The notes beneath the pieces were generated by a model, which saw nothing but the letters and a program-made list of their open reading frames with translations, had not been told where the DNA came from and ran no database searches. A stretch of DNA of 64,000 bases from Corynebacterium jeikeium (GTDB lineage Bacteria; Actinomycetota; Actinomycetes; Mycobacteriales; Mycobacteriaceae), in the NCBI RefSeq assembly GCF_000738175.1, contig NZ_JFCH01000046.1, forward strand, positions 1 through 64,000. The letters are read 5' to 3'. Shown here in pieces: positions 1 to 64,000 of the stretch. The position numbers were made by a program, and so were the translations under genes. The first letter of the stretch is position 1, and each line of letters begins with the position of its first letter.

Positions 1-147
1 TGGAGGTTCGACACCTCTTACCCTCAACCAACCGTAAACCGATTCGGGGCCTACACCCACATCACGCGCGACCAGGCTAACTGCCTCGCCTGCCACCACG
101 CGCTCAACAGCAGCATCCTTAACATCCTTCGGAGTCCAACGCGTCAC
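1..147 (-). CDS. Transposase N-terminal (OrfA-like HTH) fragment, partial
   Basis: The first 49 residues of a transposase run off the left edge. The GTG start at 147 is preceded by a good ribosome binding site (GGGAGGT). The sequence begins TRWTPKDVKDAAVERVV and continues with SLVARDVGVGPESVYGWLR, a helix-turn-helix in which the recognition helix ends in the usual YGWL. This is the DNA-binding part typical of IS3/IS911-type OrfA proteins. The catalytic DDE part is not present in the window, so family and activity cannot be judged. Confidence 0.65.
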   Translation of the reverse strand, partial: MTRWTPKDVKDAAVERVVAGEAVSLVARDVGVGPESVYGWLRVRGVEPP

Positions 148-187
148 AACTACCTCCCGGTCGAAGTGGCGCATTCACCCCTTGACA
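1..187 (-). mobile_element. End of an insertion sequence (IS3-like), truncated by the window edge
   Basis: On the minus strand a reading frame with a helix-turn-helix transposase N-terminus begins at 147. About 40 bases before it lies a TG-beginning end, TGTCAAGGGGTGAATGCG, starting near 187. The neighbouring ribonuclease gene loses its family similarity at this same point, which places the IS boundary at roughly 187-195. Assignment to the IS3 type rests on the HTH OrfA-like sequence and the TG terminus. The other end and the catalytic domain lie outside the window. Confidence 0.6.
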
Positions 188-542
188 GCACGCGGTAGTA
201 GTCGCCCTTTTCCTTCGGCAGCAGACCTTCGTAGTTGCCGAAATGCTTGCCGTCGGCCTCCCCGTCGTCCGGCGGGGCATCCTGCAAAATGTCGTCGATC
301 TGCTTTTTGGCCTCCGGTGGGAGGGTGTCAACGGCGCAGGTGTCGGCGTCATTGCTAGAAGCACCAGAAGCCGCACCGCTGTTTCCGCCGTTTCCGTCGG
401 CTCCATCGCCGCCTTGCAGGCCGAACCAACCGGCCGCGACGACTGCCGCGCCGACGATCGGCGTGGCGTATTTGGCCCACTTCTTCGGCACTAGGCCCTG
501 CGAGGGGCTCTGCGAGCGGCCCTGTGAACTTCCCTGAGACAT
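150..542 (-). pseudogene. Membrane-anchored RNase Sa/barnase-like ribonuclease, 3' end cut off by an IS
   Basis: A 130-residue frame has a short polar N-terminus, one hydrophobic segment (about residues 26-42), a Gly/Asp/Ser-rich linker, then CAVDTLPPEAKKQIDDIL (from residue 69) and NYEGLLPKEKGDYYR. This order matches the first half of guanyl-specific ribonucleases of the RNase Sa type (LPPEA, then VLP...GYYHEYTV). The match stops right after GDYYR. The last 13 residues (VLSRGECATSTGR) are encoded by the IS end. The catalytic Glu, Arg and His that follow in the family are missing, so the product should be inactive. Intact homologues are secreted or surface nucleases. An alternative is a short hypothetical gene that only resembles the family. 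Confidence 0.6.
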
Positions 543-552
543 AGGGAAGAGT

Positions 553-2322
553 CTAGAGCACGCGCAGTGGCAGCCGGAGGGCGGCCGGGGCGTCGTCCGG
601 AACGATGGGGTTGTTCGGCTGCACCGGGTTGATGCGGCGGTAGCCCTCGGACTGCGGCGGGCGCGGGTCGGCCTCGCCCTTGTTCGGCCACATGGCGGCA
701 GCACGCTCGGCATTCGCGGTGATGGACAGGGAGGGGTTCACGCCCGGGTTCGCGGTGATGGCGGAACCGTCGGTGATGAACAAGCTTGGGTAGCCCCATG
801 CGCGGTGGTAGGGGTCCACCACGCCGTGTTCAGGCGAGGAGCCGATAACGCAGCCGCCCAGGAAATGCGCGGTCAGCGGGATGTTGGAGACCTCCGACCA
901 CACGCCACCTGCGATTCCCTTCGGCAGAAACTTCGCCAGGATGCGGGTGGCCGTGTTGCCTTCGGGGATCCAGGAGGGGTTTGGCTCGCCGGTACCCTGC
1001 TCGGAGCTCAACATGTTGAACGGGCCGACCTTGCGCAGGAAGGTGCGCAGCGAGTTATCGCGGGTCTGCATCACCAGATTGATGACGGTGCGCTGCGACC
1101 ATTTGCTCAGGTTCACCAGGCGCGGGATAGCCTTGTATTGCAGGAAGACCTGCTTGATGAACTCGAGGAAGCGAGGCTGCAGCTTATCGCCGTCTGTCAT
1201 GAGGGTCTGCAGCAGGCCCATCGCGTTGGAGCCCTTGCCGTAGCGCACCGGCTCGATGTGAGTATCCGGGGCGGGGAAGTAGGAGGAGGTGATGGCCACG
1301 CCCTCGGAGAAATCCATGTCGGGGGAGTAGTCCGAACGGTTCGCACCTAACAGTGCCTCGGAATTCGTGCGGGTGAGGTGCCCCAGCTTGTCCGACAGCT
1401 TCGGCAGGTTGCCGTTGGCCTTCTGGCGGTGCAGCAGGTTCTGGGTGCCCCAAGTGCCCGCGGCGACGACGAGGTTATCGGCGGTGAAGCTGCTGGTCTG
1501 CGGGTTGCGCTTGGTGATCGGCCCGGTCTGCTTGGCCTGCACTGTCCAGGTGGTGCCGTCGAAAGTGATGTCGGTGACGGTGGTGCGGTCGTGGACCTTC
1601 GCCCCGCCCTTTTCAGCCAGGTACAGGTAGTTCTTCAGCAGGGTGTTCTTCGCGCCGTGGCGGCAGCCAGTCATGCACTCGCCGCACTCGTGGCAGGCGG
1701 TGCGGTCGGGGCCAACACCACCGAAGTATGGATCCTTCACAGTCTCACACGGTTTACCTTCGAGCCCGACCTTTTCTCCGAAGAAGACTCCGACGGGTGC
1801 CATGCGGAACGTGTCGCCCACGCCCATCTCCTCGGCAACCTTCTTGGAGTACACATCGGCGGGGGTCATGGTGGGGTTCTCCACCACGCCGAGCATCTTC
1901 TGGGCCTGCTGGTAGTAGGGGGTGAGCTCGTCCTCCCAGTCGGTGATGGTGTTCCACTGCTTGTCGTTGAAGTATGCCTCGCCCGGTTGGTAGAGCGTGT
2001 TCGCGTAGTTCAGCGAGCCGCCGCCCACGCCTGCGCCGGCGAGGATCATCACATCCTTGAGCAGGTGGATGCGCTGGATGCCGTACAGACCGATTTGCGG
2101 CATCCATAGGAAGTCCTTGAGGTGCCAGGAGTTCTTGGCGAACTCTTCGTCCTTGAAGCGGCGGCCAGCCTCGAGGATGCCGACCTTGTAACCCTTCTCC
2201 ACCAGGCGCAGGGCGGTGGTGGAGCCGCCGAAGCCAGAGCCGATGATCAGCACGTCGTAGTGGGTGGAGGAGTTGCCGGTGGCCTGCGATTCAGCCTGCG
2301 GGGTGGCCTGCGAGTCAGTCAT
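553..2322 (-). CDS. GMC-family FAD-dependent oxidoreductase (cholesterol-oxidase-like)
   Basis: A 589-residue flavoprotein. The N-terminal dinucleotide-binding fold is clear (DVLIIGSGFGGS, about residues 23-34), followed by LEAGRRF. The C-terminal GMC_oxred_C region shows GGCVIGSSPEHGVVDP and TDGSAITANPGVNPS near residues 490-550. A cysteine-rich stretch, CHECGECMTGCRHGAKNT, near residue 210 is typical of the actinobacterial ChoD-like branch and could hold an iron-sulfur cluster. The substrate cannot be read from sequence; steroid or alcohol oxidation is the family expectation. The ATG at 2322 has AAGGA upstream. It is divergent from dnaG with about 160 bp between. Confidence 0.85.
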   Translation of the reverse strand: MTDSQATPQAESQATGNSSTHYDVLIIGSGFGGSTTALRLVEKGYKVGILEAGRRFKDEEFAKNSWHLKDFLWMPQIGLYGIQRIHLLKDVMILAGAGVGGGSLNYANTLYQPGEAYFNDKQWNTITDWEDELTPYYQQAQKMLGVVENPTMTPADVYSKKVAEEMGVGDTFRMAPVGVFFGEKVGLEGKPCETVKDPYFGGVGPDRTACHECGECMTGCRHGAKNTLLKNYLYLAEKGGAKVHDRTTVTDITFDGTTWTVQAKQTGPITKRNPQTSSFTADNLVVAAGTWGTQNLLHRQKANGNLPKLSDKLGHLTRTNSEALLGANRSDYSPDMDFSEGVAITSSYFPAPDTHIEPVRYGKGSNAMGLLQTLMTDGDKLQPRFLEFIKQVFLQYKAIPRLVNLSKWSQRTVINLVMQTRDNSLRTFLRKVGPFNMLSSEQGTGEPNPSWIPEGNTATRILAKFLPKGIAGGVWSEVSNIPLTAHFLGGCVIGSSPEHGVVDPYHRAWGYPSLFITDGSAITANPGVNPSLSITANAERAAAMWPNKGEADPRPPQSEGYRRINPVQPNNPIVPDDAPAALRLPLRVL

Positions 2323-2339
2323 GGGAGTGGTCCTTCGTG

Positions 2340-2445
2340 TTATTGCAGTGTGACGTAGATCCTATTTTGAACACGTTAGCGCCCGGTTCTGTCGCGGTGT
2401 GTTGTTTGTAGAAAATAGGTTGTATAGGTTGTGACGGTCGCCGAT
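2340..2445. repeat. Inverted repeat in the dnaG/oxidoreductase intergenic region; possible degenerate copy of the palindromic element
   Basis: CCTATTTT (near 2364) and AAAATAGG (near 2415) form an 8-bp inverted repeat in the divergent promoter region. On the minus strand the sequence between contains GCGCTAACGTGTTCAAAATAG and then CTGCAATAAC. This resembles the core (GCGCTGACCTGC) and right half (CTGCAATAAC) of the palindromic elements listed at 37153 and 57722. The spacing between the two motifs is similar, but the long arms are not clear, so membership is tentative. Confidence 0.25.
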
Positions 2446-2484
2446 CTGGGACTTCCGGGGGACGTCTGGGGGTTGTACTAGCAT

Positions 2485-4476
2485 GTGGCTATGGCTAAGG
2501 GCAGGATTCCGGAGCGGGACATCGAAGCAATTCGAGAGCAGACCCCCATCGAAGAGGTAGTGGGGGAGTATGTGCAGCTCAAACCGGGTGGCGTCGATTC
2601 CATGAAGGGCCTTAGCCCCTTTAAGGACGAAAAGACTCCCTCGTTCCACGTCCGCCCGAACCACGGCTACTTCCACTGTTTTTCCACGGACCAGGGCGGC
2701 GATGTTTTCAAGTTCCTCATGCTGATGGAACACATGTCCTTCCCCGAGGCCGTGGAGGCCTGCGCCGAGCGCATCGGCTACCGCATCAACTACGAGGGCG
2801 GCCGGCCCGGCAACCGGGAGGAGCCCGGCACGCGGCGCAGGTTAGTCGCCGCGAACAAGGCGGCCTTTGAGTTCTACCGCAAGGAATTTCTTGGTGACGC
2901 CGAAGGCGCGGACGTTGCCCGCAACTTCCTGATCGAGCGCGGTTTCACCATGGAACACGCCGAACAATTCGGCTGCGGGTATGCACCAGCCGGATGGGAT
3001 CGGCTGACTAAGCACCTGCAGCAGAAGGGCTTTACGTTCAAGGAGATCGAGGCGGCGGGTCTGGGCCGCATGGGTAAGCGTGGCCCGATCGATAGGTTCC
3101 ACCGCCGCCTCCTGTGGCCGATCCGTTCCGTCAGTGGAGACGTGATCGGCTTCGGTGCCCGCAAGCTCTTCGACGACGACCGTCTGGGCAAGTATCTGAA
3201 CACGCCGGAGACCATGCTGTACAAGAAGTCGAAGGTGTTGTTCGGCATTGACCAGGCGAAGCGGAACATCGTGGCCAAGCACCAGGCTGTGGTGGTGGAG
3301 GGCTACACGGACGTGATGGCCATGCACGCCGCCGGGGTGGATACCGCGGTGGCCGCGTGTGGCACGGCCTTCGGTGCGGAGCACCTGTCGGCCCTGCGGC
3401 GGTTCATGCTGGACGACCAGTTCTTCCGGGGTGAGATCATCTACACCTTCGACGGTGATGAGGCGGGCCAGAAGGCGGCTATGCGTGCCTTCGAGGGTGA
3501 CCAGCAGTTCTCGGGACGGAGCTATGTGACGGTCGCGCCGGGCGGGCAGGATCCGTGCGACGTGCGCATCAAGCGCGGCGATGCAGCCGTGCGCGAACTG
3601 GTGGCCTCCCGCATTCCGATGTTTGAGTTCGTAATCCGCACCCTCATCGCGGACTACGATACGGCCAGCATCGACGGGCGCGTGCACGCCCTGCGGCGCA
3701 TCGTGCCGGTGCTGGCGGGAATTAAGGACGACGCGCTGCGGGACGAATACGCCCGCCAGGCCGCGGGCTGGGTCGGTTGGGATAACCCGAATGACGTGCT
3801 GGATCAGGTACGCAAGGAGGCGCGGAAGTCCGGCGGGCAGCGGCCGAAGTTGGAGTTGAAGACCGGTGCCGGCGCCGGCACGGCTGGTGGCGCAGGTGCC
3901 GCTGGTGCTGGAACGGCAGACGCTGCTGGCGCGGGCAGCGCAGGTGGCCCGAACCTGCACGTGGTCAAGGGCATGGAGCGCCCGAACCCGAACGACGACT
4001 ACCTGGAAGGCCCCCGCGAGGTCATGAAGCTGGCTTTGCAGGAACCTCAGCTGGCCTCCACCATCTTTGACCTCATGCCCCCGGAGAGCTTTGTGCATCC
4101 GACATACGTGGCGATGGCGGAGGCTGTGGCGTCACTAGGAGGGGCGGCGAACAGCGACGGCGGGGCCGGATGGATCGAGAAGATCGCGGCGCAGATGAAG
4201 GACCCGATGGGGGCGGCGGTGGTCTCCGAGCTGGCGGTGGAGGATCTGCATTGCCTGCCGGAGAGGCTGCCGTACTACGCGGATGCGATCATGGCGCGGA
4301 TGCAGGAGCGTTGGGTGGGCAGCGAGATTGCGGACATGAAATCCCGGATGCAGCGCATGCGCCCCGACCTGCAGAAAGAGGAGTATAACGCGCTGTTTGC
4401 GGATGTGATTGCGCTGGAGAAGTATCGCCGCTCGCTACACGAGCGAGCCTCGGACTTCGGCGACTTTACGCGCTAG
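2485..4476 (+). CDS. dnaG: DNA primase
   Basis: A 663-residue primase that makes RNA primers for replication. The order is an N-terminal CHC2-type domain (residues 1-100), the catalytic core with a TOPRIM fold (VVVEGYTDVMAMHAAG near 270, FDGDEAG near 325), an Ala/Gly-rich linker near 455-490, and a C-terminal helicase-binding domain. The zinc site is degenerate: where the family has C-x2-H and C-x2-C, this protein has S44-x2-K47 and C65-x2-T68. The frame begins with GTG at 2485; ATG at 2491 is an equally possible start. The 3' end sits in a hairpin shared with the convergent next gene. Confidence 0.95.
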   Translation: MAMAKGRIPERDIEAIREQTPIEEVVGEYVQLKPGGVDSMKGLSPFKDEKTPSFHVRPNHGYFHCFSTDQGGDVFKFLMLMEHMSFPEAVEACAERIGYRINYEGGRPGNREEPGTRRRLVAANKAAFEFYRKEFLGDAEGADVARNFLIERGFTMEHAEQFGCGYAPAGWDRLTKHLQQKGFTFKEIEAAGLGRMGKRGPIDRFHRRLLWPIRSVSGDVIGFGARKLFDDDRLGKYLNTPETMLYKKSKVLFGIDQAKRNIVAKHQAVVVEGYTDVMAMHAAGVDTAVAACGTAFGAEHLSALRRFMLDDQFFRGEIIYTFDGDEAGQKAAMRAFEGDQQFSGRSYVTVAPGGQDPCDVRIKRGDAAVRELVASRIPMFEFVIRTLIADYDTASIDGRVHALRRIVPVLAGIKDDALRDEYARQAAGWVGWDNPNDVLDQVRKEARKSGGQRPKLELKTGAGAGTAGGAGAAGAGTADAAGAGSAGGPNLHVVKGMERPNPNDDYLEGPREVMKLALQEPQLASTIFDLMPPESFVHPTYVAMAEAVASLGGAANSDGGAGWIEKIAAQMKDPMGAAVVSELAVEDLHCLPERLPYYADAIMARMQERWVGSEIADMKSRMQRMRPDLQKEEYNALFADVIALEKYRRSLHERASDFGDFTR

Positions 4477-4508
4477 CGGGCAGCTCGACGCGCTAGCGCT
4501 TCTTCTTG
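4470..4508. terminator. Bidirectional hairpin terminator between convergent genes
   Basis: GCGCTAGCG (4470-4478) and CGCTAGCGC (4491-4499) form a 9-bp stem with a 12-base loop, followed by TTCTTCTT. The stem contains the dnaG stop codon and abuts the end of the convergent gene at 4493, so it likely serves both. Confidence 0.55.
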
Positions 4509-4804
4509 AAGGGATTCTTCGGCCGGTCGATCTGGTCGTTCGGGTGCTGGTCGTCCGCCTCGACGATGGTGTGCCCCTCGCCCAGGGAATCGCGGGTAGA
4601 GCGGTTCAGATCGCGCACCTCGTGCATGCGCGGTTCCGGATCCAGCCGGTTGGCCAGTGCCTTACGGCCGGAACGCACAACGGCCTTGGTGATGTCCGAG
4701 TTCACTGCGGACTGGTAGCCGCGGCGGATCTGCTCATAGCGGCGACGGCCGGCCTTCGTGCCCATCAGGTAACCCGCGGCGGCTCCGACGACGAGCTGAA
4801 TCAT
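4493..4804 (-). CDS. Small conserved actinobacterial protein with a hydrophobic N-terminus
   Basis: A 103-residue protein. It begins MIQLVVGAAAGYLMGTKAG, a short hydrophobic Gly/Ala-rich segment like those of YtxH-type proteins, and continues as a basic helical region (GRRRYEQIRRGYQSAV). The C-terminus is highly charged and ends FKKKR. The hydrophobic piece suggests loose membrane association with the bulk in the cytoplasm. I do not recognise a function. It is convergent with dnaG and divergent from the mycothiol dehydrogenase gene. Confidence 0.7.
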   Translation of the reverse strand: MIQLVVGAAAGYLMGTKAGRRRYEQIRRGYQSAVNSDITKAVVRSGRKALANRLDPEPRMHEVRDLNRSTRDSLGEGHTIVEADDQHPNDQIDRPKNPFKKKR

Positions 4805-4951
4805 GGTGGCTCCTTGGTTTCTTGCCTTGGTTGCTGCATTAATGCCGTTAGTGCCCCAATCCTACGCGAAGCCCCCGATGGCGCCGAACGGGGTGCTGTG
4901 CCCGCTGCTGGCTGGTTGCCGCTTTTCTGAACCGCCCGTACAGTGGGTGAC

Positions 4952-6052
4952 ATGACTACCACTGTGAAAGCTGTAATTTCCCGTGCAAAGAACGACCCCG
5001 TTGAGCTGACCGACATTGTGATCCCCGATCCGGGCGATAACGATGTGATAGTCCGCATTCAGGCCTGCGGCGTTTGCCACACCGACCTGGCCTACCGCGA
5101 TGGCGGCATTACGGACGACTACCCGTTCCTGCTGGGCCACGAGGCCGCTGGCGTGGTCGAGCAGGTTGGCGACCGCGTGACCCACGTGGAGGTCGGCGAC
5201 TATGTAGTACTGAACTGGCGCGCCGTGTGTGGCCAATGTCGCGCCTGCAAGAAGGGCGAGCCGAAGTACTGCTTCGCTACCCACAATGCGTCGAAGAAGA
5301 TGACCCTCACCGACGGCACCGAGCTGGAGGCCGCCCTGGGCATCGGCGCTTTCGCTGAAAAGACGCTGGTCCACGAAGGACAGTGCACCAAGGTGAACTC
5401 CGACGCCGACCCTGCGGTCGCCGGTCTGCTGGGATGTGGCGTCATGGCCGGTCTCGGTGCCGCAGTGAACACCGGTGAGATCAAGCGCGGCGAGTCCATC
5501 GCCGTGATCGGTGTAGGCGGCGTGGGCATGGCCGCGATTGCCGGTGCAGCCGTTGCGGGTGCGACGAAGATCATTGCTATCGATATTTCTGACGCCAAGC
5601 TTGCCCGCGCAAAGGAAGAGTTCGGCGCTACCCACACGATCAACAGCTCGGGGCTTTCGGATGATGAGCTGGTGGAGAAGGTTCAGGAGATCAACGGTGG
5701 ATTCGGCGTGGACGTCGCGGTGGATGCCGTGGGGCTGCCACAGACGTATAAGCAGGCTTTCTACGTGCGCGACCTGGCTGGCCGCGTGGTGCTGGTGGGT
5801 GTGCCGACTCCGGACATGACCCTGGAGCTGCCATTCCTGGACGTGTTTAGCCACGGTGGTGCGCTGAAGTCCTCTTGGTATGGCGACTGCCTGCCGGAGC
5901 GAGACTTCCCGATGTACGTGGATCTGTACCAGGAGGGCCGCTTCCCGCTGGATCGCTTCGTGGACGAGCGCATCGGAATCGATGGCGTGGAAGATGCCTT
6001 CGAGAAGATGAAGCAGGGCGAGGTTCTGCGCTCCGTGGTGGAGTTTAAGTAG
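4952..6052 (+). CDS. mscR: S-(hydroxymethyl)mycothiol dehydrogenase (formaldehyde detoxification)
   Basis: A 366-residue zinc-dependent medium-chain dehydrogenase that oxidises the formaldehyde-mycothiol adduct and may also reduce S-nitrosomycothiol. The catalytic zinc region is ACGVCHTDL (C39, C42 region) with LGHEAAG downstream. The structural zinc loop has four cysteines ([15 protein letters not shown]). The NAD-binding motif is GVGGVG. Long stretches such as [14 protein letters not shown] and [17 protein letters not shown] match the mycobacterial AdhE2/MscR protein closely. ATG 4952 is preferred over an in-frame GTG at 4943 because it fits the homologue start. The gene is followed by a metallo-hydrolase, the usual partner in mycothiol-producing bacteria. 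Confidence 0.9.
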
Positions 6053-6064
6053 GCAGGCTGGGGT

Positions 6065-6128
6065 GTAGGCCCGAAGACATTCAGGCCCCAGAAGTATCAG
6101 GCCCGACAGTTATCAGGCCCAAGAGTTA
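6065..6128 (+). repeat. Four tandem 16-bp repeats
   Basis: Four head-to-tail 16-base units fill the mscR-hydrolase gap: GTAGGCCCGAAGACAT, TCAGGCCCCAGAAGTA, TCAGGCCCGACAGTTA and TCAGGCCCAAGAGTTA. The AGGCCC core is invariant and the 3' half drifts. The array ends 11 bases before the ATG of the next gene, immediately before its ribosome binding site. Confidence 0.85.
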
Positions 6129-6139
6129 GAAGAGGAAGC

Positions 6140-6781
6140 ATGAGCGAGCACAAGTTGGAAAACCCGCAGATCGAGCAGTTCGAAACCTCCGGCAAGTTCC
6201 GCCTGGACGGCGGCGAGTGGGACGTGGATAACAACGTCTACCTGCTGGTCAACGATGACAAGTGCATCGTGGTGGATCCGGCGCACGACGCGCAGGCGGT
6301 AATCGACCACGTGGGGGATCGCACCGTCGAGGCGATCCTGCTGACCCACGCGCACAACGACCACTGCGAGCTGGCCCCGGAGCTGGCAGAGAAGTGGGGA
6401 GTGAAGGTCTACCTGCACAAGGACGACCGGATGCTGTGGGAGGAATCCAACGGCGACGCGCCGTTTACCCCGATCGACGTGGAGGATCCGCGCTGGGCGG
6501 ACTGGGGTGTGCGCCTGTACCACACGCCGGGCCACTCGCCGGGCTGCATCGTGGTGGAGGTTCCGGGACAGCATGCGCTGCTGTCCGGGGACACGCTGTT
6601 CAACGGTGGGCCGGGTGCGACGGGGCGGAAGTACTCCAGCTTCCCGACGATTATCGAGTCCCTGCAGTCCACGGTGTTCATCCTGCCGCACGACTTGAAG
6701 GTCTACCCCGGCCACGGTGACACCACCACGGTGGGTGCCGAGGCAGCGCGTATCGAGGAGTACATCGAACGTGGATACTGA
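6140..6781 (+). CDS. Metallo-beta-lactamase-fold hydrolase, MscR partner
   Basis: A 213-residue cytosolic glyoxalase-II-like hydrolase. The metal-binding signature THAHNDHCE (near residue 76) is intact. Further ligands appear in YHTPGHSPG, LSGDTLF and YPGHGD. In mycothiol producers this gene follows mscR and is thought to hydrolyse the thioester formed from the mycothiol adduct; that role is inferred from position and fold. GAAGAGGAAGC provides the ribosome binding site. The stop codon runs into the CsoR operator of the next gene. Confidence 0.8.
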   Translation: MSEHKLENPQIEQFETSGKFRLDGGEWDVDNNVYLLVNDDKCIVVDPAHDAQAVIDHVGDRTVEAILLTHAHNDHCELAPELAEKWGVKVYLHKDDRMLWEESNGDAPFTPIDVEDPRWADWGVRLYHTPGHSPGCIVVEVPGQHALLSGDTLFNGGPGATGRKYSSFPTIIESLQSTVFILPHDLKVYPGHGDTTTVGAEAARIEEYIERGY

Positions 6782-6797
6782 TACCCCCTAAGGGTAT
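6781..6797 (+). promoter_or_regulatory. Putative CsoR operator upstream of copA
   Basis: ATACCCCCTAAGGGTAT is a pseudo-palindrome (ATACCC...GGGTAT) of the TACCC-N5-GGGTA form bound by copper-sensing CsoR repressors. It lies 9 bases before the copA start, and the copA-csoR pair follows. Copper binding to CsoR would release it and induce efflux. The match is by sequence form and context only. Confidence 0.7.
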
Positions 6798-6806
6798 ACT
6801 GGGGGC

Positions 6807-8927
6807 ATGGCTGTAATAGATCTTGACATCACGGGCATGACCTGCGCCTCCTGCGCTAACCGCATCGAAAAGAAGCTGAACAAGCAGGAGGGCGTGACCG
6901 CCACCGTCAACTACGCCACGGAAAAGGCGCACATTGAAACAGGGGAGGGGGCGGCCACCGACGCGGATTCTTACATCGCCATCGTGGAGAAGCTCGGCTA
7001 CGGCGGTAGCGTGCCTAAGCCGGAGAAGCCCGCCGGCGACGACCCGGCCGCCAAGGAGCTGCGCGGTCTGAAGCGCCGCCTGGTGGTTGCCATCGCGTTG
7101 GCCACCCCGGTGATCCTGCTGGCGATGATCCCGCCGCTGCAGTTCGACTATTGGCAGTGGATCAGCTTCGCCCTGGCCACCCCGGTGATCCTGTGGGCGG
7201 GCTGGCCTTTCCACAAGGCCACGTGGGTGAACCTGAAGCACGGCGCGGCGACGATGGATACCCTCATCACCGTCGGCACCTCGGCGGCCTATCTGTGGTC
7301 GCTGTATGCGCTGTTCTTCGGCCACGCGGGCGATCCCGGTATGCGCCACGGCTGGTCCATCCTGAACCACGCGGGCGACCCGATGGGGGACATCTACTTC
7401 GAGGTCGCCGCGGGCGTAGTGACGTTCGTGCTGGCGGGCCGGTACTTTGAGAAGCGCTCCAAGCAGCGCGCCGGGGATGCCATCCGCGCGCTGACGGACA
7501 TGGGCGCCAAGCAGGTCACCGTGCTGCGGGATGGCGCGGAAACGTTGCTCCCCATCGAGCAGCTGCAGATCGGCGACCACTTCCTGGCCCGCCCTGGCGA
7601 GAAGATCGCCACGGATGGCCGCATCCTGGACGGCACGTCCGCCATTGATCAGTCCATGCTCACGGGCGAATCCGTCCCAGTCGACGTCGACCCCGGCGAT
7701 GAGGTCACGGGTGCCACCATCAACACCTCCGGTCGCCTAGTTGTGGAAGCCACCCATGTGGGCGAGCAGACGAAACTCGCGCAGATGGCGAAGCTGATCG
7801 ACGAAGCCCAGTCTGGCAAGGCCGACGTGCAGCGCCTGGCCGATAAGGTCTCCGGCATTTTCGTTCCGGTCGTCATCGTGATTGCGCTGTTAACGCTGCT
7901 GTTCGCGGGCTTCAGCAATGCGGTCGCGGTGCTGATTATCGCGTGCCCTTGCGCCCTTGGTTTAGCGACGCCCACAGCCTTGCTGGTTGGCACGGGCCGT
8001 GGGGCCGAGCAGGGCATTCTGATTCGCGGACCCGAGGTTTTGGAGGGCGCGCACGCCATCACCACCGTTGTGATGGATAAGACTGGCACGGTGACGACCG
8101 GCACCATGCGGGTAGTCGATGTGGAGCCGGCAGGCGGCAATCGCGAGGAGGTTCTGCGCGCCGCTGCGGCGGTGGAAGCGTACTCGGAGCACCCCATTGG
8201 CCGGGCAATTGCAGAGGCCGGCCGGGAGGAGTTCGGCGGCCTGCCGAAGGTCACCGGCTTTAGGAACCTGCCTGGACATGGCGTGGAGGGAACCGTCGAG
8301 GGCCAGGTGATACGGGTTGGCCGTGGGGACGAGGGGGCGTCCACAAATAAGGCAACCACAGTCAAGGTGAGCGCGGATGGGCGAGCGATCGGTACCATCA
8401 GCGTGGCCGATACAGTGCGGCCCACCAGTGCCGAAGCGGTACGGAAGATGCACGACATGGGGTTGAAGACCGTGCTGCTGACCGGTGACAATCAGCAGGT
8501 GGCGGACGCCGTGGCGCGCGAGGTCGGCATCGACGAGGTGATCGCCGGGGTGATGCCGGAGGACAAGGTGGCGCACATCCGCTCGCTGGAGAATGTGGCG
8601 ATGGTTGGTGACGGCGTGAATGACGCGGCGGCGCTGGCGAGCGCGGACCTGGGCATCGCGATGGGCTCGGGTACGGACGCGGCGATTGAGGCGGCGGACA
8701 TCACGGTGATGCGAGACGATCTGCTGGCTGTGGCTGATGCGCTGCGACTGGCACGAAAGACGCTGCGGACGATCAAGATGAACCTGTTCTGGGCGTTTGC
8801 CTACAACGTGGCGGCGATTCCGCTGGCCGCATTCGGGCTGTTGAACCCGATGCTGGCCGGGGCGGCGATGGCGCTATCTAGTGTGTTTGTGGTGAGCAAC
8901 AGTCTGCGGTTGAAAGGATTCAAATAA
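6807..8927 (+). CDS. copA: Copper-translocating P-type ATPase
   Basis: A 706-residue P1B-type ATPase that exports Cu(I) across the membrane. It has one N-terminal heavy-metal-associated domain with GMTCASC (residues 9-15), then membrane helices, the actuator motif LTGES, the ion-binding membrane motif CPC (IIACPCALG, about 379-381), the phosphorylation site DKTGT with D424, and the hinge motif GDGVNDA. CPC together with GMTCxxC points to Cu(I)/Ag(I) rather than zinc. The gene lies 25 bases after the hydrolase stop, under its own CsoR-like site, and its stop overlaps the csoR start by one base. Confidence 0.92.
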
Positions 8928-9205
8928 TGCACGGTTACTTGAGCGACAAGGAGCGCTACTTGGCGCGGCTGAAGCGGATCGAGGGGCAGGTGCGCGGGCT
9001 GCAGCGGATGGTGGATGAGGAGCAGTATTGCATCGACATCCTCACGCAGGTCAGTGCGCTGCAGTCTGCGCTGAAGGGCGTGGCGCTGGGGTTGCTGGAC
9101 GACCACATGAACCACTGTGTGCGGCACGCCGCAGAGGCTGGGGGAGAAGAGGCCGAGGAGAAGCTGGCGGAGGTATCCCAGGCCGTGAAGCGGTTGGTTC
9201 GTTAA
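8927..9205 (+). CDS. csoR: CsoR-family copper-sensing repressor
   Basis: A 92-residue DUF156 repressor, all helical, normally a tetramer that binds DNA in the apo state and lets go when Cu(I) binds. The copper ligands of the family are present: C35 (QYCIDIL), H60 and C64 (DDHMNHC). The start ATG overlaps the copA TAA by one base, so the two are translated together. It probably controls its own operon through the site at 6781-6797. Placing the sensor after the pump gives negative feedback on both. Confidence 0.88.
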   Translation: MHGYLSDKERYLARLKRIEGQVRGLQRMVDEEQYCIDILTQVSALQSALKGVALGLLDDHMNHCVRHAAEAGGEEAEEKLAEVSQAVKRLVR

Positions 9206-9230
9206 GGGGTAGGGGAGGCGCAGGGCTGCG

Positions 9231-9905
9231 TTACAGGTGGTCGATGGCGTACTGCGCCTGCTCCTCGGTGAAGCCGGAGTTAGTCTGAAGCATCTCGAGC
9301 AGCTCTTCCTCGGGCAGGGGAGAGCCTGTTTCGTTGAGCTTGCGCGCGCAGTTGAGGGCCTGCTGGTTCCAGTCAGGATCAAGCTTGTTGATGGCCGTGG
9401 TGATTTGATCGTCGGAGTAACCCTGCAGTTGCAGATTCTCGCGCAGGCTCTTTTCGGAGAGATTGAATTTGAGGGCGGTCATGGCGGCATCGTTGGCTTG
9501 CCGCTGGGTCTTGGGAGCGTCGGTTGGCTGCGCGATGGCCGTGCTCTCAGTGGATTCCATGGCGGTGCTGCCGGTGGCCTCGCTTTCGGACGTGGAGTAT
9601 TGGTTGAGCTCGCTTTGAGGAGCGTTGGATGCCTTTACTGGTGCGCTGGCTGGCGCCGGGGCGGGCGCCGCAGTCGAAGTGTTGGCGGGGCGCTGGTGCG
9701 TGGAGGCTGCGGCGGGCTGTGGGTTGATTCCGCGACCGTAGTCCTTGTTGTTGGCAACGTACCAAATCGCAGCGACGAAGATGCCGACCAGGACGATGGC
9801 GCCGATGAAGATTAGCGCGAGGCGGCTGTTGATGGGGTCTTGAAGGGCGTCTTTCTGAGGGCCTGCGTGGGAGTCTCTCTGAGGCGTGCTGTCGGGGGAG
9901 GGCAT
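9231..9905 (-). CDS. Membrane-anchored protein with Ltp-type (PF07553-like) repeats
   Basis: A 224-residue protein. A short cytoplasmic N-terminus precedes one transmembrane segment (RLALIFIGAIVLVGIFVAAI, about 28-47) and a long Ala/Ser/Pro-rich extracellular linker. The C-terminus carries two imperfect repeats: SLRENLQLQGYSDDQITTAI then LDPDWNQQAL, and ELLEMLQTNSGFTEEQAQYA then IDHL. The G(Y/F)-(S/T)-(D/E)-(D/E)-Q and DPDWN pattern is that of the host cell surface-exposed lipoprotein (Ltp) domain, known from phage superinfection-exclusion proteins. Here the lipobox is replaced by a TM anchor. It is convergent with csoR. Confidence 0.65.
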   Translation of the reverse strand: MPSPDSTPQRDSHAGPQKDALQDPINSRLALIFIGAIVLVGIFVAAIWYVANNKDYGRGINPQPAAASTHQRPANTSTAAPAPAPASAPVKASNAPQSELNQYSTSESEATGSTAMESTESTAIAQPTDAPKTQRQANDAAMTALKFNLSEKSLRENLQLQGYSDDQITTAINKLDPDWNQQALNCARKLNETGSPLPEEELLEMLQTNSGFTEEQAQYAIDHL

Positions 9906-10155
9906 CTAACTAAAGTCCTGGTACTCGTTGCTGGGTGCGTGTTGGGTACTTGCGGGTGACGTGCGCGGCGCCTGTGTGGAAGGCGAAGGCGCAAAGCCCG
10001 GTCGTAGTAGTAGATGCGGCGGGGAGACATTTTGTTTCCGTGGGCGGGCTTTTCATCAACAACTGGCAGCTGTTTGGTGGTTGACTGTTAGCTATCCGCC
10101 CCCAACACGCTGTGGTCCGGCGCAATTTCGAATGGCAGAAAGCAGAAGAAAACCT

Positions 10156-13050
10156 ATGGTCACCTCAACCCAGCCTCAGTTCGCAGTCGTCGACGTAGAG
10201 ACGACTGGCTTTGGTAAGCACGACCGGATTGTAGAAGTCGCTGTTGTTCATGTGGACGCCACCGGTTCCATTACTAAATCGTGGTCTACTCTGATTAACC
10301 CGAATCGGGACATTCCCAACGCATGGGTTCACGGAATCAAGGCAGCGGACGTTGCGAATGCGCCAACGTTTGAGGAGATCGCCTCCGCGCTGGCTCACGA
10401 GCTGGACGGGCGCATCTTCGTGGCCCACAATGCTGCCTTTGACGCGCGTATGGTGCGCCAGGAGTTTGAGCGAGCCGGCATTCGCGGGCTGAATCTGATC
10501 GACAATTACCTTTGCACGATGCTGATCACCGGCCGGGTGTACCGCTCGTCAGGGCGCAGCCTGGAATCCGCGCTGGCGTGCGCGGGTTTGAGCAATGATT
10601 GGCCCCACTCCGCGTTGGGCGATGCGATGGCGACAGCCGCACTTCTAGGCCACTACATCGCCACCCGCAACGTGCGCCTCAATGGTGTGCAACCCGTGGA
10701 AGCATTGCGGGCGCTGGGAGCCTCGCTGCCGGTTGCTGCGCCGGTTCCGCGTGGGGAAGGGATCACAAAGCCTGGGGCATGGGTGCGCGATCTGGCTTCC
10801 GGTGTTCCGTTCAAGGGCTTCCCGAATGTTGATAGCTACTTGGAGCTGCTGGAACGTGCGATGCTGGATCGGGTTCTGACGACCTCCGAAATCAACCAAC
10901 TGAAGGAATCCGCCAGGGAGCTGGGCATCGGGCAGGAGGAAGCGCGCGAGATTCACGTGAACTTCGTGCGCCAGCTGGGGCTCTTGGCCTGGGCTGATGG
11001 AGTGGTGACAGACGACGAGCGCCGGGAATTGGAAAGCGTGGCGGAATCTCTCGCGGTGGAGCAGGACGTGGTGCGCGAAGTTCTGCAAGGGCCGCTGGCG
11101 CCTAAGCCGCCTACGCCACCTAAGTCGCCGCAGCCGTCTGAATCGTCGGCACCCAAGCAGACCGTGGAAAGCTCGGATTCTCCGCAAACTCCACTCGCAG
11201 ATCAGCCGGATACTTGGCTGGGGAACTTCGCCCTTAAAGCGGGCGACCGGGTGACCTTTACCGGGGCGATGGAGTTGCCACGCGCCACGTGGGAAACTCG
11301 CGCCCAGGAGGCTGGGCTGACGGTCGGGGGAGTGACTAAGAAGTCGAAGTTGCTTGTTGCCGCCGACCCGGAATCTCGCAGTGGTAAGGCGCGCAAGGCC
11401 ATCGAGGTGGGTGTGCCTATTGTCAACGAGGCCACCTTTGCGCGCTTGCTGGGCGAAATGGAAGCAGCGGATCATGCAACATCCGTGCAGGTGGATGCGG
11501 TCAGCTCCCTACAGGCGAATCTGTACGAAGACGGGGGCGAGGGGGCGTCATTCTACGAAGAACCAGAAGACAGCACCTACAGCGACGATGACGCACCTGC
11601 CGCAGTGGTGCTGGCCGAGTTCTTTGCGCAGGCCGATGCGCGCGAACAGCTAGTGCTGCAGGAGCGTTTCGCGGCGGTAAAGCCGAGGACGCTCGATCAG
11701 CTGGGGCAGAAGCTCGGGCTAACGCGCGAGCGGGTGCGGCAGATCGAAAAGGGAGTGTTGAAGCGGCTGCGGAAGCAAGCGAAGGAGGGACCGATTGCGG
11801 AGCTGATTGAGGCGATCCGTGCGCAGGCCTATCCGGTGGGCACGCTGCAACAGATCGTGGACAGCCACCCCGAGCTGGACGAACAGGTGGAATGGTGGGG
11901 TGCGCCGCTGTGGCTGATCCTGGATCGCCTGGACGATTCCTTCCTGGTGGAGAAGGGATGGGTGTGCTTCCCGGACCTAAAGACGGCTGCCGCACGCACT
12001 GCAGAATTGCTGCAACGGCACACGAACGAAGAAGGCGTGGCGCGGCTCGGCGAGCTGGAGACGGAGCTGGAACCGGCGCTGCTGACGGAATGGTTGCGCC
12101 AATGTGGCTACCAAGTGCTGCAGGGGCATGTGCTTACTCGTGTTGGTTCGTTGCCGGCGCGGGCGGCGGGCATCCTTTCCATCCGAGGCGTGCCGATGAG
12201 CGTCGGGGAGATTTTCAAGGCCGTGGGGCAGGGGCGTACGGAGCGATCGTTCCGCAATGCGTTGGCTGCCACCGACGAGCTGATGCGCACGAGCACGGAG
12301 GAGTGGGCGCTGCGGCGCTGGGGTTTGGAGGAGTACACCTCGCTGAAAGGCGCCATCGGGGTTCGCGTGCAGCGGGCCGTGGATGCGGGTGAGCCTGGCG
12401 TGCCTTTGGCGGACCTGCTGGCTGAGCTGCCGGGGAAGTTCGGCGTGGCCGAGAGTTCGGTGCGGCTCTACTCCTCTGAGGGCGACTTCGAGTTGGCGGA
12501 TGGTCTGGTGATCCCGCGTGTTTCGGAGAACGTGAACAACGGCACGCCCGAGGAATCCGACCGCATGTACCTGTGCGATGGCCGGTGGCAGCTGTTGCTG
12601 ACGGTCACTTCGGAACACCTGCGCGGGTCCGGTTGCTCTGTGCCCAATGGGCTGACTGCCATGTTGGGAGTGCGCTATGGGGAGCCGTTTGAGTTGCCGA
12701 GTGAATTGGGGCCGCAGAAGGTCTACTGGTCGACCATGCACACTCTGGGCTCCATTAAGCGGTTTTGTGACGCCCTTGGCTTGCAGCCCGGCGACCGCGC
12801 CTGGGTGGACGTGCACGAGGGGCAGCGGTTTGAGGTTCGCCGTGCATCCGGGCTGACGGGTGCCACGGGACTGGCTGGGGTGGCGGAGTACGTGGGCGCA
12901 TCGCCGGAGGGGACGGAGCCGGAGCTGGAGGCCCGGATTGCCGAGGCGCTGGGCTTGCGGGCGGATGCACCGAGGCGGAAGGTGCTTGCGCGCTTCCGCC
13001 ACCGTGGAGCCAACGGGGTGGTGGACGTGCTCGAGGGGCTGTGGGTGTAG
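10156..13050 (+). CDS. Multidomain DEDD exonuclease with TerB-like, BRCT and sigma-4-like helix-turn-helix regions
   Basis: A 964-residue protein. Residues about 8-170 are a DnaQ-like 3'-5' exonuclease (VVDVETTGFG with the DxE pair, AHNAAFDARM, and HSALGDA for the last Asp). Residues about 235-310 look TerB-like (LLAWADGVVTDDERREL). Residues about 360-433 form a BRCT domain (KAGDRVTFTGAM, GVTKKSKLLV). Residues about 513-541 resemble sigma-70 region 4 (LGLTRERVRQIEKGVLKRLR). The last 420 residues match nothing I recognise. A role in DNA repair or damage response is plausible but inferred. ATG 10156 is chosen because it starts directly before the exonuclease fold; ATG 10132 is an in-frame alternative. 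Confidence 0.75.
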   Translation: MVTSTQPQFAVVDVETTGFGKHDRIVEVAVVHVDATGSITKSWSTLINPNRDIPNAWVHGIKAADVANAPTFEEIASALAHELDGRIFVAHNAAFDARMVRQEFERAGIRGLNLIDNYLCTMLITGRVYRSSGRSLESALACAGLSNDWPHSALGDAMATAALLGHYIATRNVRLNGVQPVEALRALGASLPVAAPVPRGEGITKPGAWVRDLASGVPFKGFPNVDSYLELLERAMLDRVLTTSEINQLKESARELGIGQEEAREIHVNFVRQLGLLAWADGVVTDDERRELESVAESLAVEQDVVREVLQGPLAPKPPTPPKSPQPSESSAPKQTVESSDSPQTPLADQPDTWLGNFALKAGDRVTFTGAMELPRATWETRAQEAGLTVGGVTKKSKLLVAADPESRSGKARKAIEVGVPIVNEATFARLLGEMEAADHATSVQVDAVSSLQANLYEDGGEGASFYEEPEDSTYSDDDAPAAVVLAEFFAQADAREQLVLQERFAAVKPRTLDQLGQKLGLTRERVRQIEKGVLKRLRKQAKEGPIAELIEAIRAQAYPVGTLQQIVDSHPELDEQVEWWGAPLWLILDRLDDSFLVEKGWVCFPDLKTAAARTAELLQRHTNEEGVARLGELETELEPALLTEWLRQCGYQVLQGHVLTRVGSLPARAAGILSIRGVPMSVGEIFKAVGQGRTERSFRNALAATDELMRTSTEEWALRRWGLEEYTSLKGAIGVRVQRAVDAGEPGVPLADLLAELPGKFGVAESSVRLYSSEGDFELADGLVIPRVSENVNNGTPEESDRMYLCDGRWQLLLTVTSEHLRGSGCSVPNGLTAMLGVRYGEPFELPSELGPQKVYWSTMHTLGSIKRFCDALGLQPGDRAWVDVHEGQRFEVRRASGLTGATGLAGVAEYVGASPEGTEPELEARIAEALGLRADAPRRKVLARFRHRGANGVVDVLEGLWV

Positions 13051-13060
13051 CTCCGATGCG

Positions 13061-13103
13061 ACAAGCCCCGATCTTCTGCGTAATGCAGCCGATCGGGGCT
13101 TGT
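13061..13103. terminator. Strong hairpin between the exonuclease gene and tRNA-Asn
   Basis: ACAAGCCCCGATC (13061-13073) pairs perfectly with GATCGGGGCTTGT (13091-13103) across a 17-base loop. It lies 10 bases past the exonuclease stop and just after the 3' end of the convergent tRNA, so it probably stops both. No long T run follows. Confidence 0.6.
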
Positions 13104-13106
13104 AAG

Positions 13107-13182
13107 TGGCTCCCCCAACTGGGCTCGAACCAGTGACCTTTCGATTAACAGTCGAATGCTCTGCCAACTGAGCTATAGGGGA
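13107..13182 (-). tRNA. tRNA-Asn (GTT)
   Basis: A 76-base cloverleaf on the minus strand with 3' CCA encoded. The acceptor TCCCCTA pairs with TGGGGGA, the D arm is AGCTCAGTTGGCAGAGC, the anticodon loop is CTGTTAA (anticodon GTT), and the T arm is ACTGG-TTCGAGC-CCAGT. The discriminator base is G. Confidence 0.95.
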
Positions 13183-13417
13183 TTAAGTTGTGTGAGCTCG
13201 GGGGTTAATTCCCTTGCCCTGTGCAACGAGATCATACTCTATATGCCAACGGTGCAAACAGACAAATCGGCTGCTCAAGGGAGCATTTCTGGGGTATAGA
13301 TAGGGGTGCGGTAGGGATTCGATGTATCGAAAGCGGGGTATATGAGTGCCCGCGCCGGGCGGTGTGGTTGAATCTTTTGTGAGCAAGCCGCTCAGTTGGA
13401 GTGGTTTGGCTTTGCTG

Positions 13418-13491
13418 GGGGCTATAGCTCAGTCGGTTAGAGCCGCGGACTCATAATCCGCTGGTCGCGGGTTCGAGCCCCGCTGGCCCCA
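13418..13491 (+). tRNA. tRNA with CAT anticodon (Met elongator or Ile2)
   Basis: A 74-base cloverleaf without encoded CCA. The acceptor GGGGCTA pairs with TGGCCCC, the D arm is TAGCTCAGTCGGTTAGAGC, the anticodon loop is CTCATAA (anticodon CAT), and the T arm is GCGGG-TTCGAGC-CCCGC. The first acceptor pair is G-C, so it is not an initiator. Elongator Met and lysidine-modified Ile2 cannot be separated reliably by eye. It lies at the left side of the region that holds the CRISPR-Cas locus. Confidence 0.9.
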
Positions 13492-13504
13492 CAGGAATAC
13501 GGGA

Positions 13505-14014
13505 ATGGGCACGTCAGTAGCTGCTGCGGTGCGCGCGACGGGGTTGCGTAATTGTTTGCGTGTGGCCCCGTTGGCCGCGGAGGATCTGGTACGCGCGTTG
13601 CTGCGCCGTCCGCCGAAGTACATCGATTCGGTCGGTCGCCCGGGCGAGGTTGCGGTGATGACGGCCCCGGGTTCCTCGGAAGGGCTGGATCGCATGCTGG
13701 AGGTTTCGGGGCTGGAGCATGGCGTGTACCCGGAGACCGTCGCCGCCCGTATTTTGGCGGTGATTGGTTTCTATTCGCCGTCGCGGACGGCCGGTAATGT
13801 TTCCTGCCCGGCGCTTTTCCAGGTGATGTCTAATGACGCCGTCACTCCAACAAATGTCGCCCTCAAAGCCGCTGGCAAGGTTCGCCGCGCCACGGTTCAC
13901 ATTCACGAGGGCGGCCACTTCGACCCGTACGTGGAGCCGCTGTTCTCGGAGATTATTGAGGAGCAGCTGGCGTTCCTGCGAAAAGAGGTCCCGGTGGGAG
14001 GCGCCCAAGCGTAG
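13505..14014 (+). pseudogene. C-terminal remnant of an alpha/beta hydrolase
   Basis: A 169-residue frame resembles only the second half of an alpha/beta-hydrolase. It has the acid-bearing strand (CPALFQVMSNDAVTP) and the final His loop (IHEGGHFDPYVEPLF). The first half, with the oxyanion region and GxSxG nucleophile elbow, is missing, and the frame starts 13 bases after the tRNA. An intact member of the family is roughly 300 residues. The product, if made, cannot be a normal hydrolase. The truncation next to a tRNA 3' end may mark an old integration or deletion boundary. Confidence 0.6.
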
Positions 14015-14101
14015 AATTCTTAAAGATGAGGTAGCGGGTAGCCGAAGTTAGTCACAATCACGCTTTTAGCTACCGTGCGGTAAAGCGGAGAGGATCGTAA
14101 G

Positions 14102-14392
14102 GTGCGTGCGGATCCCTCGATGGATGTATTCGAAGAATTTCTTTCCCGTTATGGAGAGCAGTTCGTCACTGCAGGTATTGACCACGCCTTTAGTCCCGCC
14201 TTAGGGGGAGAATTCGAATATGCACTTGAGAATGCGGTCTACTACTCGGTCGAAAGTGGTGTGATCATTGCGCCTGACATGTTGGATAAAATTCTTGATC
14301 TCTTTTCACCTGACAGTAACCCAGGCGAATGCTTACGGAGTTTCCTAAAGGAACATCGTCCTGATTATGTGAGAGCATCAGAAGTTCAGTAA
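14102..14392 (+). CDS. Small acidic hypothetical protein beside the CRISPR array
   Basis: A 96-residue acidic protein with no membrane segment or signal. It includes MDVFEEFLSRYGEQF and DMLDKILDLFSPDSN, which suggest helices. I do not recognise a family. The GTG at 14102 follows GAGAGGATCGTAAG; ATG 14120 is possible. Base composition is clearly more AT-rich than the housekeeping genes, and an AT-rich untranslated stretch follows up to the leader-distal end of the array. This suggests acquisition together with the CRISPR-Cas locus or an earlier island. Confidence 0.5.
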   Translation: MRADPSMDVFEEFLSRYGEQFVTAGIDHAFSPALGGEFEYALENAVYYSVESGVIIAPDMLDKILDLFSPDSNPGECLRSFLKEHRPDYVRASEVQ

Positions 14393-14549
14393 CCACGATC
14401 TTTTCAATATAGTTTCGTTTTTTCCTATTGAATTTCTTTGCTGTTAAGCATTGAATGGAAAGCTTTCTTCATTTTGGAGGTCGTCCCGCTGTGCGGGAGT
14501 GGTGAATTCTGGTGATACGTGGAGAACGCGTCAAGATAACACTTTCTGA

Positions 14550-16649
14550 GGTCCATCCCCGCTGGCGAGGGGGCACGCCACCACTGTCGGCACGTCTACT
14601 CAATCCCAGGGCTCATCCCCGCTGGCGCGGGGAGCACTCCCTTTTAGGACTCCTCGCCAGTGGGCGCGGAGGCTCATCCCCGCTGGCGCGGGGAGCACGA
14701 GCGATCCGGCGGCGTGACGGTCAGCAGGTGGGGCTCATCCCCGCTGGCGCGGGGAGCACCTACTACCTGATCTGCGCGCTAATCCTGTGGGCGGCTCATC
14801 CCCGCTGGCGCGGGGAGCACGAGCAGGATGAATGGGTGATTTTGTCCACCCGGGGCTCATCCTCGCTGGCGCGGGGAGTACGAGGAGATCCGTAAGGGTG
14901 CTGTGGCGGCGCAGGGCTCATCCCCGCTGGCGCGGGGAGCACTATCCCATCGGGCTGTATCCTCCTACGCAGTCGGGCTCATCCCCGCTGGCGCGGGGAG
15001 CACTCGTCATGGGGCTGTTCGATTCGAGGTTGTGTGGGCTCATCCCCGCTGGCGCGGGGAGCACCCGCTAGGCAACCAGAAGCCCGCACTGTGGCAGGGC
15101 TCATCCCCGCTGGCGCGGGGAGCACTCGTGCAAGCCCATCGCCGTGCCGGTGACCCTAGGCTCATCCCCGCTGGCGCGGGGAGCACGTCGCTCGCTTATT
15201 TCGTGGAAAACTTTTCTCCGGCTCATCCCCGCTGGCGCGGGGAGCACGCAAGCCCTGCTCCCGTTGGTCGCCGGCATTCCGGCTCATCCCCGCTGGCGCG
15301 GGGAGCACGCAAGCCCTGCTCCCGTTGGTCGCCGGCATTCCGGCTCATCCCCGCTGGCGCGGGGAGCACCAGTCTGTGGATATTCAGGCGCGTGTCGCAG
15401 GCGGCTCATCCCCGCTGGCGCGGGGAGCACCGGGTTAGGTGAGGGTCGTGATTAGCTGGCCGGGGCTCATCCCCGCTGGCGCGGGGAGCACGTCGAGAAC
15501 CTCGCGGGATCGGTCGGCGCCTCAGGCTCATCCCCGCTGGCGCGGGGAGCACTAGAGGAAGAGAACCTGATCCGTGCGCAGCAGAGGCTCATCCCCGCTG
15601 GCGCGGGGAGCACTCGTGCAAGCCCATCGCCGTGCCGGTGACCCTAGGCTCATCCCCGCTGGCGCGGGGAGCACTATCGTGGTGTTCGTGCTGCGAATCC
15701 GCAGGCGGGCTCATCCCCGCTGGCGCGGGGAGCACAGCATGCCGGGGTTGAAGTGCCGTTCAAGTTCGGGCTCATCCCCGCTGGCGCGGGGAGCACCGGC
15801 TGACGCTTTCGGCAATGCTGTTGACTGGGGGCTCATCCCCGCTGGCGCGGGGAGCACACGCCTCATGTGGCGGCGAGGGTAGAGCCGTGGGGCTCATCCC
15901 CGCTGGCGCGGGGAGCACCCGTCTGCTTCAGCTGCGCCTCGGTCAGCTTGCGGCTCATCCCCGCTGGCGCGAGAGCACCGCATGAACCCGTTCCGCTCTG
16001 CTGGCATGTTCGGCTCATCCCCGCTGGCGCGGGGAGCACGTATCAGCCAAATCCGGCGAATGCCCCTTAGCCGGCTCATCCCCGCTGGCGCGGGGAGCAC
16101 TTTCGTTGCGAGCAGTCATGGTGAGGTTCCTCCGGCTCATCCCCGCTGGCGCGGGGAGCACACTTCTTAATAGCCGGAGCAATGTCCTTCGTACGGCTCA
16201 TCCCCGCTGGCGCGGGGAGCACGAGAAGAACGTGCCAGCCGGGTACAGAATGACCGGCTCATCCCCGCTGGCGCGGGGAGCACCAACTGGGATTCTAACG
16301 CGGCGAAGGGCACACCGGCTCATCCCCGCTGGCGCGGGGAGCACTCGTCCTTGACGTTCTCCTTGCCGGCGATCAGCGGCTCATCCCCGCTGGCGCGGGG
16401 AGCACCGGGTGGAGGGATCGGCGACCTTCGCCATGTACGGCTCATCCCCGCTGGCGCGGGGAGCACTTTGGCAAAAAGAAAAGTGTTTAACCCCCCTTAG
16501 GCTCATCCCCGCTGGCGCGGGGAGCACATTCCACGTCGGAAGTCGTGAGAATGTTGATACGGCTCATCCCCGCTGGCGCGGGGAGCACTGTCTGCGAACT
16601 CGATTAGTTTCGCGGCGCGGCGGCTCATCCCCGCTGGCGCGGGGAGCAC
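14550..16649 (-). CRISPR. Type I-E CRISPR array, 35 repeats and 34 spacers
   Basis: The repeats are 28 bases. In crRNA orientation (minus strand) the repeat begins GTGCTCCCCGCGCCAGCG and ends GGGATGAGCC, with the CCCCGCGCCAGCGGGG hairpin cut by Cas6e. The period is 61 bp; spacers are 32-33 nt. The first repeat after the leader is 16622-16649. The leader-distal terminal repeat (14550-14576) is degenerate, as expected. The repeats at 14854 (two substitutions) and 15952 (one base lost and one changed, 27 nt) are variants. Two spacers are duplicated: 15248-15280 equals 15309-15341 (adjacent), and 15126-15158 equals 15614-15646 (eight units apart). Open frames through the array are artefacts. Confidence 0.98.
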
Positions 16650-16744
16650 ACTCTCTGAGCTGTGGTTCTTTGAGCCGTTAGGCCGATTCTACTTCAACTT
16701 GTTTTCCCTACCGCCTACCGGACTAGCGAACGATCACCACCGCT
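16650..16744 (-). promoter_or_regulatory. CRISPR leader
   Basis: The 95 bases between the cas2 stop and the first perfect repeat contain no gene. On the minus strand they include GGGAAAACAAGTTGAAGTAG and end ACAGCTCAGAGAGT against the first repeat. Position, and degeneration of the opposite array end, identify this as the leader that carries the array promoter and the site of new spacer insertion. I do not see an unambiguous promoter. Confidence 0.7.
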
Positions 16745-17068
16745 CTACCTCCGCCGGGCTTTACTCCATCCGCGTCGCCTCGCCGAAGGCGCCCGGTTAT
16801 TGGGCCGCGTAATCAGGTTCACTCCATCGAAATCAGTTGGAACCCAGTTATGTCGGTGGGTCTTGAAGTCAAAGCCCTGCTCGTTCGCGGCCTGAAAAAC
16901 CATGATTGCGCGTCCGTCCTTCACCAGGTCGCATGTTCGCTCCCAAACCTGGTCGCGCACCCTGGCACTGGGGCGACCTACAAACACACCCGGAGAAATC
17001 TCCAACAGCCATCTTGTGAGGTCACCGCGAAGACCCGCAGGGCACGCAGATACAACTAAGACCATCAT
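16745..17068 (-). CDS. cas2: CRISPR-associated endoribonuclease Cas2e
   Basis: A 107-residue Cas2 of the type I-E branch. It starts MMVLVVSACPAGLRGDLTRW, the hydrophobic beta-strand and helix that open the Cas2 ferredoxin-like fold. It continues with GVFVGRPSARVRDQVW and a basic Arg-rich tail. In the Cas1-Cas2 integrase two Cas1 dimers flank a Cas2 dimer and insert prespacers at the leader end of the array. The start overlaps the cas1 stop as ATGA, so translation is coupled. Two consecutive ATG codons leave a one-residue start ambiguity. Confidence 0.93.
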   Translation of the reverse strand: MMVLVVSACPAGLRGDLTRWLLEISPGVFVGRPSARVRDQVWERTCDLVKDGRAIMVFQAANEQGFDFKTHRHNWVPTDFDGVNLITRPNNRAPSARRRGWSKARRR

Positions 17069-18006
17069 CTGATTGGCCCATCGTCTGACCAATTGCGCTT
17101 GGAAGCCACGACCTCCAAGTCCGACCACAGCACCAGCTCAGCATCTATATTCTGAGCCTCAGAGCTCATCTCCATAAGGAACATGACATCCCGAACCATG
17201 GTTGGAATGAGGTTTTTCTTCACCACGTAGTCCCGGATCACGCGCCGAATATTCACGTCGGCGGTTAGCTCATTTTCTGCTACCGCGTCGAAAGCTGCCG
17301 GAATCGACACTTCGGCCTTGTACAGATCTGCAATGTCGTAAACGAAAGCGCGCTCCGTACCTTGGTGGACCATCCCAAGCGATGGAACGAACCCTAACGA
17401 TGCAATGACCGCATGTGCCACGCCGTACAGCGCCGCATTCGCCGCGGTTAGAGTTCGATTGATCGGGTCGCCACTAGAAAAATTCTGCGGATCGTAATTC
17501 CGTTTCTTCCAAGTCACACCGGTCCGCGCGGCCTCGGCCTGATAGATCTTCTTCATCCGAGATCCTTCACGTCCGCGAAGCTGCGCCATCGTCGCACGCG
17601 AAATATCTTCGCCAGGGAAGCGCATGGCGTACATCTGTCTGGCACAGAAAAGCCTGCGGCGCTGGTTGCTTACTATTGACGCCTGCGCCTCCGCCGCTGC
17701 CGAAGAATTCGATAGCGAACGACCGGATGCGTAGTAGCGCACACCCTTTTCTCCAACCCATACGACAGAAACTCCCGAATCTCCCAGAAGTGCCATCGCT
17801 GCATATGTCACTTTCGTGCCTGGGCCAAGCAGTAAGGCAGCAATACCTGCAGCAGGCACGTGGGTGATGCCGCGTTCATCCGCGAAGGTAACAGCGTTGT
17901 TGTCACGATTGACCACGCATCGCTCGGCGTACAGAAAGGAAATCCGATCCTGCACGCGCGGCAGGATGGGACGATCCATGGGCGACTTTGAGGGGTGCGG
18001 CGCCAT
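17065..18006 (-). CDS. cas1: CRISPR-associated integrase Cas1
   Basis: A 313-residue type I-E Cas1, the catalytic subunit of spacer integration. The metal-binding residues of the family are intact: E147 (RGREGSRMK), H214 (GMVHQGTERAF) and D227 (YDIADLYK). The N-terminal beta domain includes HVPAAGIAALLLGPGTKVTY and VWVGEKGVRYYASG, as in E. coli Cas1. The gene begins 10 bases after cas6e and overlaps cas2. An internal ATG at 17979 could also serve as start. The intact active site implies the array can still grow. Confidence 0.95.
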   Translation of the reverse strand: MAPHPSKSPMDRPILPRVQDRISFLYAERCVVNRDNNAVTFADERGITHVPAAGIAALLLGPGTKVTYAAMALLGDSGVSVVWVGEKGVRYYASGRSLSNSSAAAEAQASIVSNQRRRLFCARQMYAMRFPGEDISRATMAQLRGREGSRMKKIYQAEAARTGVTWKKRNYDPQNFSSGDPINRTLTAANAALYGVAHAVIASLGFVPSLGMVHQGTERAFVYDIADLYKAEVSIPAAFDAVAENELTADVNIRRVIRDYVVKKNLIPTMVRDVMFLMEMSSEAQNIDAELVLWSDLEVVASKRNWSDDGPIR

Positions 18007-18016
18007 AGCTCAAGCC

Positions 18017-18691
18017 TTACCTTGTCTTGCTCGGGGTGGGCTTGGCCAGAGTCAATAGACCACAACCATAGGCTTTTCCCCGGCCAATGCCCTCGACAAG
18101 TGACTTTCTAAAGGATTCAACATCGTCGATCTGCAGAGTACCTCGGTATCTCACCGTGCCAATAACAACCTGGCGACCCTTCGGATTCTTCGCCAGCTTC
18201 GAAAAGCGCAGTGTCTTGCGCTCCACGATCAGGGTCTCCAGCGGGGTGAAGCCACAGCCTTTAGCTTTGGTGTTGAACCATTCCAACTGAGCTTCCTCGC
18301 CCACCAGTGCGGTGAGTTTGCCACGGGTGCCCCGTGGAGAGCCGGGAGCCTTCTTGGCTGCCACAGGGTTCAGCACAACTTCGTAATGCCACTGTTGGCC
18401 ATCCGCGAGTGTTTCTAACAGGCGGTTGTAGCTTGCCTTCTGCGGATCGCTTTCGGAACCGGTTTGCTCTGAGATCTTGGTCGGATCGCAGCTATCCGGT
18501 CCAACGATGTACACAGAATGTTCGTCGGCTCCCCGAACCTTGCCGTCATGGCGCCAGAGGATTCGTTCCTTCTCGCTTACTTCCTTGGGGAAGCAGCTCA
18601 GAACTGCTGCATGCATAGCCTGCGGATTTCCCAGCAACTTTCGTGCTTGACGGCTGCTGGGGTTGAGGTGAAGTCGAGTGAAGGTCGTCAT
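18017..18691 (-). CDS. cas6e: CRISPR RNA endonuclease Cas6e
   Basis: A 224-residue Cas6e/CasE that cuts at the base of the repeat hairpin and stays on the crRNA 3' handle in Cascade. Family features are the N-terminal strand MTTFTRLHLNPSSRQARKLL, the catalytic His in NPQAMHAAV (H27) and the C-terminal glycine-rich loop GIGRGKAYGCGLLTLA. Its substrate hairpin matches the array repeat. The start overlaps the cas5 stop by four bases. Confidence 0.93.
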   Translation of the reverse strand: MTTFTRLHLNPSSRQARKLLGNPQAMHAAVLSCFPKEVSEKERILWRHDGKVRGADEHSVYIVGPDSCDPTKISEQTGSESDPQKASYNRLLETLADGQQWHYEVVLNPVAAKKAPGSPRGTRGKLTALVGEEAQLEWFNTKAKGCGFTPLETLIVERKTLRFSKLAKNPKGRQVVIGTVRYRGTLQIDDVESFRKSLVEGIGRGKAYGCGLLTLAKPTPSKTR

Positions 18692-19395
18692 GCCTGCATC
18701 ACCGCTTCCATAAATGGGTCGTTGGTCGAACCGAGGTCATTCTTGACGGGCACCCCGGTCTTGTCTTGGACGACGTCTCGCCAGCCATACTCCCGGTGCT
18801 CTTGAGAGAAGGAGATTGGTACGTCGCGTCTGGCTATGCCGGTTTCACCCTGGGTGGCGTCACGAAAAATAGGCAGCGAGAGCTTCTGCGCCCGAGTCTT
18901 CCTGTGCGCACGGGTAGCCTGCCAGTCGGTGGCACGCAGTGCGTCGACGGCCGAACCACGGAAGGTTCCGAGGTAGAGGTTCGGGGGAGCGGGGCACGAA
19001 CGGCGCCCAAGGAATAACGGGAAACGTGGTCGTTGGACGGCGCTGGCGAGTTCGTCGATGAAGGAATCGTTGTCCGATCCGACAGCCGCGACGAAAACAG
19101 CATCCTCAAGGTAGTAGCGCGTGACCAGGTTCGCGTTGTCCTTTGGCCTTTTCTGCCAGGGCTGGGCAGTCTGGTAATCCCGCAGTAGGGAACCAGGCTG
19201 ATCCACACGAACGGCGAACGTTAGAGCTGCAAGGTCTTGTAGATCGTCAGTGCGCTGGCGCCCTTGTGCAGCGGCTAGAAGCCCCAGCACACCGGACTTG
19301 GTAGGCACCTGCTCGGTGGCGCGTTGCTTGAATCGGCTAGTCGCGCCCCACGATTGCATAGGGCCGGAAAGCCTAAGTAGAAGGGTAGAAGGCAT
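18688..19395 (-). CDS. cas5e: Cascade subunit Cas5e
   Basis: A 235-residue Cas5/CasD that binds the 5' handle of the crRNA in Cascade. The N-terminal signature LLLRLSGPMQSWG, followed by RATEQVPTKSGVLGLLAAA, is diagnostic of the subtype. Further family sequence includes RYYLEDAVFVAAV and PRFPLFLGRRSCPP-like residues (written here PLFLGRRSCPAPP). The ATG overlaps the cas7 TAA by one base and the stop overlaps the cas6e start, so the three are translated as a unit. Confidence 0.94.
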   Translation of the reverse strand: MPSTLLLRLSGPMQSWGATSRFKQRATEQVPTKSGVLGLLAAAQGRQRTDDLQDLAALTFAVRVDQPGSLLRDYQTAQPWQKRPKDNANLVTRYYLEDAVFVAAVGSDNDSFIDELASAVQRPRFPLFLGRRSCPAPPNLYLGTFRGSAVDALRATDWQATRAHRKTRAQKLSLPIFRDATQGETGIARRDVPISFSQEHREYGWRDVVQDKTGVPVKNDLGSTNDPFMEAVMQA

Positions 19396-20525
19396 TAGTG
19401 CTCCTGGGTGGCAGCTTCTGCGACAGCTTCGACGAGCTCGGGCAGAGTGGTCTTCTTGGCCAGATCGATCTCGATGAAAGCGTCCGCCAGATCTCCCAAG
19501 GACATCACGAAGGCAGCCTGCGGGACGAACCCGTAGGTGTTCTGGATCTGCTCGGCCTCGCGGGCCAGCCGGTCGGCAGCGGACTTGCGGCGGCCCTGGT
19601 TGTTCTCGGAGACTACCGGTTCCTCGAAGGCGTTGACTAGGGAGATGGAGCGGTCATTCCGGACGGTGACGTACACGAGCTCCGGCACACTGTTGTGTGC
19701 GAAGGTGTTCTGCTTACCAGTCGGCAGTGAGGTGATGAAGCTGTTGGTGAATGCCTTGATGGCTTCAGCGGTGGCATCCTGGTTGCCGAGGTTTTCGGCG
19801 AGCGAATCAACGTCAATCGTGGCGAATCGGTAGAGTGTCGAAGACATCATCTGAACGGTGCCCATCATAGCTGCACCGACCTCTTCGTCGGCCTCCACCA
19901 TGTCGTCGACCGCGGTGTAGAAGTCGAACTCCGGCTCGGATTCATGCACGCCAATAGCGTGTGCGACCTGGACGGATGCGTCGACGTTGAAGTCCGGGGC
20001 TTCTGCGACCATACGGCCGAACATGCTGATGTCCACGCCATGTTCTTGGTCGAACAGCACAGATACTTCCCTCTTCGGGAACTTACTTTCTTCGCGGTGG
20101 TCGATTGCGTACTGGGCCAGGTTGCTCACCTGTCGGACGCTTAGGAAGAGCAAGTATCCGAGTTCAGACTTCTGTTCTACTTCCTCACCTTCAGCCTTTG
20201 CGGTCTTCCTCTTGGTCAGCTTGAAGCCAGCAGCGGTGAAGACCTTCTCGGAAAGGGTGGTTGCTTCGGCTTCTTCGATGGAAGTATCCAGCTCTTGGAT
20301 GCGGTCTGCGACCAGCTCGATTGCGCGACGGGTACGGTATCCCACGAAGCCAGTGGGGAACTTCTCGCCAAAATCCTTGCGGATGGCACGCTTCCAGGCT
20401 TGGGAGGAAACACGCTGACGTGGCGCACCGCCGAAAATCGCAGTCTTCGGAGCGCCTGTATCGTCACGGTTAATCAGGCTCGGTGGAAGGGTCTGCAGGG
20501 CGTGGAAATCAATGGTGATGGACAT
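19395..20525 (-). CDS. cas7e: Cascade backbone subunit Cas7e
   Basis: A 376-residue Cas7/CasC, the protein that forms the six-copy backbone along the crRNA spacer. The start at 20525 is chosen because GAAAGGAATCTCTCC lies upstream and MSITIDFHALQTLPPS is the usual beginning. The hallmark region SLINRDDTGAPKTAIFGG and RQRVSSQAWKRAIRKDF is intact. Near the C-terminus PVVSENNQGRRKSAADRL also fits. Family length is about 360-380, so the protein is complete. Confidence 0.95.
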   Translation of the reverse strand: MSITIDFHALQTLPPSLINRDDTGAPKTAIFGGAPRQRVSSQAWKRAIRKDFGEKFPTGFVGYRTRRAIELVADRIQELDTSIEEAEATTLSEKVFTAAGFKLTKRKTAKAEGEEVEQKSELGYLLFLSVRQVSNLAQYAIDHREESKFPKREVSVLFDQEHGVDISMFGRMVAEAPDFNVDASVQVAHAIGVHESEPEFDFYTAVDDMVEADEEVGAAMMGTVQMMSSTLYRFATIDVDSLAENLGNQDATAEAIKAFTNSFITSLPTGKQNTFAHNSVPELVYVTVRNDRSISLVNAFEEPVVSENNQGRRKSAADRLAREAEQIQNTYGFVPQAAFVMSLGDLADAFIEIDLAKKTTLPELVEAVAEAATQEH

Positions 20526-20553
20526 GGAGAGATTCCTTTCGAAATGAACAGTT

Positions 20554-21189
20554 TTAGTTTTCTTGGGTAGTAGCGGAGCCGTCGATGTCGCGCGGGTAGC
20601 GTGCAAAGGCGAAGTCGCGACCCCACCGCAGTAGCACGCCATTGCGAGTGCGTGGGTTCGAGAGTTTGCGCAGATCCGCGGCGAACCAGCCGTAGTTAAA
20701 ACGGAGGTCGTTGGATCGGAGCAGCGAAATGAGGGAGCGGGTTTGGATCAGCCGGGACTGGGCGGTCCGAGCAAGCACCAGCGCGTCGAAGCGACCCTTG
20801 ATAGATTTCGATTCGCTGGTCTGAGATAGCCGGCCACAGGCACTGGCAAACGAATGGGATTCATCGTGTACCTCGTGAGTCGCGCCTTGCATGTGGAACG
20901 CGAAGAACGTAAGCGCGTGAAATGCTGCCTCCTCGGATGGGGAAGGGGTATCACCACGTCCAACCTCCTTTTCGGACAGAGGTACAACTAGGGAAGAAAG
21001 AACGCTTTCGAAAACTAGGGGGTTTTTGTCTACGGGCTGGCCAGCCGACTTCCGAAGTTCCGCGAGCGTGCCGCGAGCCCTGGCCTGGTTCGGGTAACCA
21101 GTCCGGCCGAGATAGTCGGTCTGAAGCTGGCTACAGGTGGCAGCGACCGCTGAACTCAGCCGTGGCCGGTCATCAGTTACTTGTTCCAT
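20554..21189 (-). CDS. cse2: Cascade small subunit Cse2
   Basis: A 211-residue Cse2/CasB, the small subunit that lies along the belly of Cascade and stabilises the R-loop. It is mostly helical. Family-like stretches are RARGTLAELRKSAGQP at the N-terminus, EEAAFHALTFFAFHMQG in the middle and LRFNYGWFAADLRKL near the end. It is longer than the E. coli protein (about 160) but normal for actinobacterial members. It sits between cse1 and cas7 with gaps of 45 and 28 bases. Confidence 0.9.
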   Translation of the reverse strand: MEQVTDDRPRLSSAVAATCSQLQTDYLGRTGYPNQARARGTLAELRKSAGQPVDKNPLVFESVLSSLVVPLSEKEVGRGDTPSPSEEAAFHALTFFAFHMQGATHEVHDESHSFASACGRLSQTSESKSIKGRFDALVLARTAQSRLIQTRSLISLLRSNDLRFNYGWFAADLRKLSNPRTRNGVLLRWGRDFAFARYPRDIDGSATTQEN

Positions 21190-21234
21190 GGTTTTCCTAT
21201 TCTTGGTGTATCTAGCGGTGAAAGTTGAGAATGC

Positions 21235-22869
21235 TTAGCGCGGAACGGTACGCGGAAGAATTTCACGGAGCTTCCTCTGCAGCCAGCTCATGACTGTTCC
21301 AGCGGACACGAAGCGCTCATCATCGTTAGACTCGATGATCCTGCCGACCAGTGCCTTGGGGCCGGCACCGACGAGAAGCACGTCTGCGTGTTCTAGGACA
21401 GCGTTGCGAACGGTCATCTCCCAAGCTTTCAGCCGGGGCTCTAGATCTGCGCCGTGCAGAGACTTCATCCATTCGCTGAATTTCGGTTCTAGCTCGGCTA
21501 GGAGAGTGTCCGTTGCAGCTGGCTGGAATTCGTAGTCTCCACCCGCAGCCTGGAAGAGCTGACCTGCAAAGCTGCCCAGCATTGTTCCAGCCTGGCTAGT
21601 TGCTGCTGCTAGGTTGAGCACTGCCTGACGTTGGTCGAGCGCGGACTTAGGAAGAATTTCTAGCGGCAACTCGATTTGCGTGCTGATGCTAATGCCCACG
21701 ACGGCGCTATTGGGCCCGTACTCCATGGAAGTCATGGAGACGTTCAAGGTTTCCGGCAGATCAACCTCGTTCTCCTTGAGATAAGCAAGCTGGTCGATCG
21801 TCTTAGGACGTTTAGGGGCTCGGTTTTTAGCGTCGTAAACCGGGTCGGTTTCCAACGCGATCAACGGTTCCAAACTGCGCCACATTGTCCGCTGGGAATC
21901 GAGAGGCTTGGGGTAGTAGACGTCCAGAGTTTTCGTGGACTTGTTCTTGCTGAAACGGTAGGGCGTCATCGGATCGTCCTGGATATTTGCATTTGCATTG
22001 GGAATGCGATCCCCGTTCGAGACAAGAACCCGAGTGATCAGACCTTCGTTCGGGAAAAGCCGGATTCGCCTGGATTGCCAGGTCAGAATTTCAGCCGGCC
22101 CCTTGGGGTAGATGCCATCTTTGTTTGCAGGATCCAGGCGTTGAGCGGAGGTGTCTGGTTCGCGTTCCCACACGGGATGGTCATCCTTTGCTTGGAGGGC
22201 TCCACCGGTGGTGTTCAATGCAAGGGTTTCCTGGAGGTTTTCCCCAAGAATGATCGTTGCAGTGATAGCGCCGGTCCAACCGGTGCCGATTGGGTAGCCC
22301 CTTCCGCCCTTGACACGGGGGTCACCAACGGCACCGGATTTGATCCCAGAATAGTCGTAGGCCTGAACGTAAATCAGCCAGCGAGCTGCCTCTGCAAAGG
22401 TGAGCGACAATAAGCCATCGCCGGCTCGGAGCGTGAAGTAGTCGTCTTCGAAATCCGGTACGATCCGTCGCACATCGGTAGTCGCGTTCTTGCTCGTATG
22501 CAGGTCAGCAACCTGCATGAAGGGTTGCTTTGGATCGAGAAGGTCAAAACGATCAGCGTAGCGCTCCAGATAGTTCAGAACGGCATTGTCTGGTTCGTTC
22601 TCCGCAGCGGCTTCCAGCCTGTCGGGAATCCATTCAGCCATATCCAGCTCTGTACCTGGACCGCTCTGCAATTCCTGGCGATGTGCGCACCAGTAAACCG
22701 TTAGCAGCAGGCGATAAATGGCGACGTCCTGCAAAGGGCTGTCACCACGAATGGATGCGACTGAATGGGAACCGTCGAAGATCTCGCGCAGGCTGAGCTC
22801 TGCAGCGGAGCCATCGGTCAGCGTAGTGAGAATCCACGGCTGATCGAGGAGGCTAAAGCTCTCCGTCAC
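21235..22869 (-). CDS. cse1: Cascade large subunit Cse1 (Cas8e)
   Basis: A 544-residue Cse1/CasA, which recognises the PAM and recruits Cas3. The GTG at 22869 is preferred: GAAAGGAAG lies seven bases upstream, and the protein then begins with the typical FSLLDQPWILTTLTDG. An in-frame ATG at 22929 would add 20 residues. Later segments include GTGWTGAITATIILGENL and YSGIKSGAVGDPRVKGGRGY. The C-terminal part is helical, as in the four-helix bundle of the family. It is about 125 bases downstream of cas3. Confidence 0.92.
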   Translation of the reverse strand: MTESFSLLDQPWILTTLTDGSAAELSLREIFDGSHSVASIRGDSPLQDVAIYRLLLTVYWCAHRQELQSGPGTELDMAEWIPDRLEAAAENEPDNAVLNYLERYADRFDLLDPKQPFMQVADLHTSKNATTDVRRIVPDFEDDYFTLRAGDGLLSLTFAEAARWLIYVQAYDYSGIKSGAVGDPRVKGGRGYPIGTGWTGAITATIILGENLQETLALNTTGGALQAKDDHPVWEREPDTSAQRLDPANKDGIYPKGPAEILTWQSRRIRLFPNEGLITRVLVSNGDRIPNANANIQDDPMTPYRFSKNKSTKTLDVYYPKPLDSQRTMWRSLEPLIALETDPVYDAKNRAPKRPKTIDQLAYLKENEVDLPETLNVSMTSMEYGPNSAVVGISISTQIELPLEILPKSALDQRQAVLNLAAATSQAGTMLGSFAGQLFQAAGGDYEFQPAATDTLLAELEPKFSEWMKSLHGADLEPRLKAWEMTVRNAVLEHADVLLVGAGPKALVGRIIESNDDERFVSAGTVMSWLQRKLREILPRTVPR

Positions 22870-22995
22870 GATAATTCTTCCTTTCGTGTGTAGTTCTGCT
22901 GTGTACTTTCGATATGCAGTTTTGGGCATATCCCTTTCTAAGGAGGTCGAAACAGCTTTTCATTTGTCCCTAAAGCTACTTGTAAATCAAACATT

Positions 22996-25848
22996 TCAGG
23001 CGCCTTTGCGAGATCCAGGGAACCCCTCGGTTCGCAGGCCGAAGAGCTCTGAGTAGCTAATCTTCACGTCCGCCAAGCTGGCCTCAAGGTTTTGGTCTAG
23101 GCGTAGCGCTACTTGTCCCCGGAGGAGGTAGTGGTCCTTCCATCCTTCTGGCGTTTGGTCTTCCAAAGCATCGACTGTGCGATCCCACACCTTGTCGGAG
23201 CGTGTGAACATCGTGGGTAGACGAACAGTGGAAGCAGCAAGCTGAAAGGCTGTATCGAAGTTGGGGATTGTCGTGTCTTCCACTACGCACTCAGATTGCT
23301 CGTTACCTGGTACGGGGAGAGGGCGATAGCCGTATTCATCATCGATGATCGGAATGACCTCGATGCTGTTATCGGCATCGCGGACGGAGGCCGTTGCTTT
23401 GATCTCCTCCTCTGAGCGATCGCGGACGAGCATCTCAAAGAGTGAATCCAACCGTTTGCCAGTTTCATCGGGGCTCGGTATACGGAAGACCTTCGATCGT
23501 GACTTATCGGAGTCGTCCTTGCCTCGACTACTTGTTTTGGATTCTTCCCACCGGGCTGCCCACGTTTCCGGAAAGTTATGATCCGCGTCGAGGTCGTATG
23601 CTCTTTGAACTAGTTCTGGAACGTCGGAGGGGCGCCGGAATCCTTTATCCACGACCTCTGTGGAGAGCAGTTGGTAAGTCGTGAGTAGCAATGCATCGTC
23701 GTAGATGTATTCGGTGCCGGAATCCCATACGGGAACTGGGTTCGTTTCTTCGACACCACGAATGTAGATGCGGGCATCACGTAGTTTTTCCGGCCGATCG
23801 CTGTCAGGCCGCTGGTGGCGATGCAAGCGCCCAGCTCGTTGAATAATCAGATCCATCGGTGCGATGTCGGTGATCAGTGCGTCGGCGTCGATATCAAGGC
23901 TCTGCTCGAGAGTCTGCGTACCGCATACGATGCGCAGGGTAGGGCGTCCTTGTTTTTTATGTGACGCCGGCCCCAGCTCGTTGAGGAGTTCTTCTTCGTG
24001 ACGGGCCCGATCGAGGCTGGTGAATGCGGAGTGATGGAGGCGAACCTCACCAGGAAATACTGAGTCCAGAGCCGTGAAAGCTTCTTGGGCACGCTTGATG
24101 GTGTTGCAAACGACAAGAATCACGCCGCCGTCGGAACAGAGCTCGGTGACGAGTTGTGTTAGCTCCTCAACGGAGTTATCGACGATCTCGACTTTGGCGT
24201 TCATGTCGTCGGGACGTGGGGCGACGGCCTGTTCTCTGATACCTTCCTCGGACACAAGAGTGAGAAGTGGATAACCTTCACCGGTTAGAGGAAGGTTTTC
24301 CGCACCTATCTGGCCACCGTAAGCAGCAACGAGCTCCTCTTTGCGGCTGGTCGGCAAGGTGGCGGACAGGAGGATAACTGGAACGCCGTATGCGGCGAGC
24401 CACCGCAAGGTTTCGGCGAGATATTCGTTAGTGTAGGTCGAGTAGGCGTGAACCTCATCGAAAATCACCACCTTCCCAGCGAGCGCCAGGTGCCGCAGCA
24501 TGGAGTGTCGAATTTGAAGCGCCATCATTAGAACTTGGTCGATGGTTCCGACCACGAAGTTGGATAACAGGCCGTTCTTGCGGCCGGACAGCCAGTCGGT
24601 GGCTATGACAGACCCATGGCCAGCACAATCCTCGCCGATGTCGCGGTAGCGGATCTCGCGGTAATCCTTATTGAGGCGGTTCTTGCTGTGGGCTAGATAG
24701 AGAGACGACACAGCAGAGCTTTCCGTGATGTTCTCAACCCAGCGGGAAAACCGTTTGAAAAGTCCGTTGGCCGTTGCCATTGTGGGTGCCGCTAGAATCG
24801 CGCCGCTGGCGCGATTGTGCTGGGCGAATAGTAGAGCCGCTTGGAGGGCGCCTTCAGTCTTCCCTTCTCCGGTTGGAGCTTCGATTATGAGTAGGGCCGG
24901 GCCGGGGGGCTTGGAGCTCAGTAGTTCTGCAATTGCGGTTTGAACGGGACGTGGAGTGGCGCTTTCTGGCCAGGAGAAGCTCGCGCGATAGTTTTCGGCA
25001 ACCTGAGCCGGATCTTTGCTGAAGTGTTTGAACTCGGTGTGGAGGTCGAACTTAGCTTTCGCCATTCCCAGCTTGATGCGATCAGCTTGAGAACCGCTAA
25101 AGCGAAGAGGGAAGAAATCGGTGTTGGAAGCCAGCCAGTCGCACATAACGGTGAACCCGGTGATGATCTGAATGGCTGTTGTTGGTGGCTTGCCTTCTAC
25201 GGCGTCAAGGGCAAGTTGAACGTTAGTGGTAGCGGCGAAAGCATCCAGAATCTCGTTGACGGCGCTTAGCCACTCGGGAGGATAGTTATTGACGAAGGTG
25301 GTTGCTGCCTTCCGGCCAGCCATGGTGAGCCAACCGTGGTGAGCTTCCACCGTTTGGGTTAGTGACAAAGCAACGGGAGCTTTGAGTCCATGTGTCTTTA
25401 GCCAGCGCTTCAGCAGTTCCCGAGAATAAAGCGGGTGGGCGAGGCTGGCGACACCCTCATCGGGACTAAGGTCTGGGATAGGGATGCCAGCGTCCTCGAG
25501 TGGATAGAGCAGTGGTGCGTTCGTTTCAGGGGAGCGAAGCTTGCGTAAGAACGGGCTGGAAATCTTACCGATGTCGTGGCTAACTACGAGGAAAACCGTG
25601 AGTGAGCGGATGTGTTCGGGGGAGAGTTTCGTAACGCGACTGAGGAAGTTCTTGATCTGTGGGGAGAGCCAGGAATCCCAAAGATAGGTTGCGACCGCAC
25701 CGGAATCGACGAGGTGCTGAACGAGCGACATTGGACCCGTCTCGTCTCCCGATTTAGCTAGGAATGCGCTGGCTGTGGGGGAGAAGCCGTCGACTATTCC
25801 GTTCCAGGAATCTAAATCGAACAGTGGTGCGCTGTGGGGGTCTGTCAT
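22996..25848 (-). CDS. cas3: CRISPR-associated nuclease-helicase Cas3
   Basis: A 950-residue Cas3 that unwinds and degrades DNA marked by Cascade. The N-terminal HD nuclease shows H45 (SLVQHLVDSG), HD at 91-92 (SHDIGK) and H170/H171 (VEAHHGW). The superfamily-2 helicase follows, with Walker A APTGEGKTEGAL near 325, DEVH near 464, SAT in LLSATLP, and QRAGRLHRHQR near 672. The C-terminal domain is present. All nuclease and ATPase residues I can check are intact. It is first in the cas operon; a repeat-like sequence lies 55 bases upstream of its start. Confidence 0.96.
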   Translation of the reverse strand: MTDPHSAPLFDLDSWNGIVDGFSPTASAFLAKSGDETGPMSLVQHLVDSGAVATYLWDSWLSPQIKNFLSRVTKLSPEHIRSLTVFLVVSHDIGKISSPFLRKLRSPETNAPLLYPLEDAGIPIPDLSPDEGVASLAHPLYSRELLKRWLKTHGLKAPVALSLTQTVEAHHGWLTMAGRKAATTFVNNYPPEWLSAVNEILDAFAATTNVQLALDAVEGKPPTTAIQIITGFTVMCDWLASNTDFFPLRFSGSQADRIKLGMAKAKFDLHTEFKHFSKDPAQVAENYRASFSWPESATPRPVQTAIAELLSSKPPGPALLIIEAPTGEGKTEGALQAALLFAQHNRASGAILAAPTMATANGLFKRFSRWVENITESSAVSSLYLAHSKNRLNKDYREIRYRDIGEDCAGHGSVIATDWLSGRKNGLLSNFVVGTIDQVLMMALQIRHSMLRHLALAGKVVIFDEVHAYSTYTNEYLAETLRWLAAYGVPVILLSATLPTSRKEELVAAYGGQIGAENLPLTGEGYPLLTLVSEEGIREQAVAPRPDDMNAKVEIVDNSVEELTQLVTELCSDGGVILVVCNTIKRAQEAFTALDSVFPGEVRLHHSAFTSLDRARHEEELLNELGPASHKKQGRPTLRIVCGTQTLEQSLDIDADALITDIAPMDLIIQRAGRLHRHQRPDSDRPEKLRDARIYIRGVEETNPVPVWDSGTEYIYDDALLLTTYQLLSTEVVDKGFRRPSDVPELVQRAYDLDADHNFPETWAARWEESKTSSRGKDDSDKSRSKVFRIPSPDETGKRLDSLFEMLVRDRSEEEIKATASVRDADNSIEVIPIIDDEYGYRPLPVPGNEQSECVVEDTTIPNFDTAFQLAASTVRLPTMFTRSDKVWDRTVDALEDQTPEGWKDHYLLRGQVALRLDQNLEASLADVKISYSELFGLRTEGFPGSRKGA

Positions 25849-25902
25849 GTCCGTTGGCTTTCGTAGTGTTGTGTTCTACAACCAAAGTTATCAGGGCATC
25901 AC

Positions 25903-25930
25903 ATGCTCCCCGCGCCAGCGGGGATTCCTT
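25903..25930 (+). repeat. Orphan CRISPR-repeat-like sequence upstream of cas3
   Basis: ATGCTCCCCGCGCCAGCG plus GGGATTCCTT matches the first 23 positions of the array repeat except the first base, including the whole hairpin, and diverges in the last five. It lies in crRNA orientation on the plus strand, opposite to the array, between the nitroreductase stop and the cas3 start. A single-copy repeat here could make a crRNA-like regulator, be the last trace of a second array, or serve as a hairpin insulating cas3 from upstream transcription. Confidence 0.75.
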
Positions 25931-25950
25931 AGAAACCAGGGCTTAACGCC

Positions 25951-26628
25951 CTACAGCCCCAACCCCTCAATCCCGTGCACCGTCACCGTCTCGGATAGTG
26001 CAACACGGCCCGGGGCGGTCTTGTACACCGGGCTGGATTCATCCGCCCGGCCGAAGGTCAGTGCAGTAACCAGCTTGTACTCCTCATCCACGCCCAGGAA
26101 CTCGCGCACCGTCGGCGCCAGTAGGGAGATCATGCCCTGGGGCACCCCGTGGTAGCCGTGGGCAGTCAGGGACAGCAGGAAGTTCTCGGCGTACGTCCCC
26201 TGGTCAAACGCCGCGCGAATGCGGTCGCCCATCAGCGGGATAAACATCAGCGCCGAGTACGGGGCGCCGAAGAAACGCAGGTTTTCGCGGACGAACTCCG
26301 TACGCGCCTCCTTATCCTCACGGGCAATGCCCAACAGGCCGTACATTTTCGCCGCCAACTCCATGGAACGCTGTGGGTGCACACCCTGGCCATAGTCGAT
26401 CGTGAAGTCGGGGTTAAGCCCGTTGGTATCGAACTCCTCGATCAGCGCGGCACTCAAATCCTTCAACTTTTGGCCACCGATCACGTGAACGTTCCACGGT
26501 TGCGTGTTGGAGTTCGAGGGCGCGGACTGGGCATCTAGCAGGATCTCCTTGATGTCCTCTGCCGGGATCTCGTCTGGCAGGAACGCGCGAGGGGAGTGGC
26601 GGTTACGTATAAATCCAGAAAAATTCAT
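25951..26628 (-). CDS. Nitroreductase-family protein (FMN-dependent)
   Basis: A 225-residue nitroreductase-like oxidoreductase. It begins MNFSGFIRNRHSPRAFLPDE, the RxS(P/R)RxF phosphate/FMN-binding start of the family, and contains SAPSNSNTQPWNVHVI, where the SNTQPW motif contacts FMN. GVPQGMISLLAPTVREFLG and LTFGRADE occur near the end. The physiological substrate is unknown; quinones or nitroaromatics are usual for the family. ATG 26628 is preferred to an upstream in-frame start that would add an unlikely basic leader. It is divergent from gluA. Confidence 0.85.
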   Translation of the reverse strand: MNFSGFIRNRHSPRAFLPDEIPAEDIKEILLDAQSAPSNSNTQPWNVHVIGGQKLKDLSAALIEEFDTNGLNPDFTIDYGQGVHPQRSMELAAKMYGLLGIAREDKEARTEFVRENLRFFGAPYSALMFIPLMGDRIRAAFDQGTYAENFLLSLTAHGYHGVPQGMISLLAPTVREFLGVDEEYKLVTALTFGRADESSPVYKTAPGRVALSETVTVHGIEGLGL

Positions 26629-26735
26629 GCTCGCCACCGTACGCTCTTTTCTGTTTCCAACACCGTCTATCGTCGCCTGCTCCCAGCGATCACGTGGATG
26701 GGCAACCATCCCCTTTAACGAGCTCACCCTAAGGG

Positions 26736-26805
26736 CGTCAATAAGCCGTCAATAAGACAACGACAAGCAGCAGCAGTGAGGCATCTTGCTTTTATTTCAT
26801 AAAAG
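26736..26805. promoter_or_regulatory. Direct and inverted repeats upstream of gluA
   Basis: CGTCAATAAG occurs twice in direct orientation 11 bases apart (26736-26745, 26747-26756). Further on, CTTTTAT-TTC-ATAAAAG (26789-26805) is a 7-bp inverted repeat centred about 35 bases before the gluA ATG. Both lie in the nitroreductase-gluA divergent region and are AT-rich. They are candidate operator or promoter elements; no regulator can be named. Confidence 0.4.
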
Positions 26806-26832
26806 TGACCTTCGTTACTTATTATTTGGTTC

Positions 26833-27588
26833 ATGTCTGAAACCACTGTTTCCAAACCAATGATTGAACTCAAGGGAGTGAACAAGCACTTCGGCGAGTA
26901 CCACGCACTTCGGGACATCAACCTCGAAGTACCGGCGGGCCAGGTTGTCGTGATCCTCGGACCCTCCGGATCCGGCAAGTCCACGCTGTGCCGCACCATC
27001 AACCGCCTAGAGACCATCGACGATGGCGAAATCCGCATCGACGGTGAACTGCTGCCGGAAGAAGGCAAAGACCTGGCCAAGCTCCGCGCAGAGGTTGGCA
27101 TGGTGTTCCAGCAGTTCAACCTGTTCAGCCACATGACCATTCGCGATAACGTCACGCTGGCGCCCACCAAGGTCCGCAAGGTCAGCAAGGAAGAGGCACG
27201 CAAGACCGCCGAGAAGCTGCTGGACCGCGTGGGCATCGCCGCCCAGGCCGACAAGTACCCGGCTCAGCTATCCGGCGGCCAGCAGCAGCGCGTAGCCATC
27301 GCCCGCGCGCTGGCCATGGACCCGAAGGTGATGCTCTTCGACGAGCCGACCTCCGCCCTCGACCCCGAGATGATCAACGAGGTCCTGGACGTCATGACCG
27401 ACCTCGCCAAGGGCGGCATGACCATGGTGGTTGTCACCCACGAGATGAGCTTTGCTCGCCGCGTCGCGGATCGAATCCTGTTCATGGCCGACGGCGCCAT
27501 TGTTGAGGACGCCGACCCGGAGACCTTCTTCACGAACCCGCAATCCGATCGCGCCAAGGACTTCCTGGCGAAGATCGTGAACCACTAG
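26833..27588 (+). CDS. gluA: Glutamate ABC transporter ATP-binding protein
   Basis: A 251-residue ABC ATPase powering amino-acid import. Walker A is GPSGSGKST, the Q loop VFQQFNLF, the signature LSGGQQQR, Walker [13 protein letters not shown] and the switch His VTHEM. The sequence is that of polar amino-acid importers (GlnQ/GluA class). It is first in a four-gene operon with a binding lipoprotein and two permeases, the gluABCD order known in Corynebacterium glutamicum. The symbol rests on this order and on the genus. A second possible start is ATG 26860. Confidence 0.9.
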
Positions 27589-27607
27589 TTCGGGAAGCGA
27601 GTTACAC

Positions 27608-28504
27608 ATGTCTACCTTCACAAGCGCACTCAAGCGCCTGACCGCTGCAGTGGTTGCCACCGCAAGCGTGGTGGCGCTGACCGCGTGCGGCTCTGGCGGT
27701 GCCCGCGACCTGCTGGCGGATATCGAATCCGGCCACGTCGTAATGGGCACCAAGTATGACCAACCGAACCTGGGTGAGCGCACCCCGGACAAGCAGTTCG
27801 CTGGCCTGGATACCGACGTATCCCGCTACGTGGTGGAATACATCGCAAAGAAGCACGGCTGGGCCACGCCAGAAATCGAATGGCGCGAAACCCCCTCCGC
27901 ACAGCGCGAGACCCTCATCAACAACGGTGAGGTCAACATGATCACCGCCACGTACTCCATCAACAAAGGTCGCCTGAAGGCCGTGGACTTCGCAGGGCCG
28001 TACCTGGTCACCCACCAGGCGCTGCTGGTCCGCGAAGATTCCGGCATCAAGGGCTTGAACGACATCGCGCCGGGCACCCGCCTGTGCTCCGTATCCGGCT
28101 CCACCCCGGCACAGAAGGTGAAGGACGCGCTGCCTGAAGTGCAGCTGCAGGAGTTCGACACCTACGCCGCGTGTGCGGAAGGCCTGAAGCAGGGCGTGGT
28201 GGATGCAACCACTACGGACGCGACCATTCTGGCTGGCTTCGCACAGCGCTACAAGGAACGATTCGGCGAAGAATACGGCGTTATCCAGCTAAAGAAGGAT
28301 GACGGCAGCTTCTGGACCAACGAAAACTACGGCATTGGCCTGCCTAAGGGCGACGACAAAGCCAAGGCGGAGGTCAACGAAGCGCTGAACGAAATGCACG
28401 ATTCCGGCGAGTTCCAGAAGATCGTCGCCAAGAACCTGGGCGACAACGTGGATCTCGGCGAGAAGCCAAAGATCGGCGACCTGTCGTTCGTCGACAAGAA
28501 GTAG
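27608..28504 (+). CDS. gluB: Glutamate-binding lipoprotein
   Basis: A 298-residue extracellular solute-binding protein. The signal peptide ends in a lipobox (VVALTACGSGG), with C27 as the lipid-modified residue. The mature part is a family-3 (PF00497) binding domain: GTKYDQPNLGERTPD, FAGLDTDVSRYV and DFAGPYLVTHQALLVRED are typical. It delivers substrate to GluC/GluD. It starts 20 bases after gluA. Glutamate specificity is inferred from the operon match. Confidence 0.88.
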   Translation: MSTFTSALKRLTAAVVATASVVALTACGSGGARDLLADIESGHVVMGTKYDQPNLGERTPDKQFAGLDTDVSRYVVEYIAKKHGWATPEIEWRETPSAQRETLINNGEVNMITATYSINKGRLKAVDFAGPYLVTHQALLVREDSGIKGLNDIAPGTRLCSVSGSTPAQKVKDALPEVQLQEFDTYAACAEGLKQGVVDATTTDATILAGFAQRYKERFGEEYGVIQLKKDDGSFWTNENYGIGLPKGDDKAKAEVNEALNEMHDSGEFQKIVAKNLGDNVDLGEKPKIGDLSFVDKK

Positions 28505-28520
28505 GAAGGAGGAACGCACT

Positions 28521-29207
28521 ATGAACCCCGAACTATGGTCCGAGATGAAGCCCGAACTGCTGCCCGCATTTTGGGTGACCATCAAGTTGACGTTCTTCTC
28601 CGCGGTCGGTTCGCTGATCTTCGGCATTATCCTGACCGCCATGCGCGTCAGCCCCGTGGGCATCCTGCGTAACCTGTCCGCGTGGTACATCAACATTGTT
28701 CGTAACACCCCGCTGACGTTGATCATTCTGCTGGCCTCCATGGGTCTGTACTACAACTTGGGCCTGCTGCTGGCGGTGGAGAACGATTCCTTCATTGAAA
28801 AGCAGAACTTCCGCCTGGCAGTCCTAGCCTTCGTGGCCTACACCTCCTGCTTCGTGGCGGAATCCCTGCGCTCCGGTATCAACACCGTGCCCTTCGGCCA
28901 GGCCGAGGCTGCCCGCTCCCTGGGGCTTAGCTTTGGCCAGAACTTCCGGCACGTGATCTTCCCGCAGGCCCTGCGCGGAGCGATCGTGCCGCTGGGCAAC
29001 ACCCTGATCGCGCTGACGAAGAACACCACCATCGCTTCGGTGATCGGTGTAGCTGAAGCGTCCCTGCTGATGAAGACCCTGACGGAGGACTACGCCAGCG
29101 ACATTCTGGTGATCTTCGGTGTAATCGCAATCGGATTTATCATCTTGACTCTGCCTACCGGGTTGTTCTTCGGCTGGGCAGGTAAGCGATGGGCGGTGAA
29201 GCGCTAA
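28521..29207 (+). CDS. gluC: Glutamate ABC transporter permease
   Basis: A 228-residue membrane permease with about five transmembrane segments and the His/Glu/Gln/Arg/opine transporter TM signature. The cytoplasmic loop that docks on the ATPase carries the EAA motif ([20 protein letters not shown]). AGGAAGGAGG stands before the ATG. The TAA overlaps the ATG of the second permease by one base. It forms a heterodimer with GluD. Confidence 0.88.
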
Positions 29208-30145
29208 TGACTACACGTGCAACGGTTCTTTATGACGCCCCAGGCCCGAAGGGGCGCAGGCTCAACTCAATCCTCACGGCGGTTACCGTCGTAGTGGTCG
29301 CTGTGATCCTGGTCCTGGTGGCATTAAAGCTGAATGACAAGGGTCAGTTTGAGTCCGAGAAGTGGTCCTTCTTCCTGGAGGGCAGCACCTGGACGACCTA
29401 CATCATCCCAGGCCTGATCTCCACGATCGGCGCGGCCGTGGTCTCCATCGTCTTGGCGATGGCTATTGGTGCGCTGCTGGGCGTGGGCCGACTGTCCACC
29501 TCCGCACCCGTGCGTTGGATCTGCGGCATCATCGTGGAGTTCTTCCGCTCCATCCCAGTACTGGTTCTGATGCTGTTCGCCTACGCGGTGTTCTCCCTTT
29601 TGCAGCTGGTGCCTTCCAGCTGGCTGGGCTTTTCCGCAGTGGTCTTCGGCCTGACGATGTACAACGGCTCCGTGATCGCAGAGACCCTGCGCTCCGGCAT
29701 CCAGTCGCTGCCGCGCGGCCAGCGTGAAGCAGCGATTGCGCTGGGGCTGAGCCACCGCCAGTCCATCAACCTCATCCTGCTGCCGCAGGCTGTGGCCGCC
29801 ATGCTGCCGGCCATCATCTCCCAGATGGTGATTGCCCTGAAGGATTCCGCTCTGGGGTACATGATCGGCTTTGTGGAAGTGGTTCGCTCTGGCCGCCAGC
29901 TAGGCGAGTACTACGGCGCGATGATCCCAGCACTGCTGCTGATCGCACTGATCATGATCGTTATCAACATGGCTCTGGCGAAGGTGGCTGAGCGCATTGA
30001 GATCCAGCTGCGTTCCGGCCGTGCCCGCCGCAACATCGTGGCCAAGGTTCCGCACCAGAGGGAGCAGGGTATCGATACCAAGGACAACGCCTACGTTGAT
30101 TGGCGCGCAGAGGGCCACGAGGACCTGCGCACTACCTTCGAGTAG
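29207..30145 (+). CDS. gluD: Glutamate ABC transporter permease
   Basis: A 312-residue permease partner of GluC. The N-terminal cytoplasmic stretch is followed by transmembrane segments from about residue 22 and the EAA loop ([20 protein letters not shown]). The start is placed at 29207, where TAATG joins the two permeases; the in-frame ATG at 29189 would overlap gluC further. The C-terminus is a hydrophilic tail of about 50 residues. It ends 15 bases before the convergent serine hydrolase gene. Confidence 0.88.
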
Positions 30146-30159
30146 CACGCTGCGCAAGG

Positions 30160-31041
30160 CTAGCCCAGCGCCTCCCAAAGGCGCTGGTTGAAGCCATCCC
30201 AGCGCTGCTTGGCCCAGTCGCCGAAGTTCTCATCCGTGAGGACGACGGCGGCTTTTTTCTTTTCCCCACTCCGGTCAACCCATAGGAAAGTCCCCGACTG
30301 GCCGAAGTGTCCCGCCACCGTTGCGGGCATACCCTCGCCCAACCAGTGCGGCGACTTCTCGCCGTGCAGCTCAAAGCCCAAACCCCACGGGCAAGGCTTC
30401 TGCATTCCGTAGCCCGGCACCACCCCGGAAAGCTCCGGCCACTGGGGCTCCAGCGCCTCGTTCAAGGTAGAGGGAGCCAGGAGTGAGGGCGTCAAGAATT
30501 CAGAACACAACACCGCAAGGGCATCGACCGAGGCAGAAAAACCATGCCCCGCGCTGCCCTCGACCTTTACCTCGATGCCCAGCGGCGCGCACACGCCCTC
30601 GGCCACGTACTCCGCGAAGGGCATGTCGGCCTCCGCGGCGATGAGATCCGCCAGCACCTCGTAGCCCGCCGAAGAATAAATCCTGCGGGCACCACGCGGC
30701 TTCTCCGGGGTGCGGCCGCGGAAACCAATGCCACTGGTGTGAGCCAGCAGCTCGCGGACGGTCGGCAGGTCGTCGAATTCGGGCAGCAGCTCGGCGGGGA
30801 CCTGCTGGTCCAGCTCGAAGGCGCCCTCCTCGACGGCAAGCAGGGTGGCATAGGCGGTGACCAGCTTGCTCACGCTGGCCAGGGGGAACTGCGCGGACGT
30901 GTCGCCGAAGGTCACTGTTCGAGCACCCGCCCCGGCTGCGCTGTCGTCCTCCCACAGCGCCGCCGCGGCCACGTTGTCGACGGGCCAGTCCCGCAGCTCG
31001 GCGAGTACGTCCTCTACCGCGGCCACCTTCTCGCCGCTCAC
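30160..31041 (-). CDS. Serine hydrolase of the beta-lactamase/LovD fold
   Basis: A 293-residue class-C beta-lactamase-like protein. The nucleophile motif is S56-V-S-K59 (PLASVSKLVTAYA). The second motif, usually Y-x-N, is here Y-S-S (RRIYSSAGYE). The KTG-like third motif is HFGQSGT. There is no signal peptide, so it is probably cytosolic and not a classical beta-lactamase. Its start overlaps the stop of the acyl carrier protein gene (ATGA), implying coupled translation. Because LovD-type relatives take acyl groups from carrier proteins, an esterase or acyltransferase acting with that ACP is a reasonable but untested idea. Confidence 0.75.
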   Translation of the reverse strand: MSGEKVAAVEDVLAELRDWPVDNVAAAALWEDDSAAGAGARTVTFGDTSAQFPLASVSKLVTAYATLLAVEEGAFELDQQVPAELLPEFDDLPTVRELLAHTSGIGFRGRTPEKPRGARRIYSSAGYEVLADLIAAEADMPFAEYVAEGVCAPLGIEVKVEGSAGHGFSASVDALAVLCSEFLTPSLLAPSTLNEALEPQWPELSGVVPGYGMQKPCPWGLGFELHGEKSPHWLGEGMPATVAGHFGQSGTFLWVDRSGEKKKAAVVLTDENFGDWAKQRWDGFNQRLWEALG

Positions 31042-31394
31042 TTGTCCACCAGGCCAACCAGCTCGTCGATGGTCTTCACCCGGTTGATGTCCTCGTCCGG
31101 CACCTCCACGCCGAACTCCTCCTCCAGGCGCACAGCAATGTCCATCAGAGACAGCGAGTCGATGTTCAGGTCATCGCCCAGGCGCTTGGAGCCCTCCAGC
31201 TCCTCGCGCTCGATGCCCGTCGCATCCTCCACGACGTCCAGTACGATGCTGCGCTTGTCCTTCTCGCCTGCGCCGTTCTTCCCGGAGCCCGCAGCGCCTG
31301 CCGTGCCCTCGGCGCCAGCGCCAGCACCTTCGGCACCGTCCTTCTTCAGCTTCTTCGACAGTGCCGCAGCCAGCTGGTTATCTTGTTCAGCCAT
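31038..31394 (-). CDS. Acyl carrier protein with an Ala/Gly/Lys-rich N-terminal extension
   Basis: A 118-residue protein. Residues about 48-118 are an acyl carrier domain with the phosphopantetheine serine S80 in LNIDSLSLMDI. The first 48 residues are a low-complexity extension rich in Ala, Gly and Lys not present in standard ACPs. AGGAGAAGGA precedes the ATG at 31394, which is preferred to an in-frame upstream ATG. The gene is downstream of aceE on the same strand, after a gap of 212 bases, and overlaps the serine hydrolase. An AcpM-like role in fatty- or mycolic-acid synthesis is likely. Confidence 0.85.
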   Translation of the reverse strand: MAEQDNQLAAALSKKLKKDGAEGAGAGAEGTAGAAGSGKNGAGEKDKRSIVLDVVEDATGIEREELEGSKRLGDDLNIDSLSLMDIAVRLEEEFGVEVPDEDINRVKTIDELVGLVDK

Positions 31395-31525
31395 GATCGT
31401 TCCTTCTCCTGCCACTCCATATCCGCCCGCGCGTCGGTCGCTAAGCTAAAAGCCTTGTGGCTAAAGCTCCAGCGCAATCCCGCATCGCGCGGACGTTTGT
31501 ACACTCATCCTAACAATCTTGCGGG

Positions 31526-31553
31526 AGCGCCCGGAGGACGTCACCCGGGCGCT
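31526..31553. terminator. Hairpin downstream of aceE
   Basis: AGCGCCCGG (31526-31534) pairs with CCGGGCGCT (31545-31553) over a 10-base loop, 54 bases past the aceE stop. There is no clear T run on either strand. It may attenuate read-through from aceE into the acp gene. Confidence 0.35.
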
Positions 31554-31606
31554 GCTGAACCGGCTGGCCACGCCAGGAGCAGACGTAGCGTGCCGCTAGC
31601 TCGTCG

Positions 31607-34363
31607 CTAGTTGGTTGCAGTCGGGTCGTCGATCTGGAAACGCTCGGCGGCCTCCGCGGCCACGGAACGCTCGATCTTGCCCTCGCGTGCCAATCCCAGC
31701 AGCACGCCCACCACGATGGACTCCGCATCCACGTTGAAGTACCGGCGCGCCGCCTCGCGAGTATCCGCAAAGCCGAAGCCATCGGCACCCAGCACCACGT
31801 ACTCGCCCGGCACCCACTTGCGCACCTGCTCGGCCACGGTGGTGGCGTAGTCGCTCACCGCCACGAACGGACCCTCCGCGGCCTCCAGCTGCTGGGTAAT
31901 AAACGCCGTGCGGGGCTCCGCCGCCGGGTCGCGCAGCTGCTCCAGCTCCACGGCCTGGCCATCGCGGGCCAGCTCGTTCCAGCTGGTCACAGAGAACACG
32001 TTCGCGTCTACGTCGAACTCCTTCAGCAGCTCCTTCGCCTTCAACGCTGCTGTCATGGCCACGCCAGAGGCCAGAATATTGGCCTGCAACCCCGCTGAGC
32101 CCGAGGCGGCGTCATAAAGGTAAATACCCTTGTGCAGCCCCTCCACGTCGAGGTTCTCTGGCTCCGCCGGTTGGTGGATCGGCTCGTTGTATGCGGTGAG
32201 GTAGTAGATCACGTCCTCGCCGCGTCCATCGTTGCTGTTCTCGCCGTACATGCGCTCGATGCCACGGTGCACGATGTGGGCGATCTCGTAGGCAAATGCC
32301 GGGTCGTAGGTCACCACTGCAGGGTTTGTAGACGCCAACACGGGGGAGTTGCCGTCCATATGCTGCAAGCCCTCGCCTGTCAGCGTGGTACGGCCCGCGG
32401 TGGCTCCGATCAGGAATCCGCGAGACATCTGGTCTGCGGCCGCCCAGATCTCGTCGCCCACGCGCTGGAAGCCGAACATCGAGTAGAAGATGTACAGCGG
32501 GATCATGACTTCGCCGTGGGTGGCGTAGCTGGTGCCGGCGGCGATGAAGGAAGCCATAGAGCCGGCCTCCGAGATGCCTTCGTGCAGAATGTGTCCGTCG
32601 GTGGCCTCGCGGTAGGAGAGCATCAGGTCGTGATCCACCGGCGTGTAGTTCTGGCCGTGCGGGTTGTAGATCTTCAGCGTCGGGAACCAGGAATCCATGC
32701 CGAAGGTACGCGCCTCATCCGGGACGATCGGCACGATGCGCTTCTTCAGCTCGTCGTCGCGCATAAGGTCCTTGAACACGCGGACCAGGGCCATCGTGGT
32801 GGCGACCTCCTGCTTGCCGGAGCCCTTGCGGGCCAGCTTCGCAATGGACAGGTCGGGCATCTTCAGCGGCGTGAACTTCTCGCGGCGCTCCGGCAGGAAG
32901 CCGCCGAGCTCCTTGCGGCGGTTCAGCATGTACTGGATCTCTTCCGCATCCTTGCCGGGGTGGAAGTACGGCGGCAGGTACGGGTCCTTCTCCAGCTCTT
33001 CGTCGGAGATCGGGATGTCCTGCTTATCGCGGAGAAGCTTCAGATCCTCCAGCGCGAGTTTCTTCATCTGGTGGGTCGCGTTGCGGCCCTCGAAGTTGTG
33101 GCCCAGTCCGTAGCCCTTAATGGTGTGGGCCAGGATGACGGTCGGCTGGTCCTTGGTCTCCAGGGCGCGCTTGTAGGCGGCGTAGATCTTGCGGTAGTCG
33201 TGGCCGCCGCGGCGCAGGTGCCAGATCTCCTCATCCGTCATGTCCTCCACCAGCTTGGCGGTGCGCGGATCCTTGTTGAAGAAGTACTCGCGGACGTACG
33301 CGCCGTCGTTGGCCTTGAACGTCTGGAAGTCGCCGTCCGGGGTGGTGTTCATCGCGTGGACCAGGGCGCCCTCTTCGTCGCGGGCGAACAACTCGTCCCA
33401 TTCGCGGCCCCAGACGACCTTGATGACGTTCCAGCCGGCTCCGCGGAAGAAGCTCTCCAGTTCCTGGATGATCTTCGTGTTACCGCGCACCGGGCCGTCC
33501 AGGCGCTGCAGGTTGCAGTTGATGACGAAGGTCAGGTTATCCAGGTTGTTCAGCGCGGCGGTTTGGATCAGGCCGCGGGATTCCGGCTCGTCCATCTCGC
33601 CATCGCCGAGGAATGCCCAGACGTGCTGCTGGGAAGTGTCCTTGATGCCACGGTCGTGCAGGTAGCGGTTGAAGCGCGCCTGGTAGATGGCATCCATGGG
33701 GCCTAGACCCATGGAGACGGTCGGGAACTCCCAGAACTCCGGCATGCCGTGCGGGTGCGGGTAGGAAGGCAGGCCGTGGTTCGGCTTAGAGGCCTCCTGG
33801 CGGAAGGCATCCAGGTCTTCTTCCGTGAGGCGGCCTTCCAGGAACGCGCGGGCGTACATGCCGGGGGAGGCGTGGCCCTGGAAGAAGATCTGGTCGCCGC
33901 CGCCCGGGTGGTCCTTGCCGCGGAAGAAGTGGTTCAGCCCGACCTCGTAGAGCGGAGCCGCGGAGGCGTAGGTGGAGATGTGGCCGCCCACCCCAATGTC
34001 CGGGCGCTGGGCGCGGTGGACCATGATGGCCGCGTTCCAGCGGATCCAGCGGCGGTAGCGCTTCTCGATCTCCTCGTCACCCGGGAAGTCGGGCTCCTGG
34101 GTGGTGGGGATGGTGTTCACGTAATCAGTGGACAGCAGGGGAGGCAGGGGGACACGCTTGGCGGTGGCACGCTCCAGCAGGCGCAACATCAGGTAGCGGC
34201 CACGATCCGGGCCCGCGGATTCCAGCAGCCCGTCGAGGGAATCCATCCACTCCTGGGTTTCCTCCGGGTCGGAATCGGCCAGGTAGGAGGCCACTCCGTC
34301 TCGGATCAAAGCAAAGTTGCTGGCATCGTTTGCGCTGTTGTTTTCTTCTGCCGAAGTGGACAT
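31607..34363 (-). CDS. aceE: Pyruvate dehydrogenase E1 component, homodimeric
   Basis: A 918-residue E1p that decarboxylates pyruvate with thiamine diphosphate and passes the acetyl group to lipoyl E2. The TPP-binding motif is [14 protein letters not shown] near residue 255. [32 protein letters not shown] and [20 protein letters not shown] are characteristic. The full length matches corynebacterial AceE (about 920). The ATG at 34363 has AAGGAGGA at the right distance. The upstream region is shared with the divergent DUF3052 gene. Confidence 0.96.
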
Positions 34364-34610
34364 TGGTTCGTCCTCCTTAGATCCGCGGGTTGTGGGGCGC
34401 CTTTGTTTCCGGCCCCTTGTGGCTTCCACAGTACGTCAAAGTCGCGTTAGAAAACCTCCGTTGGCAGCCCGACTGTGTTAGGTTCAAAAATGAAGATTTT
34501 TAACCACACCAGCTGCGATAACCGCAGGGGCGTGTAGCGGTTGTGATACGGCTACTACGCGCAGGCGGTTAGGCGACGGGCTGGTTTTCTTAGAAAGGTA
34601 CGAAATAACA

Positions 34611-35105
34611 GTGGCAATGGCCCCCGGTCCGGCTTCGAGCTCTACAGGCCCCGCTGGCGGCGCACAAGGCAATGGCGCGAAGGGCGCACAGCGCGCGCAG
34701 TCTCAGAATGGACACGATTGGGCGGCCCTGCTCAATGTCGAATCCGACAGCCTGATCCAGGAAATCGGTTGGGACGAAGACTGCGACGACAGCATCAGCG
34801 AAGCCCTGGAAGACGCTATCGGCGATGCCCTGTTGGATATCGACACTGACGAAGTGGTTGATGTCGTACTTCTGTGGTGGCGCGACGAGGACGGCGACTT
34901 GGTCGACGGCCTGGTCGATGCGACCCGCAGCCTGGGGGAGGACGGCCGCATCTGGCTGCTGACCCCCGCGAAGCTGGATGCCGGCCACGTGGAGCCGGGT
35001 GTGATCGCCGAGTCCGCCCAGCTGGCGGGCCTGGTGCAGACCAAGTCGGAGCGCCTGGGCGACTGGCAGGGCGCCTGCCTGGTTTCCTCTGGCACCAAGC
35101 GCTAG
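34611..35105 (+). CDS. DUF3052-family protein
   Basis: A 164-residue acidic cytosolic protein of a family found next to aceE in mycolate actinobacteria. A variable Ala/Gly-rich N-terminus (to about residue 35) leads into the conserved domain: DSLIQEIGWDEDCDDSI, VLLWWRDEDGDLVD and DGRIWLLTPAKLDAGHVEP. No catalytic motif is visible and the function is not known. The GTG at 34611 follows AGAAAGGT; ATG 34617 is possible. Confidence 0.8.
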   Translation: MAMAPGPASSSTGPAGGAQGNGAKGAQRAQSQNGHDWAALLNVESDSLIQEIGWDEDCDDSISEALEDAIGDALLDIDTDEVVDVVLLWWRDEDGDLVDGLVDATRSLGEDGRIWLLTPAKLDAGHVEPGVIAESAQLAGLVQTKSERLGDWQGACLVSSGTKR

Positions 35106-35241
35106 GCGGCTTGTCCGTGCTGCCGCTTGCCGCACGGCTAGCACTACCGCGCCGGGTCTGCTCGTCCCGCACCGCGCACGACCTGCGGTTTCGTTGTTTT
35201 GCGGGTGGGCGTGCTAGAGTCATTAACGCTTCAAACAGCAC

Positions 35242-35317
35242 GCGCCTTTAGCTCAGCTGGAAGAGCAGCTGGTTTACACCCAGCAGGTCGGCGGTTCGAA
35301 CCCGTCAGGGCGCACCA
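35242..35317 (+). tRNA. tRNA-Val (TAC)
   Basis: A 76-base cloverleaf with encoded CCA. The acceptor GCGCCTT pairs with AGGGCGC, the D arm is TAGCTCAGCTGGAAGAGC, the anticodon stem-loop is CTGGTTTACACCCAG (anticodon TAC), and the T arm is GCGGTTCGAACCCGT. The discriminator is A. Confidence 0.95.
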
Positions 35318-35438
35318 AAATTTTCTACAGCCTCGTAGCCACCCCGGCCGCGGGGCTGTTGTCGTTCTTCGCTCCGCCGGGATCCGCCCATCCTGCCGGG
35401 ATCCACCTATTTGGCCGCCCCGCTGCGCGGGGGCAATA

Positions 35439-36704
35439 ATGGAGCACATGGCATCCTCGAAGCGCAGCGGCTGGCGAAACTTCCTCACACCCGGATGGGT
35501 CATCACCGCCATCCTCGTCCTCGCCTTCACCTACGCCGCATTCAGCTTCCTAGCCCCCTGGCAACTGGGGAAGAACAAGGACAAAAACGCCTTCAACCAG
35601 CGCCTCGAACAATCCCTGCAAACCGACCCCGCCCCGATCACCGATGTGATCCCGGGCGACGGGGAATCAGTGGGCGTCGAAAAGGAATGGACCAGAGTCG
35701 CACTACAGGGCCGATTCCTGCCGAACAAGGAGGTGCTGCTGCGCAACCGCCCGGTGGAATCGGCTCACTCTTATCAAGCTTTGACGCCCTTTCGGCTCGA
35801 CGGCGGGCAGACCGTCTTGGTGCATCGCGGGTGGGTCGCCGTGGAGGGGGACGGGGCTGCGCCTCGGCTGAAATCTGCGCCGGATGGTGAGGTGAAGGTG
35901 ACCGGGTTTATCCGCATGAGCGAGGCTGTGCCGGATGCGAAGCCTACGGAGTCTCAGGGATACACGCAGGTCACGGGCATGTCGACGAAGCAGATCTCCG
36001 AGGTGACGGGCGAGGATCTGGCGGCGGATTATGTGCAGCTGGATTCGGAAAGCGTCGACCGCCTGAACAGTATGGCCGGTGGCGGTGCTGGTGGTGCTGG
36101 CGGCGATGGTGCTGGCGGCGGAGCTGCTGATAGTGATGCTGGTGCCGACGGTGGTGCCAGCAGTGACACCGGCGGCGGAGAAGCCGGCGGTGCGCCGGAT
36201 CTGAAGGCGCTGCCTCTGCCGCACTTGGATGGTGGCACGAACTTGTCCTATGGAATTCAGTGGATTGCTTTCGGCATCTTGGCGCCGGTGGGCTTGGGCT
36301 GGTTTGTGTATGCGGAGATGCGCGAGCGCCGGCGTGAGCGCGAGGAAAGCGCCGAGGTCGCCCGCCTAAATGCCCAGATCACCGACGGTGCCGGTGGTGA
36401 TGGTGCTGACGCTGGTGGTGAAGGTGGCGGTGCTGGTGGTGAAGGTAGTGCGAGCAGTGCTGGCGGTGCTGGCGGTGGGGTAGGCGACGGAGCTGCTTCA
36501 GCTGTTGGCGCGCGTTCCGGTGTCGCTGGAGCTGCAGGCGACGGAGCTGCTAAACCCAAGTCGGCCGAATCTAAGAAGTCGGAACCCAGTGGCGCCGAGA
36601 AGCCGAAGTCTCGAAAGCGTTCCGACCTTACCGATCGCTATGGAGGCACCCGCTCCCGCTTCGAAGAGCGCCGCGCGGAAAAGCGCGGCAGGGAGCGCTT
36701 CTAG
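35439..36704 (+). CDS. SURF1-family cytochrome oxidase assembly protein with low-complexity insertions
   Basis: A 421-residue membrane protein. The first TM helix (about 20-40) is followed by the SURF1 core (WQLGKNKDKNAFNQRL, EWTRVALQGRFLP, VLLRNRPVESAHSYQALTPF, VLVHRGWV), and a second TM helix precedes a cytoplasmic tail. Between core and second helix is a Gly/Ala/Asp-rich stretch (about residues 205-255), and the C-terminal tail is again Gly/Ala-rich, then basic. SURF1 proteins help insert haem a into cytochrome aa3 oxidase. The start may be ATG 35439 or 35448. Both insertions are encoded by degenerate GGTGGTGCTGGCGG-type repeats. Confidence 0.88.
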   Translation: MEHMASSKRSGWRNFLTPGWVITAILVLAFTYAAFSFLAPWQLGKNKDKNAFNQRLEQSLQTDPAPITDVIPGDGESVGVEKEWTRVALQGRFLPNKEVLLRNRPVESAHSYQALTPFRLDGGQTVLVHRGWVAVEGDGAAPRLKSAPDGEVKVTGFIRMSEAVPDAKPTESQGYTQVTGMSTKQISEVTGEDLAADYVQLDSESVDRLNSMAGGGAGGAGGDGAGGGAADSDAGADGGASSDTGGGEAGGAPDLKALPLPHLDGGTNLSYGIQWIAFGILAPVGLGWFVYAEMRERRREREESAEVARLNAQITDGAGGDGADAGGEGGGAGGEGSASSAGGAGGGVGDGAASAVGARSGVAGAAGDGAAKPKSAESKKSEPSGAEKPKSRKRSDLTDRYGGTRSRFEERRAEKRGRERF

Positions 36705-36776
36705 TCCCACAGGTCGCCGGCCCGGCCCGACCCGGCCCGCGGGTATCGCCCCCAAGTCCACAAGCTGCTGCTACTT

Positions 36777-36833
36777 GGCAACAAACTGCCTCTCTGGACA
36801 CAAACTGCCTCTCTGGCAACGAACCGCCTCCCG
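36777..36833 (+). repeat. Three tandem 19-bp repeats
   Basis: The units are GGCAACAAACTGCCTCTCT, GGACACAAACTGCCTCTCT and GGCAACGAACCGCCTCCCG, head to tail with no gap. A more diverged GGCACGCTGCAAGTTGCC follows at 36834. Confidence 0.85.
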
Positions 36834-36864
36834 GGCACGCTGCAAGTTGCCCCTCAGCCAGCAG

Positions 36865-36988
36865 AATGTCGTTAGATCGGGAATACGTCAACGCCGATCG
36901 CGCTCCACGGTTTTTCAAAACCTTTTGACCTGCGGTTTTAGATAAATGGAAATGGCTGTCATCAACGCATTCCCGTTCTAGCGACACG
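36865..36988 (+). repeat. Palindromic element, copy 1 (core on plus strand)
   Basis: The left arm is AATGTCGTTAGATCGGGAAT and the right arm read on the other strand is CGTGTCGCTAGAACGGGAAT; about 20 of 23 bases from TGTCG inward match. TGACCTGC lies at 36926-36933, at the exact centre. The arm sequence differs from the other copies except for TGTCG, but the palindromic design, size (124 bp) and central core are the same. Confidence 0.8.
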
Positions 36989-37152
36989 TGATCATCTGAG
37001 GTGGCTCAAGATCTCCGCTATGGCGACATTTGGGCGCCTAAAACCGCTCCGAGGCCTCGATCCGGTGGCATTTGGCTATGGCCTGTTTTTATTTGGGTAC
37101 GTGGAGTGGTTGAGAATGCTCAACTCGGCGGTATTGGGTGGTGCCGGAAGGG

Positions 37153-37282
37153 TTAAATGTCGGAAAAGTTGCAAAACAGAAAATCGGCTAGATGACAGCC
37201 TGCGACAAAAACGCTCTGACCTGCATGTTTGCATTAGTGAAAATTGTCTGCAATAACGTTGTGCAACTTTTCCGACACTTTG
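37153..37282 (+). repeat. Palindromic element, copy 2 (core on plus strand)
   Basis: The left arm TAAATGTCGGAAAAGTTGCA and the inverted right arm AAGTGTCGGAAAAGTTGCA match over GTCGGAAAAGTTGCA. The core AACGCTCTGACCTGCATG is central (TGACCTGC at 37217-37224). CTGCAATAACGTT lies in the right half, as in copy 3. The length is 130 bp. Confidence 0.85.
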
Positions 37283-37405
37283 GCGGAAGCGGTGAATTTT
37301 GGAGTGTGCAGGCCCGGTGTTTTGCAACTTTTCCGACAATTAGGGGTCAACGGTGCAGTTCGGAGGTCTGCAGCCGCTGGCGTTCTGCACGCTTTCCGAC
37401 ATTTA
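37261..37405 (+). repeat. Direct repeats of about 62 bp derived from the right arm of copy 2
   Basis: TGCAACTTTTCCGACA occurs at 37262 and 37323, and the related TGCACGCTTTCCGACA at 37386. The sequences between also align (CGGTG-A-TT-GGAG...GCAG). This makes about 2.3 tandem units ending at the phosphatase gene. Confidence 0.7.
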
Positions 37406-37422
37406 AGCGGCGGAAAGGCTCA

Positions 37423-37938
37423 CTAACGCCCCAGCTGCTCCCGGACATACTCCACAATGCCCGGTACGGCGGCCTCAATCTGCTGCCCGACCTCGGTAAA
37501 GTCCGAGCGGTGGCCGTAGTAAGGGTCGGCGACTTCGGCACCGGCGGGGGAGTTGGCGTCAAAGGTACGGAACAAGCGAATGCGCTCCGGGGCGACACCC
37601 GCGTTGCGCAACCCGCGCACGTGCCCGTCGTCCATGGCCAGGAAAAGGTCGGCGCCCAAATGCTCAGGTCCGAGCTGTGCCGCGCGGTGCGCCGTGCCGT
37701 CGTAGCCCAATGACGCCAACTCATCCACCGCCCGACCATCAGCGCCGTCGCCGATGTGCCAGCCGCCGAGTCCGCAGGAATTCAGGGTCACGGGCGCGTC
37801 GGCGGCGGAGGATTCGGCAGCATCAGCGGCCGGGGAGTGACTGGTGGCGATGCCGGCTTCCTCGAGGCCGGCGCGCAGAATCACCTCGCCCATCGGGGAG
37901 CGGCAGATGTTGCCCGTGCATACGACAGTGATGTGCAT
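37423..37938 (-). CDS. ptpA: Low-molecular-weight protein-tyrosine phosphatase
   Basis: A 171-residue phosphatase of the arsenate-reductase-like fold. The phosphate loop C7-T-G-N-I-C-R13-S is at the N-terminus (VVCTGNICRSPMG) and the general-acid Asp is in ADPYYG near residue 138. A 20-residue Ala/Ser-rich insertion follows the first helix. It lies next to SURF1 as ptpA does in mycobacteria, and is convergent with it. Such enzymes dephosphorylate tyrosine on bacterial or host proteins; the target here is unknown. Confidence 0.88.
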   Translation of the reverse strand: MHITVVCTGNICRSPMGEVILRAGLEEAGIATSHSPAADAAESSAADAPVTLNSCGLGGWHIGDGADGRAVDELASLGYDGTAHRAAQLGPEHLGADLFLAMDDGHVRGLRNAGVAPERIRLFRTFDANSPAGAEVADPYYGHRSDFTEVGQQIEAAVPGIVEYVREQLGR

Positions 37939-38060
37939 TTAATTCCTTTCAGTTCATTGAGGACTTGAGGTTCGGGGCTGCATTGCGTTGGCAGCGCCAC
38001 CCTGCTGGCGCGGCGCAGCCCCGGCAGTCCGGCAGCGCCCCTGGCATTGAGGCGCCCCGG

Positions 38061-38777
38061 CTAGCCCTCGTTGGCCCAGCGCTGCACCAGCGCGTCCAGC
38101 TCCTCCAGAGTGTCCACGCTGTAGGCGGCCTTGGCGTGCTCGTCTGCGGAACCGTAGCCCCAGCCGACCAGCACCGTGGGGATGCCGGACTGCGCGGCGC
38201 CCTCCACGTCGTGGATGCGGTCGCCGATTAGCAGCATCTTCGTCGGGTCGAGAGCCTGCAGGCCTTCCTCGGCGCTCATGTGAGCCAGGAATTCCCGCAC
38301 CTCGGGAGCCTCCTTCAGCTGCTCCAGCGCGTACTCAATCACGGCAGCCTTGGATCGGCGGGTGCCGTCCTCCTGTGCCGCGCCGAGTACCGCGAAGTAC
38401 TTCAGCATGTCGTGCTCGCGCAGGATCCGCTCCGCCGACACTTCGGACTTGGACGTTGCCGTGGACAGGATAATGCCCTCGCTGGACCACTTTTCCAGCA
38501 GGTCGCGCATGCCAGGGAACGGGGTGGCTTCCTTCCAGCGTCCGTTTTCCTGGTCCGAAAGGTATGTGTCAAAAACCTTCTGCAGCAGTTCGCCTTCCAG
38601 GCCAATGTCCTGCAGGGTCTCCACCATCGGCGGGCCGGGGATCTCGCGCACGCGCTCCTCGTCAGGCACCGGCACCCCGTGAGCCTCCAGGGCGTTCACG
38701 AAGCTGGCGCGGATGCCGGGGTAGCTATCCATCAGCGTTCCGTCTACGTCTACAAGCAGAATTGGTAAGTCTCGCAC
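38061..38777 (-). CDS. HAD-superfamily hydrolase, phosphoglycolate-phosphatase-like
   Basis: A 238-residue HAD phosphatase. Motif I is D10-V-D12-G-T (ILLVDVDGTLMDSYPG), motif II is the Thr/Ser in IILSTATSKS, and motif III/IV is the Lys region SKAAVIEYAL with LLIGDRIHDVEGA. The cap domain lies between motifs I and II. The closest well-known relatives are Gph-type phosphatases; the substrate cannot be fixed. It is in the same direction as ptpA and divergent from the NIF3 gene. Confidence 0.82.
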   Translation of the reverse strand: MRDLPILLVDVDGTLMDSYPGIRASFVNALEAHGVPVPDEERVREIPGPPMVETLQDIGLEGELLQKVFDTYLSDQENGRWKEATPFPGMRDLLEKWSSEGIILSTATSKSEVSAERILREHDMLKYFAVLGAAQEDGTRRSKAAVIEYALEQLKEAPEVREFLAHMSAEEGLQALDPTKMLLIGDRIHDVEGAAQSGIPTVLVGWGYGSADEHAKAAYSVDTLEELDALVQRWANEG

Positions 38778-38900
38778 TCCTCCAGTGTGTCAGATCTGGC
38801 TAGGCTGGGTGGAGCATGCAGCCAGCCGAGCGAGCAGCCGGGCTGGCAGCACCTTGCAGCCGCAAAGCTAGCAGCACATAGCAGTACCCCAGGAGAATCC

Positions 38901-40118
38901 GTGCCCGAGCCATCCACCCACCCTGCCGCACCCGCCGCGAACCCCGAGACCGCCGCACCCGCCGCGAACCCCGAGACCGCCGCACCCGCCGCGAATCAAA
39001 CCACCGTCGCCGACGTCGCCGCCGCCTTGGAGGCCGCCTACCCGCCTCACCTCGCGGAATCCTGGGACGCGGTGGGCCTGATCTGTGGCGACCCCGCCGA
39101 GCCCGCCGACAAGGTCGCCTTCGCCTTAGACTGCACCGACGCCGTCGTGGATGCCGCCATCGCCCAGGGCGCGCAGATGCTCGTGGTCCATCATCCGCTG
39201 CTGCTCCGCGGCGTCACCGCCGTGCCCGCCAACTCCCCGAAGGGCCGCATCGTCCACAAGCTGATCCGCAACGCCATCGCCCTATTCGCAGCACACACAA
39301 ACGCCGATTCCGCCCGCCCCGGCGTGAACGATCGCCTGGCCGAGCTCCTCGGCGTCACCCCGGGCGCACCCTTGCGGCCGATCCCTTCTAGCACCGACAA
39401 GTGGGGCTTCACCGTTCCTCTTAATGACGCCCCCACGGTGAAATCCGCCATCTTCTCCGCAGGCGGTGGCGCGCAGGGTGACTATGAGCAGGCCTGCTTC
39501 GAGTTCTCCGTCACCGGCCAGTTCCTGCCCACGGAAGGCGCGAATCCGCACCTCGGCGCGGTCGGGGAGGTAGAGACGGTCGAGGAGGTCCGCATTGAGT
39601 TCGTAGCCCCCGCCGCGAAGCGGGAAGCTATCCGCGCGGCCCTCATCAAGGCCCACCCCTATGAGGAGCCGGCCTACGACTGCGTGGAAACCTCCCTGCC
39701 CACGCCCGCCGACCAGCAGCTGGGCATCGGGCGCGTCGGCGAGCTGGATACCCCAATGACCCTGCGGGAGTTTACCGCCCGCGTGGCCGAGCGCCTGCCC
39801 GCTACCGAATGGGGCGTGCGCGCAGCCGGAGACCCGGATGCCATGATCCGCACCGTCGCCGTCGCTAGCGGCGCCGGAGATAGCTTCCTCGGCCAGGTCG
39901 CAAAAATGGACGTGGACTGCTTCGTCACCTCCGACCTGCGCCACCACCCGGTGGATGAGCACCTGCGCATGGGCGGGTGCCCGGTGATCGATACCGCCCA
40001 CTGGGCCAGCGAGTTTCCGTGGTGTTTCCAGGCGGAAGGCGTCATTAAGAAGGCAACGAAGGCACAGACCACAGTGATCGACGTGCGCACCGACCCGTGG
40101 ACCGTGCACGAAAAATAG
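38901..40118 (+). CDS. NIF3/DUF34-family metal-binding protein with inserted PII-like domain
   Basis: A 405-residue member of the NIF3 (YbgI, GTP cyclohydrolase 1 type 2) family. Metal ligands are in MLVVHHPLLLRG, FAAHTNADSA and TSDLRHHPVDEH near the C-terminus. A central insertion (VRIEFVAPAAKREAIRAAL then IKAHPYEEPAYD) is the PII-like domain of the long form. GTG 38901 is chosen because AGGAGAATCC precedes it. The N-terminus has 2.6 copies of a 9-residue unit, AAPAANPET, encoded by a 27-bp repeat. The biochemical function of the family is unsettled. The gene heads an operon with a zinc-ribbon protein and RNase H. Confidence 0.85.
   Translation: MPEPSTHPAAPAANPETAAPAANPETAAPAANQTTVADVAAALEAAYPPHLAESWDAVGLICGDPAEPADKVAFALDCTDAVVDAAIAQGAQMLVVHHPLLLRGVTAVPANSPKGRIVHKLIRNAIALFAAHTNADSARPGVNDRLAELLGVTPGAPLRPIPSSTDKWGFTVPLNDAPTVKSAIFSAGGGAQGDYEQACFEFSVTGQFLPTEGANPHLGAVGEVETVEEVRIEFVAPAAKREAIRAALIKAHPYEEPAYDCVETSLPTPADQQLGIGRVGELDTPMTLREFTARVAERLPATEWGVRAAGDPDAMIRTVAVASGAGDSFLGQVAKMDVDCFVTSDLRHHPVDEHLRMGGCPVIDTAHWASEFPWCFQAEGVIKKATKAQTTVIDVRTDPWTVHEK
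38925..38995 (+). repeat. 27-bp tandem repeat inside a coding region, 2.6 copies
   Basis: Two identical units at 38925-38951 and 38952-38978 begin GCCGCACCCGCCGCGAACC, followed by 17 bases of a third. The unit length is a multiple of three, so copy number can change without breaking the frame of the NIF3-family gene. Confidence 0.9.
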
Positions 40119-40131
40119 GAGGACAACTGCG

Positions 40132-40878
40132 ATGCGCTGGACCACCGACGACCGAAAGAACCTGGCAGACCTAGCGCGCGACCAGGAGGAGCTGGACATC
40201 GCTCAAGCGCGGCTGGACTCGCTGCCGGAGCAGGCGAAGCTGGAGGAGCTGCAGGCTCAGAAGCGCGAGGAACGCCGCCAGCAGGTGCTGAACAACGCGC
40301 AGGTCAGGAGCGACCAGGCCTCCCTGATGCGCCTGCGCCAGGACGTGGCGAAGCTCAAGGAGCGCGAGCGGGCGAACGTGGCGGGGCTGAACTCGCAGAC
40401 CGACCCGGAGCGGCGGCGCGACCTGAAGCACGACCTGCACAGCACCCGTGACCGGCTGCGGGATCTGGAGGGTCGACTGGAACGCTCCGTGAAGGTGCAG
40501 TCGATGTTCAGCGGGGCCAATTCCGCCGCCGACGAGGCCGACGACCAGACGCATGCGCAGATCGACGAGGACATCGCCGCCGCGCAGACCGACCTGGACC
40601 GGGCGACCAACGCCCTGGAGGCCGACATTTCCGCCATCAAGGCCCGGTTGACCCAGCGGCGGACGGCACTGGAAGACACGAACGCGGAGCTGCTGCAGGC
40701 CTACGATCAGCAACTCGCCGAGCACGGGGTGGGGGCCGCGCCGTTGAAGGGGCGGACTTGCCAGGCGTGCTTCATGGAGTTAGACCCACTGTCCTTGAAG
40801 GAGATCGACAAGCTGGCAGCAGACGGCAGCGGGGAAGTGCCACGGTGCCCTGAATGTAATGTCCTGCTGCTGCGATAG
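40132..40878 (+). CDS. Coiled-coil protein with C-terminal C4 zinc ribbon
   Basis: A 248-residue protein. A long charged coiled coil (about 10-200, for example EELQAQKREERRQQVLNNAQ) is followed by a zinc ribbon with C-x2-C pairs (TCQACFMEL and PRCPECNVL). This combination is conserved in actinobacteria between NIF3 and the RNase H fusion, and is thought to bind nucleic acid. AGGAGG lies before the ATG. Confidence 0.85.
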   Translation: MRWTTDDRKNLADLARDQEELDIAQARLDSLPEQAKLEELQAQKREERRQQVLNNAQVRSDQASLMRLRQDVAKLKERERANVAGLNSQTDPERRRDLKHDLHSTRDRLRDLEGRLERSVKVQSMFSGANSAADEADDQTHAQIDEDIAAAQTDLDRATNALEADISAIKARLTQRRTALEDTNAELLQAYDQQLAEHGVGAAPLKGRTCQACFMELDPLSLKEIDKLAADGSGEVPRCPECNVLLLR

Positions 40879-40911
40879 AGTGACCTGAAGACGACAGAAC
40901 GAGGGTGATGA

Positions 40912-42276
40912 ATGATGCGCTTAGACGTGGAATGCGACGGAGGATCCCGCGGTAACCCGGGCATCGCCGGTTGCGGCAGTTCGGTCCTGGAGGGTGATCA
41001 GGAAGTAGCCGCACGCTGGGAGTTCATTGCCAAGGCCACGAATAATGTGGCGGAGTACCAGGGGCTCATCAACGCCTTGGAGTTGGCCATCGAGGTGGCG
41101 AAAATCCGCGGGATCGCCGCCGCGGACCTGGAGATCCAGGTACGCATGGATTCCAAGCTCGTCGTCGAGCAGATGAGCGGCCGCTGGAAAATCAAGCACC
41201 CCGACATGAAGCCCCTGGCCGCGCGGGTCAAGGAGCTCGAGGCGACTCTTGCCGCCGTCACTTACAACTGGGTGCCGCGCGCGCAGAATAAGCGCGCCGA
41301 CGAGCTGGCCAATCGCGCCATGGATGATGGGATTGGGGGGCGCTGGTTTGATGACGCCCTCTCGTTCCAACCCGCCGCCGACTCAGTCGAGGCCGGCGAG
41401 GATGCTGCACTGGCTCCTGCAGGGGCTTCAGGCGCTGCGGGCAATGAAAGCAAGGGCGCGGATGCCACCGGCGCGGCGGCCGTGACCGACGCCGCGAGCG
41501 CGCCGGAATGGCACCCCGGCGGGAAGCCGACCCGCCTGTGGGTGCTGCGGCACGGGCAGACGGAGATGAGCGTGCAGAAGCAGTTCTCTGGGCTCTCCGA
41601 CCCGGAGCTAACCTCCCATGGGCGTGAGCAGGCCCGCCGGGCCGCGGCCTACGTGGCCGGGCAGCTGGCAGGCGGCGCGGGTGCTATCTACAGCTCCCCG
41701 CTGAAACGCACCCGCCAGACCGCGGAGGCCGTGGCCGAGGCGCTGGCTGCGGCCCCCGCGGAGGCCGCAGCGGTCGCCGGTTCCAGTAACGCTGGTGGCG
41801 CTGGCACCGCCAAGCCTCGAGTCCATGTGACCGAAGCCCTGATCGAGATGGACTTCGGAGACTGGGAAGGCCGCACCTTCGCCGAGGTCATGGAAGAATT
41901 CCCCCTTGAGCACGACGCCTGCTTCTGGGACAGTTCCGCAGCCCCTAGCGGAGGCGAAAGCCCCGATGACGTGCTCGCCCGCGTGCGCCCCTTCCTTCGC
42001 GACGTCGCCCGCAACCACCCCGGCGAGGATGTCGTGCTGGTCAGCCACGTGACACCCATTAAGTCCATCCTGCGCCACGCTTTTTGTGCCAGCGGCGCGT
42101 TGTACCGCACGCTGCACCTGGACCTGGCGGGCTTGAGCGTCATCGAAATTTTCCCGGATGGTTCAGAAGGTTCCGGGGGAGAAGTGGGCGTCAACAATAA
42201 GGGCAGCAACAAAGACAGCGCCGTGGTGCGAAGGGTCAACGATACGCACTTCCTCGATGGAGAAACCGTGCGCTAG
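40912..42276 (+). CDS. Bifunctional RNase H1 / histidine phosphatase
   Basis: A 454-residue fusion. Residues 1-140 are a type I RNase H that cuts RNA in RNA-DNA hybrids; the acidic residues are in DVECDGGSRGNPG, NNVAEYQGL, VRMDSKLVVEQM and KRADELANRA. A 60-residue Ala-rich linker follows. Residues about 205-440 are a phosphoglycerate-mutase-like phosphatase with the catalytic His in LWVLRHGQTEMS, SSPLKRTRQTAEA and VSHVTPI. The fusion is known in mycobacteria (RNase H plus CobC-like acid phosphatase). Two adjacent ATG codons start the frame. Confidence 0.92.
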   Translation: MMRLDVECDGGSRGNPGIAGCGSSVLEGDQEVAARWEFIAKATNNVAEYQGLINALELAIEVAKIRGIAAADLEIQVRMDSKLVVEQMSGRWKIKHPDMKPLAARVKELEATLAAVTYNWVPRAQNKRADELANRAMDDGIGGRWFDDALSFQPAADSVEAGEDAALAPAGASGAAGNESKGADATGAAAVTDAASAPEWHPGGKPTRLWVLRHGQTEMSVQKQFSGLSDPELTSHGREQARRAAAYVAGQLAGGAGAIYSSPLKRTRQTAEAVAEALAAAPAEAAAVAGSSNAGGAGTAKPRVHVTEALIEMDFGDWEGRTFAEVMEEFPLEHDACFWDSSAAPSGGESPDDVLARVRPFLRDVARNHPGEDVVLVSHVTPIKSILRHAFCASGALYRTLHLDLAGLSVIEIFPDGSEGSGGEVGVNNKGSNKDSAVVRRVNDTHFLDGETVR

Positions 42277-42287
42277 AGTTAAACCTT

Positions 42288-42752
42288 GTCGAGACGGCCG
42301 GGCGATCGCGGCGCGCGGAACCACCCTGCATACAGGGCAGGCCGGGCGCGGAGGAAAGTCCGGACTCCACAGGGCAACGGTGGTTGCTAACAGCAACCCG
42401 GGGCGACCTGCGGGAACAGTGCCACAGAAAACAAACCGCCCGCCACGCGCGGGTAAGGGTGAAAAGGTGCGGTAAGAGCGCACCAGCACCTCAGGCGACT
42501 GGGGTGGCTAGGTAAACCCCACCGGGAGCAAGGTCAAGGTGCCCGCACGCGCGCCATCCCAGATGGTGCACAAGCGTGCGGCGTAGCTCTAGGGCTGCCC
42601 GCCCAACGATGAGCAGGTAGGCCGCTTGAAGCCACCAGCAATGGTGGGCTCAGATGGATGATCGCCTCGTCCTACGCCTTCTTCGCGTGCCCACGCGGTG
42701 CTGCGGAGTGGGCGGGGGATAGGACAGAATCCGGCTCACAGGCTGTCTCGAC
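42288..42752 (+). ncRNA. rnpB: RNase P RNA, bacterial type A
   Basis: The catalytic RNA that matures tRNA 5' ends. The conserved blocks are present in order: GAGGAAAGTCCGGACTCCAC near 42351, CAGGGCAACGGTGG, GGTAAGGGTGAAAAGGTGCG near 42450, GGTAAACCCCACC, AGATGGATGATCGCC and GACAGAATCCGGCTCACAGG near the end. The terminal helix is formed by GTCGAGAC (42288-42295) and GTCTCGAC (42745-42752), which sets the ends. Position after the RNase H gene agrees with other corynebacteria. Confidence 0.96.
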
Positions 42753-42813
42753 TTAAAAATTTTTTGGGGCTTAGGCGTGGCCGGGGTGGCGCGGTTGTGT
42801 CACTCTTGGAGGC

Positions 42814-44361
42814 ATGAAACTTTTCGCCGCCGAGCTGAACTTCCGCACCATTGCAGAGGAATTCGAACTGCCGGAACGATTCCCCGAGGACGTTCACGCC
42901 GAAGCGTTGCAGGCCACGGACCGTCATGCAAACCAACGTCGTGATCTGCGGGATATTCCTTTTGTGACGATCGACCCCGCAGGTTCGATGGACTTGGATC
43001 AGGCGGTGAATATTCAGGACGCGCCGGGTGTTGCAAGCGGGATCAGCGACGGCGGGGCGGGAACCGACGAAGGAGCAAGCGCCGACGGCGGAGGTAATGC
43101 GGCGCGGTGGCGCGTGCTCTATGCAATCGCGGACGTTGCCGCGCTTGTTGATCCAGCCGGGCCGCTGATGGCGGAATCCCTGCAGCGCGGCCAGACGATG
43201 TACCTGCCGGACGAGCCCACCCGCCTGCACCCGGCAGAACTCTCGGAGGGCAGCGCCTCGCTATTGCCGGATCAGACTCGCCCGGCCGTGGTATGGGATA
43301 TTTTGCTGCGCGCCGACGGTGAGGTTGCGGATTTCACCGTATACCGCGCGCTGATCCGCTCCGTGAAACGCTTCGACTACACCGAGGTGGAGGCGGACAT
43401 GCACGGCGGCACGCTGCACCCCGCCATCGCCCAGCTGCCGGAGGTTGGCCGGGCGCGCCAGCGCTCTGATTTGCGGCGTAAGGCCATCAACCTGCGTTTG
43501 CCTTCGATCTCCGTGGAGCGCACGCAGGATGACGATGGCGCCGAGCGCTATGTGCTGGGCATCGACGAGCGCCAGGAGATGAACGACTTCAACTCCGAGC
43601 TGTCCCTGCTGGCGGGCATGTGCGCCGGGGAGATGATGGTGCGCGCGGGCGTGGGCATCCTGCGCACCCTGCCGCCCGCCGGGGACAAGGAGATCGCCGC
43701 CTTCGACCACTCTGCGCACGCCTTGGGGTTTGATCGTTCCGGCCGCCCGATCGGGGAATTGCTCGCTGATATTGACGCCTCCACGCCGCGCGGTATGGCA
43801 CTCATGCGTGACGCGCAGAGTCTTCTGCGCGGGGCGGGGTACCAGCAGTTCGGCCTGGTCGGCGTGGATGCTGAGGCTGGTGAGTCTGAGCCCGCTGGCG
43901 CGGCCGGCGCGGGCGAGGATGCCGGTGCGGCGCCCAGCATTCACGCTGGCATCGGCGGCCACTATGCGCACGTCACCGCGCCCCTGCGCCGACTGGTGGA
44001 CCGCTTCGCCACGGAAATCTGCCTGGCGATCGCCAGCGAACAGCCCATCCCGGAGTGGGTGACCGCCAACGTCGACCAGGTTCTCGGCACCATGAAATCC
44101 AGTAGCCAGACGGCCAGCGCCGTCGACCGTGCCTGCCTGAAACTCACCGAGGCGGTCGTCCTGCAACCGTGGGTGGGCCAGAACTTCAACGCGACGGTGC
44201 TCAATAGCGACGGCGGAGACAAGGCGAAAATCCTGGTCGAGGAGCCTCCCATCTTGACGACTTGTGTGGGCGGCCCAGACGAGGCGTCAACAGTTAAAGT
44301 CACCTTGATCGAAGCCGAACCCGCAGCGCGGAAGGTACGTTTCGCCTGGCCGGCCGATTAG
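42814..44361 (+). CDS. RNB-domain ribonuclease (RNase II-like)
   Basis: A 515-residue 3'-5' exoribonuclease-like protein. The RNB active-site block is FVTIDPAGSMDLDQAV (about residues 49-64), carrying three of the four usual Asp residues, with Gln at the last position as in many actinobacterial members. Later family sequence includes ERQEMNDFNSELSLLAGMCA and HYAHVTAPLRRLVDRF. No cold-shock domain is seen at the N-terminus. Low-complexity insertions lie near 73-88 and 355-375. Confidence 0.85.
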   Translation: MKLFAAELNFRTIAEEFELPERFPEDVHAEALQATDRHANQRRDLRDIPFVTIDPAGSMDLDQAVNIQDAPGVASGISDGGAGTDEGASADGGGNAARWRVLYAIADVAALVDPAGPLMAESLQRGQTMYLPDEPTRLHPAELSEGSASLLPDQTRPAVVWDILLRADGEVADFTVYRALIRSVKRFDYTEVEADMHGGTLHPAIAQLPEVGRARQRSDLRRKAINLRLPSISVERTQDDDGAERYVLGIDERQEMNDFNSELSLLAGMCAGEMMVRAGVGILRTLPPAGDKEIAAFDHSAHALGFDRSGRPIGELLADIDASTPRGMALMRDAQSLLRGAGYQQFGLVGVDAEAGESEPAGAAGAGEDAGAAPSIHAGIGGHYAHVTAPLRRLVDRFATEICLAIASEQPIPEWVTANVDQVLGTMKSSSQTASAVDRACLKLTEAVVLQPWVGQNFNATVLNSDGGDKAKILVEEPPILTTCVGGPDEASTVKVTLIEAEPAARKVRFAWPAD

Positions 44362-44399
44362 GCAGGGGGCCGTCCGGTGCGTGTGGTACACATGAGCCT

Positions 44400-44588
44400 A
44401 TGAGCGAAAATGATGCGCAGAAGTGGTACTACGACACGAAGACCGGCCAGGTGAGCCAGGGTAAGGACAGCGCGTGGGATAGCCGCATGGGGCCCTACGA
44501 CACGCGCGAGGAGGCTGAGGCTGCCATTGAGACCGCGCAGCAGCGCACCAAGGAAGCCGAGGAATACGACGCGGAAGATGACGACTAA
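44400..44588 (+). CDS. Small SPOR-like acidic protein
   Basis: A 62-residue protein (KWYYDTKTGQVSQGKDSAWD then RMGPYDTREEAEAAIETA). The WYYDTKTGxVxxG plus GPY-x-TREEAE pattern is found in short actinobacterial proteins annotated as SPOR-domain or methionine-aminopeptidase-like. It ends in an acidic tail, and its stop overlaps the start of the next gene. No enzyme motif is present. Confidence 0.8.
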   Translation: MSENDAQKWYYDTKTGQVSQGKDSAWDSRMGPYDTREEAEAAIETAQQRTKEAEEYDAEDDD

Positions 44589-45039
44589 GAACTCCGGGAG
44601 CGTGGGCGGCGCGGGCGGTGGCGTAGGCGCCGCGGGCGGTCGCGTAGACGGCGAGGCGGAGCGTTCGTGGCTGGCGCGTACCCTGCTGCCGGAGGGGAAG
44701 GAGCCGGATCCGCGGTTTACCCTGGCGAATGAACGGACCTTCTTGGCGTGGATCCGCACTAGCCTGGCGTTTCTGGCTGGCGGGGTGGCGCTGGAGGCAT
44801 TCCGCTCGCCGAACGTGCCCGAGCACCTGTGGAGCGCCGCGGCTGTGCTGGTGCTGATCGTCGGCATGTTGATCGGCCTGGGGGCGGCGGTGCGGTGGCT
44901 GCGCGTGGAGCGTGCCATGCGGACCGGGAAGGCTCTGCCGGTGCCCGCGATCGTGCCCTTCCTGGCGGGCGTGGCTGTGGTGGCATGCGCGGTTGTGCTG
45001 GGGTTTGTCATCTTCGGCGACTTTGGGATGGAGCTGTAA
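44578..45039 (+). CDS. DUF202 (YidH-like) membrane protein
   Basis: A 153-residue protein. A Gly-rich N-terminus precedes the DUF202 signature (DPRFTLANERTFLAWIRTSL) and three transmembrane helices with Arg-rich loops. The function is unknown. ATG 44578 is within the 3' end of the preceding gene, and the stop abuts the GTG of a second DUF202 gene, so the three form one unit. Confidence 0.85.
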   Translation: MTTKNSGSVGGAGGGVGAAGGRVDGEAERSWLARTLLPEGKEPDPRFTLANERTFLAWIRTSLAFLAGGVALEAFRSPNVPEHLWSAAAVLVLIVGMLIGLGAAVRWLRVERAMRTGKALPVPAIVPFLAGVAVVACAVVLGFVIFGDFGMEL

Positions 45040-45453
45040 GTGACGCGCCGAGCGGTGCCTGAGACTGCGCGGGAGGTGTCACGCCAGGGTGCGCGTGGTG
45101 CTGCACAGGCGGGTGCGCGGAAGGTGCCCGAGCGACCGCACTCTGACCTGGGGCTTCAGCCGGAGCGCACCAGCCTGTCGTGGCAGCGCACTTTGCTGGC
45201 GCTGCTGGTCGTCAGCGCGATGCTGTTCCGGTGGATCGGCCGCTACGGTGTGATCGTCCTGCCCGCGGCCGGGGTGTTGATGCTGCTCGCGGCGCTCATT
45301 CTGCTGACCCAAAGGCGCCGCTACCTGCGCTTCAGCGCCGGCCTGCGCGCCGAGCGCCTCACCGCAAACGTCGGCTCGGTCGTCGCGGTGACTGCGGCTG
45401 TCCTGATCTGCGGCGTGGTCGCCGCCACCTTCGTTATTCTGGACGCCATCTAG
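45040..45453 (+). CDS. Second DUF202 membrane protein
   Basis: A 137-residue protein starting at the GTG directly after the upstream stop. The N-terminus is basic; then LGLQPERTSLSWQRTLLALL gives the DUF202 motif, followed by three membrane segments. Paired DUF202 genes are usual in actinobacteria and may form a hetero-oligomer. The function is unknown. Confidence 0.85.
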   Translation: MTRRAVPETAREVSRQGARGAAQAGARKVPERPHSDLGLQPERTSLSWQRTLLALLVVSAMLFRWIGRYGVIVLPAAGVLMLLAALILLTQRRRYLRFSAGLRAERLTANVGSVVAVTAAVLICGVVAATFVILDAI

Positions 45454-45552
45454 CCCCAGCTGCTCAATACTGTTGTACTGTCCTAAGTGTTGATAAAGCA
45501 CACCGTTCAAGGTGAGCCGCTGTGTGCAGTGAGTAAAGAGGGGGGAAAGCTG

Positions 45553-46251
45553 GTGGCCGTGGACGTAAATGTTTTCTATCGGACTTTTGACGTCTCTGAT
45601 GTTGCCCCAGGGGCTAATATTTTAGATCTCATCTTTCACGGGTTGATCCTCTTTACTGTTCTGTCCGGCATTATGGCCTGGGTGGTAATCATTATTTTGA
45701 TTTCCAGATCGGTTTGGAGAAAAAAGAACCCGGGTAGACAAACCCGTATGTGGACATTTTTCTTTGCTCTGTCCTTTTCGATATACGTGATTTCTGTTCC
45801 GTTGTCCTTCAAATTAGTACTGTTCCCGGGTGAAATGTCCTCCCGGATCTACACGCTGGATAAATACGGTAACGGTAGGGCGGTTCCAATGGTGACGGAA
45901 GATTCCCCAATGAACACGGTGAGAATGGATCACGCCAAGAAGACATTTTTGGAGAAGTACCACCGAGAGGTTTTAGACGCTTTGTCTAGTGACCCAGAGT
46001 TAATGCAGTATGACCTTGTGGGATGTAGGGATCAGGGGGATGACAAGCATGAGAAGTCAATCTTCTGCGGTGGCAATCTGGATTCCGGTGTTCATGCTGT
46101 TAAGGGAGGGAAAGAGTTTAGTTTAAATCCCTATTTTCATTTTGGGGAGCGGCCAGAATCTATTCGAGAAAGAAAGGGGATGGATTTAGAAAACTCACCT
46201 GGCGGCGGCATGCCGGTTCGGCTTTCGGTTTACATTTCTGAGCAAAGCTAG
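45553..46251 (+). CDS. Hypothetical two-TM protein, AT-rich for the region
   Basis: A protein of about 232 residues with two hydrophobic helices (LIFHGLILFTVLSGIMAWVV and FFFALSFSIYVISVPLSFKL) and a C-terminal soluble domain, probably extracellular. That domain has two cysteines (VGCRDQGDD, IFCGGNLD) that could pair. I do not recognise a family. GTG 45553 follows GGGGGGAAAG; in-frame GTG codons at 45487 and 45529 are alternatives. Codon use and AT content differ from the neighbours, which suggests recent acquisition. Confidence 0.55.
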   Translation: MAVDVNVFYRTFDVSDVAPGANILDLIFHGLILFTVLSGIMAWVVIIILISRSVWRKKNPGRQTRMWTFFFALSFSIYVISVPLSFKLVLFPGEMSSRIYTLDKYGNGRAVPMVTEDSPMNTVRMDHAKKTFLEKYHREVLDALSSDPELMQYDLVGCRDQGDDKHEKSIFCGGNLDSGVHAVKGGKEFSLNPYFHFGERPESIRERKGMDLENSPGGGMPVRLSVYISEQS

Positions 46252-46624
46252 CGGTGACAGGCGTGGGGCTGGCGTGGGTGTGGTGACTGGCGGTTGCTGG
46301 CGTGCTAAATGTCGTTAAAGTGGTAAAACGTTATTGGTAGCGATTGTCGACACTGCAAAGATGCAGGTCAGGGCAATTTCGCTAGCTGCAAAATTTTTTT
46401 CGGGAAGACGAATTACCACTTTTGCGACATTTAGTGGTTTGAGAGGGGGTGCCAGCCCGCCGGAATGGTGCCAGAGTGACCTGTGGGGCTGGCGTGACGC
46501 GGCGGAAGGTGGGTGTGGGTAGGTGGCAGGGGCTGGGAGGTTGGGTGTGTGACCAGTGGGGTTAGAGTGACCTGTGGGGCTGGTGTGGCGAGGTGGGGGG
46601 GACAGGCCCTGCAGGCCAGCCGGG
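46252..46624. other. 373-bp intergenic region with a palindromic element and short direct repeats
   Basis: This region lies between the two-TM orphan and the convergent panB gene. It contains palindromic element copy 3 (46306-46433). To its right AGAGTGACCTGTGGGGCTGG occurs twice, near 46474 and 46564, in a GT-rich background. No gene is convincing. Confidence 0.65.
46306..46433 (-). repeat. Palindromic element, copy 3 (core on minus strand)
   Basis: The arms are TAAATGTCGTTAAAGTGGTA (left) and TAAATGTCGCAAAAGTGGTA (right, inverted): 18 of 20 match. The core on the minus strand is GCCCTGACCTGCATCTTTGC (TGACCTGC at 46363-46370), central in 128 bp. ACCAATAACGTT occurs between core and arm, as in copy 2. 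Confidence 0.85.
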
Positions 46625-47485
46625 TTAAAAGCAGTGCTCCTGCGCCGGGAACTCGCCCGTAGCGACCTCTCGCTTGTAGGCAGCCGCGGCGGCCGACAGG
46701 TCCGATCCCACCGAAGCCCACTGCTTGGCGAAGCGCGGACGGTGCCCACCGGCCGGGAACGCAGCCATGTCGTGCCACACCAGAACCTGCCCATCGCAGT
46801 CCGGACCTGCACCAATGCCAATCGTCGGGATGGCCAGCTCCTTAGTTACCGAAGCAGCCACGTCCGCGGGCACCATCTCCAGAACAACCATGTCGGCACC
46901 GGCTTCCTGCACGGCGCGGGCGTCGGCCAGCAGCTGCTCGGCGCCAGCCCCGCGGCCCTGCACCTTGAAACCGCCCAGCTGGTTGACGGACTGCGGAGTA
47001 AAGCCGATGTGTGCGCACACGGAGATGCCGGCGTCAGTAATAGCGCGAATGCGATCCGCAATCCGCACCCCGCCTTCGATCTTCACCGCGTGCGCGCCCG
47101 TGCGATGCAGCATCTCGGTGGCGGCCTTCACGGCCTGCTCATCCGAAGCCTCGTAGGTGCCGAAGGGCAGGTCAGCGACCACGGCGGCATTACCGGCGCC
47201 GCGGACAACGGCGGCTGTCAGGTAGACCATCTCGTCCATGCTGATGCGCTGGGTGGCGTCATACCCAAACACCACATTCGCGGCAGAATCGCCGACCAGC
47301 ATGATCTCCACGCCCGCTTCGGCGAACGCGACGGCGGTGGAGTAGTCGTAGGCGGTCAGCATCGCGAACGGCTCGCCCGTGCCCTTGCGCGCCTTCAGGT
47401 CGGCAATGCGCACCTTCTTAGTGGGGACCAGGTAGCCGTTGGGGGTGGAGCCCGATGTTCCAGATGTTGCAGTCATGCTGTTCAT
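46625..47485 (-). CDS. panB: 3-methyl-2-oxobutanoate hydroxymethyltransferase
   Basis: A 286-residue enzyme making ketopantoate from 2-oxoisovalerate and methylene-tetrahydrofolate, the first step of pantothenate and CoA synthesis. Typical stretches are [45 protein letters not shown] and [17 protein letters not shown]. Metal ligands (the Asp of VGDS, the Asp of ADLP, the Glu of KIEGG) are intact. The start may be ATG 47485 or 47476; no strong ribosome binding site is seen. It is divergent from glnA2. Confidence 0.93.
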
Positions 47486-47596
47486 TCTAGGTGACGCCCT
47501 CAACCCCAACCGCTTAACCGCCGACTAGCGCAAACGGGGGCGTGGCCTAGCGCAAACAGGGGCGCAGTCGGGCGGGAAACTTCTACAATGGGGGAT

Positions 47597-48934
47597 ATGA
47601 ATCGCCAACAGGAATATGTTCTGCGCACGCTGGAAGAACGCGACATTCGCTTCGTTCGCCTCTGGTTCACGGATATCCAGGGGTACCTCAAGTCCGTGGC
47701 GGTGGTGCCAGCCGAACTGGAGGGGGCTTTCCAGGAGGGCATCGGTTTCGACGGCTCGGCGATTGAAGGATTCTCCCGCATCGCGGAGTCGGACACGATT
47801 GCACAGCCGGACCCGTCGACGTTCCAGATCTTCCCGTTTAAGTCAGATGATGGAGCTTTGTCGGCGCGCATGTTCTGTGACATTGCGATGCCGGATGGCA
47901 CCCCTTCGTGGGCGGACCCGCGCCAGGTGCTGCGCCGCCAGATGAAAGCCGCGGCGGACCAGGGATTCAGCTGCTATGTGCACCCGGAGATCGAGTTCTT
48001 CCTGGTCAAGGAGCTAGAGACTGAGGGTTATCCGCCGGTGCCGACGGATAACGGCGGCTACTTCGACCAGGCGGTCACCGACGACGCTCCGGCTTTCCGC
48101 GCCCACGCGATCAGCGCGTTGGAGCACATGGGTATTTCCGTGGAGTTCTCGCACCACGAGAACGCGCCGGGGCAGCAGGAGATCGACCTGCGCTACGCCG
48201 ACGCCCTGACGATGGCGGATAACGTGATGACCTTCCGCTACCTGATTAAGCAGGTAGCCCGCCGCAATGGGGTGGCCGCGACGTTCATGCCTAAGCCTTT
48301 CCGCGAGCACGCGGGTTCCGCGATGCACACCCACATGTCCCTGTTCGAGGGAGAGAATAACGCTTTCCACGATCCGGATGATGAGCTGCGCCTGTCGGGC
48401 ACCGCAAAGTCCTTCATCGCGGGCATCCTGGAGCACGCACCGGAGATCACGGCGGTGACGAACCAATGGGTGAACTCCTACAAACGCATTACCTCCGGCG
48501 ATGAGGCTCCGCGTGCGGCGGCGTGGGGTGCGTCGAACCGCTCGGCGATGATCCGCCTGCCGATGTACACGCAGAACAAGGCGGCTTCCCGCCGCGTGGA
48601 GGTTCGCTCCCCGGATAGCGCCTGCAACCCGTACCTGGCTTACTCGGTGCTGCTGGCCGCAGGCTTGAAGGGCATAGAGGAGGGCTACGAGTTGCCCAAC
48701 CCAGCGGAGGAGGATGTCTCCCGCATGACCCGCCGCGAGCGCATTGCCGCAGGCTACAAGGATCTGCCCTCGGATCTGAACAGTGCCCTGCGGGAAATGG
48801 AGCGTTCCGAGTTGGTTGCCGATGCCCTCGGCGAGCACGTCTTTGAGTTCTTCCTGCGCAACAAGTGGCGCGAGTGGTACGAGTACCAGTCGCAGATCAC
48901 GCCGTGGGAGCTGCGGAACAACCTGTCTTTCTAG
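47597..48934 (+). CDS. glnA2: Glutamine synthetase-like protein GlnA2
   Basis: A 445-residue type I glutamine-synthetase fold protein. It begins MNRQQEYVLRTLEERDIRFV, closely matching the mycobacterial GlnA2 start, which supports ATG 47597 with GGGGGAT upstream. Catalytic blocks are GIGFDGSAIEGF, YVHPEIEFF, MPKPFREHAGSAMHTHMS and RRVEVRSPDSACNPYL. The loop that bears the adenylylated Tyr in GlnA1 reads NPAEEDVSRMTRRE here and lacks that Tyr, so GlnE is unlikely to modify it. glnE follows in the same direction. Confidence 0.92.
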   Translation: MNRQQEYVLRTLEERDIRFVRLWFTDIQGYLKSVAVVPAELEGAFQEGIGFDGSAIEGFSRIAESDTIAQPDPSTFQIFPFKSDDGALSARMFCDIAMPDGTPSWADPRQVLRRQMKAAADQGFSCYVHPEIEFFLVKELETEGYPPVPTDNGGYFDQAVTDDAPAFRAHAISALEHMGISVEFSHHENAPGQQEIDLRYADALTMADNVMTFRYLIKQVARRNGVAATFMPKPFREHAGSAMHTHMSLFEGENNAFHDPDDELRLSGTAKSFIAGILEHAPEITAVTNQWVNSYKRITSGDEAPRAAAWGASNRSAMIRLPMYTQNKAASRRVEVRSPDSACNPYLAYSVLLAAGLKGIEEGYELPNPAEEDVSRMTRRERIAAGYKDLPSDLNSALREMERSELVADALGEHVFEFFLRNKWREWYEYQSQITPWELRNNLSF

Positions 48935-49029
48935 TCGCCTTATCTGCGGCTTCCTCTCCCACGCTTCCATCCCACTCACACTTCCATCCCTCCCACTACT
49001 TCCTTGAGTTCTAGGAGCACCTTCACCCC

Positions 49030-52000
49030 ATGACCCGCCCTCGCAGTTCGCGTTCCTCCGTGCCGACCGCCCGCACCCTGGGCCTGACTCACCCCAAGGC
49101 GCAGGAGGACCTTGAACGGCTCGGCTGGGTGGATGCCCAGCACGCGGAGCAGATGTGGATTCTCGCTGCGACGGGCGATCCGGATCTGGCGCTGAACAAC
49201 CTGATCCGCCTGGTAGAGGCGCTCGACCGCGCGGACGGTGCGGACTCCGCAGGCACCAGCGCCGAGTTGCTGGCGCGCATCAACGAATCCCGCCAGTTCG
49301 CCGTCCGCCTGCTGAGTCTGTTCGGCGCGTCGTCCATGCTGGGCGACCACATCGTTGCCAACCCGGCAGAGTGGAAACAACTCGAAGACGGGATGCCCTC
49401 GGCCGAGGAAATGATGGAGCTCATGCTCGGCAGCGTCTCGGCAACCCCCATCGAAGGCTCGGGCGAGCGGGTGTTTCGGGCGGGCGTCACAGGCTCAGAG
49501 GCCGACGACGCAATGCGCCGAACCTACCGCACCATTCTCGCGCGCATCGCCGCCGTCGACGTCGCGGGCACCTTCGTGCAGCGTGGCGAGGAATCGGCCG
49601 AGCCTGTCGAGTTCGAGCTGGTCTCACGCCGACTCTCCGACGCGGCGGACGCCGCGCTGACCGCCGCCCTGGCCGTCGCGTGCGCGCAGGTGTACGAACC
49701 CGATGAACAGCCCGCCCGGCTCGCAGTGCTGGCCATGGGAAAGTGTGGCGCGCAGGAGTTGAACTATATCTCCGACGTGGACGTCATCTTCGTCGCCGAA
49801 CCCGCCGACCCGAAGGCCACCCGCTGGGCAGGCGAGTTCATCAACATCGGCAGCCGCGTGTTCTTCGAGGTAGATGCCGCCCTGCGCCCCGAAGGCAAAA
49901 GCGGTGCCCTGGTGCGCACCCTCGAATCGCACGTGAAGTACTACAACCGCTGGGCTGAAACCTGGGAGTTCCAGGCACAGCTAAAGGCGCGCCCCATGAC
50001 CGGCGACCTGGAGCTAGGCCAGGAGTACGTCGACGCGCTGGCATCGAAGGTGTGGTCAGCCGCCGAGCGAGAGGACTTCGTGCAGGACGTGCAGGCCATG
50101 CGCCGCCGGGTGATCGAGAACATCCCGGACGACATCCGCACCCGCGAGCTAAAACTGGGCCCCGGGGGACTGCGCGACATCGAGTTCGCCGTCCAGCTGC
50201 TGCAGATGGTGCACGGGCGCACTGACGAATCGCTGCGCACACGCTCCACCGTCGCCTCGCTGCGCGCCCTGGCCAAGGGCGGCTACATCGGCCGCGCGGA
50301 CTGCCAGAACCTGCAGGAAAACTACGCCTTCATGCGCCTTTTGGAGCACCGCCTGCAGCTGCAGCGCCTGAAGCGCACGCACACCCTCCCGCCGAAGGAG
50401 GACAAGGCTGCCCGCGTGTGGCTGGGGCGCACCTCCGGCTGCCGTCCCGAGGGCACGAGGAGCATGGACGAGCAGCTGGCGGCGGATGTTAAGCGCGTGA
50501 GCCTGGAGATCAGCCAGCTGCATTCGAAGCTGTTCTACCGCCCGCTGCTGTCGTCTGTGGCGGCGATGCAGGCCGATACGATCCGCCTGTCGCCGGAGGC
50601 CGCGAAGCGCCAGCTGGCCGCCCTGGGCTACGCCTACCCGGACCGCGCCTTCGAGCACCTAAGCGCCCTGGCCGCGGGCAGCAGCCGCAAGGCCAAGCTG
50701 CAGGCCATCATCCTGCCCACGCTGCTGGAATGGCTGGGGGAGACGGTCGACCCGGACGCTGGCCTGTTGAACTACCGCAAGCTCTCCGAGGCCGCGCACG
50801 ACTACAGCTGGTTCCTGCGCCTGCTGCGCGACGAGAACATCGTGGGCAAGCGCCTCATGCACATCCTGGGCACCTCGCCCTATGTCGCGGAGCTGTTCTT
50901 AAACTCCGTGGACTCGGTGAAAATCCTGTCCGACGGCGCCATCGGCCCGAAGTTCCTGGAGCGCGAGCCGCAGGTCGTCACCCACTCCCTGGTCGCAGCT
51001 GCCGGCCGCCACCGCCACCCGGATAAGGCCATCGCCGTCGCCCGTTCGCTGCGCCGCGCGGAGCTGGCCCGTATCGCCGCCGCCGACCTGCTGGGCTTCA
51101 TGGACGTGGAGCAGGTCTGCGTTTCCCTGTCCTGGGTGTGGGACGCAGTGCTCGAGGCCGCCCTGCGCGCCGAGATTCGCTTCTGGGAAGACGAGAATGT
51201 GGCCAACGCGCCGGCGCGCATCACCGTTATCGGCATGGGACGGTTGGGCGGTGCGGAGCTCGGGTATGGTTCTGACGCCGACGTGATGTTTGTCGCCCAG
51301 CCTGTCGAAGGCGCGGATGAATCAGAAGCGCTGAAGTGGGCCACCAGTATTTGCGACTCGGTGCGAACGCGCCTGGGCAGGCCCAGCCAGGATCCGCCCC
51401 TGGACGTGGATATTGACTTGCGCCCGGAGGGGCGCAACGGCCCGGTCGTGCGCACGCTGGATTCCTACCGCCGCTACTACAAGGAGTGGGGCGAGACGTG
51501 GGAGATGCAGGCCTTGCTGCGCGCCACGTGGATCGCGGGTGACAAGGATCTGGGCATCGAGTTCCTGCGCATGATCGACGACTTCCGCTACCCGCCGGGA
51601 GGGGTAGATGACAAGGTCGTCCAGGAAGTTCGCCGCATGAAGGCGCGTGTGGATTCCGAGCGTCTGCCGCGTGGCGCAGACCGCAAGACGCACACCAAGC
51701 TGGGCCGTGGCGCCCTGACGGACGTGGAGTGGACCGTGCAGCTGCTCACGATGCAGCACGGGGACGATGCGGATAACCTGCGCAACACCTCTACCCTGGA
51801 GACCCTGCGCGAGCTCGCCAGCGGCGAGTATATCGCCGAGTCCGATGCGGAGATTCTGCGGGATGCCTGGGTTACCGCCACCATCGCACGCAATGCGATT
51901 GTGCTGGTCAAGGGCAAGCGGAAGGATCAGCTGCCCAGCCACGGCGACCAGCTGCGCCACGTCGCGGCGGCTGCCCACTGGCCGCCGGAGCAGGCCCAGG

Positions 52001-52098
52001 AGTTCCTGGACGACTACCTGAAGAAGACCCGCAAGGCCCACCGAGTGGTGGACCGGGTGTTCTGGGGCGAGGACGTCGGCATCGACTACGGCGGCTAG
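49030..52098 (+). CDS. glnE: Glutamine synthetase adenylyltransferase/deadenylylase
   Basis: A 1022-residue two-headed enzyme. The N-terminal nucleotidyltransferase (deadenylylase) has AMGKCGAQELNYISDVDVIF near residue 237, and the C-terminal one (adenylyltransferase) has GMGRLGGAELGYGSDADVMF near 737. Both keep the GxGxxGxxEL-x3-SDxD metal motif. Helical regulatory segments lie between. It tunes glutamine synthetase I to nitrogen status; the target GlnA1 is not in the window. The stop overlaps the end of the convergent sortase-like gene by four bases. Confidence 0.95.
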   Translation: MTRPRSSRSSVPTARTLGLTHPKAQEDLERLGWVDAQHAEQMWILAATGDPDLALNNLIRLVEALDRADGADSAGTSAELLARINESRQFAVRLLSLFGASSMLGDHIVANPAEWKQLEDGMPSAEEMMELMLGSVSATPIEGSGERVFRAGVTGSEADDAMRRTYRTILARIAAVDVAGTFVQRGEESAEPVEFELVSRRLSDAADAALTAALAVACAQVYEPDEQPARLAVLAMGKCGAQELNYISDVDVIFVAEPADPKATRWAGEFINIGSRVFFEVDAALRPEGKSGALVRTLESHVKYYNRWAETWEFQAQLKARPMTGDLELGQEYVDALASKVWSAAEREDFVQDVQAMRRRVIENIPDDIRTRELKLGPGGLRDIEFAVQLLQMVHGRTDESLRTRSTVASLRALAKGGYIGRADCQNLQENYAFMRLLEHRLQLQRLKRTHTLPPKEDKAARVWLGRTSGCRPEGTRSMDEQLAADVKRVSLEISQLHSKLFYRPLLSSVAAMQADTIRLSPEAAKRQLAALGYAYPDRAFEHLSALAAGSSRKAKLQAIILPTLLEWLGETVDPDAGLLNYRKLSEAAHDYSWFLRLLRDENIVGKRLMHILGTSPYVAELFLNSVDSVKILSDGAIGPKFLEREPQVVTHSLVAAAGRHRHPDKAIAVARSLRRAELARIAAADLLGFMDVEQVCVSLSWVWDAVLEAALRAEIRFWEDENVANAPARITVIGMGRLGGAELGYGSDADVMFVAQPVEGADESEALKWATSICDSVRTRLGRPSQDPPLDVDIDLRPEGRNGPVVRTLDSYRRYYKEWGETWEMQALLRATWIAGDKDLGIEFLRMIDDFRYPPGGVDDKVVQEVRRMKARVDSERLPRGADRKTHTKLGRGALTDVEWTVQLLTMQHGDDADNLRNTSTLETLRELASGEYIAESDAEILRDAWVTATIARNAIVLVKGKRKDQLPSHGDQLRHVAAAAHWPPEQAQEFLDDYLKKTRKAHRVVDRVFWGEDVGIDYGG

Positions 52099-52886
52099 AC
52101 CAGTTCGCCCTCGACGATGACGTTGTAGCCGAGGTCGTTGCTGCCGGAGACCGAGCAGGCGATCAGCACGATCCGCCCCGGACGCTTGTCGTCCATAATG
52201 TCAGGGTCCACGATGGCCTCGTGCTTATCCACCAGCCAGTTGCGGGTGACCTTCCAGGTCCGCTGGTGGTTCGCGCCGTCGCGCATCTTGATTTTTGCCC
52301 CGTTCAGCACGTCGGAGGAGTAGCGCTTCACCGGCTTGCCATCCGTGCCGTTCACGTTCTGCGGCGGGGCGTTCAGGTTCACATCCGCCGTCACCGCCTC
52401 GCTTAAGGGGTTAAACACCAGCGGAGCCGCACCCCACGCATGCCCCAGGACGTACATCGTGCCCTTCTCCGCATCCTTCGGCGATACACCCCAGCCTTCG
52501 ACCCAGCGCACCATGGTGTTCTGCGGTCCTGCCGGGTTCAGCGGCAGAGCGTAGGGCATCGAGGCAAACGTTGCACCCTGCACCGGGGCGGGGCCGTCCA
52601 TCGTGAAAGACCCGGTTCCCTCGACCGGCCCCGGAACTACCGAGGGATCATCCTCGTCCTCCCGCTTGCCGTCTTTCTTCGGCTTCTTCTTCTCGCTGGG
52701 TTTCGCGGAGCTCGATGTGGCAGAGCTGGAAGAGCCCTCGCTGGAGTTGGTGGTGTTGGAGGCCGAGGGGGCGTCCTCACCAGAAAAACCCAAGATGGCC
52801 CAGATAGCCAGAGCGATAATTACCAGCAGTGCCACAACGGTGGCCAGAACACGGCGGCGATTAGCGAAGGGGCGGGCAAAGCTCAT
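52095..52886 (-). CDS. Sortase-fold membrane protein (class E/F-like)
   Basis: A 263-residue protein. An N-terminal TM helix (about 13-33) is followed by a Ser/Lys/Glu-rich linker and a sortase-like beta barrel. The presumed catalytic His is in YVLGHAWG and Cys in IVLIACSVSG. The Arg usually found two strands later is not evident: the last strand reads DLGYNVIVEGELV. It may therefore be a degenerate or atypical sortase. The sorting-signal substrate is unknown and none is seen nearby. Confidence 0.65.
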   Translation of the reverse strand: MSFARPFANRRRVLATVVALLVIIALAIWAILGFSGEDAPSASNTTNSSEGSSSSATSSSAKPSEKKKPKKDGKREDEDDPSVVPGPVEGTGSFTMDGPAPVQGATFASMPYALPLNPAGPQNTMVRWVEGWGVSPKDAEKGTMYVLGHAWGAAPLVFNPLSEAVTADVNLNAPPQNVNGTDGKPVKRYSSDVLNGAKIKMRDGANHQRTWKVTRNWLVDKHEAIVDPDIMDDKRPGRIVLIACSVSGSNDLGYNVIVEGELV

Positions 52887-52929
52887 GGTGAATAAGTCTA
52901 TCCATAACCCACGGAGTAGCGTGAGGTGA

Positions 52930-54225
52930 GTGACAGCTCAGGATAAAGACAAACTCAGCCCCCGTGCGCTCATCGTGTGGGGAGCCGGGGTGCTGTGCTA
53001 CACCCTGGCGGTAACCGGGCGCACTTCCTTCGGCGTGGCCAGCGTGGATGCCATCGACCGCTTCCACATCAATGCCGCTCAGCTGGCGGTCTTCACTGCA
53101 CTCCAGCTAGCGGTGTACGCCTTCGCGCAGATTCCGGTGGGCCTTTTGGTGGATCGCTTCGGCCCGCGCAAGCTGATGGTGGCCGGCGCCTTCGTCATGG
53201 CAGTGGGGCAGGTCACGCTGGCCTTCACCACGAGCTACCCGGTGGCGATCTTCGCCCGCATGCTGATCGGCGCGGGCGACGCGACGGCCTTCCTGTCTGT
53301 AATGCGCCTGATCCCCGCGTGGATTCCGCTGCGCCACGCGCCGCTGCTCGGCCAGCTGACGGGCGCGGTGGGGCAGTTCGGCCAATTCCTATCCGCCGTG
53401 CCTTTCCTGAGCCTGCTGCACGCGACCAGCTGGCAGACCGGCTTCGTGAGCCTCGGTGCGGTCGGTGTGTTGCTGGCGCTGGCCGCGGGCGTGCTGGTGA
53501 AGGACTCGCCGGAGCCGGAGGCAAATGCCAGCGCCGCCGAGCCCGCCGAGCCCACCGAGCCCGGCAAGCCCACCGAAGCTGAACGCCTACCCGTCAAGAA
53601 GATCCTGGCCAACGTGCTGACCAACCGGGTCTGCTGGCACGGCTTCTTCGTCCACTGGACGGGCCTAGGCGCGCTGGTGGTGTTCACCCTGCTGTGGGGC
53701 CTGCCGATCATGACACTCGGCCTGGGTCTGCCCGCCGACCAGGCCGGCCTGGCGCTCTCGCTGGGCACGCTGGCCTCCGTGGCGGTCGGCCCGATCGTGG
53801 GGCTGCTGTCCGCCCGCTTCTACAACCGTCGCATGCAGATCGTCATGATCTTCTCCATCACCGGTTGGTTGGGCTGGCTGTGGTTCTTTACTTCCGCGCC
53901 TACGGGCGTGCTGTGGGCAGCCTGCCTGATGAACATCATCATGGGCTTCACCGGCCCCGTTGCGAACTTGGGTTTCGACTCCGTGCGCGAGAAGGTGGAC
54001 CGCCGCTTCGTCGCCACCGGCACCGGCCTGGCGAATATGGGCGGCTGGATCGCGGGAATGATTGGCGCCCAGGCTGTCGGCGTGCTGCTGAACCTGCGCG
54101 CCTCGGACGGCAATTACGACTGGGCGGACTTCGGCGTGGCCTGGATCGCGGTGGCTACCGTATGGGCCTGCGGTTTTAGCGGAATGTGGCTCACGCGCGA
54201 TCGCAACGTGCGCCGTTATTCTTAG
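52930..54225 (+). CDS. Major facilitator superfamily transporter
   Basis: A 431-residue membrane protein with about 12 transmembrane segments and a hydrophilic Ala/Glu/Pro-rich loop between the halves (about residues 195-220). The MFS loop motif is VDRFGPRKLMVAGAF after TM2. The later part includes LLSARFYNRRMQIVMIF. The substrate is not evident. The GTG start follows GCGTGAGGTGA. It is divergent from the sortase gene, with about 40 bases between starts, and convergent with the GT-C gene, with 4 bases between. Confidence 0.82.
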   Translation: MTAQDKDKLSPRALIVWGAGVLCYTLAVTGRTSFGVASVDAIDRFHINAAQLAVFTALQLAVYAFAQIPVGLLVDRFGPRKLMVAGAFVMAVGQVTLAFTTSYPVAIFARMLIGAGDATAFLSVMRLIPAWIPLRHAPLLGQLTGAVGQFGQFLSAVPFLSLLHATSWQTGFVSLGAVGVLLALAAGVLVKDSPEPEANASAAEPAEPTEPGKPTEAERLPVKKILANVLTNRVCWHGFFVHWTGLGALVVFTLLWGLPIMTLGLGLPADQAGLALSLGTLASVAVGPIVGLLSARFYNRRMQIVMIFSITGWLGWLWFFTSAPTGVLWAACLMNIIMGFTGPVANLGFDSVREKVDRRFVATGTGLANMGGWIAGMIGAQAVGVLLNLRASDGNYDWADFGVAWIAVATVWACGFSGMWLTRDRNVRRYS

Positions 54226-54229
54226 GCCC

Positions 54230-55549
54230 TTATCCTCTGGCTGTTTCCCTAAGAGGTTCTTTCTTCGTGACGCCCTCAGTCTCCTGCTTCTTTGCGGCTC
54301 GCGACTTTACCCCGGCGTGGATGGTGAGCTTGAGCGCCAGGTAAGTGATGTACACCATCAGGATGTTCCGTGCGGTGAGTACGAGGGCTGCGAACCAGTG
54401 GGGACCTTCGAACAGCAGATTGTAGGTGAAGGGGAATACAACCGTGGTCAGGGCGGCGGCGAGCACACTAAGCCACGTGAGTTTGCGCAGTGCGGCGGCC
54501 TCGCCATGCGTTCCAGCTCGCGCGGGGGCGCTGGCCCCGTCGCCAGGCTGCTTTGCCAACAGCACTGCCAGCGCCGGGCCGAACCATGCGACGTACTGCG
54601 GGGAGAACACCTTGTTGGAGACGATCAGCAGCAGCACCATAGTCAGGAAGAACAGGGCGGTACTGCGGGGAGACCAGGCGTCACAAAGAAAATGCCACAG
54701 AGCCCAGGCAAGGCCAAACAACATGGTGCACACCATCAGCACGCTGCTTGCCGTGACCAGCTGATCCACGCCCGGGCCGAAGATCTCGAAGCTTTTCGAC
54801 GGGGCTTTGGCGATGTGCCATTGGCCGGGGAAGATCGTGGCGGCGACAATCAGGGGAGTGGCGAGGATCGACTCGATCTGTAGGCCACGGACGTCCTGGT
54901 ACGTCAGCGGGGAGACCAGGCGATCCCAGCCGGAGGTCAGTACCGTGATCGCGCCGACGACCACGAGGGTGCCGCCGAACGTGATCAGACGAGCCCAGGT
55001 AGCGGAGCGATTCCACCGATCCACCAGCCCGGCGGCCAGTGCGGCGGGCCACAGCTTCGACATGGCCGCGAACCCCAGCAGGGCGGAGGCGAGCTTCGGG
55101 TGGGTAAACAATGCAGCCGCGGTGGCGGCGACCAGCAGACCGGGGATCAGATCCAGGCGGGAGTACACGATCGGTCCCGCGGCGGCGGTAAAGGCAGTCC
55201 AGAATAGTGCGGCGCGGTGGCTGCGATTCAACAGGTAGAAGAAGAATGCCGTGCTGCAGGCAATGAGAACCGCAGAGAACAGGGTGAGGAAAACATAGGC
55301 GTGATCCCCGCTCAGCTGGATGATCGCACGCACGGGCCACAGCCCAGCATCCGGATACTCGGATAGCGGCAGCGCGCCGTGGCTTGGATGCACAGGTTTG
55401 CCCAAGGAATTACGGAAGTAATACATGGGGTCGCCCTTGGCGAAGGGCCAGAAGATCAGGATTCCAACGATAACCACATTCGTCAGTGCCCAGGCTGCAA
55501 TGATTCTGGAACGGGGCCAGGGGGCGGATAGGTTGGTCTGATCACTCAC
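54230..55549 (-). CDS. GT-C fold membrane glycosyltransferase (GT87/DUF2029-like)
   Basis: A 439-residue integral membrane protein with about 10-12 helices. The first outer loop has the acidic/aromatic pattern PFAKGDPMYYFRNSL and SEYPDAGLWPVRAI, as in polyprenyl-phosphomannose-dependent mannosyltransferases of mycolate actinobacteria, and SRLDLIPGLLVAATAAALF follows. FSPQYVAWFGPALAVLL is a further family-like stretch. Addition of mannose to lipoglycans is likely by family, but the exact acceptor is unknown. GTG is the start; no clear ribosome binding site is seen. Confidence 0.75.
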   Translation of the reverse strand: MSDQTNLSAPWPRSRIIAAWALTNVVIVGILIFWPFAKGDPMYYFRNSLGKPVHPSHGALPLSEYPDAGLWPVRAIIQLSGDHAYVFLTLFSAVLIACSTAFFFYLLNRSHRAALFWTAFTAAAGPIVYSRLDLIPGLLVAATAAALFTHPKLASALLGFAAMSKLWPAALAAGLVDRWNRSATWARLITFGGTLVVVGAITVLTSGWDRLVSPLTYQDVRGLQIESILATPLIVAATIFPGQWHIAKAPSKSFEIFGPGVDQLVTASSVLMVCTMLFGLAWALWHFLCDAWSPRSTALFFLTMVLLLIVSNKVFSPQYVAWFGPALAVLLAKQPGDGASAPARAGTHGEAAALRKLTWLSVLAAALTTVVFPFTYNLLFEGPHWFAALVLTARNILMVYITYLALKLTIHAGVKSRAAKKQETEGVTKKEPLRETARG

Positions 55550-55564
55550 GAAAGTGAACTGTAC

Positions 55565-56065
55565 CTAAAAGTCTTCAGCTTCCCTAGCAAGCGCACGGAC
55601 GGTCTGCTGGATTCCTTCTTGCAAGCTGGCCTCGAACTTTTCCTCCCCGCCGAGGACGACCGCGACCAGCGCGCGGGAAATAAAGGAGGTCTTGCCGCCG
55701 GGAGCCAGGCGCTTCTCGGTGAGGACAGTCTGAGTGCCGTCGGCGGTGGGGGCGAGCTCGAAGCGCCAGCGCGTGCCGTTCAGGGGGATCTTGAATTCGA
55801 AGACCTTCTCCGGCACGACCTCTGTGACGACCGCCCAAGTGGGCCACCAGAGGATGCCCTGACGGTTGAGATTGATGGTGACGGTGCCTGGGGCCGGGGC
55901 TGTGGCGTTGCTGCTTGCGCTGGAGCTGCTGCGACGCGGCAGCAGGATCATCTTCTTGCACTGCGGGCTGCGGTCACCCATCGCTGACAGGTCGGTAACC
56001 CGCTGCCAGACCCTGCTGGTGGGTGCGTTGACGGTGATGCTGGCGGAAATCTCCGGAGCTGCCAT
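55565..56065 (-). CDS. SRPBCC-family (START-like) protein
   Basis: A 166-residue soluble protein with the helix-grip pattern: EISASITVNAPTSRVWQRVT at the N-terminus, KVFEFKIPLNGTRWRFEL in the sheet and a long C-terminal helix (EEKFEASLQEGIQQTVRALA). Such folds bind hydrophobic ligands in a cavity; no ligand or enzyme role is evident. A Ser/Ala insertion near 45-60 is variable. It lies 15 bases upstream of the GT-C gene on the same strand. Confidence 0.8.
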   Translation of the reverse strand: MAAPEISASITVNAPTSRVWQRVTDLSAMGDRSPQCKKMILLPRRSSSSASSNATAPAPGTVTINLNRQGILWWPTWAVVTEVVPEKVFEFKIPLNGTRWRFELAPTADGTQTVLTEKRLAPGGKTSFISRALVAVVLGGEEKFEASLQEGIQQTVRALAREAEDF

Positions 56066-56153
56066 GGTTGTGGTGCCTTTCGTCAGTGGCTCGTCTTGCT
56101 AGCGGAAGTTTTGTCGCCGCAACTAGCGGTGGTTCCACACTACGTGCTGCAAG

Positions 56154-56441
56154 CTACGCATCCACCACAATCGAAGAATCCACATCGCCATGCCGGGAGC
56201 ACTCCGCCGTCCAACCCATCGGATTCACCTGCACCTTCATCCGGCGCCCGCACAGCGGGCAGAAACGCGGTGGCTCCAAACCCGCCAGCGCCCCGCGGCT
56301 CGCCTGCGCAAGCGCCCCGCGGCCTACGCGCAAGGTGTCGTCTGAAGTGTCGAGTGGCTGGCCCGTATGGGCGTCATATAAAGGGGTACCGCCCAAGACA
56401 AACAGGGCGGTGAGTTCGCTTAGAGGCATCGAGGACGTCAC
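56154..56441 (-). CDS. bsaP: Biotin synthase auxiliary protein BsaP
   Basis: A 95-residue protein whose C-terminal half has the cysteine pattern PRFC61-PLC64-GRRMKVQV...GWTAEC81-SRH84-GDVD. This is shared with the small protein next to bioB in mycobacteria (Rv1590), reported to be needed by actinobacterial BioB and to bind an iron-sulfur cluster. It starts with GTG seven bases after bioB. The first 35 residues are variable. Confidence 0.8.
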
Positions 56442-56448
56442 GGTGTGC

Positions 56449-57522
56449 CTACAGGGTCGCGTTCAGAGCCTTGATCGGCAGCTGCAGCTTGCCGAGCATA
56501 TCCACGTCGCGCTCGGCGGGGCGCCCTAGCGTGGTCAGGTAGTTGCCAACAATGACGGCGTTGATGCCTCCCAACAGACCCTTCTCCGCGCCCAGGTCGC
56601 CCAAGGTCAGCTCGCGGCCGCCTGCGAAACGTAGCAGCTGGCGGGGGAGAGCCAGGCGGAACGCACCGATGGTGCGCAGGGCATCGTTGACCGGCATGGG
56701 CTCAATGTCCGCGAAAGGAGTACCCGGACGGGGGTCGAAGAAGTTCAACGGAACCTCCGTGGGGTCGAGGTTCTGCAGGTCGATGGCGAACTCCGCGCGC
56801 TGCTCGACGGTCTCGCCCATGCCGACGATGCCGCCGCAGCAGACCTCCATGCCCGCGTCGCGGACCATCTCCAGGGTGGAGGTGCGCTCCTCCCAGGTGT
56901 GGGTGGTGACAACCTCCGGGAAGTAGCTCTTGCAGGTCTCCAGGTTGTGGTTGTAGCGGTTTACGCCGAGCTCCTTTAGGCGATCGACCTGCTCCTGGGT
57001 GAGGATGCCGATGGACGCGGCGATGTTGATGTCGACCTCCGCCTGGATGGCGGCGATGGCCTTCGCCATCTGGTTCATCAGGTCCTCGTCGGGGCCCTTC
57101 ACTGCGGCGACGATGCAGAACTCCGTGGCGCCGGTCTTCGCGGTCTGCTTTGCGGCCTCGATCAGTTGGGCGATGTCCAGCTGGATAGATCGGACCGGGG
57201 ACTCGAAAAGGCCCGACTGGGCGCAGAAGTGGCAGTCCTCGGGGCAGCCGCCGGTCTGCAGGGAAATAATGCCTTCCATCTCCACGGCATCGCCGCACCA
57301 CTTCAGGCGAACCTGGTGGGCCAGCTCCAGCAGCTCGTCCAGGTGCTCGTCGCCGAGCTGCAGAACCTGAAGGGTTTCCTCGTAGTTCAGGGGCTCGCCG
57401 TTTTCCAGCACCTTCGTGCGGGCGTGGTTCAGGATTTCTGGGGTTTCGGTGGCTTCGGTGGTTGCTGGGGTTTCGGTGGTTCCTGGGGTTGCGGTGGCTG
57501 GCTTCGGTTCAGTGGTAGTCAT
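56449..57522 (-). CDS. bioB: Biotin synthase
   Basis: A 357-residue radical-SAM enzyme that inserts sulfur into dethiobiotin. The SAM cluster motif is CPEDCHFC ([15 protein letters not shown]), and the auxiliary [2Fe-2S] site residues lie in [23 protein letters not shown] and [14 protein letters not shown]. The Thr/Ala/Pro-rich first 30 residues are a variable extension. ATG 57522 with GAGGAG upstream is preferred over an in-frame start at 57537. It is cotranscribed with bsaP. A BioQ-like site lies 75 bases upstream. Confidence 0.95.
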
Positions 57523-57597
57523 CGTCGGTCTCCTCAAAGCTGTCGTGAAACTTCTCGTGCGAGTGATGGTGGGCGTATCAGTCTTGAACGTTGGTCT

Positions 57598-57610
57598 TGA
57601 ACGCTGTTTA
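57598..57610 (-). promoter_or_regulatory. BioQ-like operator upstream of bioB
   Basis: TGAACGCTGTTTA fits the corynebacterial BioQ form TGAAC-N3-GTTAC except in the last half-site (GTTTA). TGAACGTTGG, 14 bases to the left, is a partial second half-site. Position before bioB supports repression by BioQ when biotin is sufficient. The bioQ gene is not in the window. Confidence 0.5.
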
Positions 57611-57721
57611 GTTTCACATGCTAACGCACTGAGATTGCGATGTGTGACATACCGGGGGCTAGGGAGTTTTGAGGGGGCGGGGCGTGTGCCATGCCAGGGC
57701 GGGAAGCCTGGCGTGAGGGGG

Positions 57722-57834
57722 AATGTCCCAAATTCCAGCTCTTAGGATATAACTATTTTGTTTACGCAGGTCAGCGCGTTGTCAATATTGGCTGCATACC
57801 TGCTACTTTCAATAACTCGACGATTTGGGACATC
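57722..57834 (-). repeat. Palindromic element, copy 4 (core on minus strand)
   Basis: AATGTCCCAAAT (57722-57733) and the inverted right arm ATGTCCCAAATC match over TGTCCCAAAT. The core on the minus strand is AACGCGCTGACCTGCGTAAA (TGACCTGC at 57766-57773), near the centre of 113 bp. The arm sequence differs from copies 1-3 after TGTC; the core is the same. Confidence 0.75.
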
Positions 57835-57980
57835 GGCGTTGTAGCCCGCTCGCGACTGTGGGGTGTTCGGGGTTCTAGTGGCGCATGTGGCGGGAGTGGC
57901 GCGGGCGGTTCCGGCGCTGTGGAGGTTATGCGGTGGATGTCGCACGGTGAAAGCCGCGGCGGAGGCTACGCGGTGCAGGG

Positions 57981-58016
57981 TAAGAGAAAAGTGGCACCCC
58001 GCGGGGAGGTGCCACC
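57981..58016 (-). terminator. Intrinsic terminator of the cupin gene
   Basis: On the minus strand GTGGCACC (58015-58008) pairs with GGTGCCAC (57998-57991) around a GC-rich loop and is followed by TTTTCTCTTA. It lies about 77 bases after the cupin stop. Confidence 0.75.
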
Positions 58017-58092
58017 TTCGTCAGGCCACGTGGGCAGATGAGCCAGCGCAGCTATTCAGATGAGCCAGCGCATCTAGCCAGCTAATCTAGCT

Positions 58093-58569
58093 CTAGGCGT
58101 GCTCGTCGGCCTGCTGCTTCGGAGGCTGTACGGTCCACTCCGGCGGAACGTCCTTGCCAGACTCCTCGTCCTGCTCTGCCTGCTCGGCGGTCTCCTGCAC
58201 GATGCCCTTGGCGTGGTGGCTTGGCGCGTAGACCGCGTACACCTGCATCGGCTCGTCACCGGTGTTGATGATGTCGTGCCACACACCAGCCGGAACCTGT
58301 ACGGCCCAGCCGTCAGAGACCTCCTGCTGGATGGTCATGTTGTCCTTGTCGGGGCCCATGATGCACTTGCCAACTCCCGCATCCAGGCGCAGGAACTGGT
58401 CGGTATCGTGGTGCACCTCCAGGCCGATGGAATCGCCGGGAGCGATGGACATGAGGGTCACCTGCAGGTACTTGCCCGTCCATGCGGTGGTTCGGTAGTT
58501 GGTGTTTTCTCGGGTGGCAGTTTCAATGTCAAAGACATTTGCCTCTGGTCCGTTGTCTACGATCTTCAT
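58093..58569 (-). CDS. Cupin-domain protein
   Basis: A 158-residue protein with a single beta-barrel cupin. Motif 1 is GLEVHHDTDQFLRLDAGVG (two His, one Asp/Gln) and motif 2 is VQVPAGVWHDIINTG (His). These would hold a metal ion. The C-terminal 40 residues are acidic and Gln-rich. Family members include mannose-6-phosphate isomerase-like and regulatory proteins; no substrate can be named. GGAAGGAGC precedes the ATG. Confidence 0.85.
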   Translation of the reverse strand: MKIVDNGPEANVFDIETATRENTNYRTTAWTGKYLQVTLMSIAPGDSIGLEVHHDTDQFLRLDAGVGKCIMGPDKDNMTIQQEVSDGWAVQVPAGVWHDIINTGDEPMQVYAVYAPSHHAKGIVQETAEQAEQDEESGKDVPPEWTVQPPKQQADEHA

Positions 58570-58688
58570 GATGCTCCTTCCGGTTCGACATCCTTCACTT
58601 CCCAGTGTAGGCCGATTTTCCTGGGCTTTCAGGCGCGTAGCAGTTGGGTGCTGTAACGCCGAAGCCGCAACGCTGTAACACTGGAGGC

Positions 58689-59561
58689 ATGGCTACTTCT
58701 GACATTTATTGGAAAGCTAATCCCGGCCGCCCCGGCGCTTGGGAGGTCGCGGGCTTGCGCTGGCTCGCCGAGGCTCCGGGTGGCGCCCCGGTTGTTTCTG
58801 TTCACGAGCACGATGCTCGTGGGTTGGGGATCGATCGGGTAGAGCCGATGACGCCCACACGCGCCATGGCCGAGGATTTCGGCCGAAAGCTGGCGGCCAC
58901 GCATGCCGCGGGGGCGCCCCACTTCGGGTTCTCGCCGACGGGAGAGTCCGGATTTCAGGGCCCCAACGACAACCTCTTGGAGCTTCCCCTGAAACCTTCC
59001 GAGAGCTGGGGAGAGTTCTACGCGGACGTGTGCTTGTCTCCGCTGGTTGCGCGGGTCTTCGGTGGAACTTCGGCAGTTGGCACCTCGGCAGCTGTAACGC
59101 TGGCAGCTAGCGCCTCGCAGTCTGCTCCGGGGGCTGGCGCCGGGAGCGCCACCGCGGACGTTCCCGCCGAGGTGACCCGGCTGCTGGAGGCCCTACGCGC
59201 CGGGCAGCTGGACGATGGCACACCCCCGGCCCGCATCCACGGCGATCTGTGGGCGGGGAATGTGCTGTGGGGGAAGGTGGCGTCAAGAAATAAAGAAGGA
59301 GGAATCCTCATCGACCCGAGCGCGCATGGCGGCCATCCGCGCGCGGACCTGGCGGCGCTGCGACTCTTCGGTGCGCCGCACCTGAGCAGTATCGAGGGCG
59401 CGTATTTCGAGGCCAGCCCGTACGTGGATGGATGGGGGACGGGTGCGCAGAGCGTGGATCTGCACCAACAGCACCTGCTGTGGCTGCACGCGGCGGTGTT
59501 CGGCGGCGGTTATGTCGGGGAGGCCGTCGCGGGCGCAGGGCGCGTGGTGCGCGAGTTGTGA
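58689..59561 (+). CDS. Fructosamine/ketosamine-3-kinase-family protein
   Basis: A 290-residue kinase of the aminoglycoside-phosphotransferase fold. The catalytic loop is RIHGDLWAGNVLWG and the metal-binding block is LIDPSAHGGHPRADLA, the forms used by fructosamine-3-kinases. FQGPNDNLLELPL in the N-terminal half and SYVDGW-like residues (ASPYVDGWG) fit too. The family phosphorylates sugar adducts on lysines so that they fall off, a protein-repair step. CTGGAGG precedes ATG 58689. A low-complexity Ala/Ser stretch lies near 130-155. Confidence 0.82.
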   Translation: MATSDIYWKANPGRPGAWEVAGLRWLAEAPGGAPVVSVHEHDARGLGIDRVEPMTPTRAMAEDFGRKLAATHAAGAPHFGFSPTGESGFQGPNDNLLELPLKPSESWGEFYADVCLSPLVARVFGGTSAVGTSAAVTLAASASQSAPGAGAGSATADVPAEVTRLLEALRAGQLDDGTPPARIHGDLWAGNVLWGKVASRNKEGGILIDPSAHGGHPRADLAALRLFGAPHLSSIEGAYFEASPYVDGWGTGAQSVDLHQQHLLWLHAAVFGGGYVGEAVAGAGRVVREL

Positions 59562-59702
59562 CGTGCGGGCGGGGCGCGTGGCGCGTGAGTTGTGGCGCGC
59601 CCCAAGCGGAAGTGCTGTAGGGAAGCCGACGGAGTACAGTCATAGTTCGGACAAAATCGCCTAATTTGTTTTTCTAATTTTTCGTGAAGGAGTTTCTTCA
59701 GC

Positions 59703-60947
59703 GTGAAGAGAACATTCTCTATCGCCATGGCCTTCGTCGGTCTGACCGTCGGCGCGGGCTTCGCCACCGGCCAAGAAGTGATCCAATACTTCATTTCCTT
59801 TGGCCTCAACGGCATTTGGGGTGCGGTGCTGGCCGGCATCGTCATGACCCTCGCCGGTAGCGTGATCCTGCAGGTCGGCAGCTACTTCCTGGCCGACGAG
59901 CACCGCATGGTGTTCCGCAACGTCGCGCACCCCATCGTCTCGCGGTTCTTGGATGTCTCCGTGACGATCACACTGTTCGCCGTCGGTTTCGTGATGCTCG
60001 CCGGCGCGGGCTCCAACCTGGAACAGCAGTTTGGCCTCCCCGCCTGGGCAGGCGCGCTGCTGATGACGGGCGTGGTGCTGGCCGCCGGAATGCTGGACGT
60101 GGAGAAGGTTAGCCAGGTCATTGGCGCGCTGACCCCGCTGATCATCATCGCGGTGATCTTCGCCTTCGTGTACACGATGATCAACATGCCCTCCGACACT
60201 TCGCACTTGAACGAGATCGCGATGGCGGAGGAGTCGCCGGTTTCCCCGTGGTTCGTCTCCGCCCTGAACTACAACGGCCTGGCGCTGCTGCTGGGTGTTT
60301 CCATGTCCCTGGTGATCGGCGGTAACTACGCCTCCCCGAAGGAGGCCGGTGTGGGCGGCCTCATGGGTGGCGTGCTGTACACCGTCATGCTGATCATCGC
60401 CGCGATCACCCTGTACCTGAACATCGAGACCGTCCAGGGCAGCGACGTGCCAATGCTCGCGATGATGGACGACATCAGCCCGGTGCTGGGCGTGATCATG
60501 GCGATCATCATCTTCTTCATGATCTTCAACACCGCGATTGGCATGTTCTACGCGCTGGGTAAGCGTCTGACCGCCAGCACCGACAAGTCCTTCCGCCCGG
60601 TGTTTGTCGTGGTGACCCTCATTGGTTACGGCATCAGCTTCGTGGGCTTCGATACCCTCATGACCTACGTCTACCCGGTGATTGGCTACATCGGCCTGGT
60701 GATGATCATCGTGATGATCGCCTGGTGGCTCCGCTCTCGTGCCCGCATCTTCGCAGAGTCCAAGCGCCGCGACCGCATCCACGAGCTCGCCCACGCCCGC
60801 GAGCACGACGATGAGGAGTACACCGACGAGGATCGCCAGGAGATGCGCAAGCTGGTCGGCGAATCCAACATCGAGGACAAGGAGCTGCACGAGACCATCA
60901 CCGATGAGGTGAAGAGCGAGATCCCTGACGAGGAGCTCGAAAAGTAG
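59703..60947 (+). CDS. YkvI-family membrane transporter-like protein
   Basis: A 414-residue membrane protein with about 10 helices. It begins KRTFSIAMAFVGLTVGAGFA TGQE-like (the TVGAGFATGQEVIQYF block is typical of YkvI and related sodium-coupled transporters). A 75-residue charged C-terminal tail (EHDDEEYTDEDRQEMRKLV) is cytoplasmic. The substrate is unknown. GTG at 59703 follows GAAGGAG. Confidence 0.78.
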   Translation: MKRTFSIAMAFVGLTVGAGFATGQEVIQYFISFGLNGIWGAVLAGIVMTLAGSVILQVGSYFLADEHRMVFRNVAHPIVSRFLDVSVTITLFAVGFVMLAGAGSNLEQQFGLPAWAGALLMTGVVLAAGMLDVEKVSQVIGALTPLIIIAVIFAFVYTMINMPSDTSHLNEIAMAEESPVSPWFVSALNYNGLALLLGVSMSLVIGGNYASPKEAGVGGLMGGVLYTVMLIIAAITLYLNIETVQGSDVPMLAMMDDISPVLGVIMAIIIFFMIFNTAIGMFYALGKRLTASTDKSFRPVFVVVTLIGYGISFVGFDTLMTYVYPVIGYIGLVMIIVMIAWWLRSRARIFAESKRRDRIHELAHAREHDDEEYTDEDRQEMRKLVGESNIEDKELHETITDEVKSEIPDEELEK

Positions 60948-61008
60948 CGCACCGCGCACCACGCGCCCGGTACGCCGTGGCCTCTACCTGGGCGTACAAT
61001 GAGTATCC

Positions 61009-61620
61009 ATGTTTGGCGGGATGCATGAATCACTCACGACGGTTGCGATAAGCGCGGCGGATTTCACCCCGCCGCAGGGGTGGGGGCCGGTGCTGAAGGA
61101 ACAGCTCGGCATTGATCTGTGGCGCATCCCGGTGGTCATGGTCGCCGCCGTCGGCATCTACCTGACGTTCCTGGTGGCGGTGCGGCTGTTCGGGCAGCGC
61201 ATCCTCAGCCCGCTGGGCGGCTTCGATGCCGTCGTTATTTTCATGTTCGGTGCCGTCGCGGGCCGTACTGTTTTGGGCCATCCGCCGTCATTGGCCGCGG
61301 GCGTGATCGGCCTGCTCACCCTCATGGGCATGGAGGCTCTCTTCGGCGCCGTGCAGGACGTCGTGGCCTTGCGCCGCACCATCAACCCGCCGCCGACAGT
61401 ACTTATCGCCCATGGCGAGGTGCTGGAGGAGACTCTGCAGCGCAACCACATCACCGAGACCGCTATCGCCACGGCCGCGCGCAAGGCGGGTGTGCGCGAC
61501 TTTAGCGAGGTCGCGTGCATGATTCTGGAATCCAACGGGTCCATCTCTACCCTGCGCGCGGGGGAGAAGATCGACCCGGATTTGTTGCTGGGGGTCGAGG
61601 GCGCCGAGAAGGTTTTGTGA
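61009..61620 (+). CDS. DUF421 (YetF-like) membrane protein
   Basis: A 203-residue protein. Three helices near residues 35-115 are followed by the DUF421 soluble domain with the conserved RTINPPPTVLIAHGEVLEE and AARKAGVRDFSEVACMILES. Within the membrane part VRLFGQRILSPLGGFDAVV is a family signature. The function is unknown. The start ATG 61009 lies 61 bases after the YkvI gene; ATG 61021 is another option. Confidence 0.85.
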   Translation: MFGGMHESLTTVAISAADFTPPQGWGPVLKEQLGIDLWRIPVVMVAAVGIYLTFLVAVRLFGQRILSPLGGFDAVVIFMFGAVAGRTVLGHPPSLAAGVIGLLTLMGMEALFGAVQDVVALRRTINPPPTVLIAHGEVLEETLQRNHITETAIATAARKAGVRDFSEVACMILESNGSISTLRAGEKIDPDLLLGVEGAEKVL

Positions 61621-61642
61621 CGCCCCCTCGTCCCACCGAACC

Positions 61643-63775
61643 TTAAGCGTTCAGCACCGGGTGGAGTCGCTTCATGGTCCACGTTTGCTGGCTGCGGGCC
61701 GATAGCGTGGTGACCAGGAAGCAGCCGAGGCCGACGAGGAACAGCACTCCCACTGCGATCGGTAGGCGTTCGTCGTAGAAGCCGTAGATCAGCTGCCTGA
61801 AGCCGTTGACTGTGTACGTCATTGGGTCGAACGGATGCAGGAATTGGAAGAATTTGTTTTGGGTCTCGACGGGGTAGAGGCCTCCCGAGGCGACGATCAT
61901 CAACATGAGCACCGCTAGGGCTGCCACGCGGCCTGGTCCAGGGCCCATGAACGCGATGAACATTTGGTTCATCAGCATCCACACCAGCGCCACGAGGGCA
62001 GCGAAGAGGAATAGACCCGGTAGGTTATCGACTTCCATGCCCACGCCCCAGACGGTCACGCCGACCACGACAGCTGCCTGGCCAATGGCGAGTAGGCCGG
62101 TCGGCAGGAAGCCGGAGAGCGCCGCACGCCAGGAGTGCACACCAGAGTTGACGGTTCGAGCCTGCAGGGGCTTGATCATCACGTAGACCATGATGCCGCC
62201 GATGAACAGCGCCATGCTGAAGAAGAACGGTGCCATGCCGGCGCCGAAGGTGTGGTTGCCGGAATCGTTGTCGCTCTTCAGGTCCACCGGTCCACCGATG
62301 GTGGAGGCGGTGGCCAGGCGCTGGCCCTCGTTCCAATTCGGAACCTGCTTGGAGCCATCGGAGAGCTTGGTGTGCAGCTCGGAGGCGCCGTCGTCCAGCT
62401 TGGCGGTGCCGTCCTTGGCCTTGCCGGTGCCTTCGACGAGCTTATCCGCACCGTCCTTGAGCTTGGTATTGCCGTCGTCCAGCTTGATCACGCCGTCCTT
62501 CAACTTGCCCGCGCCGTCGGAGGCTTCGCCCATCTTCTCGTCGAGTGTCTGCGCGCCGTCGTTGAGCTTGTTCACGCCGTCCTGCAGTTGCTTGAACTGT
62601 CCTGGCAGGCCCTTCAGCTCGGTCACGCCGTTGCGCAGTGGCGCGTTCGGGTCGTTGAGCTGGTAGGACAGCTGTGCGCTGCCGTCGGCCAGGCGCTTCA
62701 AGTCCGATGCGTTCTGCGACTTCGGGCCGAGGCCCTGCGTTTCCAGGGCGAAGGCGACCTTGTCCAGCTCGTCGGCCGCGGTGATGGCGGCGGGTACGCC
62801 GGTGCCGCGCAGGTCGCGGGAGAGCCCACGCAGGTTAGCCGCGTGGTCGCCCTGGGCCTTGGTCACGCCACCGAGTTGGGTGTTGAGCTTCTGCACTCCG
62901 TCGTTGACCTGGCTTGCTCCGTCGCCGAGTTTATTGACGCCATCTTCCAGCTCGTTGAGCTTTCCGGCCTTGCCGTTGATCTTGTCGGCCGCAGCGTTCA
63001 CCTTCGTGGCGAGCTCGTCAGTACCGTCGGCTAGTTTGCCCGAGCCGTCGTGGAGCTTGACGAGTCCGTCGTCCAGATCGGTTGCGCCCTTGCGCAGCTT
63101 GCCGGAGCCATCCTTGGCGGTGGCCAGGCCGTCGGCGAGTTTGTTGGCGCCGTCGTCCAATTGGATAGACCCGTCCTTCAGTTCAGCGGTGCCGTCGGCG
63201 AGCTTGCCGGCGCCGATGGCGGCCTTTTGCATGCCGGAGCCGGCGTCCACGATGCCGACGAGGACCTTGTCCACGGCCTCGGCACTGATCTTGTCGCCCA
63301 CCACGCTGATGACCTCACGCATGACGTTCTGGCCGATCATGGTCGATAGGAAACCGTTGGCGTCGTTGTAAGTGCTGATGAGGTTGGCCTTCTCCGGGTT
63401 ATCGGAGGTGGGGGAGGCCACGGCTTCGGAGAAATTCTCCGGCAACTCGAGGGAGAAGTAATACCGACCGGATTCCACGCCCTTGCGGGCATCTTCGGCA
63501 TCCGTTTCGATCCAGCTGATCTGGTCGTTGTCCCTTAGTCCCTGAATCACCTCGTCGCCGGCGCGCAGTTCCTCGCCCTCAACGTTGGTTCCCTTGTCAC
63601 TGTTAACCAGTGCGACAGGCAGGCTGTTCAGGTTCCCGAAGGGGTTCCAGAAAGCCCAAAGGTAGAGGGCGGAGTACAGCAGCGGCATGAGCACGAGGAT
63701 GACAAGTGCAGCTCGGGTGAGTCTATTGCGCTTGAAGCTGCGGATTTCGCTGTTGAGTTTGAAACCGGCAAGCAT
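61643..63775 (-). CDS. YhgE/Pip-type membrane protein with repeated LxDG heptads
   Basis: A 710-residue protein. One TM helix near residues 22-45 is followed by the YhgE/Pip N-terminal domain (LPVALVNSDKGTNVEGEEL), then a long stretch of imperfect repeats of the form (K/Q)LxDGxxxLxDG (about 180-490; for example GAGKLADGTAELKDGS), and about five C-terminal helices of ABC-2 type. The family includes phage-infection protein Pip and type VII-associated proteins; repeats probably form an extended extracellular coiled coil. The start overlaps the upstream stop (TAATG). Confidence 0.85.
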   Translation of the reverse strand: MLAGFKLNSEIRSFKRNRLTRAALVILVLMPLLYSALYLWAFWNPFGNLNSLPVALVNSDKGTNVEGEELRAGDEVIQGLRDNDQISWIETDAEDARKGVESGRYYFSLELPENFSEAVASPTSDNPEKANLISTYNDANGFLSTMIGQNVMREVISVVGDKISAEAVDKVLVGIVDAGSGMQKAAIGAGKLADGTAELKDGSIQLDDGANKLADGLATAKDGSGKLRKGATDLDDGLVKLHDGSGKLADGTDELATKVNAAADKINGKAGKLNELEDGVNKLGDGASQVNDGVQKLNTQLGGVTKAQGDHAANLRGLSRDLRGTGVPAAITAADELDKVAFALETQGLGPKSQNASDLKRLADGSAQLSYQLNDPNAPLRNGVTELKGLPGQFKQLQDGVNKLNDGAQTLDEKMGEASDGAGKLKDGVIKLDDGNTKLKDGADKLVEGTGKAKDGTAKLDDGASELHTKLSDGSKQVPNWNEGQRLATASTIGGPVDLKSDNDSGNHTFGAGMAPFFFSMALFIGGIMVYVMIKPLQARTVNSGVHSWRAALSGFLPTGLLAIGQAAVVVGVTVWGVGMEVDNLPGLFLFAALVALVWMLMNQMFIAFMGPGPGRVAALAVLMLMIVASGGLYPVETQNKFFQFLHPFDPMTYTVNGFRQLIYGFYDERLPIAVGVLFLVGLGCFLVTTLSARSQQTWTMKRLHPVLNA

Positions 63776-64000
63776 TAACGGTTCTCCTTTTGCTCTGTGG
63801 TGTTGGTGTGGTCTTCGGGGATGTCCAGATCGTCGAGTTCTGGGTCGTCCAGTGCTGGGTCGTACTGGCCTGATTCGACCTCCGCCGGGTCAGGGTATTC
63901 GCGCAGTCCGGTATGAATCGGGTGCGCGTGGCCAGCGTTGGCGTCAATTTCAATAACCTTGTTCGGCTCCACAGGGCCGACAATGGGGTTCGACGAGTTA
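63775..64000 (-). CDS. C-terminal end of an unidentified protein, cut by the window edge
   Basis: The last 74 residues of a minus-strand gene. The visible part is hydrophilic and acidic (KVIEIDANAGHAHPIHTGLR, then DPALDDPELDDLDIPEDH). It has no membrane segment. The TAA overlaps the ATG of the YhgE/Pip gene, so the two are coupled. I cannot assign a family from this tail. Confidence 0.6.
   Translation of the reverse strand, partial: NSSNPIVGPVEPNKVIEIDANAGHAHPIHTGLREYPDPAEVESGQYDPALDDPELDDLDIPEDHTNTTEQKENR

Follow-up and report, generated by a model that had tools for sequence, protein, structure and literature searches.

The four palindromic intergenic elements of the window (the whole stretch of 64,000 nucleotides of Corynebacterium jeikeium DNA that was analysed) belong to a genome-wide family, present in a few related Corynebacterium species, and we estimate at roughly 60% the probability that each is a double-stranded DNA site for the assembly of a spacing-critical nucleoprotein complex. 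Dispersed repeats of this small size are commonly taken for decayed mobile DNA or hairpins. Here, fixed length, a free spacer, typed and conserved arms, helical phase, concerted switching of the arms and loss in a close relative point to a working DNA-protein architecture.

A sequence-only reading had reported four copies of a single family with a fixed centre, the first three between convergent genes. All four copies, the fixed centre and the convergent placement were borne out (Table 1), and the family proved to be genome-wide and larger than noted. The window contains 13 occurrences of the motif TGACCTGC, where 2.87 would be expected (largest count in 100 shuffles, 8); this count alone is weak evidence because only 4 of the 13 occurrences lie inside elements. 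When the pattern TGTC-N35-65-TGACCTGC-N35-65-GACA was searched in the whole genome, the further copies that the reading had proposed to look for were found: 37 matches were obtained, and its control, the reversed pattern, gave 1. Eight of the 37 lacked matching arms; without them, 29 real elements remain, and the total reaches about 45 when variants of the centre are included.

Table 1. Elements and arms in the window. Copies are trimmed to TGTC...GACA, and the strand of a core element is that of TGACCTGC.
Feature	Position	Strand	Description
Core element 1	36867..36986	+	class A, arm type A1, 120 bp; centre TGACCTGC 36926-36933
Element 1 left arm	36867..36887	+	TGTCGTTAGATCGGGAATACG
Element 1 right arm	36966..36986	-	inverted, A1 type
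Probable decayed accessory arm	37011..37028	-	42 bp outside element 1; read by eye
Core element 2	37158..37277	+	class A, arm type A2, 120 bp; centre TGACCTGC 37217-37224
Accessory A2 arm	37321..37338	-	61 bp outside element 2 right arm, same orientation; repeat D5
Second accessory arm, degenerate	37384..37401	-	further 63 bp out; by eye and repeat D5
Core element 3	46310..46429	-	class A, intermediate arm type, 120 bp; centre 46363-46370
Core element 4	57724..57832	-	variant class B, 109 bp; centre 57766-57773

In class A, 106 of 110 distinct elements are exactly 120 bp long and the other 4 are 121 bp. The arms are two inverted units of about 20 bp, not themselves palindromes as judged by reading their sequences, whose starts lie 102-103 bp apart in class A and 91-93 bp apart in class B, in which the right half is 11 bp shorter. 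The centre is TGACCWGS, to which class A adds a TTT...TG.AAA block and CCAWTAACG. The latter adjoins the right arm throughout the family; CAATAACGTT, noted earlier as common to copies 2 and 3, is part of this family-wide sequence. The spacer is free in sequence and fixed in length: over columns 24-50, identity is 81% across 87 ortholog pairs and 29% between unrelated copies.

The arms had been taken to be private to each copy, with structure kept rather than arm sequence; the first claim did not hold and the second was not supported. The arms belong to a small number of shared types: copy 1 carries the common A1 arm, copy 2 the common A2 arm and copy 3 an intermediate type, and even the variant class B arm of copy 4 recurs in one other element of the same genome (G000; L009 1501). 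Moreover, the arms are among the best-conserved parts: across 31 ortholog groups, differences per site were 0.017 and 0.029 at the fixed positions of the left and right arms, 0.052 in the centre and 0.152 in the spacer, a conservation 5-9 times better in arms than in spacer. At arm positions 6 and 11 the base is free and need not pair, and variation takes the form of linked whole types, both arms carrying identical five-position types in 89 of 110 elements compared with 38% expected. Both arms can also change type in concert, as between L121 and L104, where arm identities are 0.40 and 0.47 and the inner part is still homologous (identity 0.70, compared with 0.68 at the 99th percentile of unrelated pairs). 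The arms do covary, which the sequence-only reading had made a check of its proposal, but they do so as typed binding sites would.

Many cores have extra arms outside them, defined as lying in the same orientation within 150 bp and found mostly 31, 41, 61-63, 72 or 82 bp out. These spacings are in helix phase (38 distinct spacings, 73 before orthologs were collapsed; R=0.88 at 10.36 bp), as are those between neighbouring elements (n=22; R=0.67 at 10.48 bp), and none of 5000 jittered sets matched either value. Spacings of 84, 85 and 110 bp are out of phase, and a single spacing, such as the 62 bp seen in 11 locus groups, could spread by tandem duplication. A consensus is maintained in the accessory arms although nothing pairs with them. 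In G168 the probable decayed arm outside element 1 has an intact counterpart, likewise 42 bp out (L148; arm ends at 1185 for the core and 1227). Among 48 non-core arms of G000 and G054, with misassigned ones resolved by hand, 32 face a core; the others are outward, solitary or truncated (10), weak matches (4) or parts of variant class B cores (2).

On the reading that we favour, one DNA-binding protein from a small paralogous family, with one member per arm type, would occupy both arms, together with any accessory arms, from the same side of the helix, with a second factor at the centre and the intervening DNA bent or looped. Judged from their position at operon ends, the elements probably act as boundaries, which could mean that they insulate adjacent operons, stop read-through or organise the nucleoid. 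No putative arm-binding protein was identified, and the flanking genes inspected for regulators read, by eye, as housekeeping. Within copies 1-2, no promoter was found and there was 1 terminator-like sequence for 0.9 expected. Of 110 resolved placements, 61 are between convergent genes and only 4 between divergent ones.

The elements are vertically inherited at gene ends. Locus groups span more than one genome in 22 of 28 cases, and for 3 of the 6 single-genome groups an ortholog in G054 was found later. Element 1 occupies the same site in G054, G079, G076 and G168; element 3 has orthologs (L089, L118, L125, L143) and is deleted in G207, a close relative of G000. Two intergenes holding three copies were compared with G207 and showed ragged deletions, with no precise empty site. 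This history bears on the idea that the family is an ancient non-autonomous transposon (MITE) whose arms would be the terminal inverted repeats recognised by a DDE transposase, now lost or encoded elsewhere. The Tn7, Tn402 and IS21 elements have TGT...ACA ends with several transposase binding sites per end, and the present elements match in their TGTC...GACA ends, their terminal inverted repeats with several same-orientation arms per end, their 120-bp size and their intergenic dispersal; their uneven copy number would also fit an ageing mobile family. Against this, target duplications of at least 3 bp at TGTC were found in 0 of 110 class A elements, and when the boundaries were shifted by 1-8 bp, 3-bp duplications appeared in at most 5 of 110, near background. 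Most locus groups are shared by several genomes, no distant inverted arm pair outside core elements was seen in G000 and G054, and, for the exact class A pattern, no genome of 242 beyond the six carriers exceeds 2 arms. Neutral copies would not be expected to keep their arms and yet lose all spacer similarity at fixed length. We consider this transposon reading rather unlikely. The small mobile element suggested by the sequence-only reading may nevertheless be the origin of the family, although no target duplication, partner transposon or, in the two intergenes, precise empty site was found; such an old non-autonomous transposon may have given rise to what now behaves as conserved chromosomal sites. 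The PF09299 (TniA/TnsB type) profile had no match in 12 genomes, its control being silent too. An IS30-family transposase lying beside an A2 arm where contig C17 begins was rejected as a partner. Near-identical copies occur in G000 and G054, with no match in the element-carrying G076, G079 and G168, and since just one of the six copies examined sits at an arm, we take it to be an insertion beside or into an element.

The complementarity of the arms could alternatively reflect a hairpin, the arms forming a long stem within a transcribed RNA (3' UTR or small RNA) or a cruciform in extruded DNA. In 61 of 105 class A elements, hand-picked to thin close copies, the arms covary and 88.8% of cells are paired compared with 77.5% after shuffling (0 of 500 shuffles reach the value); the many copies between convergent genes would suit this reading as well. 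However, pairing fails at positions 6, 11, 18 and 19 in 11, 20, 21 and 37 of the 61 elements. A count of non-pairing cells gave 79 A/C and 66 G/T. The free positions 6 and 11, with A/C mismatches as frequent as G/T, argue against an RNA stem; 'protein-bound' was among the options that the sequence-only reading offered. The unpaired accessory arms are conserved, and helical phasing would be unexpected for an RNA. At the gathering threshold, the only Rfam matches in the window are RNase P and three tRNAs, none of them on the copies, and folding of the alignment predicts no inner pairs. Because standard covariation counts favour pairing, the stem retains a small residual probability, and we regard it as highly improbable. 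A conserved inner hairpin in class A was also considered and rejected, the best helix among all those scanned having a non-significant z of 2.4 and the stem score a z of 0.77. Small structure signals were seen in the class A left spacer (MFE z -2.0), the class A right block (stem score z 2.4) and the class B left spacer (dyad z 3.05, 5 representatives).

Inverted arms about a centre and phased accessory sites would equally suit a site-specific recombinase or resolvase, a very remote prospect, since some 45 copies lying in either orientation should then rearrange the chromosome; in G054 the window's four loci keep the same order. A REPIN/BIME family maintained by a RAYT transposase would explain paired inverted intergenic units that persist vertically, but it is barely credible, as the arms are not palindromes and no REP palindrome with a tag was seen on reading, and Y1_Tnp (PF01797) was found in 0 of 9 genomes, including G000, G054, G076 and G079 (its control matched in 5 of 14).

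Several known systems resemble the family in part. The RIB/RIP elements (BIME-1) of Escherichia coli consist of two inverted REPs around an IHF site. They share with the present elements a size of about 100 bp, an intergenic location and arms that are inverted protein sites flanking a central one; here, in contrast, the arms are non-palindromic, of several co-varying types and phased with accessory arms, and no RAYT was found in the nine genomes. The centre of the present elements reads TGACCWGS...TTT...TG.AAA. Looping repressor operators and iteron arrays (GalR, LacI, plasmid Rep) also have a centre with two or more sites spaced about it by whole helical turns, whereas here about 45 chromosomal copies lie at gene ends and the region of copies 1-2 has no promoter-like site. 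Correia/NEMIS, ERIC and RUP elements are similar in size (about 105-155 bp), terminal inverted repeats, high copy number and often intergenic location, as given in the available part of PMC2229807. Target duplications are listed for Correia, ERIC and RUP in its Table 1; none were found in the present elements, and their interior is unalignable between loci yet fixed in length. The GTAG- and CGTC-tagged REP families are also dispersed repeats, sometimes dimers, and the CGTC families have no known transposase, according to the portion of PMC3733652 consulted, in which 'Corynebacter' is absent; they are palindromes of 20-40 bp with unpaired tags, unlike the non-palindromic arms of about 20 bp described here. 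In PMC5217627, C. jeikeium K411 was scanned for spaced motifs, and the sole mention of the species in the available text is a table of CRISPR-related pairs; the available text of PMC2267715 lists C. diphtheriae without mention of C. jeikeium. Six 15-base arm strings did not occur in the open-access literature searched.

Among 242 genomes of the genus, the exact class A arm pattern (0 mismatches) occurs 9-82 times in 6 genomes and 0-2 times in the other 236, with 58 arms in G000, 9 in G207 and 1 in G069. Two matches 40 bp apart in G106 proved to be a short palindrome of another kind. A scan of contigs with the 121-bp pattern returned one 121-bp copy (HMSC08A12) and six unrelated records, and plasmid homologs of elements 1 and 2 were limited to short pieces (best E 0.03). 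Element 4 is absent from the 121-element set because its arms are variant: their complementarity is limited to the outer 10 bp or so, and the orthologs L133 and L218 have canonical class B arms. It lies between two minus-strand ORFs, upstream of one that is bioB-like from a reading of its translation.

We put forward only tentatively a broader proposal, namely that the nucleoprotein sites form a clade-specific system organising the chromosome or insulating operons, in which about 45 dispersed multi-site complexes per genome would be served by paralogous proteins of different arm specificity, a switch of protein would occur by joint change of both arms, and the array would be thin around the terminus and in the course of being dismantled in one species. 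Identification of the protein would add a new kind of chromosomal site system to those of Corynebacterium, and a natural comparison for finding a candidate gene is at hand in the G000/G207 pair. In G054, the origin half holds 24 of 32 loci (p=0.007), or 19 of 26 once neighbours are merged (p=0.03), a bias noticed post hoc, and the interval 856-1422 kb is empty of loci (p 0.046 for the largest gap alone).

The four palindromic copies with a shared TGACCTGC centre described by the sequence-only reading are present when the window is read directly; cut back to TGTC...GACA, they measure exactly 120 bp in three cases and 109 bp in the fourth. TGACCTGC itself is enriched in the window (13 occurrences compared to 2.87 expected), nine of the 13 falling outside the elements. 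A genome-wide search for TGTC-N-TGACCTGC-N-GACA revealed further copies, with 37 matches in the 2.42-Mb genome (G000) compared to 1 for a reversed control; 8 matches whose arms did not match were discarded, leaving 29 elements. Used by itself, a degenerate arm pattern identified 83 arms in G000 and none in the control. With centre variants included, arm spacing gives 43 cores for G000, to which two variant copies of class B, copy 4 among them, are added; the same count gave 42 cores in G054, a second genome of the genus.

The 121 distinct core elements from five genomes, each with two inverted ~20-bp arms around a fixed centre, comprise 110 of class A, of which 106 measure 120 bp and 4 measure 121 bp, and 11 of class B (109-111 bp), the right half of which is ~11 bp shorter, that is one helical turn; copy 4 and the similar L009 1501 lie outside this set owing to their variant arms, and seven further class B elements were read later. 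In class A, the left arm is followed by a ~30-nt spacer without consensus, CTCTGACCWGC at 57-67, TTT at 71-73, TG.AAA at 81-86, CCAWTAAC at 93-100 and the right arm. The class A arm consensus is roughly TGTCG-N-W-A-R-A-N-Y-K-G-B-A-A, the outer three bases being chiefly AAA or GAA (left, 92/110; right, 90/110). Positions 7, 9, 12, 13 and 15 define the main arm types, TGCGG (A1, 112 of 220 arms), AATTC (A2, 74) and TATGG (A3, 9), and both arms are of one type in 89 of the 110 elements compared to 38% expected. The left spacer of certain class B elements (L072, L067, L002, L216, L217) contains a dyad, TGAC....GTCA, that is perfect or nearly so. The solitary arm TGTCCCAAATCTTCGAGT recurs, mostly a few hundred bp from class B elements, and may mark an additional variant class resembling copy 4.

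Coordinates of elements and other features
Feature	Sequence	Position	Strand	Remark
Copy 1	window	36867-36986	+	
Copy 2	window	37158-37277	+	
Copy 3	window	46310-46429	-	
Copy 4	window	57724-57832	-	
RNase P RNA	window	42290-42754		class A
Probable decayed element	L021 (G000 C29)	1501-1622		centre GAAAACGCTCTGACCTGCA intact, proper arms absent
Tandem repeat	L098 (G054)	8929-9566		228-bp unit x3, each a full element plus right accessory arm; nearby genes read like galactan-type glycosyltransferases
IS30-family transposase gene	L075 (G000 C17)	1-1475		HTH_38 and rve
Solitary arm TGTCCCAAATCTTCGAGT	G000 C17	13871		
Solitary arm TGTCCCAAATCTTCGAGT	G054 C1	2423648, 2428898, 2434393, 2489297		

The element pattern matched 59 of 121 genomes of the genus, with at least 10 matches in four only (G079, 23; G000, 21; G054, 19; G076, 12) and 0-4 in the others. 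The class A arm pattern, with 0 mismatches, matched 14 of 242 genomes, six with at least 9 arms (G079, 82; G054, 64; G168, 64; G000, 58; G076, 37; G207, 9) and eight with one or two each; control hits total nine across the 242. Among 28 locus groups, built from loci fetched for holding elements and hence no census, 22 span more than one genome, and a G054 ortholog was later found for three of the six single-genome groups. All seven G054 class B elements match a G000 or window locus. Spacer identity is 81% in 87 ortholog pairs compared to 29% in unrelated copies, indicating that the copies diverged long before these species split. Within 31 ortholog groups, the fixed positions of the arms show 0.017 and 0.029 differences per site, the centre 0.052 and the spacer 0.152. 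As judged from these alignments, arms, centre and length are retained despite the ancient divergence of the copies.

The class A arm type differs between related species at five sites, four of which were compared for inner identity, the fifth (L070/L110) differing in length. By sequence, the inner part of L121 is still homologous to those of L104, L083 and L035 (identity 0.70, 0.68 and 0.67; unrelated pairs, 95th percentile 0.60, 99th 0.68), both arms being just 0.40-0.47 identical. L033 and L101 make a weaker case (0.63), and inner homology was undetected for L084/L105 and for L031 with L090/L126 (0.51-0.56, like unrelated pairs). Copy 4 has variant arms; at its ortholog sites in G054 and G079 the class B arms are canonical.

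A hairpin RNA or a protein-bound cruciform had been proposed, and pairing between arms does exceed that of shuffles (88.8% paired cells compared to 77.5%; 12 pairs with double changes compared to 10.4) in 61 of 105 class A elements, hand-picked to thin close copies. Despite this covariation, the arms are better read as predicted double-stranded binding sites of distinct types than as a stem. Firstly, positions vary jointly, one whole type replacing another, and a stem would not require this. Secondly, positions 6 and 11 vary freely between the two arms, and mismatches at positions 1-20 of 110 elements (A/C 79, G/T 66, A/A 49, T/T 41) reveal no preference for wobble pairs. Thirdly, extra arms outside the core have no pairing partner and many still keep a consensus, for example TGTCGGAAAWGTTGCAST, exactly 31 bp out. 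Finally, spacings track the DNA helix: for 38 distinct spacings of accessory arms R was 0.88 at 10.36 bp, and for 22 distances from one element to its neighbour it was 0.67 at 10.48 bp, neither value equalled in 5000 jittered sets. Several points weigh on the other side. Accessory arms were taken by definition to have the same orientation and to lie within 150 bp; spacings of 84, 85 and 110 are out of helical phase; and a single spacing can be multiplied by tandem duplication, 62 bp being found in 11 groups. The 48 non-core arms of G000 and G054, resolved by hand, comprise 32 facing a core, 10 outward, solitary or truncated, 4 weak matches and 2 that are part of variant class B cores.

The elements are most likely sites of a phase-dependent nucleoprotein complex, in which two or more arms would each be bound by a protein and the centre by a central factor, the whole serving as a boundary at gene ends. 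The comparisons demonstrate constraint on the sequences; binding, looping and function are inferred. The working mode would resemble that of BIME-1/RIB elements and looping operators. No trans-acting gene for the elements was found, no Rfam family matched the window copies at the gathering threshold, and no description was found in the open-access papers searched.

A mobile element, also proposed, is a less likely reading: tests for REPIN/RAYT membership and for a MITE that duplicates its target were negative, and the sites of copies 1-3 in G207 showed neither duplication nor clean excision. G207 is a near relative of G000 (panB product 99% identical, flanking DNA ~94% at locus 3) and has 9 arms compared to 58. 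Its deletions at window loci are ragged: ~340 bp is lost around copy 3, and copies 1 and 2 are gone, with one degenerate arm remaining nearby. Among six further loci sampled, the right arm is lost in L158, the arms are altered in L159, which measures 119 bp, the centre is altered in L160, and arm pairs are still good in L155, L156 and L157.

Gene context at 136 element placements, orthologs and duplicates included, was assigned with a simple codon-usage gene caller made for the analysis: the genes on either side converge at 61, run in tandem at 45 and diverge at 4, the other 26 being unresolved, and none lies inside a called gene. On the complete chromosome of G054, where the first ORFs read as dnaA-dnaN-recF and GC skew turns at ~1.15 Mb, the origin half holds 24 of the 32 loci given by the exact arm pattern (p=0.007; 19 of 26 with neighbours merged, p=0.03), a modest bias seen post hoc; 856-1422 kb holds no such locus. 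The end of the IS30-family gene touches an A2 arm remnant, which looks like an insertion beside or into an element, and near-identical copies of the gene are present in G054. Besides the RNase P RNA, the window carries three tRNAs.
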